From NCBI GenBank assembly GCA_031213475.1, contig JARUPZ010000003.1, positions 13,583,580-13,647,579 of the forward strand: a stretch of 64,000 bases of DNA, given 5' to 3'. Positions 1 through 64,000 of this stretch are shown here, in pieces (positions within the stretch are counted from its first letter, which is position 1; each line of letters starts with the position of its first letter). The notes beneath the pieces are model-generated. The model ran no database searches. It was given only the letters and a program-made list of their open reading frames with translations, and was not told the origin of the DNA. The stretch comes from Nereocystis luetkeana. Taxonomy: Eukaryota > Sar > Phaeophyceae > Laminariales > Laminariaceae. The translations under genes and the position numbers were made by a program.

Positions 1-377
1 ATACGGCTCGTGCTTGGTCGCTACCTACGTATACGCAGGGACCGGGCCGCCTCTCGATAGGGGCACGCTCATATAGTGTTATGTATGAGTACCCACCCCC
101 CCCCCCCCCCCCCGCCCGCCCGCCCGCCCGCCCGCCGGCCCGGAAAGAAAAAAAAAACCCGACGTCGTGCCTCCGTCCCGGAATTGTAGGGATGCGAGAG
201 TCTATGGTCATACGACTACGGCCATGCGTGACATGAGTACACCGGCCTCAAAAGGGATGCGTTGTCAATGGTGAAATAGCTAAGGCAAGCAACAAGTGAA
301 TGCGCCCTCGCCCCCCCCCCCCCCCCCCCGCCCCCCCGCCGACGCTCGCTGCCCTTCCACCGTCCTCCTTTATTTAG
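1..377. other. Upstream intron or intergenic DNA before the TPR exon
   Basis: No exon is recognised here. The stretch holds C homopolymers near 97-112 and 310-329, one copy of repeat family F, and a pyrimidine-rich acceptor ending TTTATTTAG at 377 that starts the first visible TPR exon. Confidence 0.6.
166..245 (-). repeat. Family F repeat, partial copy
   Basis: Contains the family core: a CCGTCCCG..ATTGTAGGGATGCGAG block, then a CATACGACTACGGCCATGC block ending at GAGTAC. Related copies lie near 10 kb, 29.8 kb, 43.1 kb, 44.5 kb and 52.1 kb. Confidence 0.7.
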
Positions 378-1416
378 CGGAGTGTGCCTAGCGAAATCAG
401 GGGATCTGGTGAGGGCAGAAGACGAATTTTCTTCGGCTATCACTTGCCCGAATGGACAAGCAACAGGCGGGGTCCGTGCTGGCCCGTCTTGTTCTGACGA
501 AGAATTGAGGGCCGCGTTTTACTGCGAGCGCGGGAAGGCCAGACAGCTGCTGAGAAACTTCAAGGGGGCCAGGTGAGCACACACCTGGTACATGGGGATA
601 TATTTGATGTGTTGCGTGATTGCTGCAGACGGTCCTAGAGTGTACACTGGTATAATACAAGGCCAGCTTTAGGGGCGCCGACCTATACACTCTGTACGCG
701 CACCGCCGTGCTTTCACGAACAAAACTCTGAATATATTATTTCAGGTTTTCTTCCAATTGATGTTTCTGGTCTACCCTCTACCACAAGTTATACTTAGCA
801 CTTGTGTATAGCCTTCTACTGTACTTCGTACTATTTCACCGCAGAAATAAATCTACACCTACGTACCCTCCAAGTAGTTCTACAGCAAAACATGTGAGTG
901 CAGTTAGTTACCCTCCTCTATCAGATGCACACAGGTGACGTTTACTCTAGTTCCCCCGAGCGCTGAAGTACATGTACCCCAGACAAACCCCCCTCCCGCC
1001 CGCCCGCCCGCCCCGCCCCGCCCAACCCACCCACCTGCCTGCTCACGCGCTTGCTCGCGTCTCTCGACGCAAACGCCAAAACAAAAACAAAAAACACCGT
1101 AACAACAAACAACAAAACGACGAAACACAGATCCGACTTCACGACCTGCCTGGGACGGCCACGTGCTTCTACTGGTGGCATCGATGCCAAGGAGAGTTCC
1201 CAGCACGACGCGCGCACGCTGTTCCGCAGAGGCTGGGCGAACAAGGCTCTAGGGAAGCTGGTCGAAGCCGCCGCCGATTTCGAGGCGGCCAGGCTGATGG
1301 AGCCTTCGCACCCGTCTCTCTCGGTGGACTACCGCAACATTTTCGAGATCGAGCTGGTCGTGGTCGACGACATTGAGTCCGTCACGCAATCGCCGGCGCT
1401 GTTTCACAATTGGTGA
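378..1416 (+). CDS. TPR-repeat protein, C-terminal two exons (5' end outside window)
   Basis: Exons 378-572 and 1131-1416 join in frame: the AG left by the first exon plus the first A of the second makes an Arg codon. The donor is AG|GTGAGC and the acceptor ACACAG. The joined protein shows about three tetratricopeptide helix pairs: a GDLVRAEDEFSSAI unit, an AFYCERGKARQLLRNFKGAR-SDF unit formed across the splice, and a TLFRRGWANKALGKL..A..DFEAARLMEP unit. A short tail follows, ending in FHNW and TGA at 1414-1416. TPRs are protein-binding scaffolds, and no further domain is visible to define a partner. Upstream exons must exist because the first exon opens on a split codon. The acceptor could alternatively be TCAG at 400. 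The exon junction is well supported; the specific family is unknown. Confidence 0.75.
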
Positions 1417-2504
1417 TTTTTTTATTTTGGTGACACGGCAGTCAGTACGTTGTAGTAGTTGACACAGTCGAACCAGCAGAAGGCATCTCTAGTGGGGGGG
1501 TTGTGTGACGTGGCTGGTGATAACAATGAGCCGCCGGCTAGCTACTGGCAAGGCTATTCAAAGGTCGGATCGAATCCTCGCGGGAAAGGTCGGGTCGGGT
1601 CAAGCAAAAGGGTGGCTCGACCGGATCGGTAAGAGAGTGTTACAACCTCCGGACATGACCCGACCCGACCCATGAAACCTCGAAAACTTCCTTACCCAAC
1701 CCGTGGGTCGGGTCAGGCCATCGACCTGACCTGACCCTGACCGACCCGGCCCGTGAGACTTCGAAGACTTCCTGACACAACCCGCGGGTCGGCTCAGGTC
1801 ATGACCAGTCCGTGAATAGCCCTGGTTGCTGGTTGGCTTATTATTTATAGGTGCTACGGTTAGTTGTGTGTGGTAAAGTGCGGAGTTGCGTGTATTTCGT
1901 ACACAGTAACTGGCTTTCCCTTAATGAGGAGCTATCTACTGTATACGCAGTCTTCTTGAGGGGCCCCTTGAAGGGCTATCTACTGTGTGTGTCTTATTGG
2001 GGGGGGCCTTAAAAAGGGGTATCTATATTTCATCGGTAACCATGTGGGGGCGCCAAGCCCCCCCGCGCGCGCATGTAGTGGAATATTACACCAATCGCGC
2101 AAACACGACACTCGGGATGTGTGATCGAGCGGAGCCCATGTTCGACGCCCACCCGCCCGCCATCAGGGTCCGATTAAGCGCGAGATAACGCAGTAGCCGC
2201 CACGGCCATAAACTGGGTACTGCTCCATACCTTGGTACCAGTTGCCTGGTAATTGTTATGCTTATTATTATCCCTTCGAAAGTAATTCGAATATGTACAC
2301 GTCTTGAGTGATTAATCCCCCCCCCTTACGCCTGTTTATACATTGCTGTGCCGTCATTTCACGCAAAGCGCAAGACGCGTGACCAATACATGCCGTACCT
2401 AATAAAGCCAGCAGGGAACGAAACGAACGGTACAGCCCGCGGGACGGCGTAAAAAAAAACAAAAAGAGACGCCTGTGCTGACACCTAAAGAGTTTGGCTG
2501 TTTC
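1417..2504. other. 3' flank of the TPR gene, no further gene seen
   Basis: Likely holds the TPR gene's 3' UTR and then intergenic DNA. It contains one copy of the GGGTCGGGTC-rich repeat and no convincing exon on either strand. Confidence 0.5.
1567..1820. repeat. Family G (GACCCGACCCG-rich) repeat, copy 1
   Basis: Imperfect alternation of GGGTCGGGTCAGGTCATG-type and CCCGACCCG-type blocks separated by short CTTCGAAAACTTCCTGAC-like spacers. A second copy is at 3243-3485 with the same order of blocks. Confidence 0.7.
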
Positions 2505-2993
2505 GGGCAAGCAAGCAAGCGAGCGAGCAAGCAAGCAAGCACGCACGCAAGCAAGCAAGCAAGCAAGCAAGCAGGCAAGCAAGCACGCAGGCAAGCAGGC
2601 AAGCAGGCAAGCAGGCAAGCAGGCAAGCAGGCAAGCAGGCAAGCAGGCAAGCAGGCAAGCAGGCAAGCAGGCAAGCAGGCAAGCAGGCAAGCAGGCAAGC
2701 AGGCAAGCAGGCAAGCAGGCAAGCAGGCAAGCAGGCAAGCAGGCAAGCAGGCAAGCAGGCAAGCAGGCAAGCAGGCAAGCAGGCAAGCAGGCAAGCAGGC
2801 AAGCAGGCAAGCCGGCAAGCCGGCAAGCAGGCAAGCAGGCAAGCAGGCAAGCAGGCAAGCAGGCAAGCAGGCAAGCAGGCAAGCAGGCAAGCAGGCAAGC
2901 AGGCAAGCAGGCAAGCAGGCAAGCAGGCAAGCAGGCAAGCAGGCAAGCAGGCAAGCAGGCAAGCAGGCAAGCAGGCAAGCAGGCAAGACAGGC
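2505..2993. repeat. 8-bp satellite (GGCAAGCA)n
   Basis: About 50 head-to-tail copies of an 8-mer GGCAAGCA, very uniform except for two CCGGCAAG variants near 2811-2826 and a degraded AAGCAAGC start. An 8-bp unit keeps all frames open, so the long LACLPAC- or QASRQAGK-type ORFs here are artefacts. Confidence 0.95.
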
Positions 2994-3242
2994 AGCTCGT
3001 CGCCATACCTCGCTCAACCCCTTGAACCCCTTTTTAGCACAGCACTGTCCCTTGAACATCCATCTGTCTCTAAATCCAAGTGAATTGCTCTGAAGACGGG
3101 AGTGCCGTCTTAAACGGGACAACAACTACTACTGCACATAATTCAACTCTAGTCCCCGAGTACTTTGTCCCTGAAAGTCAAGGAAAATAGTCAAGGGTTC
3201 AGTCTACCCAACAACCACATCCCCACGTGGATACTCTAATTT

Positions 3243-3485
3243 AGCTGTTCACGGGTCGGATCAAACCTCGCGGGTCAGATCGGGTCGGGTCTGGCCCGGT
3301 AAAAGGGCGACCCGAAGGGAGGGGGAGTGAAGACTGATTGTGGGCGAGCGTCCCGACCCGACCCGTGAGAGTTTTGAAAACTTCCTGACCTGGCAGTAGA
3401 CCTGACCCCACCCGATCCGACCCGTGAGAGTTCAAAAACTTGTTGACCCGATCCGCGCGTCGGGTCAGGTCATGACCCATAAGAA
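3243..3485. repeat. Family G (GACCCGACCCG-rich) repeat, copy 2
   Basis: Same block order as 1567-1820, including GGGTCGGGTC, CCCGACCCGACCCGTGAGAG and a final GGGTCAGGTCATGACCC. Confidence 0.7.
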
Positions 3486-5395
3486 GCCCAGGATTTTACT
3501 CTATGGTTTCCCCTTTCGGCTACAAATAATGCAATACTCATGCCGCACACGGTCTACAATAAAGCGCACGGCCGAAGAACAAAAGCTGGCGCAGCAACCA
3601 ACAGAACCCCCCCCCCCCCCACTACCTATGGTCATACGACTACGGCCAGGCATGAGATCGAGTACATATCTCCTATCGAGTACCCCCCCCCCCCTCCCCC
3701 CCTACCCCAACGCACACGCGGGGGTGTCTGTCGGTGTCTGTCGGCTAAGACAAAACCCTCTCGAGGACACGAGGCACGCACACCACGACACCAAAAAAAT
3801 AAGTTCCAGCAACTACTGCTGTACCTGGTATATCAGAGGCATCACAAGCGATGCTTAAGCAGCCCGCGATCAATTACGCCTACGAAAACAACATAGAAAA
3901 GCGAAAAAAGGAAACCTGGGTGGATACACCCGGGGCGAAACGCGGTCCAGCCTTGTTTCCCGCCACTGCTTCTTCATCAGCACACAACGGCGTGCAGCCT
4001 CGTCTATACTTGAGTACCCTAAGTACGCTATCTCTTCTCCTTTCTGAACGTATGCTGCGGATTTTTTTTTTTCTTCCCGAGGGTCCTCGCTCGAGGATGA
4101 AGCTCTATTTACTACACTACCAGGTACTGGTACGTATCTATGTCTACATCCCCAAAAAAAAGTCTTCAATCCATTCGGCACTCCAGATGAAGGGGAAAAT
4201 TGACTTATCATAGACTGGCGATTACAGCATCGGCCACTGCGTGAGGGGGGGATACATCTAAACCGGTGTCCGCGTCACAATGGTTGCATGCAAGTAGTCG
4301 CGGGGCACGGGCGCAACATGACCCCACACCCGTACGACAAACAGTACTGCTGGGCGCCCACGCGGCTCGTAAATGGTTGACAACACCCAAGTTACCAACC
4401 ATTGCTTGAGGTCGATATCTCGTGGGTCCCCCTAAGGGTGATGACCCATTAATATAGGACTGCACTCCCGTTTTGTGGCCACCAAAACACAAACACCGGG
4501 GATGAAGAGTTACGGTGAGGCTTTTTTGGTACAGACCAAATAAAAAAAATAACCCTCTGAAAAACAAAACACACACACACGACGCATTCTACAGGCGTAT
4601 GATGGAGGGAGGGGCACCATTTTTTGTTCTGAGGCTCTCCATTTGAGGAGGGGGGGCTCTTATACCTCACCCAGAAAATGACTCCAAGTGAATCAAAGTG
4701 CAATGGTCCATGGATAATCCCATGGCCTAGGTTTTGCAAACATATAATTTAGCAAAAACAAGAACGGCACTACATATTCCGACGATTTTAGGTGAATAAG
4801 GAGTCCCGTCACCTCGAACGAAAAACACAATAAACCCAAAACGTGCCAACTAAATCTCTATCGTAGCGCGTATCACACGCTTTTAACCCGACAAGCAGGC
4901 AATCAATCCCACGGGCTACCACCGTACTGCTGCAGGTCTTCGACGAAAAGTGATGCAAAAAAGGAAAAATCGCCGTCGGCTAGTTAGTTTTTCAGCTGAG
5001 AAGCCCCCTCAGTCCCGGCGACAGAAACACGTTGGCCAAAAGAAGTGCCCCACCCCTACTCCTCTCGTAGAACGCGGCTCGGGTCGAGCCGAACCTCGGG
5101 AGGGGAATTAAATGCTGGCCAGACCAGCGGTATACAGTGGTCAAGGTAGGTCGATTAGGTCGAGGCACAAGCCGCCCTTTTTTATCGCCGTCACTGGTGG
5201 GGTTGTCGTTCCTAGGGGAGCGCGCCGATGGCCTCCAGTCGTCGCTTCAGCTGCAGAGACGGAGGGTGCAGGACAAAGGCGGCAAACGTGGGGGGGGGGG
5301 GGCGGGGGGGTTAGCATGCAAGGGGCATGGTGCACAATCGCGGGACAACTCAAGTACGCGCAGAGGTGTTCAATCCACCCCTCGGATAAATCATC
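3486..5395. other. Intergenic, no gene recognised
   Basis: Contains a partial family F copy (3626-3690) followed by C-runs, a chained TA micro-motif at 3824-3840 (TACTGCTGTACCTGGTA), another at 4118-4126, and homopolymer tracts. No ORF shows domain or splice support. Confidence 0.5.
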
Positions 5396-6110
5396 CGATT
5401 CATACTGCTGAACTTCATGATCCAGACCTTCTAGGGCAAATGCTTTTCCGAAATCTACTGTATATGATCTGTATGATCTGTCCGATCTAGCTCATGTTGC
5501 CGGGTGGGAGCCGTGTAATCCGCATGATCCAGGGCATGCTCTCTCCCGGGCTGCATCCGTACAGACCAGTTCCTGCGCGATAACTCGTAGCGGCAAGTTA
5601 AGATCCAGATGATCTACTGCATAGATCGGGGAGGTAGATCGTGATATGTAGATCTCGAGATGATCCGTCCGACGTGTGAACCCTCGTACTACTGCAAAAG
5701 TGACATCACACAAATTCCAAGTAGTTTGACCCCCAAAATCGTGGGTCCAGCTCTACAGGAGGACAAGGTTGAACGAGGACCAGGGGAGGGGAGATGTGCG
5801 CGCGCGGCGGGGGGGGGGGGGGGGTCGTGGAAGCTACAGTCTGTGATCTACCCCCGACAGCTCGAACAACGAATGCATGCGGCGGTACCTAATCGTAGAT
5901 CGCGCAGAAAATAGATCATACGTACAGATTGCACTCGGGAAAACATGTCCAGATCATGCAGATCATGCAGATCATCCCAACCAGGCAAATACGCATGAGA
6001 TATCAACATCATACAGATCCCACCGGGGCAAACGTGTGTGCAAGATCTACGCGGATCGTAAGGACCCCATCCGGGCACACTAGTGCAGAAGATCTACGCG
6101 GATCGTAGCA
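5396..6110. repeat. Family E (GATC-rich) repeats, two or more diverged copies
   Basis: Dense AGATCATGCAGATC / GATCTGTATGATC words, with landmarks shared with the copies at 11.2, 20.7, 22.8, 32, 46.2 and 48.7 kb: GGTGGGAGCCGT and CATGATCTAGATC-like blocks. A G-run lies at 5810-5823. Confidence 0.6.
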
Positions 6111-7136
6111 GACCTCCCTCATCTTGCCTGCAAAACGCTCCACCGGGAAAAAAACGCTTTTGGGGCAATTCCGGCCCCCCGCCGCCCCACCGTCCCACGT
6201 AAAACACTCCTGCTCCCCGTCGGCAGTAGTATCTCGTCATGGTGAGAGGAACACTACAGCTCCAGAACGAAAGCCAAGAGCTACTAATAGGGCATCGAGA
6301 CGACGATCGACATCAGTACGGGGAACTTTATTAACAATAGCAATCAGAACCGACAATTGTTGATAAGGGCCCATCGTGGGTTTTGATTTGACCATAGCCT
6401 CCTCCCGCAACAAGCGAGAGAGGCAACCAAGCAGACTCGAGTGCCCCTGGGACTTTACTTCAACAAGGGAAAACAAAAAATCAAGTGAATATTACAGCGC
6501 ATCGGGTCTCTCTCACCAAGCGGGCCGGGCTGCTGACGTACGGGGGTGGGGGTGGTAACCGAGCCACAAAAAGCAAGAAAGGGCAACAAAAGGCAGCTAA
6601 AGGCAAGAAAGGGCATCTCCGACCCCTACGCCGCACGAGGCTCGAATTTGCAAAAACAAAACCGGCGCTTTCGAACACCTCAGTACGAGCACTAGCCCAC
6701 TCTCTTGCACCGCCCCCCCTACAATACGTACGTATGCACGGAAAGATGACTCAAGTTCTGAAAGGCACAGAAAAAACAAAACAAACAAAAAACAAGATGT
6801 TCATACGATAACGCGAGCTGCAGTAGAAGGGAGACGGGTATGTACGCTAGGGCCGCTTTCACCATCGCGGAACGCGTGGGGTTCGTCACATTGTCTAATG
6901 TCTCCACAATGTTTCTTTCGCACCCGCAGATAGTGTAGGGGGAAGTCCCGACCACCTGTGTGCGTACGTAGTTCGTCCTTATTTACAGTGGGATCAAACT
7001 AAAAACACAGACACGGTCGGGGTGAATCACCGGTCCCTTCTTCGCATTCGCTTTCAGCAATCACGTCTAGTCGCAGAGTCCAGCCAATGGGTCAACAAGT
7101 AGTCGTGCGCATTGCTGCGCCCTCTCACATCAAGGT
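6111..7136. other. Intergenic, no gene recognised
   Basis: Short ORFs exist on both strands (for example 6237-6476 minus) but none has a recognisable domain or splice context. No repeat family could be assigned. Confidence 0.4.
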
Positions 7137-7292
7137 TAACCCTCAGGGCTGCAGCCCTATTTTGGGGACAAGTCACTGGGATTTTGAGTGGTTTGTGCTC
7201 AAAAACGGGACTATAGTAGTCCTGGATTTTGGGGACAAACTACTGGGAATTCGAGTGGTTTGTGCTCAAAACGGGACTAAAGTATTCCTGAA
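7137..7292. mobile_element. MITE-B, two tandem diverged copies
   Basis: Two successive palindromic cores: TTTTGGGGACAAG...CTCAAAAACGGGACT and TTTTGGGGACAAACTACTGGGAATT...CTCAAAACGGGACT. The core matches the other MITE-B copies in the window. Confidence 0.7.
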
Positions 7293-7435
7293 AACGCTTA
7301 CGCCCCGCACAGTTGTGTTGGTGTCTCTTCTGATTTTCGTTCCACCCGTCCCCTCTACCAGGTGTTGCATTTGTCCTGCTTCTCCAACCAGCTCTCTCCT
7401 CTTCGCAACTAAGATCCCCGGGGGGTCACATACAC

Positions 7436-7800
7436 CGGGCACGTCTCCCCCCTTCCTGCTACACGTACGGTGCTTGCCTCTTTCAGCTTTATTGCGGGAA
7501 GAGCTGTAGCCCGTTCTTCATTCGTTGACTCGCGTCGAATTGTGTGCATTTCGCACACAACACACACGATCGTAGGCGCTTTCTGCAAGCCAACGTTCGC
7601 ACCAGAACAAAAGACCCACTCGGGGAGTCTCGACCTCGTTGAACCAGCCTCGGTAATAACGAGGTTAATAAACCACTATCAACGGGCCAACCGGAGGGCG
7701 CCGGGTTATACACCTCTCGAAAGACGACGTGTAAATACAGACGATTCGAGAGAAAGGAAAAAAAAACTCTACATAAATCCCAGGGTCCCACAAGGGGACA
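7436..7800 (-). mobile_element. Diverged SINE-like copy
   Basis: Shares the CCCCCCTTCCYGCTAC...CGTCGAATTGTGTGC body with the full-length SINEs, but the tRNA-like part is decayed. Its distal 140 bp recurs at 8220-8350. Confidence 0.5.
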
Positions 7801-8041
7801 GTTATTCACCCCGTTTCGGCCTCAAGGACTGCACTCTCGCCGTGGGGTCAAACCACTACCAGGTACCTGGTAGGAATTACAATCAGACTTGCTGTAGGTT
7901 TATGCTCACCGCAGCAACAAGAGAGTCAAACCCTTGCGAGACTCCTTTCAAGAGATAGCAACCGAAAACAATGGTTGAAAGACTTTGGTGCTAAGAACCG
8001 TCTACGAGGCAGCGGCAGCGCCCACCAGCACAGGCAGAGAA

Positions 8042-8107
8042 TCATGTCCCCCCTCCCCCCCCGCCATGCTGTAAACGCCTCTTTGCGTTGTAAACTTGGA
8101 CACCAAT
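8042..8107 (-). CDS. SECISBP2: Candidate terminal exon of the SBP2-like gene
   Basis: After acceptor GATGCAG this stretch is open in the required phase 0. It gives IGVQVYNAKRRLQHG, then Gly residues, then TGA at 8042-8044. The pyrimidine tract is weak and no homology supports it. Confidence 0.3.
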   Translation of the reverse strand: MGVQVYNAKRRLQHGGGGGGT

Positions 8108-11100
8108 CTGCATCACACCGCGATCACGGTAGTGGTCTTCGCCGTAACCGTCGCTTTTTGTATCTTTAATTTTCCCCGCTCTGAAGACGCCTAAGAGGGT
8201 TAAGTTCGCGGAAGCAGCCTCAAAAGCTATGAGGTTACACCACTATTAACAAATCGACAGGGGTACACACCTGTTGACATCCGACGTAAATACGGATGAT
8301 TCGAGAAAAAAAACCCCTACAAACAAGTCCCAGGATCCCAAAAGGGGGGTACAAACTACTGCTGTAGGGCTGGGCGCTGGGTGGCTCAGCCAGTAGCGAT
8401 TACACTGTCGTAAAAACCAATCAGTGTACTGGATTGCGGCAGCATGCTGTCTCTCCTCTCCCCTCCCAAAACGTGTTGGGTGGGTTCCCGTATTATTGTA
8501 TGGCGTCTTTCTCGAGCGTACGTACGGTAAAAAGTGCTTGCGAACATACTGGCCAGCTCGGTACTTGCGAACATAGTGGCCAGGTCAAGCAGTAGATTGG
8601 TACTGCCAGTAGATGGCTACTGCTGCCGATACACAATGCGCCAGCGCCCAGCCCTAGTTATAACCCTCGTGCCAGTACAGCAGTAGTGCACTGTACATAC
8701 GCCTAAATATTACTCTAATTCCGAGAGTTTCGTCTCCCCAGCGGGAGCGCAGTCCGCAAGGCCTGAAGGAGTTCAAGTTACCTGTTTATACTGTTCGTGA
8801 GCGCCGTCGAAGCTGGAAACGGCCACCACGCTAACCTTGATGGTCTTTCCCAGAGCCTTGCCCATCTTACGCCTGAGCGAGCGCGAAGCGATGAAGGGCG
8901 GAAAACCGACGGTCAGTGGCTACTACGGTACGACGAACCACGCCGCCAGGAGGTGTCAACATACGCGCGAAATAGAGGCGGGGTGTCGACATACGCGCGA
9001 AGTAAGCGAGGTGTCAATATACCCGCGAAGTAAAAGAACCGACACCCTTAACGAAGCGCGTAGGAGGGGGCGTTACGGGGCGTTCGAGTGTCGCGTTTTG
9101 AGTTGCACACCACGTCTCTCCGACCACCGGCAGCAGCCATGAAAAAGCAGACCGCACGACAAAAAAAAGGATGCCGAAAACCACGCTATAGTTCGAACGC
9201 CACACGAGTGCCGGGCCGGAGGTATGGAACGCGTGCTATGTACGATAGAGGTAACGTTTCTGGTTCAGAACGTTTCCGAAAGAAGGGGCTCCCCGACCGA
9301 GGAACTACAGCAGTGCTCAATGTCACTGGGATCCCGCTAATACCGGGGACCACTCGTAGTAAATACTAGGACCTATGGTACACACAAGCACCTATATAAT
9401 TACCTATTTTTACTCACAATATTTGGTCCTATTTACTATGGCCCTTGGCAATAGTGATTCGCGATATTATTCGTAATATACATCTACATAAGGTCATGCC
9501 AATACTCCACCAGGATGGGAACATGGGTATGAGAAGGGCGGAGCCCCTGGCAGATCCTCTCTCGTGTAGCCTTGCTGTGGCCGTAGCACTCTATTGCTGC
9601 CTCCTCTTCGGTGACTCGTACTGGTCTCCTCCTGGACGGACAGCTTTCCAATGACAGATATGTGTCCCAAGACACCAAACCCACGCAAAAGAGCGAGCCT
9701 GCCAGGGTCTCCACCCCACATATGTATGATGCATATGTTTCTTTATCAACCTCAGTGTTGGGGTAACGCAACTAATAGTACAGAGCTCTTCAAGCGGGGA
9801 GCCTCAGATGGCAAGTCTATAGGTTCCCCCCTACCGCACACCTTGAGAGCATGCTCCACTATCCTATTCGGCGATACATGTCTCACCCCTTAAATGGCGT
9901 ATACCAGCACTGCACCAACAACAGCCGAGGGGGGGGGCGGGGGGGTGTACTCATTATCATGCATGGCCGTAGTCGTATGTCCATGGACCCTCGCACCCCT
10001 ACAATGCCGGGACGGAGCACGTCGGGTTTTCACCGACCAGGCAGACATTGCTTGCACCAAGAGCGAAGCGCCGTGAGGTGCTGAGCGAGTCGCATGAAGG
10101 GCGAGCTGGGGTGTTATCCAGGCTCTCTCACCGCATAAAGCACAAGACGCGACAGCGGCTGCCTCGCAAGCACGCACCCCCTCCCCAAAAAAACAAGCGC
10201 ATCAAACTTTGGGGAGTGGCCGCAGAAGCGGCAAGCCTCTGATGCTGCTACTGCTGCTGCTGCTGCAGCGGCATTCACGCCGTGAGATCTCACTTGTTGA
10301 GCGCGAACACCACTGGCAATCCCCCATCCCGCGCTGTGCGGACAATCTCCGACATCTTGTCGTCGAGTCCCCCGTCTCCCTCCATCTTGTCTACGTCGGG
10401 GGCCAAAATGATCAGGCGCACCTGTGCCCAGAGAAAACAGTAGTATCAGCGGGGTCCGTAAACAAGGGCATGGTGTTTAATTTAGTACCAGGTACCAAGC
10501 ATGAAAACGGCAAAAAAAAACGTATGAACCGTAACAAAGCCAACTTTTTTCCCCGAAGATATTATTTTCGCCGCATTTTTTTCCGGACAAGTTCCATCCC
10601 GGTCGGCCAAGGTGTTTGGGGTTAGGTTTAGGGTTTCGGGATAACGAGATTTTTTAATGGCGTTTAATAAAAAAAAAAAAACTTCTAATAATACTGGAAC
10701 CACACGCTGTACACAAACAATTTAGCTTTTTTCCTCAATACAGGTATCCTACACCAGGCATGTTTCTGTACATGCCTCCTGTAGGCGGCCTAGAAAAAAG
10801 TCGTGGCCGGGCGACGTCCACAAGCTCTTGCCTTTAGACGCATGGCACGCATGGCAAGGCGGTATTCATAGCGGGTGTACCTGGATTGTCTGAAGCTCAT
10901 CGCTCACTTAAGGACTTCTACACTATTAAGGGGGACCAAAGTAAATAGGACCTACGGTACAAACAAAAATCAATATATTTACCTATTTTTACTAACAACA
11001 TTAGGTCCTATTTACTATGGTCCCCCGTAATAGTAGGAGGTATTATAATAGTACCGTTAGGACCTCACCCGAAAAAAAACTGTCCCAGAGAAAAACAGCA

Positions 11101-12618
11101 CGCTTAGCCCGATCAAGAATCCCTTGGCCTAGGGCGCTATTCGGAGAACCATGGCGCACATCGGACAGATCAGTTAGCAGATCATCGATTGTCACAATTC
11201 ATGATCTAGATCTTTCAGGGAAGATGATCTGTATGATCTGTGTGATCTGTATGATCTGTATGGCGTAGCTCAGGTTGTTGCCGGGTGGGGCCCGCCCAAT
11301 CTGCATTATCTAGAACAGCGTTTCCTGGGTTGGATCTGTATTACATACCACTTTGTTCCTTTAATATAGTGATCATTTGTGCATCAATACTCAATAAAAA
11401 GGCCCCTATATTTATTGACAGAGTGCTACCTATGCAGATCCTGCACAACCCACTCACAACGGCAGGCGAGGAACTAGATGACCTAGATCATGATCTATCT
11501 GATCTATCTGCAGATCATCATCCATCTGTCCGATAAGTGCACTATTGTTCCCGACTGGAGACCCCCCGTCATTTTCAGAATTACCTTGTGCAAAAAGGGA
11601 CATCTACCTAACCCTGGTCACCACATTTACAGTGGGGGGGGGGGGGGGGGTTACTCGATAGGAGAGTTGCACTCGATCCCATAGGCCCTCGGATCCCTAC
11701 AATGCCGGGACGGAGCATGCCGGGTTTTCACCATCCACGGGGAGGGGGGGGGGGGGGGGGGGGTAGTAAACAGGACCCATCATTTGCACAGAAACCTTCA
11801 TATTTCAGTATTATTACTATGGTAAATTTGGTCCTGATTACTCTGCCCCCCCCGGTAAGAGACGTCACACGTACTCGTCGCACCAGCTCGTTGATTCAAG
11901 CCTGTCACATGTCAGCGGGTACGAACGAACGACCACGGACTCTTTAAGGGCAAAAAACTGCAGGCTCGTTTTGGGGATAAATCCCTCAAGTCCCACGTAA
12001 GTTTGTCCCCAAAAAGTGTCCTAAAAGGATTATAACGTGAGGAGCACACACCCGGTATACCGGTATGTCCGAAACACAGAAAGAGTGCATTGGTTCATAC
12101 CTTGTTACATATCGACGGGTAGAAAGAACGGTTCGACGCAAAGAACACATGCACACACCAGGTGCCAGTCTGCCCGAGAATAAAAGGAACGTTTCGGTCC
12201 TAACATGGGTGCCCGATTGGCTCTTAAAGGTGCGGACGGAGTGGTACGAGACGTATACGGTGCTCTGAAAGCCGCTCAGTAGTCTCGGCTACCGCCTGGC
12301 AACCCACGCGTGCGAGAAAAGTTCTGCGCACCAACTAATACCCCTGCACGCGGACAACAGTTGCGTGCTTCTCGCCTGGAGAAGAACAACACCCAGAGTT
12401 TAGCATCCCACCCGGGACAATGGTTGACACACTGCTGTGTGCGAGACGAAGGGAGTAACGCCAACCATTGTTTGGTTGATTGGATCTATCTGTTCGGCTC
12501 GGGGTTAGTTAGGGCTAGTTCTGTTTCGCCTCGTGCACGGCAGCAGTGCCAACCATTTTCTCGAGCAACTGTTAAGCTACCTACCCACACAACAACAACA
12601 ACAAACAACAACAACAAC

Positions 12619-12699
<81 letters not shown>

Positions 12700-15600
12700 A
12701 AACGTTCCCCACCTTTTTTGCCTTCAAGGCACGCAGCACTTCTTTTAGACCCATCACCATGCGACGCCTCGCCATATGCTTGGCCGGGTCCGACAGCCGG
12801 GCGCGCTCCTGGACGGCAAGAAACACCCACGCAGGACGTACGATATATACATATACTTATATACATAGGCCCGCGAACAAGAAACGAACGAAGTTTGACC
12901 GAATGCTATGGACAGTTTATGACCTCGACGGCAACCAAAAAACTATCAGATAGCAAAAACGTAGGGACCCGTTTCGAGTTCCTTGAAGCGTCCGACGTAC
13001 GCTGTCCGACGAACGCACCACAAAATGGCAATCGTTTCACTGACGAGTAGGCCACCAACAATTAGTCGGCGACTTAAGAGTCAGCCAGCTCACAGCCCTA
13101 AGAAACACCACTTCCAAAATGGAGGGAGGGAGGGAGGGAGGGAGGGAGGGAGGGAAGCTCCGTGTGGCATTGTTCCCGGTTCAGAGTAGGCGGTATGTCG
13201 CAAGACAACTCTCACCTGGAACCTAAACAGGGTCCGCAGCATTTCGAAGACCAGTTCATCGACCTCTTTATCCGGCGACTGCAGCAAGCAAGTATGCGGC
13301 CATGGAGATCAGACGAGTTACGGTGCAGAGGGCAAGGTCGGGATCATTCGTCGGCCAGAGTTTTAGTTGCGCGAGAAACGACAAGAAGCTTTGACGCACG
13401 CGAACTTAACCCGATAACGTAGCCACCGGGTGCTCCTGGTTAGGCTGCACCAACCGGGACGACCACCTTTTCGAGACACAGAAAAACAAGACCGGCTGAG
13501 AGACTGTGTGCGTATCTCTGAGGAGCTCGCTGGGCGCCGTGGAACCAGGAAACGACAGCCGTCGCAGCAAGCTGACCCATGTCACCGCAGCAATCTCATA
13601 ATAAGTCACCTACGATTAATCCCCTGTCAATGCAACAATCTCATGATATCTCCTCGCCTGATTCACGTACACCCTAGGTGACCGATCGTTCGCCCCGGGA
13701 GCTTTGGGTAGAGCGATCGCCTCCTTATACTTGTCAGGAATTCTCCACTTCCCGCCAGCGGAGGTCGTAGTCGCGAACAGACTGGATTGCGCCGCTGCGG
13801 TCGGTTTGCTCGTATGCGAAACGGCAGTCATTGTGCCGCCAGTCGGTGCGCCGGTTCCTTCTCTCCACCCACCTCGGCCGTGCACGTCGCCATCGTCGTC
13901 GTCGTCCGTTCCTCGGCAAGCTGGCACTTGGCCGTGGAAGCTCCGCTCCGCTGGGACGACCAAACTGGTGCCTCCCTGGGCTCGCACGACCCGCGACGGC
14001 GGCGGTTCTTCCTTTACTGGCCTTGTTCTTCCGTCGACAGGTCTATCCCCTGCTTCAAGGCCCTGCCCCCGCTGTGATGGCGGCACCAAAACTTGCGCTT
14101 CGAGGCACATGCCGCCGACCGCCCGCCCGTGCAATCCCCGTGCGCAAGCCCTCGCCTCCTCACTAGACTTGAACGCGACAACCGCCTGTCCTGGTTCGGC
14201 GCCGGCCACGCCAGCCGCCGCTTCGGCCTGCCGAGGAACGTGGAGCGCCACGAGTTCTCCGTACACGCTTGCCATGGCGGCAACGTCCGCGCGCACCTCG
14301 TCATAGTCATCATCGTCTTCAAGGTCGTCCTCTTCGATCAAGTTTCTCACCATAACATGATAGCAACGGGCAGTCACCGCCGCCGCCTCGTCGCCACCGG
14401 CAGCGGACGAGCCGCCTTCTACCCCACGAACGCCTCCGACTAGGTAATCCACAGGCAGAGCTGCCGCTGCAACAGCAGCCAGCCCTGCACCGTCCAAGTC
14501 TATCGCGGACGGTCTCACGTCACCCGTTACGGTGTGTTTAGATTCTCCGTGTTCCCGCTGCCCGTCTTCAGGCCGGGGCGATGCGGTCGGTCGGATTTCA
14601 CCATTTTCGCGCAATTTCCGCCCCCCAGGTCTCGTCAGCGCTTGCGGCGGCCCGAGGAGCTTCGCGTCCAATTTTTGGCCCCCCACGCGCCGCCCCCTGG
14701 TCCCTGCAACACATGCCTCCGCCTCTTCCGGAGAAGAGAATGTGGCTACAACTTTCCCTCTTATCATATCGCCTTCTTCGCGGTCTCCTCTAGGGATGTC
14801 AAGCGCGGCGAGGCGCCCGTAAGCTCCCATCATCTTGGCTGCGTCGGCGCAGATCTCGGCATATTCGTCCTCGTCGTCCAGATCGTCCTCCTCGTCCACC
14901 AAGTTTCCCACGATCACTCGCCACAGAGGAAGGGGAGCAGGTTTTTCGTCCACCTCGCCCTTGATGGTCCCGTCGGAGGCATTCCGCAACGGGGTAGCCG
15001 GTTCCCTTAGCTCTTTCTTCGCGGCGGCGTGATGTCCGGACCCCTCTGGAGCCTGGGTCGGAAAATCACATATCTCCTCCTCCACCGCCGCCATCCGTCC
15101 TTGAATAACCCCCGCCCCATGCCCTTGCGCCTGTTGCTCCAAGCTGGTCTCCTCAAGAGGCAAGGGCGTGCCTATTCCATCGCAACCTTCGTTGCTCTGT
15201 GCTGCAGGGCGGGGACGCCGCTCTCTCGCGGCGGCTCGTTCCGCAATTTCGACCTCCAAGGTCTTCCCGCCTACTACTCGACCGTGGAAACCCTGCCTCG
15301 CGAGCTCAGCTTCATCGCGGGTCGAGAAGGCCACCTTCGCCGCGATCGCCCCGCCGGTCACCTGCGCCGCGCGCGGGACCTCGACGTCTTGCACGGCTCC
15401 GAACGTCCCCGCCATCTCCAAGAGGTCTTGCACAATCTCCGCGTGCTCGTCGCTCCCCTCCACGTCTTCCTCGTCCACGAGGTGGTGAATAACCACACTC
15501 CAATTCTCGCGGCCGGCGGCCGGTTGATCGTCGCCCTCATCGCCGCCGTGGGTAACGCGCGCACTGCCATCGTAATGATCATCATCGGCAGCACCAAGTC

Positions 15601-16759
15601 CCGCGGGAGGGTCTCCAGAAGGAGGAGGAGGAGGAGAGAGAGGGAGGGTTTCAGCAGCAGCAGGGATCCCTCGTTCTTTCCATTTTGCCTCTCTGTCCAA
15701 CAAAATGCGTTTCTTGAGCGTAGACAGCTTCTTCAAGCGGGGCCCTAGGCGCTGCTTGCCCAGCTTGGGGGTGAAAGCGTTCACCGCGGCGGCAGCGGGC
15801 TTTGTATGAACCTTCTTCCTCTCACGTGCCCCCACTACATCGTGAAACGAGGCACCGCCAACCGAGTCGTGAAGAAAGTAGCGGTTGTCAGCCTTACCAG
15901 TGGTAGTAGTAGTAGTAGTCGAGGAGATGGCGGCCGTGCTTTTGGCTGTGTCTTTGGCCGTGCCTTTAGCCGTGCCTTTGGTGGACCCACCTGGGCAAGC
16001 AGGGACATTAGAGGTGGACCCTGGGTCGCGCCTTACGAGCACACCATCACCCCCCTCGGTACCTGCCAACCCCAAAACTCCCCTCTGGCTGAGACTTAGG
16101 TGGGACGCTCCCCCCGTTTTGTTTCCGTGCCTTGGCACTCGAGCAGATGCGCGGTTGGTGTAGGTGTTCGATCGAGGAGGTGGGTTGCTCGCGAGGAGGT
16201 GGTCGAACAGAGTGTACTCCTGCCTCGGCGTTGGCCCCGACGCATTGCGTCTTGAACTCTGCTGCCCACCCCCTGTCCGCTTGGCCGTTGGTTTCTCCGC
16301 GCGTACGGTAGTAGGAGCGGAAGCCGAAGTCAAGGGCGAGTTGGCACCATCACCCCGGTTCTTCTCGATACCTCTCGTGTTTGACATCGCCACGCCCACC
16401 GTTCGTCCGGCAGGGACTATCGCCGCTCCTCCTCGAAGGTGTTGTCGGCGTTGCTGTTGCTGCTGCTGCTGCTGCTGCTGCTGGGGGTGATTCTGCAGCT
16501 TTCCAGGTTGTTGTCGCGGTGAGGAGCGAGGCCGCCCTGGTCGTTGCGCAGCGACATGTTGTCCTCGATCAGTGTAATTCCCGAGCAAAACAGATTTGCC
16601 AGCTGCTTTGCCTGCCGCCGATGCTGCAGCAGTTGCTGTTGATGTTGGGGATGTCTCGTTTGAACTGGTATAGTACTTGGTAGGTTCTCTGATGGAGGTA
16701 TTTTTCCAATCAGCGTTTCCCAAGCTTGGCTTCTCCTTCACCACGCGCGAAGCTGTCAT
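8042..16759 (-). CDS. SECISBP2: SECIS-binding protein 2 (SBP2)-like, with three RRM/UHM-like repeats
   Basis: Spliced minus-strand gene. Exon 1 runs from 16759 to about 13673 or 13658; then 13278-13216, 12808-12713, 10421-10294, 8872-8782 and possibly 8107-8042. The exons from 13278 to 8782 join in phase. Together they give the SBP2-specific block (KEVDELVFEML..LFRFQ-ERARLSDP...RRRMVMGLKEVLRAL) followed by an L7Ae domain (VRLIILAPDVDK..GGLDDK...LPVVFALNK-RKMGKALGK..VSVVAV). SBP2 binds the SECIS hairpin of selenoprotein mRNAs and recruits the Sec-tRNA elongation factor to recode UGA. Exon 1 ends IPDKYKEAIALPKAPG, similar to the conserved KYK..L..P.APG stretch before the SBP2 core. The length is about 1,150-1,180 residues, longer than vertebrate SECISBP2. 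The three RRM-like repeats at residues ~420-890 are not part of the SBP2 architecture known to me. The exon 1 donor and the last exon are uncertain. Confidence 0.85.
8220..8350. repeat. Second copy of the 7660-7800 repeat
   Basis: Shares GAGGTTA...CCACTATYAAC, GACGTRTAAATAC.GA.GATTCGAGA and TCCCAGG.TCCCA.AAGGGG blocks in the same order as 7660-7800. Confidence 0.6.
8782..8872 (-). CDS. SECISBP2: SBP2-like exon 5 (L7Ae domain, second part)
   Basis: A 91-nt exon; its first G completes the Lys codon begun in exon 4. It encodes RKMGKALGKTIKVSVVAVSS and FDGAHEQYKQ, the end of the L7Ae fold (K(K/R)xLG.ALG..v.VSVVGI.S.DGA). The donor is CAG|GTAACT, phase 0. Confidence 0.86.
9339..9453. mobile_element. 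MITE-A copy (diverged) in SBP2 intron 4
   Basis: Starts AATACCGGGGACC and ends GGTCCTATTTACTATGGCCC..AATA, with the internal ACCTATTTTTACT..CAATATTTGG block of the family. Confidence 0.75.
9937..10095 (+). repeat. Family F repeat copy next to a G-tract
   Basis: GTGTACTCATTATCATGC then GACCCTCGCA.CCCTACAATG, CGGGACGGAGCA, TTCACCGACCAGGCAGAC and CGAAGCGCCGTGAGGTG blocks. Directly preceded by a G-run at 9930-9946. Confidence 0.75.
10294..10421 (-). CDS. SECISBP2: SBP2-like exon 4 (L7Ae domain, first part)
   Basis: A 128-nt exon from acceptor GGGCACAG to donor AA|GTGAGA, ending in phase 2. It encodes VRLIILAPDVDKMEGDGG, LDDKMSEIVRTARDGG and LPVVFALN. This is the L7Ae core: beta strand, GGLD turn, helix, and VVFAL strand before the kink-turn-binding KR motif. 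Confidence 0.88.
10924..11032. mobile_element. MITE-A copy in SBP2 intron 3
   Basis: TA-TTAAGGGGGACC ... GGTCCCCCGTAA-TA, about 109 bp and palindromic, with a TA duplication on both sides. Confidence 0.85.
11153..11540. repeat. Family E (GATC-rich) repeat
   Basis: Begins with CATCGGACAGATCA, contains GATCATGATCTATCTGATC words and GCCGGGTGGGGCCCG, and resembles the copies at 22.8 and 48.7 kb. Confidence 0.65.
11633..11855. repeat. Family F fragment followed by a degraded MITE-A
   Basis: 11633-11740 carries G-run, TTACTCGATAGGAGAG and ATCCCTACAATGCCGGGACG. A second G-run leads into 11760-11855, where AGTAAACAGGACC ... TTTGGTCCTGATTACT is a diverged MITE-A. Confidence 0.6.
11965..12030. mobile_element. 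MITE-B, degraded copy
   Basis: CGTTTTGGGGATAAATCCCT ... GTTTGTCCCCAAAAAGTGTCC retains the central palindrome. Confidence 0.55.
12587..12701. repeat. (AAC)n microsatellite
   Basis: About 35 CAA/AAC triplets in the SBP2 intron just after the exon 3 donor. Long Gln, Asn, Cys and Val runs in predicted ORFs here come from this tract. Confidence 0.95.
12713..12808 (-). CDS. SECISBP2: SBP2-like exon 3
   Basis: A 96-nt, phase 0-0 exon between acceptor GCCGTCCAG and donor AAG|GTGGGG. It encodes ERARLSDPAKHMARRR then MVMGLKEVLRALKAKK, the most diagnostic SBP2 segment (family pattern RxVxGLREVxKxLK). A long (AAC)n tract begins about a dozen bases into the next intron. Confidence 0.88.
13119..13155. 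repeat. (GGGA)n microsatellite
   Basis: About nine GGGA units in the intron between SBP2-like exons 2 and 3. Confidence 0.9.
13216..13278 (-). CDS. SECISBP2: SBP2-like exon 2 (start of SBP2 core)
   Basis: A 63-nt, phase 0-0 exon between acceptor TTGCTGCAG and donor CCAG|GTGAGA. It encodes SPDKEVDELVFEMLRTLFRFQ-type sequence, matching the SBP2 helix that ends in (V/L)RFQ. Confidence 0.85.
13673..16759 (-). CDS. SECISBP2: SBP2-like exon 1: disordered N-terminus and three RRM/UHM-like repeats
   Basis: ATG at 16757-16759 opens a ~1,030-codon exon. A poly-Gln tract (CTG repeats near 16455-16482) lies around residue 95-105, an EYTLFDHLLAS motif near 180, and a basic LGPRLKKLSTLKKRILLDR helix near 345-365. 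Three ~90-residue repeats start near residues 420 (WSVVIHHLVDEED), 613 (WRVIVGNLVDEEDDLDDED) and 800 (YHVMVRNLIEEDDLEDDDD). Each then has an acidic Y/H.E(I/V) helix, a (T/S)YG..... (V/L)(E/D)(V/I)PR strand, a VAFS(T/S).(E/D)EA helix and a terminal GR.VGG..L(E/D) strand. This order matches the U2AF65-type UHM, but the R-x-F loop is R-x-V. The reading frame runs on to a TAA at 13616. Possible in-phase donors are AGG|GTGTAC (exon end 13673), TAC|GTGAAT (13667) and a GC-type CAG|GCGAGG (13658). Confidence 0.8.
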
Positions 16760-18520
16760 ATTTTCGCCAGCTCTGGCGTGCCAGTTCTCGAAGCCTGGTG
16801 TTATCCTGGCGATTAGCTACCTCTGATACACAGGCTTCCTATGCTCGGTGTCAGCGCCCAGCAGGATTGTTGTGAAAATAGGAAAACAAATCAGAAAAGA
16901 GAACAACAGGGCAGTGTGACGTAGAAGTTTGATACATTTCGGCAGGCGGTACTTGGTACCGGGATATGGGACAAACAATGTTTTCTCCAGAGTATTTCAC
17001 TGTCGCCGCTGCCTCTCGACGCAGTGAAGGTACCCTTGGCCTCTGTTTAGGGCATTTGATCAAGGACTTCACTCCAAACCCGGCGACCGTGAGCGGTACC
17101 ACTGGATTTACACAATTTTTAAAAGAAAACTAGGCTTACGTACGTCACAGAACAATACGCCTCTTCTGTGGAACACCCGATAACAACCCGCATCCCCGCC
17201 AGCACCAAACAGCAGAGTTTTTGGTCCATCCAGATATACAACATCGTGTGGAAGTCGCCGAGCCCCAATCACGAGAGCCTTTTGCGATAATCAAGTAATT
17301 CCGGAAATATGTCCTCGCCTGGTGGCCCACGACGCTCGTCGTCGAGCCATTCCTCGTCTCCATTCTTCTCTGCGTGCGGTGGCGGCGGCGGCAAGTCCCT
17401 GAAAAAGCAGGTCGGTCAAACTGCGTACGATACTCCACGCAAGTTTTACGAAATAGTCTCTCCATCTCCACCCCGAGCTCGTATTCGTTGGCATCTCGGG
17501 TACGCGCCCATAGAGGACCATCCTCCACCCCTCCGCGCGCGCTTCCCTTCGCGTACAGAGCGCGCCGCCTACATCGAACCGGCGGCGGGCATCTATTCTA
17601 CCCTCGCTTTGCGTTCTCCCGTGCTTGTCGCTGCCGTGTGGGTAAATAAAGTCGTAGAATCCAGATTGTGTCGTACCAGGTATACTACTGCTGTGCACCA
17701 CGCGGTAGATTTCTTGTACAGTAGCAGTATTAATAGTATTCGTTGGAGTTCACTCGTCGTATCAGGTATTCAATACGGAACAAGACGTAGGCCTCTGTCT
17801 GCATGAGAATTGAGAAACATTTACGGCGGTACTACACAGCAGCAGCACGCCTCAGCAGGGGGAGGTTATGTGGCCATGCTTGGTCGGTCCTCTCGACTAC
17901 AATGTCGTGTGGATGTCGAGTACCACCGTCCCGACCACGTGTTTTATTTACTCGTTCTTTTTCCCCATCGATTTGTTTCCGAACACAACCAACGATCGGA
18001 ACAACCAACGCCAGGACACACAACAAACAAGACAAAACCGAAACGAACAGCACCGGCAAAAGTTACGTACGTACGTACGAGTACACCATTTTTTTCTTTT
18101 TTTCTGCGTACCGTACGTATACGAACTGCACTTCGAATGCTCGTACTTGCCAGGTAAACAGCACCATGCATGGCCGAAGCAGAGGTTACTGACAGTAGTA
18201 TTAATAGTAATACCAATACCCTGGGTAGTATTATACTACAACAACACTCGCTTGCTGTGCATAATCCATACCTGGTACTCGTTAAAATAGCGTCCCCGTA
18301 GTATCAAGGTATTAAGCTACAAAACAGCAGTAGGTACATGAGTCAGGTACATGACGAGTACTGCTGCTGCTGTTAGGTGTGCTGCTGCTGTACTACTATC
18401 CTTGTGTTACATGTTATGTGACCTTCGCCTCACGCCTCGCACATTTTTTCCTTTTTTTTTTTTTTTCCGCTCTTGCTCTTTGTCGTCCCATCTTGTTCTC
18501 TCTGGCGACGAAAACTGAAT
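16760..18520. other. Divergent intergenic region between SBP2-like and CxxC genes
   Basis: The SBP2-like ATG (16759, minus) and the small CxxC gene ATG (18521, plus) face away from each other, so promoters of both must lie here. A GC-rich island at 17300-17700 is open in one plus and two minus frames (plus ORF 17309-17806 begins MSSPGGPRRSSSSH). No frame could be preferred and no domain is seen. TA micro-motifs lie at 17674 and 18269. No TATA-like element could be fixed. Confidence 0.5.
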
Positions 18521-21500
18521 ATGAAACGAACGGACATCCCCGATGCTGGATTCGGGTTGCCATGGTTGGATTTCGATACGATGGTTGATACGGTCATGGT
18601 TGGGCCCGGCATTGGCATCATGGTCGACATCGATGACCAGATACCAATCGTCGCCGGAAAATCTACCCCTCCCGGACAGCTGACCGTCTGCGCCAAGTGC
18701 AATCGACACTTCAGGAGGTGGGTGGCGGGTGGTGGTGGGCGGGTGGGTGGGTGGGTATGTGGGCGGGGTGGGTAGGTGGGTGGGTGGGTGGGTGGATGGG
18801 TGGGTTAATTTTCGGGCCTGTCATGTTTTCGCCCGAGGTTCGTATTATTTCCAAGTCGTTTCCTGACTCGTACATACTGCTGTTTCGTTGGGGGGCTCTG
18901 AAGCGCACGACTTGAGATTTGGTCCAGCAGCGAGGCTTTGGTTCGTACTTGTAGTTCTCCATCGTACTCCCATGCCGGCACTATTAATACTATCCAGACA
19001 AACTGGCACCTGTATGTACGATAGGTGCGAGGGATCTCTGGTACCACTATCATATTTGCTGCTGCTCCTGTTGATCGAAGAATTGGCTACTCATGTACTG
19101 GTATTAATAGTACAGCAGTGCAGTAACATATGCCGCAGTACATCTGTGTAGTCTTCATGTTGAAGCGTTCTTTCTACCCGTCGACATCCAGCACAACAAC
19201 TGTAGTGTCCGTGCCGATCCTTCAATCCTATAATAGAGAAGATGGATACGAGTTCTGTGGTCACAAAACTGCGCCACAGAGATACTACATTTTTGACGTA
19301 GGCAGTAAGCACAGCAGTACTATAGACTACAGTAGACCATCCGATTCCATGTCCATCATACTGTGCTGAATGTGACAGGTACGACAGACACATTCTATGA
19401 AATAGAGAAAACGAAAGAAAACAAAGAAAGCGAACTCAAAGAAAACACATCGCAAGAGAAAAAAGAAAAAAGAAAAAAGAGAAGTGAGAAAATGTTGGCA
19501 TGCCTCCCCGCAGAAGATGTGACAAACACTTGAAAAAAACGGGCTAAAGGAAAAATACCACTTATAAACAAAGTAAGACCCAGAACCAGGGGAAAATAAC
19601 AGGCAAACCGAAGCACAAATCACTCTCCAGGGATAGCCGCAGCAGTTTGTGGTACGAGTAGCATAGCCAGATTCTACCTACTGTTAATAGTCCGCCTGGT
19701 ACCTTGCTACCCTGTCTACCATCCTCGCCCTACGTTCGTCAACTACCTGTGCCCCGCCCCTGGCCGTCAGACAATACGAAACAAGCAAAGCAGGCTCGTC
19801 ATGCACCACCTAGTACAGGATATTATGAGCATGCAGCAGTATGAAATGCCCACCGGCACTGCTGCTGCTGCTGCTGCTGTTATGTCATGCATGTGGCGGG
19901 CGCGTGGACTGCTGTATTCTACAGCCCATTTTCCGTTTTTTTCCGCTTTTTTCCCCTCATGCCTTTTTTTTCGTCAATCTTCGCATTTTTTTTTCTCCGA
20001 GAAACAGTTTTATGTTCGCTCTTGACTTAACCCCCTCTAGTACTGCAGTCCCGCTTTGGGGACAATTGGGGACACACTACTTGGAATTAGAGGGGTTCGT
20101 CCCCAAATCGGGACCGTGCTCTGCTGTAGGTATTATGGGCTGTTCCTCGTATCGTATACGGTACCTGGTACCTGGTGTTCATACGCGCGATACAGCTGCA
20201 GCCTGAAGCAATGCCAAAAGACCTTGAGACCACCACCAACAACAACAACAACAACAACCACAACATAGGACACACGCGGCACAACGTACTTGGCAGTATC
20301 ACTCAGGCATTTCGTCGACTCTTCGCACTTGATGATCTAGATCAGGGTGTGTCTTGACCCCTTTAGAACCCCAGTCCCGATTTGGGGACAAACTACTTGA
20401 AATTTGAGTGAATTGTCCCCAAAACGGGACTGCGGTTCTAAAAGACCAAAGAGCATGGGAACGAGCGGAACGGAACGGAACGAGGCTGTTCGTGGTCACC
20501 CGTTCCGTTCCTACCTAAAAAAACGTGTTTGGGTCCATGCAGAATCCTGGGGCTCGCCAGCCGAATCGGCACGAACGGTATCTTTTGGACATGCCAAAGC
20601 AAATTGGTGTCCACATCCATCTTCGGTGGTGTCCATCTACATCAAATGATGATGCTCAGGTTCATCCTCAGACTATTCCCCGCTTCGAACAGATCATGAT
20701 CTATCTGTGGCTCATCTAGTTCCTCGCCTCCCGTTGGAAGAGGCTGTGCAGGATCTGCGTATTAATAGTACAGATCCAACCCGGGAAGCGTGTGCTAGAT
20801 GGTAGATTATTTAGATTTTACGACTCCCACCCGGCAACATGAGCTAGATCATACAGATCACACAGATCAGGAATATATCTATCTATCTGCCCTGAAAGAC
20901 CTAGATAATTTATGAAATGGGAATCGATAACCTGTCGGAGGCGTGGGCCTATTCTGCCAAATTGGTAAGGTGGCTTACAGCAGTACCCAAAAGGTATGCT
21001 CTTTCAAGAAGGAAAAGGTATGCTCTTTCAAGAGGGAGAGCAGCAGGTACAAACATGTCGAGCCTTGAAGCAGTAGTTGAGTACGTTGCTCTCAACTAAA
21101 TCCTGTCGTCTTGTCACAAGATGATGTTTGAAGGCACCGAATGTGCCAAGTACAGTATGTACATATAAGTACCTGGTGAGGCACAAGCAGGTATATGCAG
21201 CAGCAGTGGTGTCAGTAGGTACGTCAGGTATAACCTGGTATATAGGTGCTCTCGTCTGAAAGCACCTAATGTACCAAGTACAGTATGTACATATAAATAC
21301 GTGGTGAGGCACAAGCAGGTATGTACAGCAGTGGTGTCAATAGGCACGTCAGGTATAAACCCGGCAGGTGCTCTCGTGCTCACGCACGAAGCACGAACGG
21401 TGCCCGCGCCGCCTGACGAGCAAGGTGCCCAGCTGGTGCTGCTTGTGCGTGAGACCTGTCACGGGCGTCTCGGCCGTTCGCTATTGCGCACCACGCAACA

Positions 21501-24042
21501 GGCATCACCTGCTGATAAGTGATAGGAGTATTAATACCAGGCATCATGTTTGACATCATACAGTAGTTGATGCCTTGTAGCACACAAGCAGTATGCGATC
21601 AGATAAGCAGTGGGCCAACATACTACGATGGAGGCATTCGTTCGGGCTTCCGTTTCATTTTTTTTTTTTTTTTCTCATCCCATTTATTATCTTCGCACAT
21701 CTTCTTCTCTCTCTCTCCTTCCAACTCGTAACTCAGATCCGGGGTCACATAGCAGGCTCTTCTCCCCCCTTCCCGCTACGGTACGTGCCTTCATTTTTCT
21801 CGCGAGAAGATTTCAGCCTTTTCTTCCCTCGTCGACTAGCATCGAATTGTGCCTACCCACGCTGTAAGGCGCTCTCAACAATTGAATCATTTTTTATTTT
21901 TATTTTTGCAAATAAAGTCAAAGTCCGACCCACCTGGGGCTCGAACCCAGGACTCAAACAAGTAGAATTCGAGGTTAACCACTTGAACCACCGGGGCGAC
22001 CGGTCTATTTTTACTATTACTATTACTAGCTGACGCCGTCGCCGTATGACGTGCGTTGCAGCCCGTAGTCTGGCACTACACCAGTTTTTGACACGCACAG
22101 ACAGCCCTTTTTGGCCTGTTTGGCTGACAATAACGGATCAAGGCTTGTTTTTTTTTTTTTTGTGTACCGATGGGTGTGCGAGTATAGTCCATGATGAACG
22201 TGGAATATACTATAATACCCCGATTTGGCAGCAACCAGAGTTGAAACAAAACAATCAAAAGCTGATGTATGCGGCGGGACCGTGTTTTCCGACTCCGAAG
22301 ACAGGGGAGCTGCCATCTCTGGGGCAAGCGATGGCGTTGACACGGAAGACAAGTATGTCCACTTGCCGCAAGGTATGCCTCAGAGCAAGCGATACTCGCC
22401 GATTTTTCGAGCGGCACCCTCGAGAAAAAAATTGGAAGCAGTTCTGGTTTCGCCATGACGGCTTCTCGACGGGGACTCCTGGAATTCCCGCGGATACATC
22501 ACCAGTTCCATGCTCCTTACCACGACGAGATACGGCCAGGGAGTCTCCGTGCATAGGAGCCTTGTTTTCGCATGAACCTGCTGGTTGTACTCGTTCACAC
22601 CAGGACCGTATCATGTGGATCGTGCGGCAGACCGAGTCCTGTGGCGGCTAAACCCCCCGACACATGCCCCAGTGTGACCCCACTACAACAGCAGTATTAG
22701 TATTTTTGATTTTTTGCCCCCGTTGGCATTCCACATTCCACTTTCCACCCGAAAACGGGAAAACATTGCACACCTCTGACAGATCATGATCTATCTATCG
22801 ATCTATCTGTCTATATATCTATCTGTAGATGATCTAGTTCCTTCACCTGCCGTTGTGAGAGGTTGTGCATGATCTGCCTTGTAGGGCAGATCCAACCCAG
22901 GAAACATGTCTTACAGTCTACAGTAGTAGATGGTGCAGATTGTACGGGTCCCACCCGGCAGCATGAGCTAGATCATACAGATCATACAAGAATCGGGAAG
23001 TGATCTACTGTATCTGCCTCGAAAGGTTTAGATCACCTGTGGAAATCAAGTGTTTGTCTGAGCGTGTGCATTATCTTCGCGAACCAATTACCAATCTCTT
23101 CCCGTTTTCGAGGTTCCCCTCCGGTCTTGCCTAAACTAATGTTAACGTGAACATCGAACAACAATTTAACGATAACAACTCGCGTGTTTTGCGTCAAGAC
23201 GGCACCCGCCCCAGTATATCTCGGGCGCCTCAAGACCCACTGGTCCGCTGATACTATCTCCGTACCAGGTATATGCTGCCGTGAGGGTACGAGGATCATA
23301 TGATATCCAGGGGTCTGGTTGATTTTTGTTTTTCTTCTTTTGTCGTCCTTCGTTCAAGTCTTTTTTTTTTTTTCTCTTCCTTTTTTTTCAAAACGTTTTT
23401 CTTGTCTCTCTCTTTTTTGTTTTGGTTTCAATCTTTTTTCCTCCATATGAGCAAAAGTCTTTCGCTCTCTCGTGACGGCGGCATGGGGGAAAAAAAAAAA
23501 ACTAGAGCCTCTCATCCCGACGATTGGGCCTTGAAATGAAAGAAACGAACGCTGCTGCAGCGACTGGGAGGGTGCGCTTGTCCACTCAAAGCGTGTACGA
23601 GTACTTGAGACAGTTTGCCGCACGTTCCTATTAATATCATGTTTCCCAACTTTTGTGTAAAAAAACAAGAAAAAAAAACCCCAAGTTTTTTCCCCATTTT
23701 TTTTCTCATTTTTTCTCCCTCGCGTTTCCCCTCGCTATTTTCCCTCAAAACTCTTCCTCCCAAGTTTCTCACCCCAGTCCCCCCCCCCCCCCACCCCTTG
23801 TTGCCTCCTATATGGTGTTCCACTTTTTTTCCCCGACTTCGTTTTCCCAATTCCCGGCTTTGTTTTCTCAACATGTTCACCATTTGTTTCCCCATGTTTT
23901 TCTTTTTTTTTGTAACTTGTCGTTGTGTCGTTTTGGCAGGTCTATCACCGCGAAGCCGAATAGCGATGAGTACGAGCGCTGTGGGCAGTGCCGGAATATG
24001 GACTTGGGAGAGTGGCTGCAGGACACCTGCGTCATCTCTTAA
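18521..24042 (+). CDS. Small two-exon protein with a CxxC...CxxC motif
   Basis: Exon 1 is 18521-18717 (donor GAG|GTGGGT) and exon 2 is 23940-24042 (acceptor GTTTTGGCAG after a long pyrimidine tract). Exon 1 ends with AG and exon 2 begins with G, making an Arg codon in frame. The 99-residue product is MKRTDIPDAGFGLPW at the start, a hydrophobic TMVDTVMVGPGIGIMV stretch at residues ~22-37, then TVCAKCNRHFRR joined to SITAKPNSDEYERCGQCRNM, ending DTCVIS. Splicing places two Cys pairs about 20 residues apart, as in a small zinc ribbon. Neither exon has the full motif alone. No known family was recognised. The 5.2-kb intron is full of repeats, and an unseen internal exon cannot be excluded. Confidence 0.55.
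18720..18810. repeat. (GGTG)n-rich tract at the intron start
   Basis: Degenerate GGTGGGTGGGTGGG array immediately after the exon 1 donor of the CxxC gene. It could form G-quadruplexes in the transcript. Confidence 0.8.
19145..19740 (-). mobile_element. Family D retroelement-like 3' end, minus orientation
   Basis: On the minus strand: an ORF end reading DERRARMVDRVARYQAD, then ~550 bp of T-rich 3' sequence with landmarks matching 57100-57845 and 63178-63805 (CGGCACGGACACTACAG..., GTCGACGGGTAGAAAGAACG). Confidence 0.7.
20028..20125. mobile_element. MITE-B copy
   Basis: TTAACCCCCTCTAGTACTGC, AGTCCCGCTTTGGGGACA ... TCGTCCCCAAATCGGGAC. Palindromic, with a diverged right end. Confidence 0.75.
20355..20444. 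mobile_element. MITE-B copy
   Basis: TTGACCCCTTTAGAACCCC ... GTCCCCAAAACGGGACTGCG then GTTCTAAAAG. Inverted-repeat arms are nearly intact. Confidence 0.85.
20688..20895. repeat. Family E (GATC-rich) repeat
   Basis: AGATCATGATCTATCTGTGG, AGTTCCTCGCCTCCCGTTGG, CAGATCCAACCCGGGAAGCG and CCCACCCGGCAACATGAG blocks, in the order seen at 22777-23037 and 48672-48915. Confidence 0.75.
21116..21380. repeat. Direct duplication of a ~130-bp unit
   Basis: Two units share AGTACAGTATGTACATATAA, GTGGTGAGGCACAAGCAGGT, AGTGGTGTCA.TAGG.ACGTCAGG and AGGTGCTCTCGT in the same order. Confidence 0.8.
21657..22003 (-). mobile_element. tRNA-derived SINE, full-length copy 1
   Basis: Read on the minus strand: a tRNA-like head with an A-box-like GGTGGTTCAAGTGG and a B box GGGTTCGAGCCCC, a ~200-bp body, and a poly(A) tail (plus-strand T-run 21657-21673). 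Copies at 27466-27822 and 62115-62454 share the same ends. Confidence 0.88.
22046..22651 (+). other. Uncharacterised 201-codon open frame inside the CxxC gene intron
   Basis: A long open frame with no recognised domain. An overlapping frame (22225-22458) also looks coding-like between a GGCAG acceptor and a GCAAG|GTATGC donor, but its phase does not fit the CxxC gene exons. It may be a decayed gene or chance. Confidence 0.2.
22777..23037. repeat. Family E (GATC-rich) repeat, long copy
   Basis: CAGATCATGATCTATCTATC ... AGATGATCTAGTTCC ... GCCGTTGTGAGAGGTTGTGC ... CGGGTCCCACCCGGCAGCAT ... TTTAGATCACC. Confidence 0.75.
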
Positions 24043-27000
24043 TCGTTCGTTCGCTCGCTCGCTCCAGCGCGCTGGCGAGAGCCCGCGCGCTATCCTAGCG
24101 CGGGCATTCGAATCACACACGGGGTGGGGATAAGTCTCACCACGACCCCCCCCCCCATCCCACCGCACTCAATCACTATTAAATCAAGGCGTCCGTCCGA
24201 AGATGCCACCTTCGAACAAAAAAAGTGGACGTGACAGGGGAGGGGGGGGGGGATGCGGTGGCGGTGGCTGCATGCGTCGGCGGCGAAGGGAGGGTGTGCC
24301 GGGACGAGGGGTCATATTTTCGGGGGGACCGCCGGGCAACTTTATACGTGAAGCATCATGCGAAGCATACGCGAATCATACGCGAATCTTACGCGAAGCG
24401 GCACAAAGTGCGAAGCGGTACGAAACCCGCCGCACTTCCTTGAACCTTGGAATTCGTCTCGTGCCGCTCATGTGTAGAAAGCAACGCCGTTCACCCTCGG
24501 GAGGGGGGGGCAGATGGTTGGTGAACTGGATGGAGCGTTCAGGCTTCGTATCTCAGGCTTTCTCGGAGTCTTGTTCGTGGTTGTGCCCCCCCCCCCCTCC
24601 CGGTGGCGGCCTCCAGATTTTTGCGACGGAATGGGTTCCGTTTCGGCAAGGGGCATGGAGGCGTTTGCATGTGTTTGTGTGTATGTGTAACAAAACTATG
24701 CTGCTAGGGTTGTGTAGCCATACACATGTTTTTGACTGGATTTTTGTTAGGCCTCTGGATTCGAAGGCTTTCTTCAGGATCGGCGGGTTCGGAAGATGGA
24801 AAGGGTGTATTTGCCTTTTGGTTGGACTTGGATAAGGAGAGCAAAAGTGACGAGGGCGGGGGGGGGGCGGGGCGGGGGGGGGATGGCTGTAGCGTGCGCC
24901 TGGTGCGGTGCATGTCTGGCCTTGCTTTGCCTGCCTTGCCTGCCTTGCCTGCCTTGCGTCGGCTTGCTTTGCCTTCTTGTGCATCTCGCTGTTTGTTTGT
25001 TTTTTTTCCTTTCTTTGTTTTTTTTTCTTTTATTGTTGTCGGAGCGCCCGTTATCGTTATCGTCCTTCGCGTTGATTGATTAGTATGCTATTAATAGCGA
25101 CCGGTTGAATGCCGGGCTGTGCTATCTGCACGCTGTAGTTTGGTCAGGTGGAGTGGTTTAGTTTTTGATTATTGAAACTGCTGAAACGAAGTTGCCGGGC
25201 CAATCGCTTCCTGTTGGTTCCTGCCCTATCTCTTGCGTTCTTGTTTTTTTCTTCTTTTGTAAAAAATGCGCGGTTTTGTCGTCGTCCTCTTTCCTTGAGA
25301 AGCCGTTCTGATATCAATAGTATGTTGCGCACATCTTTTATTCATAGCGTCGTTCCGTTGCCCGGGTTTTTCTTAAGCCGTTTAGCCCGGGTTTCCAACG
25401 CTTAAGAAGTGGCGTGTGCCTGAGGAGGTAAAAAGCAAAAATCCCCCCCTCGACCCGGATGTGAGAAAAAAAAAACGGGCGTAAATTGGAGAAACGCGTA
25501 TATACGTACATATGTAGCATGCATTTATTTCCGAATTTCGTTACGAGGGAATTCGTTGTTTGGGTTGTCTTTTTTTTCGGTTTCCCTGTTGCGTCAATTT
25601 CCGTTTCCTGAGTTTTTTTTTTTCTGCTGTTTGGTGGAAGTGCGCAGAATTGGACCTCTTACCTCGAATTGCCTTGCTTTTTTGGGGGGCAAAAAGATCC
25701 CCACGAAAGCAGCAATTTTTGTCGTTTTTTTTTGTTGTTGTTGGTCGCGCGTGGGTTGGTCCTTGTGGGGCGATGCGATGCTGCTGTCGGTCTGATTGCT
25801 GATTGGTGCAAGGATAGTCGTCTTCCGGTCGGTATTTGCCGCCGCGGCTTCTCGGCTAGTCACAAAATTGTCTCCGTAGGCATCGTAGGAGGTACCTGGG
25901 ACGTACGCATTGCGTTTTTTTTGTGCGCGCACCAGTAGAATATGGTTTGGTTTGGTTCTTAGTTGCCCCTAGGGGACGCAATTGGGGGGGGGGATTGGTA
26001 CGATGTTCGTCACGAATCCTTCCACAACTGCGAAACCCATTCAACTCTAATTTCAAGTCCCGAAAATCGGGTGCGCCTTTGAAGGAGTTTGAGTCCGCGT
26101 AGTCTGCGTTGTTTGTCGTCAAAAGAAACTCGTTTTTTTTTCGTATACCGCGACCCAATTCTGCCTGTCGCTTGTTTGCTCTAAAAATAATGGTGAATGT
26201 CTGATGAGACACGCTGAACCAGCTCGGACGGCGGCGCCATCAGTAGCCACCAGCGGGCGGTTTGGTCGTCGCGGAACGTATCCAGCTAATGCTAGCCTTA
26301 AGGGGAGTTGCACTTTTTAGGTTGGCGTGTGTGTGTGAAGAAAACGTGGGGCAGGGAGGGGGGGGGGGGGTATTCGCCAGTATAAGTAATGTATAAAAAA
26401 CATTGAGTGCGTTGTTATGTAGTACTTGGTAGTGTTTTGACTGGCCGTAAATGTCAGGGATTTTTTTATTTCCCTCGTACCGGACTGCTGCGTACCCGGG
26501 TACATGTAGTTGTTAAGTGCTAGAAGCATTAATAGTACTTTTCGTTAAAGATCATTATTTTGAACCGCCCTCGAACTTTGTGCGCGCCGCACCTATTCAC
26601 AAGAGCGAATGATATTAGGAATATAGTAGGAGTAGCAGTAGTAGCATCGCCCGGATGGAGCTAAAGCCGGTCTTGAGGCGGGGCTTGCGTTGCGAAGCCC
26701 CTATCGCCGTCAAAGTCGCCGTTGCCACTGCAATACCACTCATCACCGATCGCTTGGTGTTGTTGTTGGTGTACTACTACTACTGCTGCTAAGAGTATTG
26801 TTGTTGGTAGCGAAGTTCGCTCTTGGAAGCGGCGAGAACGTTTTATGTTTGGGAAAAAGTATAATAAAAATAAAACTTTTTTGTTGTGTAATCTCCTCTC
26901 TGGTCTCCCTGGTTGAGTGTTTTGTTTGTGATGTATTTGTGTATGTGTGTCTGCATGCATCCATGTATGTATACTTGTATTGCTTTGCGATCTAGCAAGA

Positions 27001-27465
27001 AGACGCGAACGAAGCTATAAAAAAGCCCAGGCGCCGGACATACGATCTGAAGATAGTCAGATGGTGGGCATGATGCGTTGTTTAGCGAGAACCAGCGAGA
27101 TGGACAAAAAAAACAACCCAAAAAGGCAAAAACAGCCGGACTTTTGAATAAGAACGCGGATGTATGCGTGTATGTATGTACCAGGTATACTTTATGCCAG
27201 AAATTAATGTGCAAGCAAAAGAGGTGGGTGGGGCGTCTCACGAACGAGCAAAAGCGGGACTCGGCGGCGACAAAACAAAACCCCCACCATAACCACCACC
27301 ACAATAATAATACCACCACCACCAAACAAAAACTAAATAAACTGAGCAAAACAGAATAAAAGAGTGTCCGCCCCCTTGAAGTAAATTAAAGAGGAACAGC
27401 ACCATCAGCAGCTATAATAGCTGCTTAATTAGGTAACAGGACAGCATTTTTTTTTGTTGTTGATC
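24043..27465. other. 3' flank of the CxxC gene, no further gene seen
   Basis: T-rich and G-rich low-complexity sequence. 24345-24420 repeats CGAAGC/ATACGCGAAT words. ORFs near 24203, 24726 and 25172 are hydrophobic only because of T-runs and have no domain or splice support. Confidence 0.45.
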
Positions 27466-27822
27466 TTTTTTTTTTTTTTTTTTTTTTGCTCATCCCATTT
27501 ATTATCTTCGCACATCTTCTTCTCTCTCTCTCCTTCCAACTCGTAACTCAGATCCGGGGTCACATAGCAGGCTCTTCTCCCCCCTTCCCGCTACGGTACG
27601 TGCCTTTATTTTTATCGCGAGAAGATTTCAGCCTTTTCTTCCCTCGTCGACTCGCATCGAATTGTGCCTACCCACGCTGCAAGGCGCTCTCAACAATTGA
27701 ATCCTTTTGATTTTGTTTATTGCAAATAAAGTCAAAGTCCGACCCACCTGGGGCTCGAACCCAGGACTCAAACACAAGTAGAATTTGAGCTTAACCACTT
27801 GAACTATCTCCGGGGCGACCGG
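27466..27822 (-). mobile_element. tRNA-derived SINE, full-length copy 2
   Basis: Same body and tRNA-like head as 21657-22003. The poly(A) tail is the plus-strand T-run 27466-27487. A CAA-rich stretch (27830-27895) follows the head. Confidence 0.88.
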
Positions 27823-29694
27823 CATACAGCAGAACAATGAACAACGAAACAATCACAACAAACAGCAACAACACCACAACACCAGCACAACACTAGATTT
27901 ATCCCTGCTCCCTCGGCGGCCGGCCACCTCTCACACTGCTATGATGCGCCTGTCATTTTCGTTTATAATTAGTTTTAAATTGTCTTCTTGCCCGGTCGGT
28001 GTTCGCTTCTCTTCGTAAATAACAGAGAGAATAACAATAACAATGTCCGATCGGTTTCCCCTCTACAAGGAGGGGAAATCAAACGACTCCTCGAGATTTC
28101 CCATCTACCTGGTAATATTTATTTTACTCGTAACAAAATAACCCAGAGAGTCGAAATAAATGTAAACATGTCCGTTTTTTTTTTTTTTTTTTTTCCATTT
28201 TTAACGAGATTACTGTAGTTATACTCCTCTGACAACACTGAGAAAGTCGAACTTCGCTAGAGCGGCGCACCTGAAGGGTGAAAGGTAAGTACCGGGGGGG
28301 GGGGGGGCTGTAGACTCTAACACCCCCGCAACCACCTGACCTCCTGTGACCACGGCTGCTTGTTGTGTACAAGGCTGTGCGGCGCACCTGACACGTGGAA
28401 TAAGGCAAGTACCGGGCCGGGGGGGGGTCTCCGTTCCCCTCGCTGCCTCGGCAAGGAATGCTGCGAGGCATGCCCTATCAGGCTTATAGCGAGTGGGGTA
28501 GGTCTTTCTGGCGGGTGTAAGGCCGGACTCACCCTCAAGGAGTGATATACCTTCTTGCTGCTGCCTGTGGCCGCGAGGCTCAGGCGGCAATAGAGGGCGG
28601 GTCGTACGTGGTGCGTCAGGCACGGAGACCTACGATTCGCGCGTCTTTTTTAGGCAGCTGCGGCAGAGCAGCAATGCTAAATCGCGGTGTCCGTACGCGG
28701 AGGCAGGCGCCACCACAGGCCGCACTACGGCACAGTCTATTGCGCCCGTAGGAGGCTGGATTCGACGACGAGGGAGGAGGGAGACTGAGCGTCGACGTGC
28801 GGGGAAGAGACGGATTGACCTCCCCCTGCGCGAGAATTTTTATTTTTCAGATCAGAACCTCAAGTGCGAGGAGCATTTTGTTTTTCAGGATGACGGAGAA
28901 AGGAAATCGACTGGAAGGGAATGGCAACGAGTGCACGCGCAAAGGAGCGGGTGGATTGGGCCAAGGCGATGAGGCGGCCATGAAGAGCGGCAGGAAGACG
29001 GTGCACGGAGACCCATGATCTGCGCGCACACCATCATCACGAGAGAAGCGGTCATAGTTTGTTGTTTCCTGGTATTGTTTTTCACGAGGCAGAATAGTAT
29101 ATACCGGTACTTGTTATTAACGTCGTCACTGGTCTTTGTAGTTTAACGAGTTGTATACCCTTCATGGGGAATAACCTACGCAATTATCAGGGACGTGGTA
29201 TCATAACTGTGCTGCACCTTTTTGTGTCAGACAATCCAGGAAGAAATAGCGATCGTTGATATTCGTGTGGTAGTAAGGTTCGATTGCTCCTTTTTTCACT
29301 GCATATCCGCGAGTCTTCACTCTGACAGCACTCCAGATAACAGGCAGTTGTGTTCTTCTTTCGTTTTCACGACTACCGTGCGTTTCGTACGGTGCAGGCA
29401 GCACTTCAGACAGCATCCGCTGTAGGCAGCAGCCACGAGTTGGTTAGTGGTGGGAACGGGGGTACTCTATGTTATAGTTGAGAGGATATACCCGTGGCCA
29501 TGTTAGTTCAGTTTGCACATTGGTTTTAGCTCGTGTGCGCTTTCTTCGTCTCGTGTATTTTGAGGCAGCCGAATTTTCGTTTTTTTCGTTTTTCGGATCT
29601 TCCTAGGGCTTCAGCACCTTTTGTGTGACCACGGACTCCTTCGTCAGAGAGTTAATGTGAGAACAACAACAACAATAACAACAACAACAACAAC
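27823..29694. other. Intergenic, no gene recognised
   Basis: Includes two adjacent related ~110-bp units at 28270-28450, each with GCGGCGCACCTGA and AGTACCGGG next to a G-run. A related unit lies near 30220-30330. Short ORFs (for example 28797-29018 plus) have no support. Confidence 0.4.
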
Positions 29695-29695
29695 A

Positions 29696-29945
29696 ACAAT
29701 ACTCGATAGGAGAGATGTACTCGATCTCATGCATGACCGTAGTCGTATGACCATAGACCCTCGCATCCCTACAATGCCGGGACGGAGCATGTCGGGTTTT
29801 CACCGAGCAGGCAGACATTGCTTGCACCAAGCGCGAAGCGCCGTGAGGTGTCCGGCGAGCCGCATGAAGGGTCAGCTGCATCCTACTAGGAGCCTCTTGT
29901 GAGGCGGACTTGCATACGGATGGCAGCTTCAATGAGTTAATTTAA
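29696..29945 (+). repeat. Family F repeat, near full length
   Basis: ATACTCGATAGGAGAG, CCTCGCATCCCTACAATG, CGGGACGGAGCATGTCGGG, TTCACCGAGCAGGCAGAC, GCGAAGCGCCGTGAGGTG, TGAAGGGTCAGCTGCATCC and GTGAGGCGGACTTGCATA blocks. Preceded by a (CAA)n tract where other copies have a G-run. It matches 51995-52250 end to end. Confidence 0.85.
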
Positions 29946-30400
29946 TTTCCGGTGTAGCCACTTCTAGAGACAGCAATGGGAGCACTATGTAACTGCCTCT
30001 TGGGTGCCTTACCATGAGCACTATACGTGGTATGATCAATTCTCTTGTGCGGAGTAAAGGTTATTTACCTCGCACAAAAAACGATCTAACTCGACGACCA
30101 GCTGTGGGCAACCGCCAAAAAAAAAAAAAAAAAACGGTACCCTGGTTGTCTAGCCCACGTAGTGAGCGGCACGTTTTACAGTGTCGTTGCCAACCGACGC
30201 CAACCCAACCTGTATATAGGCGGGGGGTATACCGGGGGGGGGGGGGGAATAGACACCACCACCTGATCTCCTGTGACCGCGGATATTTGTCGTGCAGAAG
30301 GCTGTGCCGCGAGGGAAAACTTGCCACTATTAATAATGGTTTAGCTAGAAAGTAAAGTATTGACAACACCTCCGACAAAAAGACAATGACATTTTACTAC

Positions 30401-30509
30401 TATTACGGGGGACCACAGTAAATAGGACTAACGGTACACACAAAAACCTGTGTATTTACCTATTTCTACTAAGAATTTTTGGTCCTATTTACGATGGCCC
30501 CCGGTAATA
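30401..30509. mobile_element. MITE-A copy
   Basis: TA-TTACGGGGGACCACAG ... GATGGCCCCCGGTAA-TA, palindromic, with a TA duplication. Confidence 0.88.
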
Positions 30510-30633
30510 CCACTGTACATACAGCGGATCACTCCAGATGTAAAACCCTTCTTGATCCCCAGAAATTGGAACCGCGTGTGGTGGCGCGTCGACCCGTAAA
30601 ATCCGGTCAGTTCCAGGGGGGGAGAGCGTTACG

Positions 30634-30880
30634 AGGCTTAGATTGGGTAGGCGATTGGCTAACCTTATACCTTTAGCCCAACGGACTAAGACCACAACAA
30701 ATAACAGAAGTAGTTCCCAGCTGGTAGTTCCTCCCCTAAGCTAAGCTGCCGTCGTGAGACAAGTTGTGCAGGGTCTATCCGCTCAGCACAGCACAGCTCC
30801 AACCATTGTAAAGAAGGTCTTAGTCCGTTGGGCTAGAAGTAAAAGGTTAACCAATCACCCTACGACCCAATCTGAGCCTT
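30634..30880. mobile_element. Long-arm inverted-repeat element
   Basis: Left arm GCTTAGATTGGGTAGGCGAT, then GGCTAACCTTATACC and TTAGCCCAACGGACTAAGAC. The right arm is its reverse complement from GGTCTTAGTCCGTTGGGCT to ACCCAATCTGAGCC. Arms are ~58 bp. A solo arm recurs at 31473-31526. Confidence 0.8.
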
Positions 30881-31010
30881 ACTTACTTGTGGAACACCCA
30901 ACGGAGGGGTCCTTGGCCTTCGTATTGTAGGGGGCCGTACGTGCCAACGAGTAGCCCGCAGTTCTTCACAATCTCTGACAACCCAGGAAGAAGAGACTAC
31001 TCAAAAATAT

Positions 31011-31124
31011 TATTACGAGGGGCCACATAGTTAATAGAACCTACGGTAACCACAAAAACCTATATATTTCCCTATTTTCACTATCAAGATTTGGTCCTAT
31101 TTACTGTGATGGTCCCCCGTAATA
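31011..31124. mobile_element. MITE-A copy
   Basis: TA-TTACGAGGGGCCACATAG ... GTGATGGTCCCCCGTAA-TA. Confidence 0.85.
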
Positions 31125-31251
31125 ACAGTGTATAGCAGGTTCCTTATAATATGAGGAAATAATTTCACCTTTTTTTCGAAAGCGTTTTCAGGGTGGACGT
31201 GAGAGTCGAACTCACGACCAACGACTCGTCCATGTCCTCCTGCCGATAGAC

Positions 31252-31322
31252 GCCATATATATATAACATATATATAATATATATAACATATATAACATAT
31301 ATATAATATATATACATATATG
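31252..31322. repeat. (TA)n-rich microsatellite
   Basis: ATATATATAACATATATATA-type array of about 70 bp. Confidence 0.9.
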
Positions 31323-31348
31323 TGAAGATCTTATTCTAATTTACTACT

Positions 31349-31467
31349 CGTACGGGGGACCATAATAGGACTTAACATAACATTGGTATTAATAGTAAAA
31401 ATAGGGAAATATACAGGTTTTTGCCTGTACCGTATAGCTTCTATATACTATATGGTCCCCCGTAATA
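31349..31467. mobile_element. MITE-A copy carrying an internal TATTAATA
   Basis: TACGGGGGACCATAATAGG ... TATGGTCCCCCGTAA-TA. Where other copies read TTGTTAGTAAAAA this copy reads TTGGTATTAATAGTAAAAA (motif at 31387-31394), that is, TA replaced by TATTAATA. Confidence 0.85.
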
Positions 31468-31527
31468 GTCCGCGTTGGGCTAAATGTAACCTTTCTTTAC
31501 CCTTTGCCTACTACCCAATCTGAGCCT

Positions 31528-31618
31528 TAACCCCTTTAGAACCGCAGTCCCGTTTGGGGACAAAACTACTTGAAATTTGACTGGTTTGTCCCCAGAACGG
31601 GACTGCGGTTCTAAAAGA
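31528..31618. mobile_element. MITE-B copy
   Basis: TTAACCCCTTTAGAACCGC, AGTCCCGTTTGGGGACAAAA ... TTTGTCCCCAGAACGGGACT, GCGGTTCTAAAAG. Confidence 0.88.
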
Positions 31619-31796
31619 CAACCCACAACACACACGGAAAACGTGCGGTGATACGATCGTGCAGAGATCGTACGTGTCCCACCCGTCCGGCACATACATG
31701 TGGCTTTTTTTGGTGAGCTGTAATTATTTATGTCGATCACACAGTATTGATTGGGAGTATTACATATATATACGTGTCTTCCTTGAAATGTCTATG

Positions 31797-32560
31797 ATAT
31801 AGATAGATAGATCATGCGGTGGGAATCGATGATCCGTCGAAGGTCTCTGAAAGCCTGTTTTGATTGTGCGAAGGTTCTGATCTCGAGCTTCTGAATTGAG
31901 GGGTGGCAGACTGGTAATATTACTGCAGGCGGACGCACGAACACGTTTTTTTGTTGTATGTCCCGCTTAAATCAAGTAAGAATAGTACCCCATACATACG
32001 CAGATCGTACGTATACCTATAATATCTGGTAGTATATTAGAACATGCACATCGGACAGATCATCTACAGATCGTCGATTCCCGGTTGATGATCTAGATTA
32101 GTCAGGGAAGATATCTCTTAGATCCTTGATTCGTACCGTATGATCTAGCGCACATGTTTCCGAGTGGGAGAGGCGTGATGATCTGCATGAATCTTTTGTT
32201 TCCGAGGTTTTCTTCTTTCTTCGGGAAAGTTATGAGTGATCAATGTGTTGAAGGCCATGCTGCACATTGTCGGACGGCAAGAAGAGAAATATTAATACCA
32301 TAATTGTTTGAAATACGTAGCACACAATAAATGTTTTCCGGGTTGGATCCGTACTATGTAGAACCTGCACTACCCACGACGGCCGGCAGGCAGGCAGGCA
32401 GGCAGGGGAGAATCACCCAACGAGGGGTAGGTGAACATCTACCAGGTGCTCGGTAGATAGGAGACGATCTATATTCTGTACGTAAATCGTGATTCGTCCG
32501 AGAAGATCAGTATTTATGGGGGAGGGTCGTGCCCATCAGGAGGATCAGATATGCTTGCTA
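31797..32560. repeat. Family E (GATC-rich) repeats, several diverged copies
   Basis: ATCGGACAGATCATCTACAG, GATGATCTAGATTAGTCAGG and GTTTCCGAGTGGGAGAGGC blocks, in several partial units. Confidence 0.55.
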
Positions 32561-32734
32561 AAATTACGGGAATACATAGGTATTGTGTATACCATGGTAT
32601 ATATCATGGGCCCTGATTACTATGTGTGATGGTCAGTGCAATAGGAAGACGTGCACTACTTGGTACAACAACAAAAAATAGGCAGGACTTGGCGCAGCAG
32701 CGACAGGTAGGCTCTCTGGTGCGGAACACGAGGG

Positions 32735-33400
32735 GGGGGGGGGGGGGGGGGTATACTCATTATTATCAGTATGCTTGCCTTCCGACAATATAGCGTAGAT
32801 GCCATTCCAGTATAATGTCCTTCCGTAAATCCGCAGTATTCCCCATAGGTTTCTCTTCCAGCCGTTTCCCAATTTCTTTTTAGTCATGCATGGCCGTATA
32901 GTAGTCGTATGACCATTAACCGGTGTTATAAGGATCACCCCGGGCTGGGCAATTGATCGATTTTTTGTCTCCATAGCTCTGCACGTACTATAATACCATC
33001 GTCACCTTTGACGTCGTCCAGGTCACGGGTTCGAACCTCATTTCGAACGTAAATTCTTTCATAGAAACGCTTGCGCGTGCGTCGCTAAAAACACATCTCT
33101 CTGGTTCCCCAGGTAATGAAACGAAAAGCGGGTAGGTCAGCGAACAGACGTATGTGTACCGTTCCGACTCCCCAAAGATCCCGCCGTTCAGAGCGGGGGG
33201 GGGGGGGGGGGGGGGGGTGTTGCAAGGGTTACCCTGGGCTGGGTAATCGATCGATCTTTTACCCCCATAGCTCAGGAGGCAACACCTTCAGAAACCTTCA
33301 CCCCGGAGCGGGGGGGGGGGGGGGGGGGGCGGGCGTACTCATTTGTTGCTCGCCTTCGTCCTTCGTCCTTTGACCATGCATCCCTTTCGAGACGGACGGT
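32735..33400. repeat. Family F fragments and a duplicated G-tract unit
   Basis: G-runs at 32733-32750, 33196-33217 and 33310-33329 abut TACTCATT-type family F ends, with a core at 32884-32920. CCCGGGCTGGGCAATTGATC at 32938 and CCCTGGGCTGGGTAATCGAT at 33233 show a second shared unit. Confidence 0.6.
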
Positions 33401-35890
33401 GTACCGTTCTTTTATACTCCTGATAGAGAGCGTGCGCGCGGCACGGGGGGGGGGGGGAGTTGACGGCTCCCAGACATCAATGAAGGTAGGGGCGGAAAGG
33501 AAACACCAAAAGACGCGGGAGAAAAAAAAACGCGGTTCTTCGTGCTAAAAAACAATAAATTATGGATGGAACACTGAAAGTGCAACAGATGCATATGCCT
33601 GGTTCGCACATATTGTGGGAGTTGTGCGGAGTGAATGCAATCCAATACATCGCGAGTTGGGAACGGCTGGGACGATAACATTGTGGTCACAAAACCACAA
33701 GACGCCAGACACGGGGGTGGCGAAATATATGCTGGTAGTGCCGGCTTCACGCTCGTTTTCCATTTTGCCCCACAGCATCGCACCAACAAAAGCCTTCATG
33801 TCATTCCATTCGCAGCTGGTGGTGGTGATGATGAACACCTCAACTCAGTAGCCGCGATTGTATACTCGAAGCGTTAATGTTCTCTCGAAATTCAAGTCCA
33901 AAGAAAAGTAGTTACTGTAGTAGTAGTAGTCGTAGTAGTAGTAGTAGTAAACGTCGACCACAGATCGTCGCCAACTTGAAGCTCCCGCCGAAAATACATG
34001 CCCGACCTCCCCCCGCCGCAGGATACGCAGGGCAACCAATTTAATAAGCCCACTCCTCTCTCCCCACGCTATAGATGTCACCCAAAACCCGCAGAATACA
34101 CTAGCAAGTCACAACAGGTCAACCCCTCCCCCCCAAGCCACAAAAGCCCACCGAAACCTTGAACCCACCGTCTGTCACACTGGTCCTATCCTGATGATCG
34201 TCATTGTAGAGGAGTGGGCATCATACATTCATCGTTCCGGAGGAAAAACGCGCGGGCTGGTGTGGAAACCCTCACGCAGTCCGTGGAAAATCACGACCAC
34301 ATACTGGTATATACGAAGTGTAGTCTAGCTTCCTTGCACTCCATGTCAAGGGATCTCCCCCCCCGGGGGGAGTGGGGATGCACTTTTTGGCCCTAGACAT
34401 CCTCCCCGTTAGGGGGGAGCAGTGGGCAATCATATTTGGGCCCTCGATATCGAACGCGATCCGCGGTGGGGAGGGTGGGTAGCTGGGTTGTGGGGGGGGG
34501 AAGGGGGGAGTGGGGAGGGGGGGGCAAGAGCTCAGCGGCTGACACAACAAAACTTATTCACGGAGCTGGAGCTAAACGCAGCTGGCACACTTCAAGCTTT
34601 CGCAGATAGAAACGTCGACTCATTGCGCAAGGATAGGGTGCATTCAACCACGCACACACAAAAAAAAACAGAATCCACCACTACCAATGCTCTCCTCTTC
34701 TCTCCCTCCTCTTCCACTTTTATTATGTGTAACCTCAAATCTCCGCATTACGCCTTTTTACTTTTTTAACCCCCCACCCCCGATCTCAACCCCGCGCCAA
34801 AAAACGCCGCACGAAAAAAAAGAAGGTAAAACTACACACGCAACACAATACGTGGAGTACTCGCTTGGCTAGCCTAGGTACGGCTTCGCTGGCGCAGGCG
34901 TTGATTACAGCTAGCTCCTGTCCCATATATATGTACATAAAAAAGAGTTTCCTAATTCACATGAATTGGCCATGCATGTCACCACAGGAAAAAGACAGTT
35001 TCCGGAGCTGGTGATGCGCTCTGCCTGTGCAGAGATCGAAGACTACAGCATGCTCACGTCCACCCCACACCACCAACACCTGCTCCTAGCCCCGCATTTC
35101 CTAACAACGAACGAATGCCTGCCTGTCCCACACCAAACTCCCGCTTGGCCACCTACCCACTTTCCACGGTTCAATTGCGTGATTTTTTTGTTCTGTTTTT
35201 TGCTGCCAGAATGCACATGGCCCGGCCCGTCCCGTCCGGTTTCGGCCCGTGACTGACACACGACCGTGAAAAAGAAAAAAAAAAACGAGAAGAAACAAAA
35301 CCCAAAAAAGGCAGCAAAAAACAACAGTAATAAAAACGAACGACACCATTTCCCTTCATTCAGCCAAGCAAAAGCTTTCCACTATATAATAACGCAAAAC
35401 ACGCCCCTCCCACCCCACTGACCATCACGGCGACTATACCCGTCCTCCCCCCTCCCGCTCTCAAACACGCCCCCGTTAAAAGGCACCACAATCGGCAAGC
35501 GATCTGGCATAATCCCCCGGCCCGTACCCAATAACGCCTTCGGCCAGTCCAAGACACGGCAACACAACAGGCCAGTCCAAGCCACGGCAAACACAATCTA
35601 GCCTAAAGCACCATCCGGAGTCACTACTGAGTAGGTTCATATCCGTCACCCGGAATAAACCGCGGCGCGAGTTCCGTGAGGCCACGCCCATGCGCGTCGT
35701 ACAGCAGGAGCGCACGGAGACAGCCGTGCAGGGGTAGGGCAGGGGATAGGAACGGAGGGGGGGCGGGAGGAGGGGAGGTGAGGGGAGGCTGGGGGCGTCA
35801 AAGGGGCGGGAATCAAGGCGACGCGAACAGTGTGCGCGAGGTTGCAAGCACGAGATATTCCCGTATTCCCAGGCGCGCAGCTTGCTGGGT
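33401..35890. other. Intergenic, no gene recognised
   Basis: Open frames overlap on both strands at 33560-33850 (plus and minus) with no recognisable domain. A plus frame at 34540-34625 reads FTELELNAAGTLQAFADRN, possibly coding but isolated. A C/G-rich tract lies at 34360-34525. Confidence 0.4.
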
Positions 35891-35899
35891 TCCTAACTC

Positions 35900-36312
35900 C
35901 TAACCGCCGTAACGGGTGCAACTGTACCCACCGTAACCGTTGTCACCGTCGCAACCGCATAACCGCTGTAACCGTTGAAACCGGGCGGGACCGATGTAAC
36001 GATTGAGAGTACAAAACCGCTGGAAGAAAAATTACGCTGCGAGGTTAGAACCGCCGCAACCACACCGTGTGACCGTTGCAAACGTTGTAACGGTCATAAC
36101 CGTCGTAACGTTTATGTCGTGACCGTTGGAACCGCTACCGTGTCGTAATCGATGTAACCGTTGTAACCGCCACAGCCGTTGTAACGGTTGCCATCCGCTG
36201 TAACAGAGACATCGTCGCAACCACTGTAACCGTTCAACGGTCACATCGATCATAACCATTGTAACCGCTGCAACGTCGCAACCACCGCAACCGTCGCGGT
36301 CGTTGTAACGGT
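35900..36312. repeat. Degenerate (GTAACCGTT/GTAACCGCY)n minisatellite
   Basis: Dozens of CGTAACCG / TTGTAACCGC units of about 9-12 bp. The last candidate exon of the DA2-like gene runs into its upper edge, so any residues read from it (GTVTTTATV...) are repeat-encoded. Confidence 0.85.
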
Positions 36313-36414
36313 TCCGCCCGTACAACACAGGCCGCTTTTTACTCTCGACAGCAGCCTTTCCGCAATGTCCGGCGACATGGACAGACCAAGCTCCTGTGTA
36401 CGCCCGGACATCAT
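36250..36414 (-). CDS. DA2-like: DA2-like last visible exon
   Basis: From acceptor CTGTTGCAG, phase 0: MMSGRTQELGLSMSPD then IAERLLSRVKSGL. It either stops at 36250 inside the GTAACC minisatellite or splices at AGA|GTAAAA. No homology was recognised. Confidence 0.45.
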   Translation of the reverse strand: MMSGRTQELGLSMSPDIAERLLSRVKSGLCCTGGTVTTTATVAVVATLQRLQWL

Positions 36415-37013
36415 CTGCAACAGAACCGCAACGAGGCCACGTTCGTCCTCTTCAGGCCACCAACCTCCGGGACATCCAACGCTTACACACTCCCCAAAAG
36501 AGGGCAAGCCCCAGATTCGCCATCTCGAACAAAGGGGGCAAAAATATACCAGGTATATCTGAATCTGGTTTTCATTTTGGTCGAAGGAATTTGCATGGGC
36601 TCCCTATACATGTATAAGCCAGCGTACTGGTGTAGTGCTGAGCACATACTACAGCAAAGGAGGAAAAAAGAGAGCTTTTCCTTCGATCGTGCCATCCGCT
36701 CCTCTACTGCTCTGGGAGTGCGAGTGAACTAATCACACAATAAACAAGAAAATTCGAGGGAGAAATGAGCTAGGAGACGATAGTTGGTTGAGTCTCGGGC
36801 GTCTCAATCACGCCTTAAAAAAAAAAAACTCCCACTCCAAAACCAGTTGCAGTTATCATCACGTCGGGACGGTCAACTCCGACACAGGCCTAAAATTGTC
36901 GTCTCCTGACACCTTCTATATTTTTGATTCGTGTCCCCCCCCCCTCCTCTATATGCCCTCCCACACTCCGTATAGACTTCTTTACGAACTCCACAACAAC
37001 ACTACCCACACAA

Positions 37014-37044
<31 letters not shown>

Positions 37045-40000
37045 GCGGCTTTCTCACCTCCCCATCCTCCGACGCATCACCAGCAACGGCAGAACCTTCC
37101 CACACAATGCCCGGGCCGGCTACCCCGCTAACTAAAGCTCCTCCTCTTCCTCCTCCTCCTCCTCCTTCTCCTCCTTCCCCTGCCCCCCCCTCCCCTCCTC
37201 CCCCCCTTGCCCGTCCCCCTCCCACTCCTTGTCCATCCCCGCCACCGCCACTACCACCACCACCACCACCACCACCACCACCACCACCACCACCACCCCG
37301 TGCGCCTGCCCCCGCCCTTTCAGACGCCACAAATTCGGCAACAACAGCACCGCTGCTAACACCGTGGTCACCCGCCGCCGCCCCAACGCCAGCAGACCCG
37401 CTACCAGAAACACCCGAGGAGGCAGAGGGGGTCAAGTCCGAAGTCACGACTCCAGCGGCGGCGGCGGCGGCGGCGCTTCCTCCTTCCTCGGGGAACTCAA
37501 TCAACTGGCTGCCATGGGCTCCACCGCCACCGCCACCGCCCCCTGCGGTTTCTCCTCGGTCCTCAGTCGCCAAGGACGAAAACAAAGCCTGCAAAGTTGA
37601 CATGCGCTCCAGGCCCTCAGCTCCCGGCAGCGATTCTGCCCCAGGCCTCGCCCAGACCCCCGCCGCCGCAGCCGGAACTACAATCGATGCCGCGTGGGAG
37701 GGGGAAGGGATGGGGGCGACGGCGGCGGTGCCGGCTATGTCCGCAGCGGAATCACCGGAGGTGGATACGGATTCGGACGCGCCTCCGATTAGCGGTTGCG
37801 GGGGCGGGAGATCGGCGGCAAGCCCTTCCGGGCGGGAGGCAAAACGTTCCTCCGGCAATTGTCCTCCTACTCTTCTTCCTCCTCCTCCTCTTGCCGTATC
37901 AGGTCCTCCTGCCGGGCCAAGTCCTCCTGCCGCATCAAGTCCTGCCACTGCGGGAGCGGCGGAGACGGAAGAAAACGAGTCCGACGACTGCCCCGGCTCT
38001 CCCTCGACGGTCTCGCGGCTAAGGGGGTCGCCGCCGCCGCCGCCGCCACCGCCGCTGCTGCTGCTGTCCACGACCATAGCGTCGACGGCAACATCACTCG
38101 AAGCTTCCGTGTCGCCATCCCTACCCCCACCCCCACTCCCTTCCCCGCCACCACCGCCGGTACCGCCGCCCTCCCATGCCCCGCCGAAAACAAGCTCTCC
38201 CGCGGCGCTAACACCGCCGCCACCCACACCACTGACGACAGGATCCCTCGGACTAGAGGAAACGGCGGCAAAACAATCGGGGAACGGAAAGGGCAGACCA
38301 CCTCCATCACCACCGCCACCAGTCGGCGCCGTCGTCATGGCAGCCGCAGGTGACACCTGTTCCGTCGCCTCCGCTCCAACAACCCCACTTGAAGCCTCTC
38401 CGTCGGGCGGCACAACGAGGCTTACACCGCTACTGCCACCGGCACCACCACCACTACCCAAGCCGCTGGCGTCGATCACATTGCCCGAAGCGGCGGCGGC
38501 GGCGGCGGCGGCGGGGCTAGTGCTAGCGCCGGTGCCGGCGACCAAAAGCGGCAACGACTTCCAACCAGCGCTCGACATCGGCCAGAACGACGGAGACCTC
38601 GCCCCTTCAGCAGCTCCGGCGTCGGCATCCGCTCCAGCTCCCGCTCCCGCAACAAGACGCGAAAAGACGCCCCCACCACCACCTTGGGCGACGTTTGGGA
38701 CAGGAGTGGCGGTACTGGCACCGCCACCGCCGCCGCCGCCGCCGGAAGGCTTACCCCTCAAGTCTTCCTGACGTTCCTCTCCGCCTGGTTCTTCAAGAGA
38801 GGTCGAGAAAGAAGCTGCCGCGCCGCTCGTTAGCTCTGGGGCGTCCGACGGCGCAGGAAGCTTAGAGTTGGGGACGCACTGGAGATAGGTGGTTGGAGGC
38901 GAACGGCGTGCGGAGGGGGGGGGGGGGGGGGGGGGGGGTGGGGGGAGGGGTGAGGCCCGCTTTCATGAGATGCGAAACCCTTCACGAGGAAGGCATGTAG
39001 AACACGCGCGGCCTCCGTATCGCGCAGCTCGCAACGTTGAGTCGTGTCGACACGTTTAGCCGAGCTGTGGTCGTCAAGAGGGCATCCTGGGTACACCCGC
39101 CGGGTGTCCTAGGTGGATAATGATCATGCGAAATGATCAATGTTGCTGCTTGCCGCTGTACACCGGCACGCAAAGCAAGCAAGTCACTCTTGAGGTTGGG
39201 ATCAACACGGCTGCTGATTACGTCATGTAAGTCTATTCATTTTTGTCGACGAGGGTGATACACCTCACTCTGGTGCTTCAGCGATGCTGGCCCTGGCACG
39301 AGCGTGCCCATCCGGTTCCGCCCCATAGAACTCACAACTCACAGCTGCGCGTATTTATAGTGGTACAAATACAAAAAAATCGTAGAATCTGACACCAACC
39401 AAAACATGAAAAAAACACATCGGAAGACAAAAAAAAACACACACACAGATGCGAAACCAATATTTGCTCTCTTTCTCTCACCGGCTCCGCCGAACCCTTG
39501 CCCCCCTCCTCCTCGTGCTCGCCCCCGCTTATCCTAGCCCTGTCGCGCGGGAGCCACCCCAACAGGTCCTCCTCCGACCGGGAAGTGTGACCGCTCCCGC
39601 CCCCACCAACCCCTCCCCCCATACCGCCCCCCGTCATGCGGTGCATGGCCGACCACGTCACCTGCTCCGCTGACGAGCCGGCAGCATTATTTCCCGCCCC
39701 GACGCGCCCAGAATTCATCCCCTCCCGTGTTCCGTCACCACCGTCGCCACCGCCACTCCACGCCGTACCAGCGGAAGCAGCGGCAGCAGCGGCGGCAGCG
39801 GCGGCAGCGGCGGCGGCGGCAGCAGCGAAGGGGGAGGACGATGAGGAAGAGAGGACGCCTACTTCGGGGCTAACTCCAGAATAGGCAGCGCCGGCGGCGG
39901 AAGCAGAGGAAGTATTTCGGGCCGCCGGGGCTGCTGCCGACGCGAAGCCCCCACTGCTACTACCGCTGCAAGTGTTGCTGCGCAAGCTCAGCGAAATGGC

Positions 40001-43000
40001 AAGCATGAGCTGCTCTTCCTCCGACTCGGGGATCTCCGACGGGTACTCATCCCCTCCACCGCCCCCGCCCCCCCCACCGCCGCCACTGTGGAAACCGCTG
40101 CCGAAAAAATCGGTGGCCAAATCAAACTCGTCGCCACCCCCCCCCCCAATCCCCCCCCCCCCCCGCCCCACCCCCCCCTCCTCCTCCTCCTCGCCCTCCC
40201 GCTAGCCTGCCACCAGCTTGTGACGATGATCGTGCCGCCGCAGCGTCCCGAGCAGCACCTCCCCCCTCGGACGGCGCGGCCGCACCCCCGCGCTTGAGGC
40301 CAGCGACGGCGCCAAGGTCTACCTGGTTCCTCCGACCGCCGCCGCTAACCTGTTCCCTATCTGCGACGACGACGTCGTGGTCGTGGTCATGGCCGCGACG
40401 CGCGCGGCCGCCGCAGCGTGCGCGTCGGCCGCGTCCCGCGCCGAGCTTCCCCCGCGCCCGGTGGCCCTCTTGTTCACCGCATTGGACGCGCTAATGTCGC
40501 CCCAATACGTGTCCCCCCGCCTCATCACTCGCTGCCTGCGGATTTCCTCCTCTCCGTCGTCCCCAGCGGCGCCAAAGCCCGTGTGCTCGGGGGAAGCCGC
40601 CTCCGCCGCCGCTTCCGCAGCCAACAGCCTAGCGACGGCGCTCCCGTGCCTCACCGGCCCGCCCCTACCACCACCCCCTCCTCCATCCCCACCCCCCGGG
40701 ACCGCCGCTTCCGACGCCAACCACGAAGCGACGGCGTCCCCGACCTCCCTCGTCCCGCCCCCACCCACATCCCCACCCCCGCTTCCGCCTCCGACCCAAG
40801 ACTGCGCGCCTAGACCGCCCATTCCGGCTTCGAATGGCCCTGCCCTTACCGCTGACGCTGGTGCTGCTACTGCTGCTGCTACCGCCGCGGCTTCACCGGG
40901 AGCGTTGGTGGTCGTACTAGCAGCCGACGTCGATCGTGCCGCCGCCGCCGTCCCGCCGGCGGCGCTCCCCCCGCCTCCCGTAGTACCTCCTGCCGCCGCC
41001 GTCGCCACATCCCCTCCATCCCTGTCCGAGGCATCCCACTCCAACCAGCTGGGGATGCCTCCCGCCGAGAAGAAGCTAGCGGGACCAGAGGACGCGGCGG
41101 CGGCAGCAGCAGCCGCAGCAGCCGCCACCGCAGCTATTCCAGCGCTGCCGTCATTGTCTGCAGCGGATGAGGACGGCGGGTTGTCACCTCCTTCCGTCGC
41201 GACGGCGGCGGCGGCGGCGGTCGCTGGCGGAACCACGCGATCCCAGTACAAAGAAAGACGAGCCCCGAGAGAACCTGGGTCAGGGGAGGTCGAAGCCTAT
41301 CGGCGTGGAGGCGGGAGCGGGGGGGGGGGGGGGGCGGGGGGGGGGTACTCATGTCATGCAAGGCTCCGTAGTCGTAGGATCTAAAGGGGGGGGGGGAGGG
41401 TGAGCAATTTAAGCGTTTAGAGGGGAACTGTAGCATTTTTTCGAGGTGGAGAGGAAAAATTGGACTTACGCACGTACGTAGCCACGGCTCTTTCACTGCC
41501 GCAAAAAATACCCTACACTAGTTCCATTCAGTTTTTTCGCGAAAGAAAAGTGGGCGCACTTACAAGGGGGCGAACTTGTCATATTTGGATTTCGAATTTG
41601 ATCATGTTTTCAGCTGTTGAGTCAAGACAACTAGAAAAAAATACTACTGCTGTATACACGACGATTCCGATTCACGATGGCGCGAACGGGCTCGGCAGGC
41701 AAGCCCTCTCTGCGACTTGGACCGCGACGCGTACTATGGGGCACGCAAAGAAGTGTTCACCTACACCCCCACACCTACACCTCTGAAATCGGCAGGGGCC
41801 CGAGGCCAGCGTCGCTGCACACCTGGCTAGATACGCGGACTCGCAGAAGTCCACGCAGGGAGCTGAAGACAGAGTGTCGTAAGTTGTGAGATCTCAGCAG
41901 GCATCTATGTCGCAAACATCCCTACCAGGTACACATCAGCAGGGATCCCGCTAGAACATCCTAGGCTGGCCAAGACGCCACAATATCCTCACCTGTCCCG
42001 ATGACCCAGCGTCGCCGGCGGCGGCGGGAGTGGTTGAGGTAGCGGTAGCCGCGGAAGCAGAGGCATTGGCAGAGGCAGCAGCCGCCGCCCGCATCATGTC
42101 TCCGGATCTGTGTACAAGCAAGTGCCAATCGCAACCGTCATTGGTCCCACCGAGGCATAGATGACGGACGGGAATAATAGCGGTAGTACATGTAGCCCAG
42201 ACCCATCGCGTCTCCGCTCTTATTCGTACCCAAAAGCACGGGTGGGTTTGCTTTGCATGAACAAACCTCCTTCACGCAAGAAATATTCCTTCGTGGTGAA
42301 GCACCTCAACAAACGATACTCGGTTTCTTGTACCACGCACCGGCAAGCATACACACCACAGGAAAACGCACGATCACAGCAGAAGCAGCACGCAACCGAA
42401 TTTCCGGCTCAGCGACGACCTAAACACGAAAACACCAACGAGAAAACAACACACGCACAAACACAAAACACAAAAAAAAATGCGAAAAAAAGAGAACTGC
42501 AAAAAAACAGCACAAGCGTCACAACAGCAGTACACAAACGAACAAATGCGGACACACAAAGCACTCAACCGAACTCTCATTTCAAAGCGCTGGTGTCGAA
42601 AAACAAGACTGCCTTCCACAAGCACCCATTTGGCGCCCAGACTTCTTCGGCCCCCCTCCTCGCCCATATATTATATTATTAGGTATAAATACCTGGTACA
42701 CATAGGTTGGGTTGGCGTCGTTGGCAATGACGGTGTAAACACGCCTCTCACTGAGTGAAACCGATAACTAGGGTACCGTTTTTCATGATTTTTTTTTTTT
42801 GCGTTCTCCACGGCTGGCGGTCGAGTTAGATCATTGTTGTGCGGGAAGAACCTTAACTCCGCACAAGGGGAATGGTCGTATCAGGTAGTGCTTATACGGT
42901 AAGGCACTCACGAGGCCGTTACAGAGTACAACCCCATCGCCGCCTCTGGAAGCGGCCACACCACAAAATATATCAATCCATTGACGCTGTCATTCATAAG

Positions 43001-46000
43001 CAAGAAAACCCGCCTCAAAAACGGTTTCAAGTAAGATGCACCTCACCCTTCATGCGACTCGTCAAACACCTCACCGCGTTTCGCGCTTGGTGCAAGCAAC
43101 GTCTGCCTGCTCGGTGAAAATCCGATGTACTCCGTCCCGGCATTGTAGGGATGCGAGGGTCTACGGCCATACGACTACAGCCATGCATGATAATGAGTAC
43201 ACCCCCCCCCTTCCCCCCTTCCCCCCCCGCGCCAACCCTCTCCCACCCCTATAACATGCCCCCTCCACCCCACCCCACCCAACCCAACTCCCCCCGGCCC
43301 ACCACCACCCACCCCCTCTCCTCCAAAACAAAACACCTGCATGAAAAAAAAAGCGTCACGGCGCAACGGACGGAGCCACACCGACTCACCGCTCTCTTCT
43401 GGCCTGCTCCTCGAGCACCGATAGTCGCAACGCCTCCATAAGCATCAAATCCTCCACATGCTGCATCTCTCCCTGGTCGCCCAGCCCGTCCAACTGCCGC
43501 CCAAACGGGATTGTGTGGTATGGTATGGTTGAGGTATGGTATGGTATGGTATGGATATGGCATGGTGTGTGACGTGGTACGGTATAGTATGGTGTGGTAT
43601 CGTGACGGTAGGGTATAGTGTAAGCATGGCATGGCGTGGTATTGTATATTGTAGGGTACGGTGTGGTATGGAACATGGAAGACAGACTATAAACAGCTGT
43701 GCTACGTTGAGCCACTGCGGAGCATACATCAACTCCTGTGGCAAGGCTCCGGGGGTGGGGAGGGGTGGCTTGCTCTCTGTTTTTGCGATGAGGCGAATTT
43801 TTCAAGTTGGTGGATGTTAAATCGACGTCTGGCTGATGGTACTATGTACCCCCTTCGAGGCGGCACTCCCATGGCGGGGAAAAAAACACTTGAAAATAGA
43901 GTCAGATTGGAAATTTCTGTACAACTGTAGTGCAGTCAGTCATAAAAGGGTTACAGGAATAGGTTTATGAAGAAAAAGAAGCAAACACAAAACACAATAA
44001 TACGAGCATTCATACGCCGCCACCATCACCTGCGCCTCGTTGCCGCTGTCGTGCTCCCCTTCCGCCGTGGAAGAACGCCTCGAAGGGTTTCCTCTCGCCC
44101 GACGAGCGTGCTGACGACGCCTGCCATCCCCGATCAAAATCCCACAGACGAACACAAAACAAACAAACAGAACGCACACACGAAAAACAAAGCTAAACGT
44201 TATAGAGGAAAAAATAAACGAAAAACACCAGGCACTCACTTCACTACGCACTACGCACATGGACAAAACGAATATTAACTCCAAAAAATGGGAGAGGTAT
44301 TGGCGCATGGACGTTGGCGCACGGTGTCGACAAAACACACGATGACCGCGTCACCGTAAACATGCCTTTCTTTCCCACAAAACCCTCCTAAATCCAATCT
44401 CAATTTCAAAACGAGCCACACTCAACTCGATTCAACACCACAGGACCGCGGGGGACTGCCTCCCCGAGAGCCTACTCTAGAAACCCCCAAGGAACGTCTG
44501 TCTGGTGGGTGAAACCCGACGTGCGTGCTCCGTCCCGGCATTGTAGGGATGCGAGGGTCTACGGTCATATATACGACCACGGCCATGCCTGATATATCGA
44601 GTACACCTCATCCCCCACCTCTGCACTAAGCGCCAAAAAAAAAAAAACTGCGTGGCCTAAACAGCGAAAATTCCCGCCTCCCTGTTCTACCGAACCCCCC
44701 CCCCCCGAAATCAAATCTCACCACAGGTACATGGTACCCGGTATGACAGAAGCATCATACCAAGCTTGCAAAGATGAGTTTAGAACTTTTTTTTTCTTCA
44801 TCTCACAGCTTCGGTATAAACTTCGTATATTATATATAGATGTGCATACATACCACTCCATCCTTGTGTACCATGACCGTTTGTATACGAGAGTACCAAC
44901 ATCTATTACGGGGGACCATAGTTAATAGGACCAAACATTGTTAGTAATAATGGTGAAATGTATAGGTTTTTATGTATACCATAGGTCCTATTAACTACGT
45001 TCCCCCGTAAATAAATCAAAACGATCCGATTATCGAGGGACAGAGGGGTATATACATATAATATATATATATATATTATATATATATATATATATATTCA
45101 TAATACGAACGCACACTCGATTTGATTCGACTCGCGCACTACCCGGCTGGGGATGGATGCACGCGCCGCCCCCGAGAGCTTTCTCTGGAGAACCGACTCC
45201 CGCCTCTGCATTGAAATGCAATTAGCCCTCTCTCCGTAGTGCAATGTCGCGCGCGCTACGATTGAGATGCGCGCACTTACGAAGCCGAAAACTTGCTGGT
45301 TTACGGGAGCTCCAAAGCCGAGGAGCCATTTCTAGCTACCCGCTACATCCCAATTGTGTCGCAATGCTGTTGGTTTTACACCTACGAGTATTCATATTAT
45401 TAGTACTATTATGGGGGACCCTAGTTAACAGGACCTATGGTGTACATAAAAACCTATATATTTAACAGTTTTTACTAATAATATTTGGTCCTGCTAACCA
45501 TGGCCCCCCGTAATACCAGGCATATATTAAACCATTTTCACTAACAATATTTGGTCCTATTAACTATGGTCCCCCGTAATATTAATATATGGATTTTAGT
45601 AATCAGAACCAAATGTGCTTATTACGGGGGACCATATTAAATGGGACCTACGGTACACACAAAAACCTACATATTTCGCTATTTTTACCAACAATATTTG
45701 GTCCTATTTACTATGGTCCCCCGTAAGAGTCAACACACTGGAATATCTGGAATATATATGCATACATGTCTCAATATTGTACATGATGGGTCCTGAATGC
45801 GGTGGTCCCCCGTATTCGAAAAAGTATAGACCTGGTAGGTTTTTCTGTACCAGGGTATATGATAAGTCCCGATCAATATGCCCCTCCCCCCGCAATCGGC
45901 CATGAGATTGTTCATGGGGTGAATGAAGCCTTCAATTTTCTCAAATAGTCAATTTTGAGGTGAGGCATGGAGTTCCTCGAGCGAACACGTAGCCTCAGAA

Positions 46001-48273
46001 GGCAAAAATTAGGTGCTGCGTCACCTCTACCGTAGACTGTGGTGGCCACAAACTACTTACAATCACTAAAGGGTTAGGCAACAACCTTCACCCCTGCCGT
46101 ATGCAGTCCCGTTTTGGGCACAAACTACTTGAAATTATAGTGCTTTGTCCCCAGGGCTAAGACTGCGGTCCTAAAAGGGTCGAATCGTTTAGCACGTCGG
46201 ACAGATCAGATAGATCACTTCATCACCTACAGAGCATCTACAGATCATTCTCACTACATCATCTATGTATTTCAGGGCAGATACACACATGCCTCATCTG
46301 TGTGCTCTACAAGCAGTAATTCGTGTTGACGGGTGAGAGTCGTAAAGGTCTGAACGATTCCCTGCAGCACCGGGCTCCCGAGTTGAATTTGCACTACACA
46401 CATCCTGCACAGCTTTTCAAAACTCGACTCGACTCGACACACCATTGCGCCGCGGGGGTATCCCCAAGAGCCTGCTCTAGAGAGACACCGCCCCCCCTAG
46501 ACGCCCCCGCTCCAAGAGACCTGCTGGAGCTGGCCGGCGCTGGAGCATGCTGGTTCCTGATCTGCTCCTCGGTGAGCCGGCGCTCTGCTACGGTTGCGAA
46601 GGAAGCCCTCGCCGGCAGGGAGTTGGAGCTGCCGACGGATGATCTATCGAAAAGGGGAGAGGGGAGGGGTGATACAAGAAAAAGAAATTACGAAATCGTG
46701 ATCAGCACAAGGTAGTAATGACAAACAAACAAGAACACCATTAAGGAAGGCCTAACCCTACTGTAGAGCACCAACACAAGCAAAGGAGCCACTGATTACA
46801 ACAACAGCTCGACAACAGCATTGCCAACCTCATCGGCATCACCATGAACAAGAGCAAGACTATGTCCGCATCAGCAAGATGCAATAGCAACACTACCTCC
46901 ACAGCACGGGCCGTATGGATATCTATAGCAAAACCAGCAGCCAGCAACTCTTATTAACAACACTATCAACGACATCTACGATATCAATAGCAACACCTAC
47001 AACAACGCCAATAGCAAACATCAACACGTGCAAAATCAACGGCAACAGCATCAACCTCAGCAGCAACACAATGTGTCTACGATATCAAGAGCAGCACCAA
47101 CATCAGCAGGGTCACAACAGCAGAACTAACACCTTCGACATCAACATGTGTAACACCGATAGCAACATCTACTACATCAATAGCAACATCGACTTCGACG
47201 CCAAAAGCAACACACCAACACGTACGATGCCGCTTTAACGTCAACTGGCAACACGAACATGTGTCATATCAATAGCGAACAACGCCCCGACACAAGAATT
47301 GTTCCCCCCCCCCCCCCTTTACTTCAGCAGAAGAACTAACTCCTAAGACTCACGACATGACAGAATAATCCGCGCCCTCCGGCCCCCCATCCGCGCCTCC
47401 GCCTCCGTACGCGCTAGAAGACGCCTCTGACGCCGCAGCGGCTGCAGCGCTGTTCTCCCTCGCATTTCTCTCCTTCACTTGCCGCATCAGCTCCTCCTGC
47501 TCCGCGTGAATGCGCGCCTCAATCGTGCGCTGCTCCTCAGCCTGCCTCCGTCATTTTATTGTTGTGGTGTTCATCGTTTTGGAGGGCATTGTCGGAGCGG
47601 GTGAGGGGAGCAGGGCGATGTTTGACGGTTTTGAGGGGGATTTGCGAGGGAGAGGGCGTTGGCGGGGAGGGCAGGGTGGGGGGTTGGTGGTGTTCAATAC
47701 TTTTGAGGGGGGGGGGGGGGGGGGCGCGGGCGGCAGGACTCAAATGCTCCGCAGGGAGTTGGGGGGGGTGGGCTTGGCGGTGCCCGATGTTGTAGACGGG
47801 ATAGGCGAGCGGGTGGAAGGGGTTGGAAGGGGAGTGGGGGTGGAGGGGTAAGTTTCGCTGCTTTCAGGCATTACCCAACGAGTCGTTTCTTATAGAGCTC
47901 AGCGTCAAACATATGTGGCCATAAGTGCGCATAATAAATAGTGGCCAAGAGGGGGCGGAGGCGCAGAGCGAACGGGACAAGGTGCATGCCACCGTGCAAT
48001 AAACAATACGCGCGGTCGAGTGGCCAGACAAGGGAAATAGCGTAGAGAAGGAAATCATGGATGACCAGTGCGCACCATTGCTCCTCCCCTCCCCTCCCCT
48101 CCCCCCCCGTCCCCCAAAAGCCACCCTCACCATGCGCTTGTCGTTATCCTCTTTGCTCGGTGGGCCCAAGTACTGCACGGCGAACTTGGCGCAGTTGCAG
48201 AAAGGGCAATCCACCGATGATCGGGGTGGCCTCACCTTACCCCCCCCCCAACGAAGACAGGCACAGACAGACC

Positions 48274-48304
<31 letters not shown>

Positions 48305-48338
48305 CGACAGACAGACAGACCGACAGACAGAACAGACA

Positions 48339-48403
<65 letters not shown>

Positions 48404-51400
48404 TACATACATACAGACAGACAGACAGACAGACAGACAGACCGACAGACAGAACAGACAGACAGACAGCAGACAAACGGACAGGAAGAGAGAGAGGGTA
48501 GAAACCATCAGAGAGAGAGAGACAACGACAAGAAACACGCATCAGCGGACACAGTGCACAACAGTAGCAAGTAGCCCCGTCCCCTACTGTGCTACAAGCA
48601 CGTAAAGCGGTAGGGCAGCAAGCACACCACGACGCACTCCGAAATCACCCAGCAATAAACCGTTCACACGTCGGACAGGTCATGATCTATCGACAGATAG
48701 ATCATCTATGTAGCTCCTCAACAGCCGTCGTGAGAGCTTGTGCAGATCTGCACAGGTACGTACAGTAGGATACATCTAAACCCCCAGGATACGTGTTGCT
48801 ACTGTAGGCCATGCAGGTGATACGGCTCCCACCCGATAACATGAGCTAGATCATACATACCATACAGATGATAAGATATCAGGAATCTATCTGTCCTGAC
48901 AGATCTACGTCATCAAGTGTGGAGCGATCATCTGTTAGTCCTAGGTGAGGAGGAACATTCCGTCGATACGACCCCCCGCGGCAGAAACCCCGACTGTCTC
49001 CGTGCGAGAGGTACCCAACAAGTCCAATCACAATCATGCCAACGGAATTACCTCCCGCGGCGCAAACCCCACTATTAACAGCCTTCCGAGCGAACTGCTG
49101 TATCGACACTACTATTCGAGTTGCTGCTTGGCTTTCAAGTGCAGTGGGAGCCGCGGTTTAAGAGCTATCGGTTTCAACGCAAGGATTGGCTGAAGAGAGA
49201 CCACCTGGCTTGGCACGGGCATACTTGATGCTGCATAGCCCCGACGGCATCCCGACTTGAGACAAATTCGGGTCTCAAGAGATCGAAGGGCTTGACACGC
49301 GTACATTAGAAGCTACATAACATCTACTTCGGTTCAAGACAAGTTCGGCTTTAAGAGAGATCAAATGGGTTGGCACGAGCACACTAGAAGCTACACAGCC
49401 CCTATATTCCGGTTTAAGACAATTTCGGGTTTAAGAGAGATTAAACGGCTTGGCACGAGCACACCAAAAGCTACCTGGTACATACCAGGTAACCCTTATT
49501 CCGGTTTGCGAGAAGTTCGGGTTTAAGAGGAGTCGAAAGGCTTGGCACGGGCACACTATAAGCTACATAACCCCCCTGTTCCGGTTAAAGACAGTTCCGG
49601 TTTAAGAGAGATCAAATGGCTTGGCACGGGCATACTCTAGTTACAATAGGAGTTCCATAATCCCTATCCCGGTTTAAGACAGTTCGGGTTCTAGAGATAG
49701 GTCACACACACAGGCCGGACACAACCTCTCTATTAAAACCCGTGACCCCATCAGGCTAATGGCGCGATCAAACAGACACGCCTGCTGCAGCTCGTTGCGC
49801 ATTAATCGGGCTTCGACTGCTTCGACCGCTCCTCGCTTTGCTTGCCTAGGCCTTGCTTGCCTTGGATAGCTTTGGATGCCTTGGCTTGGCTATTGGCATA
49901 GCTTAGCCATTGACTATTGGCTTAGCTTAGCCATTGGCTTGAACATCGGCTTAGGTTGGCTTGGATTTGATTCAGTTAGTTTAGTTTGCTTGGTTAGGTT
50001 TGCTTGGCTTGGCTTGACGTTGCTTGGCTTGACTCTGCTTGGCTATTATTGCCTCACTTGCTCGCTTCAGCCGGCTTGGTCATTGCCCTACTTGCTCCGG
50101 TTACCTATTTGCCTTACTTGCTTTTGCTTCAAGCTGGCTTGGCCGCTGCCCTACTACTTGCTTCGGTTGGCTTGTTTAATTTTCGCGATTCCCCTACTTT
50201 TTTCGTTCGTCTCGGCTTTGCTTTGGTTGGCTTTTGGCCTCGCTTTTTGTCTTGGCTTGTCTTTATCTGCTTCGCATATTTCTCTCTCACACCTGCAAGT
50301 AACACTCCGTGCACAGCGGCTTATGGCAGCAGGTGGTCCGGTTCACCCCCAGGTAGTGCATGAAACAAATAGGACACTCCTCCGTCTGCTGGAGCTGCGG
50401 CTGCGGCGGCTGCTGCACCTGCCCCTGCTCCTGCTGTTGCCCCCCGGTCCCGACACCACCGGATCCCAGTCCTCCAACTCCAACCTGCCCGAGAGAAGAC
50501 GTCGACGTCGTGACGCTCCTCGACAATATAATCGCCGAATCGAAACCTATTCCCCCGCTGCCGCCGTCGCCCCCGCTGCCGCCCCCACCGCTTGCATAAC
50601 TGGGAGTGTCAGCCCCAGGGTAGCGGGGAGCAACGATGCCATCCATGATCCAGCGGCGCACAACACGGTCTTCCCAGGGACATGTTTCGTACAGCCTGTT
50701 TCATTTATTTGTTTGGAAATAGATCGTCAAAACAGAAGTGGGTGGGCGTCTGTCGTCAACAGAAAAAAATGTGGGCAGGCAATGAACACAGCAGTTGCTA
50801 CATACCTGGTACCAGGTATCATATACAGTAAGTAAGCAGGAGACCGAGCCTTTTTGGGTGCGTCAAGGCGTCAAGGCTGCTTTTGACCAAAACGTACCAG
50901 TTCAAGTGTGGGGGCCGTCAAGAGACCGGTCTTCTTAGACGCGTCAAGGCCACCCCGCCTTAACTCTGTCAAGACTACACTCCCGTTTTTGATACAATGT
51001 ACTTGAAATTAGGAGTCAATTTTTTGTTCCTGTGCAGTGCAGTACTGCAAAACGGTTAGTGCACATGCATACCTACAGTATTTTTATTGTAAAGGGCGGT
51101 CAAGACACCGGCCAAGTATCCATTTAGGGCGCATCAAAGCCCCTTTTGACTTGAACGCACTAGTTTTAATGTGGGGGAGCGGTCAGTCAAAGAGGTCAGC
51201 CAAGGTGTCAAATCGGAGTCTCCTCCTCCTACAGTACTACAGGGGACCCTAGTAAATAGGACCAAATATTGTCAGTAAAAACAGGTAAACATGTAGGTTC
51301 TTGTATGTACCATACCTAGGTCCTATTCACTACTAGTATGGCCCCCCGTAATAGCACCTTCGGTGGGCAGTGGGAGGCGTGGACCCTTCTTAGACCGCCC

Positions 51401-53197
51401 CTATGACCGAAAATATAGTCTCCGTTAGACAATGACCCCAAAAGAGTCCACCTGGGGGTTACACTTTCAGTCGGAGTGGAGCACAGCTCGACCCACGCTG
51501 TCCCGAGTACGATCAAACTGCTTGGCACTACAGTACGAGTACGACAAATAACACAATCTTAAGTTTTGCAGCGGACAACAGCTCATTCATCCTTTTCATA
51601 TCTGGCACTGCAGATTTTCTACTTGTCAATATCGGATGTCGCCCAAGAGCCGTATCATCAATCAGATCTCACCCGGCAATCCTGTACCCCCGAAACCGGT
51701 GTCATACAGACGCCAAACCGGCGAAACAAGACCTACAAAAGTACATCTTGGAGATCACATCACACAAACCAGGAATCTACTGTTGTATCAATAGATTCCC
51801 CTACGGCACTCGTACGTATATAGCTTCCCTAAGGAAATCTACATGATGACCTGAGGGCCTGATTTGTCCGGTGTGGGATCATTCTCTAGACCTTTTACGT
51901 ACCTACCCGTTGCGCATCGCGGTAAAAAAGGTAGCGTTTCAAGAAAAAAAGGAGAAAATGTAAAATATATATATATGGGAGAGAAGGGGGGATGTATATA
52001 CACAGCAGAAGAAACGGGGGGAGGGGCGTGCTCGATATCATGCAGGGCCACAGTCGTATGACCATAGACCCTCGCATCCCTACCATACCGGGACGGAGCA
52101 CGTCTGGATTTCACCGACCAGGCAGACGCTGCTTGCACCAACCGCGAAGCGGGCTGAGGTGTTCGGCGAGTCGCACGAAGGGTGAGCTGCATCCTACTAA
52201 GAACCGTTTGTGAGGCGGACTTGCATATGGATGACAGCGTCAACGAGTTGATTTATTTGGGGGGGGGGCGGGGGGGGGGGGGGTCGACAAAAAACACTAT
52301 CCGAGCCACGAATGCAAGAGTTAGCCGCGTACAGAAACGCAAACCTCGGCAAATACCCACACGAAACTACTGTGATGACAAAATCTACAGTGGCTAACTA
52401 GAGCAGTACACCAGGTACCGAAACAAGATTAAGCGAAAGGACCAATCGAAAAGGAGCTTATTTCGAAAAGTTTGCGGCCGGTTGCTACGTTGGGATGTTC
52501 AAGGGAGTTGACGTTCCAACATCTGGCAGTTAGCTCAGGTCAAGAGAGGAGTTCCCGAGGACGGCACTTTCTGTGTAAACAGGACGACGGAGGAAGTACA
52601 GCTCGACCGAGCAGGGGTAACAACAGTCCGTAGATTAGGTGGCGCTCCACTGGGATACCAGTGCAGCCCGAAGGCGGCAAGAGCTCACCCAACTACAGAG
52701 TAGTATACCAGGTATCACCCGGGTGATGGCAAAGCACACCCCCTAGGGGCGGATTTTTCCGAGTCGGTTTCCTACAAACAAAAGATGGGGCACGCACAGG
52801 CAACCAGAATGTGGCTTTGAAAAGTATCTCGTCGAGACCCCTCTTTCCATACACGTTCACATACGTATGTAGGCGTTTTTTCGCTTTCCCCGTTGTCCAG
52901 AAAACCACCTCCGAAAAATCGTCCCAAGGGGGTGTGTTACCTCACTGTAGTACACCTGTGTTAAATGCCGGGTAAACCAATGACTAGTCGGCGACTTGTA
53001 CAGCCTAGCAAAACCTCGAAGCCCCGCCAGGGGGGAACAATAGTAAACAGGACCAAGGTATGGTGTGTAACAAAAACATGAAAAAAATGCAGGCACCATG
53101 GACAAGACAGGCCAGGGCGTACGTACCCTGTGGGTTTGCAGTACTTCTCGAGCTCCTTGCTGACACCCTTGCGCCTCGTCGTCGAAACGTTCCCCAT
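36250..53197 (-). CDS. DA2-like: DA2/GW2/Sip5-type RING E3 ubiquitin ligase, giant gene
   Basis: Minus-strand exons: 53197-53127, 50695-50293, 48235-48131, 47541-47354, 44120-44030, 43493-43390, 42107-41993, (41814-41781 possible), 41274-40323, ~40190-39482, 38878-37058 and 36414-~36250. Exon phases agree from the first through 42107-41993 and from ~40190-39482 to the end. The N-terminus MGNVSTTRRKGVSK has Gly2 and Thr6 for N-myristoylation. LYETCPWEDRVVRRWIMDG and APRYPG precede the RING, EECPICF...CCHKPLCTECYLQ-VRPP...CPFC, then AVQYLG and AEEQRTIEARI. This order is that of plant DA2/GW2 and yeast Sip5. GW2 and DA2 are E3 ligases that limit organ size. Two UIM-like helices follow (EDLMLMEALRLSVLEEQ and SEEEQLMLAISLSLRS). 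The length is about 1,500-1,600 residues against roughly 400-500 in the family; the excess is Gly/Ala/Ser-rich. The 3' end is not fixed. Confidence 0.85.
37058..38878 (-). CDS. DA2-like: DA2-like long Gly/Ala/Ser-rich exon
   Basis: 1,821 nt, phase 0-0, acceptor TATCTCCAG, donor GGAG|GTGAGA. It starts CVPNSKLPAPSDAPELTSG and EEPGGEERQEDLRGK. Most of it is low complexity, with islands such as LERMSTLQALFSSLATEDR and SQLIEFPEEGG. The opposite strand is also open (Pro/Ala-rich). The minus reading is preferred for phase continuity with both neighbours. Confidence 0.6.
38915..38950. repeat. G homopolymer
   Basis: A G-rich run of ~30 nt in the intron between two DA2-like exons. Similar runs at 41320-41346, 47707-47722 and 52260-52282 sit in other introns of this gene. 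Confidence 0.9.
39482..40190 (-). CDS. DA2-like: DA2-like exon with UIM
   Basis: Open minus frame containing GGDEFDLATDFFGSGF, then PESEEEQLMLAISLSLRSN, a textbook UIM (acidic patch, L..A...S), then Ala/Ser-rich sequence and EEDLLGWLPRDRAR. The donor is CCG|GTGAGA, phase 0. The 5' edge is unclear because C-runs of 8-14 nt (40137-40178) disturb the frame. Past the donor the frame continues to a stop near 39332. Confidence 0.65.
40323..41274 (-). CDS. DA2-like: DA2-like Ala/Gly-rich exon
   Basis: A long open exon (acceptor GACCCAG, donor CCAG|GTAGAC). It encodes SLGARLSLYWDRVVPP, Ala runs, IPSWLEWDASDRDGGD, AVARLLAAEAAAEAAS and RRQRVMRRGDTYWGD segments. It is long open on the opposite strand too, because of GC-rich codons; minus is favoured by its place between UIM exons. 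Confidence 0.55.
41335..41390 (+). repeat. Family F fragment in a DA2-like intron
   Basis: G-run followed by GTACTCATGTCATGCAAGGC and CGTAGTCGTAGGATC. Confidence 0.5.
41781..41814 (-). CDS. DA2-like: Possible 34-nt micro-exon of the DA2-like gene
   Basis: Between GTGCAG and AGAG|GTGTAG, 34 open nucleotides (RRWPRAPADFR plus G) convert the phase 0 end of exon 7 to the phase 1 needed by the next exon. Only phase and splice dinucleotides support it. Confidence 0.3.
41993..42107 (-). CDS. DA2-like: DA2-like exon 7
   Basis: A 115-nt exon (acceptor GTACACAG, donor CAG|GTGAGG), phase 2 to 0. It encodes SGDMMRAAAAASANAS and an Ala/Thr/Ser-rich run ending AGSSGQ. Confidence 0.7.
43017..43212 (-). 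repeat. Family F repeat in a DA2-like intron
   Basis: GATGCACCTCACCCTTCATG, TCGGTGAAAATCCG, CCGTCCCGGCATTGTAGGGA and ACTACAGCCATGCATGATAA, then TGAGTAC followed by C-runs. Confidence 0.8.
43390..43493 (-). CDS. DA2-like: DA2-like exon 6: first UIM-like helix
   Basis: A 104-nt exon: LDGLGDQGEMQHVEDLM then LMEALRLSVLEEQARRE, ending GCG|GTGAGT in phase 2. It matches the DA2 (E/D)L(M/E)LLEAIRLSL.EEE.RK segment. Confidence 0.85.
43505..43680. repeat. (ATGGT/ATGGTATGGT)n degenerate array
   Basis: A GGTATGGTATGG-rich array immediately upstream, in minus orientation, of the acceptor of DA2-like exon 6. Confidence 0.85.
44030..44120 (-). CDS. DA2-like: DA2-like exon 5
   Basis: A 91-nt exon (acceptor GGATGGCAG, donor GCAG|GTGATG), phase 2 to 0. 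It encodes a basic RRQHARRARGNPSRRSS and an acidic EGEHDSGNEAQ. Its support is phase fit and good splice sites. Confidence 0.7.
44512..44612 (-). repeat. Family F repeat fragment
   Basis: CTCCGTCCCGGCATTGTAGG, GATGCGAGGGTCTACGGTCA and CACGGCCATGCCTGATATAT, then CGAGTACACC. Confidence 0.75.
44904..45013. mobile_element. MITE-A copy
   Basis: TA-TTACGGGGGACCATAG ... GTTCCCCCGTAA with a TA flank, in the intron between DA2-like exons 4 and 5. Confidence 0.88.
45053..45100. repeat. (TA)n microsatellite
   Basis: ATATAATATATATATATATA-type array. Confidence 0.9.
45407..45587. mobile_element. MITE-A copy plus adjoining right half of another copy
   Basis: A complete copy at 45407-45515 (TA-TTATGGGGGACC ... 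GGCCCCCCGTAA-TA) is followed by ATTAAACCATTTTCACTAAC ... GGTCCCCCGTAA-TA (to 45581), a right half only. TATTAATA directly follows at 45580-45587. Confidence 0.8.
45620..45727. mobile_element. MITE-A copy
   Basis: TA-TTACGGGGGACCATAT ... CTATGGTCCCCCGTAA. Confidence 0.88.
46086..46180. mobile_element. MITE-B copy
   Basis: TGCAGTCCCGTTTTGGGCAC ... TTTGTCCCCAGGGCTAAGAC then TGCGGTCCTAAAAGG. Confidence 0.75.
46192..46300. repeat. Family E (GATC-rich) fragment
   Basis: CACGTCGGACAGATCAGATA then CATCTACAGATCATTC words. Confidence 0.6.
46780..47260. repeat. Degenerate (CAACA/ATCAACA)n triplet-like array
   Basis: Long AACA/CATCA-rich tract with many AGCAACA and ATCAACA words in the intron between DA2-like exons 4 and 5. 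Confidence 0.7.
47354..47541 (-). CDS. DA2-like: DA2-like exon 4: EEQ..IEA helix
   Basis: A 188-nt exon: AEEQRTIEARIHAEQEEL then MRQVKERNARENS and an Ala/Ser/Gly tail, ending at ATGTC|GTGAGT. The family has EEQKVIEAKIR..QQEL at this point. Reading through the donor gives an immediate TGA, so intron retention would truncate the protein before both UIM-like helices. Confidence 0.85.
48131..48235 (-). CDS. DA2-like: DA2-like exon 3: second half of RING
   Basis: A 105-nt, phase 0-0 exon: VRPPRSSVDCPFCNCAKF, AVQYLGPPSKEDNDKRM. It supplies the last RING Cys pair and the (A/G)V.Y.G strand found in GW2. The donor is ATG|GTGAGG. Confidence 0.9.
48262..48480. repeat. (ACAG)n microsatellite
   Basis: ACAGACAG array with ACCG and ATAC variants, about 25 bp upstream (minus orientation) of DA2-like exon 3. 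Confidence 0.95.
48672..48915. repeat. Family E (GATC-rich) repeat
   Basis: CACGTCGGACAGGTCATGAT ... CAGCCGTCGTGAGAGCTTGT ... CGGCTCCCACCCGATAACAT ... CTGTCCTGACAGATC. Confidence 0.75.
49150..49700. repeat. ~85-bp minisatellite, about six units
   Basis: Unit landmarks in order: TTCGGGTTTAAGAGAGAT, GGCTTGGCACGRGCACAC, AAGCTACATAACCCC, TTCCGGTTTAAGACA. One unit carries TACCTGGTA and TACCAGGTA (49472-49480, 49483-49491) where its neighbour has plain TA dinucleotides. It lies in the intron between DA2-like exons 2 and 3. Confidence 0.9.
49830..50270. repeat. Degenerate TTGGCTTGGCTT-rich tract
   Basis: CTTGGCTTAGCCATTGGC-like words repeated over ~440 bp, ending about 25 bp from the donor of DA2-like exon 2. 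Confidence 0.8.
50293..50695 (-). CDS. DA2-like: DA2-like exon 2: pre-RING region and first half of RING
   Basis: A 403-nt exon from acceptor GAAACAG to donor CAG|GTGTGA. It encodes LYETCPWEDRVVRR, a Gly/Gln-rich insert, then EECPICFMHYLGVN and CCHKPLCTECYLQ. The RING needs the CPFC pair in the next exon. Confidence 0.9.
51238..51353. mobile_element. MITE-A copy
   Basis: TACAGGGGACCCTAGTAAAT ... AGTATGGCCCCCCGTAATA. Confidence 0.82.
51995..52250 (+). repeat. Family F repeat, near full length, in the first DA2-like intron
   Basis: Same block order as 29696-29945, from CGATATCATGCAGGGCC to GTGAGGCGGACTTGCATATG and CAACGAGTTGATTTA, where a G-run (52260-52282) follows. Confidence 0.85.
53127..53197 (-). 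CDS. DA2-like: DA2-like exon 1: initiator ATG and myristoylation signal
   Basis: ATG at 53195-53197. The 71-nt exon encodes MGNVSTTRRKGVSKELEKYC then KPTG and ends at ACAGG|GTACGT in phase 2. The next exon's first G completes the Gly codon, giving KPTG-LYETCPW, as in the family's (K)PxGLYP junction. Confidence 0.85.
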
Positions 53198-54971
53198 AGC
53201 GTTGCAACTGTTTTATCCCTCCGCCTCCCTCCCTCGCCCAACCCGCCTGTCTTGTCACTCGCTCGCTCGCTCCTCCCCTCTTCCTCTCTGGAAAATTCCT
53301 GGAAAAAGAAAGAGCAAGAAAGAGTACACGTGAAAGCGTACAACAGTTAGCAGTGGTCAGCAGCATGCCTGTTTCCAAGCTTCAAGCCGCGCAAGGTACA
53401 TTGAAAGAACTACAGGTGGCTAGGTATACTCTCCGTTGGACCGCTCGGTGTCACTTGCCCATTTTAATTCCGCGGTGGCTACGTGGCTACTCCCTCTTCC
53501 GAGAGCTTTCGAGAGCTTATTCTATGTTCTTCGTTCTTGCCCGGTGGCTACGTGGCTACCTGGTACGCACAAGTAGCCGGGTGCAAGGAACGAACGCCTG
53601 CTGTGTCCTCCCTTCTCAGCTCGCCACCCCCCCCGGGGTTTCAAGTCAAGCACAACCCCGAATGGAAACCTCCTATAAATACATATGGCGCCTTCACGCC
53701 AGCCGCGACAACTGCCGGTACAGGCTCCACCTCTCGGGAGCTGCAGGTCTCATCTCTCGAACGGTGCTTGGGCATCACTAAAAATCACACCCGTTACCGA
53801 TACCTTGTACCGGTAGTTTTTTTTTCCATCCCATATACCAGGTATCATTTTCGCCCTTCTTTTCTCTCTCCCTCGTCGTCGTAACTCAGATCCGAGGTCA
53901 TACAGCAGGCGTTTCCTCTCCCCCTCCCAGCTGCGGTTGGCGTCTAAAGTAGCCGCTTTCCCGCCAGAAGAGTGCAGCCCTTTCTTCCCCCGTCGACGTG
54001 CGTCTAATAGTTGCTACTGCTGTACTACTCTAGTAGGTGCTTGTGATGCGCACAAATTATATCTATACGTACCTGGTGTTTATTTCGGCTTTCTGACAAA
54101 AGACAAAAACCCCAACCATCCCACCGAAACAGAGATTCGACCATTTCTCCCCGCCGACCACGCACAACTTCGGCGTGAAGCTACACACATGACACGTTCT
54201 TGTGTTCATCTTTCTTCCTCAGCGGGCTTTCGAGTGGAGAACATTACTTGCTGGCGAGCTTTTTTGCTCCTCTTCCTTCTTTTAGCCTCCCTTTCCGATT
54301 CTTTTTTTGTCTTTGTGGGCCTTCTCTTTATACGTAAGAGTAAGTTGTAGTCGAGCATCTACCGCAAGCACAGCACAGCACGGCGCAATCAGCCCCGCAC
54401 AAAGCAGCTACTCGTAAGCAAGTACGTGCCGATCAGAGCGCGACAGCGCAAGCAAGGAGACAGAGGTAGCGGAAGCCAGCACGTCGTCGAGCGTTTATTT
54501 ATACAGCTCGATGTGCTCTCAAAGCGAACGAAGAAATCGAAATCTACTCGGTCTACAAAAAAGTGTTCGCTCATACATAGCATGGACCTCTCGGCATTTG
54601 CAAGTCGTCAGTTTGCACCTAAAACCGTGGGCATCTCTGTCCCGTCCGCTCCATGAGTTCAAAACATTGTGTATTATTTCTTGCCTGTGAGCGAAACGCC
54701 TTGTATATAAAAAAAACTCCCTCTCACACGCCACACAAGTACGTAAATCGAGGTGCTCTGATTCGCTGTCTCCGGGTGCTGCTATGGCTCCCGAACAAGC
54801 CGTCAGCGAATACACCTCGTTTTCAACCAGTCCTGCGTTTCGTGTTTCTCCCTATATTCGTTCTTCATTCATTTTGCCCAGCGCTGACCTCGAGCCACAC
54901 CTGCACCATGGTTGATAGTACAGAACGTGTCGATAAATCCTTATCAATTTAATACTGGATGGTCGTACTCG
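53198..54971. other. 5' flank of the DA2-like gene
   Basis: Must contain the DA2-like promoter and 5' UTR. 53450-53720 is a repeat shared with 60088-60330 (TTCGTTCTTGC..GGTGGCTAC, GGAACGAA.CGCCTGC, CCCCCGGGG.TTTCAAGTC). 53876-54010 is a SINE-body fragment. No gene was recognised. Confidence 0.5.
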
Positions 54972-55294
54972 TATTACGGGGGACCACAGCAGTTGACCCC
55001 TTCAGAACTCCAGTCCCGTTTTGGGGACAAGCCACTCAATTTCCAAGTAATTTGCCCCCCTTTGTCCCCAAAACGAGACTCCAGCCCTTGAAGGGTTAAT
55101 AGGACCTACGATGCACACAAAAACCTCTGTATTTCCATATTTTTACCAACAATATTTGGTCCTATTTACGGGGGACCCTAGTTAACAGGACCTATGGTGT
55201 ACATAAAAAACTATATATTCAACCATTTTTACTAACAATATTTGGTCCTGTTAACTATGGCCCCCCGTAATATTACCAATGGTCCCCCGTAAGA
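54972..55294. mobile_element. Nested MITEs: MITE-A containing a MITE-B and a second MITE-A
   Basis: The outer MITE-A starts TA-TTACGGGGGACCACAG at 54972. It is interrupted by a MITE-B (about 54989-55098, CCCCTTCAGAACTCCAGTCC ... CCAGCCCTTGAAGGGTTAAT), resumes with AGGACCTACG ... TTTGGTCCTATT, and is interrupted again by a complete MITE-A (55167-55272). It ends at ACCAATGGTCCCCCGTAA (55276-55293). Confidence 0.85.
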
Positions 55295-55639
55295 GTGGGG
55301 TTGGTGGTCATGTCCAAACGACTCTTCACGACCACGCCGGTTTCCTTATTCACCGCTCGTCCTCGGCTCAATCGTGCACCACCGGACCCCCCGCGGCACC
55401 GCGACCGCGCCACGGCCGCTCCACGCATCAGCCCTCGGTGAACCCGGCGAAGAAACGGGCGCCGACGACAAACTCGGCGTGCGGGGCGCGTGGAGAGGCG
55501 CGCCCCCCGGGGACGGCTCGCTCTCTCCCCGGGAACGAGGCGGAATCAGGGGAAAATAGGAAATCCCAGCACGATACCGAACAAACTCGGCATGAATCAA
55601 CGCATCTGCTACTGCTGTACTTACTGCCGCACGCACTGC

Positions 55640-55945
55640 TGTAGCACATGGTGGGTGGATGGGTTGGTCGGTGGGGAAGTGGGCGAGTGAGTTCGTGGCT
55701 ATCTCTATGGGTGGATGCCGTGTTATTAATAGGAGTTTTGTTTTTGGGGCCGTGGTGATTCCACCGCTCGACAACTGCTGCTGCTGCTGCATGGTGCGTG
55801 CTGCTGTGTATGAACTGGGTGCTCCCCTACTGCTGTACGTACTGCTGCTGTACTGCTTTCGTACATGATGGGTGTGTCGATGGGTTAGTGGGTGGGTGGG
55901 CGGGTCGGTTGGTTGGTACGTGGGTGGGCGATTTCGTGCCTGTTG
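55640..55945. repeat. Tandem duplication with GGTGGGTGG and (CTG)n tracts
   Basis: Two related units: GTGGGTGGATGGGTTGGTCG...GTGGGCGA with TTCGTGGCT, and GGGTGTGTCGATGGGTTAGT...GTGGGCGATTTCGTGCC. CTG/TGC triplets lie between them. Confidence 0.6.
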
Positions 55946-56293
55946 GTGGTCACCCTGTTCTGTTTCTTGTGGCGATTTGTTCCTTGTCCGCTTTTACCTG
56001 TTGCGCTCTGGCATACTTCAGGGTGCTACGAGCACGAACATACAGGCAGTACACAGTGTATCCAAATATCGAAACTTCAACGTTCGAGATATCGCTTCGA
56101 ACGTGTTTTGCCCTCCACTCCAAGTGGCATATCCTCGACACTGAAAAAGAGCTCCGATGTACCGAATATCAAAATCGAGCAGACAACTTTCCTCGGTTTT
56201 ATCGATATCGCATCGAACTCGAGCCTTGAACGATATCCAGAACCAAGCGGTACCTACACTACGGACTGCGGTGACCATGATTATTATTTACTG

Positions 56294-56389
56294 ATGAACC
56301 CTTTTAGTACTTCTGTGTCCCGTTTTGGGGACAAATCACTTAGAATTTGACAGTCCCCAAAACGGGACTGCAGTCTTCAAAGGGTTAAC
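56294..56389. mobile_element. MITE-B copy
   Basis: GAACCCTTTTAGTACTTCTG ... CAGTCCCCAAAACGGGACTG then CAGTCTTCAAAGGGTTAA. Confidence 0.85.
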
Positions 56390-56401
56390 AGCTATATACC
56401 A

Positions 56402-56475
56402 CTCTGACCGGGAATGCAAAGCTCCGTTTGACATTTATATTGCAGTCCGGACGGAGCTTGCATTCCCGGTCAGAG
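56402..56475. mobile_element. Short near-perfect hairpin element
   Basis: Arms CTCTGACCGGGAATGCAAAG and its complement CTTGCATTCCCGGTCAGAG (one-base difference), extending to GCTCCGT/ACGGAGC. The loop is ~24 bp. It lies 12 bp from a MITE-B. Confidence 0.75.
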
Positions 56476-56649
56476 CGGTCAATGATATGACAGATGCCAT
56501 AGATAGTTGAACAACGTATTTACTTTGATATCTGGTACAAAATGTCATACCCTGGTATTACATATATAGCCCATTGAGCCACATAGCTCCATGGTGGGAA
56601 GAAAAGGCTGAAATCTTCTCGCGATAAAAATGAAGGCACGGAAGTTGCC

Positions 56650-57060
56650 CCCTTGGTGTTTGGAGTTGAGACCGCGTTGTGGCCCACTGCAGCCAAAAAG
56701 GTGGGGAAGTGGTACCGGGGGATCCTTGAAGCAGCCGAACGGTTCATGGTGAGGTGGCACGAGGCTGAGGCTGAGATGAGTAGACAGCGCCGCGCATCCG
56801 CCGTGGATGGTGCCCAAGGGAACGGGGGGGGAGGGGGCAACAGGACAAGTGGCAGAAAGCCCGACCGAGGCAATGCGGAGAGGGGGGGGAACAGGAGGGG
56901 TAGAAGGGAAACGGCGGTAGACGAAAGTAGGAAGGAGATGGCAGACAGGGTAGCAAGGCACCAAGTCGACTAGGAAGTAGAATATGACCATACTACTAGT
57001 GCTACCAACTGGTGCAGCTGGCTCGAACGTGGTCTTTCCTTGTCTTCTCTTTTAGTTTTG
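56650..57060 (+). mobile_element. Family D retroelement-like ORF end, diverged copy
   Basis: A 106-codon open frame from 56653 contains ALWPTAAKKVGKWYRGILE, AAERFMVRWHEAEAEMSRQR, a basic Gly/Arg-rich stretch, and ends DESRKEMADRVARHQVD at 56973. The same ending is seen in the copies at 57.2 and 63.2 kb (DERRAETAVWVARYQAD). It begins directly after a SINE-body fragment (56597-56641). A mobile-element coding region is inferred from its repetition; the protein type is not recognised. Confidence 0.5.
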
Positions 57061-57099
57061 TTTTTTTTTCTTTCTTGCGCTGACTCTCCGTGATTTTCA

Positions 57100-57845
57100 T
57101 TTCATTTTTTCTCTTCCTCTTCCTTTTCTGATTGATAAGCCGTACTCAAGGAGCCGTGTGGCGTGGTTGGAAGACGAACCTGCTCTGCTCGGCTCGTATT
57201 GTCTGACGCCAAGGGGCTGGGCATAGTTGACGAACGCAGGGCGGAGACGGCAGTCTGGGTAGCAAGGTACCAGGCGGATTAGCAGGGAGAACCTGGCTAT
57301 ACTACTCGTACCACAAGCTGCTGCCGCCACCTGGAAGGTGCTTTGGGCTTTGGTCTGCCTGTTATTTCCCCTTTGTTATTTTTCCTTGTTACTTTCTCCT
57401 TGGTTCTTTGTCTTACTCTGTTCACAAGCAGTGGTGTTTTTTTGTTATTTCTTCTTTTTTCCAGCTCGTTCTTTTTCAAGTGTTGGCCACCTCGCCTGCG
57501 GGGGGGGGGGCACGACAGATTGTTTCTCTTAGATTTTGCTTTCATTTTTCTTCTTTTTCTTTTTCGATTTGTCTACCTTGTTTTTGTTTTCTCTTTGATT
57601 GTTTCTTTTCGTTTCACTATTTCATAGATTGCGTATGCCGTGCCTGTCGTATCTAGTATGATGACATGGCTTTGCATTGCCCACTGCAGTTCACACTGCA
57701 CACGTGGCAACGTAGTATCTCTGTGGGGTAGCTTTGTGACCACAGAACTTGTATCTCTTCTAGGATTGAAGAATCGGCACGGACACTGGTTGTGCTGGAT
57801 GTCGACGGGTAGAAAGAACGGTTTAATGTGAAGAACACACACACA
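57100..57845 (+). mobile_element. Family D 3' end
   Basis: ORF end DERRAETAVWVARYQAD at about 57230-57283, then CTGCTGCCGCCACCTGG, a long T-rich stretch, GCCGTGCCTGTCGTATCTAG, GGCAACGTAGTATCTCTGTG, and GTCGACGGGTAGAAAGAACG then TTTAATGTGAAGAACAC. Confidence 0.75.
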
Positions 57846-57850
57846 CACAC

Positions 57851-57975
57851 GTACCGTAGCGGGAAGGGGGTAGAAGAGCCTGCTATGTGACCCCGGATCT
57901 GAGTTACGAGTTGGAAGGAGAGAGAGAAGAAGATGGGCGAAGATAGTAAATGGGAAGAGCAAAAGAAAAGAAAAA
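57851..57975 (+). mobile_element. SINE 3'-half in opposite orientation
   Basis: GTACCGTAGCGGGAAGGGGG, AGCCTGCTATGTGACCCCGG then ATCTGAGTTACGAGTTGGAA and a poly(A). Joined directly to the end of the family D copy, which suggests a shared 3' end or a chimeric insertion. Confidence 0.7.
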
Positions 57976-58090
57976 AAAAAAACTTAGATGTCATACCGCA
58001 CACCGCAGTCCGGAAATATCAAGGGCGGCTCAATCATCAACATGAACATAAAACGATCCTTACATCTCCTGGCAGGTTGGTGCCTGGTAC

Positions 58091-58186
58091 CGTCTGTTAG
58101 GACTGCAGTCCCGTTTTCGAAACAAACCACTCAAACTATTGAGAAGTTTGACCCCAAAGCGGAACTGCGGTGCTCTAAAGGGTTGA
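58091..58186. mobile_element. MITE-B copy
   Basis: GACTGCAGTCCCGTTTTCGA ... CCCCAAAGCGGAACTGCGGT then GCTCTAAAGGGTT. Confidence 0.75.
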
Positions 58187-58426
58187 TACATCACTAACGC
58201 GTGGGTGGGATCTATCTTCCCTACGTCGCACCGGCTACAAAAATACGTCCGTACGCCGACCAAGGTCCACGTTGAAGCGCTCATATTCAAGGATAACCAC
58301 CCAAGAAAGGTATGTACCTCCGGCCGTTGAGCCAATTTAGAGGTACACTATATATGCTGCCCTTTTTTTTTTCAAAGAGGAAACAAAATCGGAGGAGACA
58401 CAACAACCCTTCGTCGTGCCAAGGGT

Positions 58427-58659
58427 CATTCTTATCGGAGAGCTTTTTCCCAAATTTTCGACACATTTTTTTCGCGCAATTTTTCAATCTTCCATATTTT
58501 CCTGTTTTTTTTTCCAAATATTAGAATGTTAACGAACTTGATATTTTGGCTTCTGGAGAATTTCACGAATAGAGACAGAACGCCTCCGTATATCGATACA
58601 TATCTCCAATTATTTCCAAACTTTGGAAATTTTGGAAAAAACGCTCTCCGATAAGAATG
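58427..58659. mobile_element. Inverted-repeat element with CATTCTTATCGGAGAGC termini
   Basis: The left end CATTCTTATCGGAGAGC-TTTTTCCC and the right end GGAAAAAACGCTCTCCGATAAGAATG are inverted repeats of ~25 bp, with an AT-rich interior. Single copy in the window. Confidence 0.75.
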
Positions 58660-59277
58660 AGCCCAAGACCAAGAACGAGCCCATTCCAAAACCCTCATGG
58701 GAAACAGGAAACAAAAAGTAGCGGGGATCGAGAGAAACAAAACCTACTCTAAAACCTACGGCAAGGGCTCAGACTACAGCAGTGAATGTCTCGACTGAAC
58801 AGCTATCGGTGCCCACTTTGTCATCTTTCCTGTTCTATCCGTGACCACGGGCTGCATTTGTTGTGGGATCGAGTTTATATATAGAAGAACAACAAATCGT
58901 TCGTATCATACATGTGATACACTAAACATTGGAAAATTGGGGATGAGGGAAAAAACGCCCACCCCGCGACTTTCACCAAGAAATCGAGGGAGTCCGCCGA
59001 AACGTGGCACTCGTACTGGCGGTCGTGTTCGGCTTTTGACAATGAATCTCGTACGGGATTTGTACACCACAGCCCGCACCGTTTCCTTACTTCAGCAGCG
59101 AGTAGGTTTAGCAGTCTGGGAGAAGGGATCTTTAGGGATGTTTTTTACTTGAAAATGTGTAGCGTGGTCTGCACTTCGGAATCGTCGTCGGCATCTGAGA
59201 AATTTCCTGGTCCGATGCAAACTCGGCGTAGCCTCGTTTATGGCGAGTTTCGGCCCGTTTCGGCTGCGGTTTGGGGT

Positions 59278-59310
59278 CAGGGTTAGGGTTAGAGTAAGGG
59301 GTTGGGTCGG
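59278..59310. repeat. Short telomere-like GGGTTAGGGTTAG tract
   Basis: GGGGTCAGGGTTAGGGTTAG then AGTAAGGGG. It has about two TTAGGG units, so it is an interstitial trace only. A weaker one lies at 10617-10640. Confidence 0.6.
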
Positions 59311-59393
59311 GTCTTCGCCCGTGCCTTGATCCCAACAGGAACCAAAACATCCGAACAGCCTACCAACCTGAAGATCCCTTCTCCCAGATTGTT

Positions 59394-59486
59394 AACCCTC
59401 TCAGGACCCCAGTCCCGATTTGGGGACAAACTACTTATAATTAGAGCGAATTGTCCCCACATATGGGAGCGCGGTGCTAAAGGGGT
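59394..59486. mobile_element. MITE-B copy
   Basis: TTAACCCTCTCAGGACCCCA ... TTGTCCCCACATATGGGAGC then GGTGCTAAAGGGGTTAA. Confidence 0.8.
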
Positions 59487-59582
59487 TAAAGGTCCTCTCA
59501 GCAGCAGGGTAATTGTAGTTGAAATCTGGTACGTGTGATGATAGGGAATAAGCTACTGGTAAATAATAACATACCAGGTAAC

Positions 59583-59691
59583 TATTACGGGGGACCATGG
59601 TCAGTAGGACCTAGGGTATATATAAAAACCAATATATATAACCATTTTTACTAACACTATCTGGTCCTATTAACTATGGTCCCCCGTAATA
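59583..59691. mobile_element. MITE-A copy
   Basis: TA-TTACGGGGGACCATGG ... CTATGGTCCCCCGTAA-TA. The micro-motif TACCAGGTA ends 2 bp upstream (59572-59580). Confidence 0.9.
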
Positions 59692-60355
59692 GAAAGAAAC
59701 GTGAAAAAAAAAACGTCGTCGCATGACCATGGATGAATGAACATTACACCCCGTGCACGTGCAACCTCGGAAAATTATTTTCCAAACATAGACACCCACA
59801 CTCCTTGATTCTACAGCTTCAGGTTTTGTCGTCACACACGGGATGTGTACAGCCTTCATGAGGCCATGTAAAACCCCGTAGTACGAGCGATCGGAGCATC
59901 ACGCACAGGTTGCTGAGAGGAGATGAGATTCGAGCAGCTCCTCGAGGTCACAGGAACAAGTTTCACATCAAACGTAGACAGGAGGGAAAACGCTGGAAAA
60001 GACATCTGTCATGGTTCCTATAATAGTTTCTATGCATCGGGGGTCGACGTTCTTCTCCTCTCTCGAGGCTCACACAGAACTAAACTCGTTTGGGCTGGTC
60101 GGTGTTACTTGCACGGCGGTGGCTAATTTTTCCTTATTTAGCTTCCCAAGAGATTCTGTTTTTTTCGTTCTTGCTTGGTGGCTACCGGTACGCACAAAAA
60201 CGTACCTGGCACGAGGAACGAAACGCCTGCGGTGTTCTCTCTCTCTCTTTCTCCGCTCGCGACACCCCCGGGGATTTCAAGTCGATCATGTTTCCCCGAA
60301 GAGGAACGAACCTTGTATACATCACTTAATTGTGTTGGATGTTGAAAGATAATCG

Positions 60356-60472
60356 TATTACGGGGGGCCATAGGTATTAACAGGACCAAATATTGTTTGT
60401 AAAAATGGTCAAACATATACCGGTAGGTTTTATGTATACCATAGGTCCTGTTAACTATGGTCCCCCGTAATA
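60356..60472. mobile_element. MITE-A copy
   Basis: TA-TTACGGGGGGCCATAGG ... CTATGGTCCCCCGTAA-TA, with a TACCGGTA variant inside the central AT-rich part. Confidence 0.88.
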
Positions 60473-61064
60473 GTTCGAGACGATACTGGTCAAAGAATAA
60501 CGAGCGTAATCGATACGCTTTCGATACTCGATGCGTTCGTCGAAACCGTTGCTCAGTGTCCGCATAAAAACGGGGGCGTTTTCAACAAGAACACGGGCGG
60601 ATGCCAGGGGATGGAACGAAAAAATAAAACCGCGTTCGATATTTCGATTCGATATGAAATTAACACTACTCTACACAGAGCGACGCATCCTTCCCATGCG
60701 CGCATCGCTTGGCGTTCGCACTCTCTCACAGAAAATTAGGTTGGAACTTCGTCCGAAGGAGTGTGTAATATCATCACACGTACGTGTGGTAGTACTAAGT
60801 CGTACGTAACGGTACGTGCGACATTCTAGATTTGAGTCAATTTTAGTTCTCGAGGCTGTCGACCGTCGACTTTGGACCGAAGATCCCGACGTGGATAATA
60901 CCAGTCGAGCAAGTTTGTCGTCAGTCACTGGTCGGCTGGGCAGGTGCAGCTTGCGCTTTACCAGGTACCAAGTACAGGGTGGTCCCTCACAAACGCTGTG
61001 GTAGTGCCGGTATTTTTTTTCGGCTGGCACATTTCTTCACTCCAATGCTAAGCCTGTACACGCC

Positions 61065-61176
61065 TATTACGGGGGACCATAGTAAATAGGGCCAAATATT
61101 GTTAGTAAAAATAGGTAAATATATAGGTTTTTGTGTGTACCGTAGGTCCCCTATTTACTATGGTCCCCCGCAATAA
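61065..61176. mobile_element. MITE-A copy
   Basis: TA-TTACGGGGGACCATAG ... CTATGGTCCCCCGCAA-TA. Confidence 0.9.
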
Positions 61177-61512
61177 TCAAGTCCGGAGTAGCAGCTTCCG
61201 CAGGAGTGCCGGTTTACCTGGGTGGCACATACCCTCGGTCAGACGCGAACCCACGAAAATGATCTCAGTAGGTGCACCATGCACGGTTGACCGGATATCT
61301 TTAGAGGCGGGGGTGGACTCGTCAGCGGCTGCCCTAGCCTACGAGGGTATGGTATGATATCGGCTATGCCTCCTGTAAACGTAGTAAACCCTACCAGGTA
61401 CCAGGTGCTGCTGAGGGGTTGCACCCGAGCTCTCTATATACCCTGGTATTGTTTTTTTCAACATCACTGCCACAGCAGTACTTCCAGCCTAACTCGTACG
61501 AGGTTTTACCCT

Positions 61513-61619
61513 TAACCCTTTAAGAACCGCAGTCCCGTTTTGGGGACAATTTGGGACAAACCACTTGGAATTTGACTGGTGTGTCCTCAAAACGGGACTG
61601 GAGTTCTAAAGGGGTTAAC
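61513..61619. mobile_element. MITE-B copy
   Basis: TTAACCCTTTAAGAACCGCA ... CCTCAAAACGGGACTGGAGT then TCTAAAGGGGTTAA. Confidence 0.88.
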
Positions 61620-61659
61620 GAGCTTCTGGACAAGCCGTGGTCACAGGTGTCTACCCTTC

Positions 61660-61890
61660 TCCCCCCCCGGTACGTGCCTATATCTTTTGTCGCGCATAGG
61701 GTTCAGCATTCCCACTGCTCGTCGGTTTTCATCGAATGTGGCTAACTCACGCTCTCGCGCTTTCCGCTAATCCTTTTTTTTTAATGCAAGAAAAATCCCT
61801 TACGAGCATGCACTCGGAGAGACTTGAACCCACGAAATTGATCTTGATAGGCACGCGGACCACTTACCAAGCCACCGGGGACGCCGGCAC
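61660..61890 (-). mobile_element. Diverged SINE copy with a different tRNA-like head
   Basis: The body shares CCGGTACGTGCCT and TCATCGAATGTGGCTAACTC with the SINEs. The minus-strand head has CCCCGGTGGCTTGGTAAGTG (A box) and GTGGGTTCAAGTCTC (B box). Confidence 0.65.
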
Positions 61891-62013
61891 CAATGCTACG
61901 CAACAAATATAGCATGACAATACTGGTATTACTGCTGTAGTCGGACATACTGCTGGGCGCTCCCACAAGAGAGTTCGTCAGACCGCGCCTGGCATAGTTT
62001 TCGTCCGGACACC

Positions 62014-62474
62014 TGTTAACGGGGGACCATAGTAAATAGGACACACGGTATATACAAAAACCTATATATACCGTTATTTTTCCTAACAAAACATTTGGTC
62101 ATGTTTACTATATATATATTTTTTTTCTCATCCCATTTATTATCTTCGCACATCTTCGTCTCTCTCTCCTTCCAACTCGTAACTCAGATCCGGGGTAAAA
62201 TAGCAGGCTCTTCTCCCCCCTTCCCGCTACGGTACGTGCCTTCATTTTTATCGCGAGAAGATTTCAGCCTTTTCTTCCTTCGTCGACTCGCATCGAATTG
62301 TGCCTACCCACGCTGCAAGGCGCTCTCAACAATTGAATCCTGTTATATTTTTATTTTTGCAAATAAATTCAAAGTCCGACCCACCTGGGGCTCGAACCCA
62401 GGACTCGAACAAGTAGAATTCGAGGTTACCCACTTGAACCACCGGGGCGACCGGATTGGTCCCTCGTGAATAGG
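62014..62474. mobile_element. MITE-A interrupted by a SINE
   Basis: The MITE-A left part (TTAACGGGGGACCATAGTA ... CATTTGGTCATGTTTACTAT) ends at 62114. A full SINE follows, and the expected MITE right end (ATTGGTCCCTCGTGAATA) resumes at 62456-62473. Confidence 0.8.
62115..62454 (-). mobile_element. tRNA-derived SINE, full-length copy 3
   Basis: T-run 62119-62126 (minus-strand poly(A)), the CTCATCCCATTTATTATCTT body, and the tRNA-like head with CTGGGTTCGAGCCCC on the minus strand. Confidence 0.88.
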
Positions 62475-62624
62475 CCCCAGGCGGGATGGTATCAGGTGCC
62501 TGATACACAATAAACTTGGTATATTTTTGTTTATTTTCTCCATGTTTTTCTTTGTATCTTTTGTATTTTCTCTCGTCACTCTTTCAACGCATCTGGATTG
62601 CTACTGTAGCATGTGTACGCCGTG

Positions 62625-63060
62625 CCTGTCGTATCCAATACGACGACATGTGTGTGTGCGTTCTTCACATTAAACCGTTCCTTCTACCCGTCGACATCCA
62701 GCACAACCAGTGTCCGTGCCGATTCTTCAATCCTAGAAGAGATACAAGTTCTGTGGTCACAAAGCTACGCCAGAGAGAACTACGTTGCCACGTACCAGGT
62801 ACCTGGTATGCAGTAAGCACAGCAGTGGGCAACGCAATGCCATGTCATCGGACTACTGTACCTGGTAGATACGACAGGCACGACATACACGTTCTATGAA
62901 ATAGAGATACGAAAGGAAGCAATCAAAGAGAAAACAAAAACAACAAAGAAGACAAGAGAAAAAAAAAAAAATGAAAGCAAAAACTAGCAGAAACAATCTG
63001 TCGTGCCCCCCCCCCCGGCAGGCGAGGTGGCCAACACTTGAAAAAGAACGAGCTGGAAAA
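62625..63060 (-). mobile_element. Family D 3' end, minus orientation
   Basis: The reverse complement of the 63380-63800 copy, so the two copies face each other. Carries the filled TA sites at 62793-62808 and 62854-62867. Confidence 0.75.
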
Positions 63061-63177
63061 AAAGAAGAAAATAACAAAAACATGGCACTGCATAGTCTAC
63101 TCTGCTTACTGCTGTATTACAATGTATATACAACGTCCCGTATTAATGGTACTTATCTCTGCTGTGTCGTGGCTTTG

Positions 63178-63805
63178 TAACTGGCGTGGTTGGATGACGA
63201 ACATGCTCTGCTCGTTTCGTCTTGTCTGACGCCAAGGGGCTGGGCATAGTTGACGAACGCAGGGCGGAGACGGCAGTCTGGGTAGCAAGGTACCAGGCGG
63301 ATTAGCAGGGGGAACCTGGCTATACTACTCGTACCACAAACTGCTGCCGCCACCTGGATGGAGGGTGCTTCGGGCTTTGGTCTGCCTGTTATTTTCCCTT
63401 TGTTATTTTTTTTCCTTGGTTCTTTGTCTTACTCTGTTTACAAGCAGGTGTGTGTTTGGTTATTTTTTTCTTTTTTCCAGCTCGGTCTCCCCCAGATTGT
63501 TTCTTTTAGTTTTTGCTCTCATTTTTTATTTTTCTCTTTCGATTTGACTACTTTGTGTTTGTTTTCTCTTCGAGTGTTTCCTTTCGTTTCTCTAATTCAT
63601 AGAAGCCGTATCTAGTATAATGACATGGCATTGCATTGCCCGCTGTAGTGCTTACTGGATACGTGGCAACGTAGTATCTCTGTGACGTAGCTTTGTGACC
63701 ACATAACTTGTATCTCTTCTTAGGATTGAAGAATCGGCACGGACACTGGTTGTGCTGGATGTCGACGGGTAGAAAGAACGGTTTGATGTGAAGAACACAC
63801 ACACA
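63178..63805 (+). mobile_element. Family D 3' end, plus orientation
   Basis: ORF end DERRAETAVWVARYQAD at about 63250-63305, then the same 3' sequence as 57100-57845. It has the empty TA site corresponding to 62793. Confidence 0.75.
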
Positions 63806-64000
63806 ACTACAGAGCTTGCAGTTATCCAGGATGAAGAGTCGGCTCCTACACTGGGTGTGCTGGATGTCGACGGGCTACACGACAGATTATTTCTTCTAGT
63901 TTTGCTTTCCTTTTTCTTCTTTTTCTCTTTCGATTTGTCTTCTTTGTTATTGTTTTCTCTTTGATTTGTTTCCTTTCGCTCCCTATTTCATAGAATGTGT
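63806..64000 (+). mobile_element. Family D fragment cut by the window edge
   Basis: TGTGCTGGATGTCGACGGG and TTTCGATTTGTCTTCTTTG blocks recur out of their usual order. Confidence 0.5.

Follow-up and report, generated by a model that had tools for sequence, protein, structure and literature searches.

A 9-bp TA-bounded palindrome in Nereocystis luetkeana, probably the excision footprint of a TA-target transposon

Known footprints and the abundance of TACCWGGTA

Excision of Sleeping Beauty leaves the footprint TA-CWG-TA, with a central W that derives from a mismatch. Excerpts of one account quote Tc1/mariner footprints as 2-4 bp, and ATATATAT as the target of ZB and SB (PMC7913693). For the Stowaway/Osmar5 mariner-like elements of grasses, TIR fragments of 1-4 bp per side are inferred beside TA duplications, and in Australopyrum an insertion sits at a TA that already bore a footprint (excerpts of PMC1925063). 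In the brown alga Ectocarpus, an account describes 17 Mariner-Tc1 families, most copies of which are non-autonomous, and the word "footprint" does not occur in its text (excerpts of PMC12477816).

We analyzed a window, the whole stretch of 64,000 nt, in which a preliminary description had counted at least 24 loci of TACCWGGTA and read them as footprints of an excised TA-target transposon. We found 27 exact copies, 16 with a central A and 11 with a central T. Across 100 dinucleotide shuffles of the window the mean was 0.30, and none exceeded 3. The number is 27 because the chains reported at 7857, 50803 and 62793 each contain two overlapping 9-mers, as had been described. Of the 24 coordinates given earlier, 23 were exact; the locus placed at 3832 is really at 3822 (Table 1).

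Table 1. Footprints and the dispersed repeat in the window
Positions	Strand	Feature
3822..3830	none	TA-CCTGG-TA
4118..4132	none	TA-CCAGG-TA, then TA-CTGG-TA (4-nt form)
7857..7872	none	double, TA-CCAGG-TA-CCTGG-TA
10486..10494	none	TA-CCAGG-TA; then CCAAG-CA, perhaps a decayed second unit
17674..17682	none	TA-CCAGG-TA
18269..18277	none	TA-CCTGG-TA
20162..20177	none	double, TA-CCTGG-TA-CCTGG-TG, final TA changed to TG
23263..23271	none	TA-CCAGG-TA
27179..27187	none	TA-CCAGG-TA
28106..28114	none	TA-CCTGG-TA
36547..36555	none	TA-CCAGG-TA
41923..41931	none	TA-CCAGG-TA
42690..42698	none	TA-CCTGG-TA
49472..49480	none	TA-CCTGG-TA within an 80-bp tandem array; absent from other units
49483..49491	none	TA-CCAGG-TA, same array unit as 49472; absent from other units
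50803..50818	none	double, TA-CCTGG-TA-CCAGG-TA
52706..52714	none	TA-CCAGG-TA
53557..53565	none	TA-CCTGG-TA; TA-CCGG-TA in related copy at 60183
53836..53844	none	TA-CCAGG-TA; absent from copies near 62119, 27480 and L030:9722
59572..59580	none	TA-CCAGG-TA, 2 bp ahead of the TA of a TTACGGGGG miniature element
60959..60967	none	TA-CCAGG-TA, then TA-CCAAG-TA
61392..61407	none	double, TA-CCAGG-TA-CCAGG-TG, final TA changed
62793..62808	none	double, TA-CCAGG-TA-CCTGG-TA; site A of dispersed repeat
62859..62867	none	TA-CCTGG-TA preceded by TA-CTG-TA; site B of dispersed repeat
62673..62921	+	dispersed repeat carrying sites A and B, used as a natural excision assay

The excess of TACCWGGTA is real. 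TACCSGGTA occurred once in the window, and 7 times in 276 kb versus 106 for TACCWGGTA; other 4-base arms around a central W reached at most 7 in the window. Twenty 10-kb stretches at round coordinates (200 kb) held 65 copies (92 in 264 kb minus the window's 27), or ~21 per 64 kb. The genome-wide enrichment for which the preliminary description had proposed to look was found: the 465-Mb genome holds 182,395 copies versus 1,744 of the reversed pattern (105-fold), with 15,917 double chains versus 2 in the control and 1,689 triple chains versus 0. An origin by chance or base composition has a negligible probability, since none of the 100 shuffles reached 27 and the genome-wide excess is 105-fold. 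TACWGTA and TACSGTA had almost the same counts in the window (21 and 18), which we counted against the reading as scars.

We consider it very likely that TACCWGGTA is the excision footprint of a cut-and-paste DNA transposon that targets TA, with the mechanism, target preference and build-up of chains set out below. Like Sleeping Beauty and other Tc1/mariner elements, such a transposon would target and duplicate TA and leave bases, here putatively of its terminal inverted repeats, between the TAs around a central W. Unlike them, it has a 5-nt core rather than the 2-4 bp quoted, and a 16-bp target rather than ATATATAT (excerpts of PMC7913693), both being palindromic preferences around TA; the 182,395 copies and the chains are also different. 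As in the Stowaway/Osmar5 case, there are several distinct footprints per site, and the 5-nt core falls within the size range there, so core size alone is no sign of a new group (excerpts of PMC1925063). That case concerns one gene intron and few footprints, whereas here the footprints are genome-wide, with one dominant palindromic product and measurable feedback. Two other footprint types were rejected: those of hAT elements are palindromes of flanking DNA, and here the core is constant and the flanks vary; PIF/Harbinger elements make a 3-bp duplication and mostly excise precisely, and here the duplication is the 2-bp TA and footprints are abundant (excerpts of PMC4561436).

Empty sites and the allele spectrum of one repeat

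We found about a dozen sites at which related copies have a bare TA where others have TA-CCWGG-TA. These were 49472, 49483, 53836, 62793/62800 and 62859 in the window, and L015:8154, L016:1556, L023:566, L026:6518, L028:3808, L032:3875 and L033:831 in other stretches; two of the latter were seen again in the indel scan described below. Site A is a bare TA in the copy at 63620-63783 and has one unit in L033:831; site B is bare in copies near 57703 and 63662. Filled sites equal empty sites plus x+TA at the TA, as insertion with TA duplication of the Tc1/mariner type requires. The comparison of empty with filled sites proposed earlier thus yielded both states, between repeat copies inside one genome and not between strains. 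Single units sit in unrelated flanks with a constant core. Repeat copies differed by 316 indels under strict criteria, and 5 of the 17 7-bp indels were TA-bounded; CCWGGTA made up 2 of the 17, which counted against the reading as scars.

The dispersed repeat gave 2,717 first-look candidates, with 43 matches scored genome-wide, and 916 copies in which site A was exactly flanked. Among 100 of these 916 that were listed, 42 had a bare TA, 39 a single core, and 19 chains or other forms. The single cores were CCTGG (18, of which one ends in TG instead of TA), CCAGG (11), CTGG (4), CCAG (2), CCCTGG (2), CCAGGG (1) and CCGG (1). This spectrum matches end-joining of two TACCAGG-3' ends, and the presence of CCTGG and CCAGG forms at one TA in fixed orientation points to like inverted ends. 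Both the A and the T centre, along with 4- and 6-nt by-products, were found at a single TA in fixed orientation; a symmetric CCAGG end cut with a 5-nt stagger would be expected to yield them. Together with the enrichment and the pairs of empty and filled TAs, these centres and by-products support the earlier reading as excision footprints.

Copies with the site-A flank and TACCWGG in which the next base was not T (n=44) read CCAGGG in 27 and CCTGGG in 2; the 27 support an element end CCAGGG. Eight of the 44, taken over 60 bases each, were scars, decayed or rearranged copies, and one unexplained junction (L077). Among the 19 chain or other alleles, 9 hold a piece other than a CCAGG prefix plus a CCTGG suffix, which counts against the model. 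Mixed chains exist (CCAGG-CCATGG; CTGG-CCTGG-CCTGG). In 264 kb, minor forms exceeded the expectation of a second-order Markov model: CCAGGG/CCCTGG 10 versus 0.7, CCATGG 3 versus 0.2, CCAG/CTGG 20 versus 7.4, and CCGG 10 versus 4.0. A summed prefix+suffix score for CCAGGG (9.1-fold) was discarded as unspecific, since 150 random hexamers included 7 with higher scores (up to 21.8), most of them AT-rich.

Our model is as follows. The transposon would insert at TA, duplicating it, and its inverted ends would begin 5'-CCAGG, probably CCAGGG. Excision would cut one strand ~5 nt inside the element and leave 3' overhangs TACCAGG on both chromosome ends. If CC paired with GG around an A:A mismatch that was then repaired to A or T, the product would be TA-CCWGG-TA; trimming or misalignment of the overhangs could give CCAG/CTGG, CCGG, CCATGG and CCAGGG/CCCTGG. 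Our data show CCWGGTA gained at TA, the range of products, the preferred target and the genome-wide scale. The element and its termini, the stagger, the kind of transposase and the sequence in which chains were built are inferred. The mechanism appears Tc1/mariner-like, and membership of that superfamily is unproven.

It is also conceivable, though rather unlikely, that the repeat spread with an element at site A that was later lost copy by copy, so that occupancy reflects inheritance and not a hot target. The 58 non-empty copies among the 100 listed, versus an average of ~0.8% per TA (182,395 footprints over ~23.7 million TA, a figure scaled up from the 13,462 counted in 264 kb), would fit this. 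However, a single excision per copy would leave a single unit, and 42 of the 100 have a bare TA and 19 several units or other inserts. Counts at site A are near Poisson (a mean of 0.87 predicts 36 with one unit and 22 with more), and the general target rule already makes site A warm, with TA at +7 and R and Y adjoining the TA.

Target preference and chains

We found that scars prefer a 16-bp palindromic target, TAnnnnRTAYnnnnTA. TAs in this context were occupied in 6 of 31 cases versus 1 of 1,698 for TAs unlike it, and occupancy rises with each further element of the pattern, R/Y and TA at +-7. A TA 7 bp away was also common around TAGGWCCTA (57%, n=14, belonging to a repeat) and around other palindromes pooled (21%, n=12), which we counted against the reading as scars. 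TACWGTA, the form that fits the pogo-like elements described below, showed no such preference (8.6% versus 7.2% background).

The flanks of TACCWGGTA have an extended symmetric consensus that is strand-symmetric. This palindromic, strand-symmetric form with its symmetric flanks would also suit a site bound by a dimeric protein and maintained or amplified by selection. That explanation is nevertheless very improbable given 182,395 copies, 65 of them in 200 kb at round coordinates, gains that are 7-bp insertions with TA duplication, and by-products (CCAG, CCCTGG) that are not palindromic.

Under the excision model, insertion would favor TAnnnnRTAYnnnnTA, and a scar would supply each of its TAs with another TA 7 bp away and with the favored neighboring base (C or G), making the next insertion there likelier; cycles of insertion and excision would build chains of 7-bp units. 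Since a scar gives its own flanking TAs part of the target pattern, scars can seed scars, and this feedback may explain the chains. The 16-bp preference and the self-reinforcing effect go beyond what the preliminary description anticipated.

The W states of neighboring units are not independent. For the double chains in the + strand listing (n=59) they were AA 23, TT 17, AT 14 and TA 5; among the matches listed, 50 triple chains were AAA/TTT 15, AAT/ATT 22, TAA/TTA 7 and ATA/TAT 6. These counts are uncorrected for repeat copies, and some chains may have arisen by tandem duplication. The excess of like neighbors (40 of the 59 doubles) is what one would expect if one or a few ancient insertions were followed by microsatellite-like replication slippage of the 7-bp unit. 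We regard this as improbable as a general account: units standing alone outnumber chains (182,395 units, 15,917 doubles, 1,689 triples) and sit in unrelated flanks, some chains mix differing units, and the dispersed repeat also has copies with a bare TA. Slippage may have helped to build some chains only.

Parent element and significance

An element flanked by TA with CCAGG or CCTGG termini, which the preliminary description had suggested seeking, was not found: 276 kb held 106 scars and 0 elements with CCAGG ends, and no transposase was tied to the scars. A search of the 276 kb for TACCWGG...CCWGGTA pairs with long inverted repeats matched one sequence, a 53-bp palindrome standing by itself (L018:388-440). 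Comparison of repeat copies for large filled sites (best 60 of 97 candidates) gave none with CCAGG ends; this search recovered a ~105-bp miniature element with ends TTACGGGGG and a TA duplication. Places with TACCAGGGTA, considered as element ends, had flanks that share nothing and were read as 6-nt footprints.

Profile searches gave no match for PF13358 at E 0.001 among 30 candidates, and none for PF01359, for which the control likewise had no match. PF03184 had 28 matches; among 20 loci inspected, CAGTACCGG is the start wherever clear TIRs enclose the gene. A pogo-like family in this genome (DDE_1; L044, L047) duplicates TA and has the TIR CAGTACCGGCC, whose first bases, CAG, fit another local TA-x-TA excess, TA-CWG-TA; we counted this example in favor of the reading as scars. 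Unlike the putative parent of the scars, this TIR cannot yield CCWGG. Viral contigs have the chain at 9 loci (L001, the one examined, holds just the chain's own two 9-mers) and gave 0 matches to the window's miniature element. Literature searches for the 9-mers as whole words gave no match, and those for footprints tied to brown algae or CCWGG were without result.

We tentatively suggest a candidate TA-target transposon, maybe of an undescribed group, whose scars would act as self-propagating landing sites, so that 7-bp chains grow while almost no copy of the transposon is retained. Published excision footprints, in the excerpts cited, come few at a time from assays or single genes; here there are ~180,000 in one genome. 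The 916 exactly flanked copies of the dispersed repeat form a natural excision assay with a readable repair spectrum. The history of a transposon is legible through its scars alone, with a quantitative 16-bp target rule and a suggested feedback in which a scar makes its surroundings a better target. In this genome, many of the short indels and palindromes may be transposon debris and not regulatory sequence.

Abundance and origin of the TACCWGGTA sites

The preliminary description reported at least 24 loci of the 9-mer TACCWGGTA in the window and read TA-CCWGG-TA as a transposon excision footprint. We found 27 exact occurrences, compared to a mean of 0.30 and a maximum of 3 in 100 dinucleotide shuffles. 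Of its 24 coordinates, 23 were correct and the first was 10 bases off. The centre base was A in 16 sites and T in 11; TACCSGGTA occurred once, and no other four-base arms with a W centre exceeded 7 occurrences in the window.

The motif was also enriched genome-wide, as proposed. The assembly (G000; 465,085,209 bases), in which the window is C3:13583580-13647579, contained 182,395 copies versus 1,744 of the reversed pattern. Chains, in which overlapping 9-mers repeat a 7-bp unit, numbered 15,917 doubles (control, 2) and 1,689 triples (control, 0), giving successive ratios of ~0.09 and 0.11. A 264-kb sample (the window and 20 10-kb stretches at round coordinates) held 92 copies, 65 of them outside the window. 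Four further stretches, L010-L013, were chosen for holding chains; they were excluded from rate, target and by-product counts and included in repeat comparisons and the 276-kb tally.

We compared filled sites with empty TAs by aligning the window and the 276 kb to themselves (106 sites), and related copies spanned sites without the motif. In the clean cases (Table), removing CCWGGTA or the chain restored the sequence of the other copy, point differences aside. At window 62859 the stretch to be removed includes CTG, and the relative of window 53557 reads TA-CCGG-TA. Four sites (two in L013, two in L016) were uninformative, with both copies of one segment filled; for the rest the relative was unusable or absent or the alignment ambiguous. 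Under stricter rules, 316 positions with indels between copies of repeats were scanned, and 17 of the indels were of 7 bp; 5 of these were TA-bounded, two being CCWGG. TA was also the most frequent bounding pair of 6-bp indels (8/23). Judged from these alignments, the TACCWGGTA sites appear to have arisen by insertion and not to be the ancestral state. Scars from several other transposon families may account for the other TA-bounded inserts in the 264-276 kb (Table).

Sites with empty relatives and other features
Feature	Location	Remark
Clean cases, window	49472, 49483, 53836, 62793/62800, 62859	alignments as read
Clean cases, other stretches	L015:8154, L016:1556, L026:6518, L028:3808, L032:3875, L033:831	alignments as read
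Clean case	L023:566	several empty copies; alignments as read
Other TA-bounded inserts with empty relatives	L011:2141; L016:7755; window 54410	CTG; CTGG; CTCG
TTAA inserts with empty relatives	L013:2618, L033:900	
Further TA-bounded inserts with empty relatives	L022:4652; L028:3705; L016:997	CAGCAG; CCTCG; CTTCG
TACCAAGTA/TACTTGGTA	window 16674, 16950, 21272, 26423, 32657, 60966	CCAAG/CTTGG between TAs
Miniature element, ~105-110 bp	window 44904-45581, 59583-59691, 10922-11033 and others; L030:6044-6150	TA duplication, inverted ends TTACGGGGGACCATAG; empty site seen against L025:7305 and window 42887
Near-perfect 61-bp palindrome	L018:384-444	TACCAGG...CCTGGTA near ends, CAGCAG within
8-bp repeat GCAGGCAA	window 2507-2994	~61 copies
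RRM protein	window 13616-16759 (-)	sole match named by organism, a partial protein of the kelp Laminaria digitata: 59% identity over 59% of query; on this basis the host is probably a brown alga

Units at one site of a dispersed repeat

A dispersed repeat at window 62673-62921 (2,717 first-look candidates, 43 matches scored) served as a natural excision assay. All 20 copies fetched held units at site A (window 62793-62808), probably because the query itself had two units, so that this sample is biased. A pattern specifying only the flanks of site A, with 0-30 bases allowed between them, matched 916 copies, of which 100 were listed in contig order, the insert not being a selection criterion. 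Site A was empty in 42 of the 100. Single units were CCTGG (18), CCAGG (11), CTGG (4), CCAG (2), CCCTGG (2), CCAGGG (1) and CCGG (1), and 19 copies had chains or other forms. A prefix of CCAGG plus a suffix of CCTGG describes 39/39 single units, the product expected from end-joining two TACCAGG-3' ends. Ten of the 19 chain or other alleles were built of such units; nine had a non-fitting piece. Because the flanks fix orientation and CCAGG/CCTGG, CCAG/CTGG and CCAGGG/CCCTGG pairs nevertheless occur, these data suggest that the two ends of the lost element were alike.

Site B (the window 62859 region; L054-L073) lies ~60 bases from site A. Depending on the copy, it held TTAA, CTG, an insert resembling CAGCAGTAG, a longer AT-rich insert or none, unlike site A, which takes CCWGG units.

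By-products were also in excess between TAs in the 264 kb: CCAGGG/CCCTGG (10 versus 0.7 expected), CCATGG (3 versus 0.2), CCAG/CTGG (20 versus 7.4) and CCGG (10 versus 4.0). The summed score of all prefix-plus-suffix words was unspecific, as 7 of 150 random hexamers exceeded it. CCAAG/CTTGG occurred between TAs 6 times in the window (0.4 expected), but the remaining 212 kb added just two, for a total of 8; it is not a simple product of CCAGG ends.

The sixth base of the element end is probably G, since CCAGGG is far commoner than CCTGGG among six-base forms: 10 versus 3 with TA behind in the 276 kb (two of the 3 are copies of one repeat) and 27 versus 2 at site A. In 44 repeat copies TACCWGG at site A was followed by a base other than T, and eight of these (L074-L081) were read over 60 bases. 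The unit was extended by G in L075, L076 and L078; L074 and L079 were apparently decayed and L080 and L081 apparently rearranged. In L077 (G000:C6:1209544-1209603) the site A flank was followed by TACCTGGC and then by sequence unrelated to the repeat. The first bases of this junction are common to four more places, and it is a poor fit to the predicted end CCAGGG.

The putative source element

The source would be an element of the cut-and-paste type that targets TA and is cut unevenly at its ends; most simply, the stagger would be 5 nt. Tc1/mariner relatives have a similar mechanism, with a footprint between TAs after end-joining (PMC2874221, PMC4561436 and PMC1925063). Against the 2-4 bp given in PMC7913693, a core of 5 nt is long; it is ordinary against PMC1925063, which describes 1-4 bp of TIR to either side of the join. 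We make no claim of Tc1/mariner membership, because the search proposed earlier for a TA-flanked element with CCAGG/CCTGG ends revealed none in the 276 kb, and profile searches with PF13358 and PF01359 gave no match (the PF01359 control likewise gave none).

Pogo-like (DDE_1) transposases gave 28 matches. Among 20 loci inspected, the inverted repeat CAGTACCGGCC was present together with a TA duplication in L044 and L047. A shorter match occurred in L050 and an inverted duplication in L043, and the 3.4 kb covered at each of the other loci showed nothing of the kind. The CAG ends of pogo-like elements are consistent with the excess of TA-CWG-TA in the 264 kb (87 versus 22 expected from a first-order and 44 from a conditional model). 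In the window alone, W centres (21) and S centres (18) were near parity. The TTACGGGGGACCATAG-ended miniature element was not found in scans of viral contigs.

Target preference and possible feedback

In the flanks of footprints, the TA pair was preceded by R and followed by Y, and an additional TA lay exactly 7 bp outward on both sides. A TA at 7 bp was present around 27.6% of footprints (n=78, without chains) versus 7.2% for all TAs. The frequency was not raised around TACWGTA (8.6%), TACGAGTA (2.3%) or TACAGCAGTA (7.1%); it was also high around TAGGWCCTA (57%; n=14, within a repeat) and in pooled other 9-base palindromes (21%; n=12). When TAs were sorted by this rule (80 footprints, chains excluded), occupancy was 1/1,698 with neither R/Y nor a TA at 7 bp, 31/4,108 with R and Y alone, 17/592 with R, Y and one TA, and 6/31 with R, Y and both TAs. 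It was 0/9 with two TAs and neither R nor Y.

At its right TA, a footprint supplies a preceding G as well as a TA at -7; at its left TA, it supplies a following C as well as a TA at +7. It should thereby improve its own TAs as targets. Such feedback can explain the excess of chains. It leaves unexplained the excess of equal neighbouring W units in chains, which may stem from duplication in tandem or, if the target is asymmetric, from a bias in orientation. Counted by eye with repeat copies included, the centres were AA 23, TT 17, AT 14 and TA 5 in 59 doubles listed (+ strand), and AAA/TTT 15, AAT/ATT 22, TAA/TTA 7 and ATA/TAT 6 in 50 triples listed.

A search of 5.39 million papers with the 9-mers as whole words found no report of TACCWGGTA, and the word "footprint" does not occur in the main-text passages covered from an Ectocarpus transposon survey (PMC12477816). 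Excision footprints are known, and even reinsertion at an existing one is described for Australopyrum in a section of PMC1925063. The aspects that seem new are the scale of the phenomenon, its target rule of 16 bp and the feedback.
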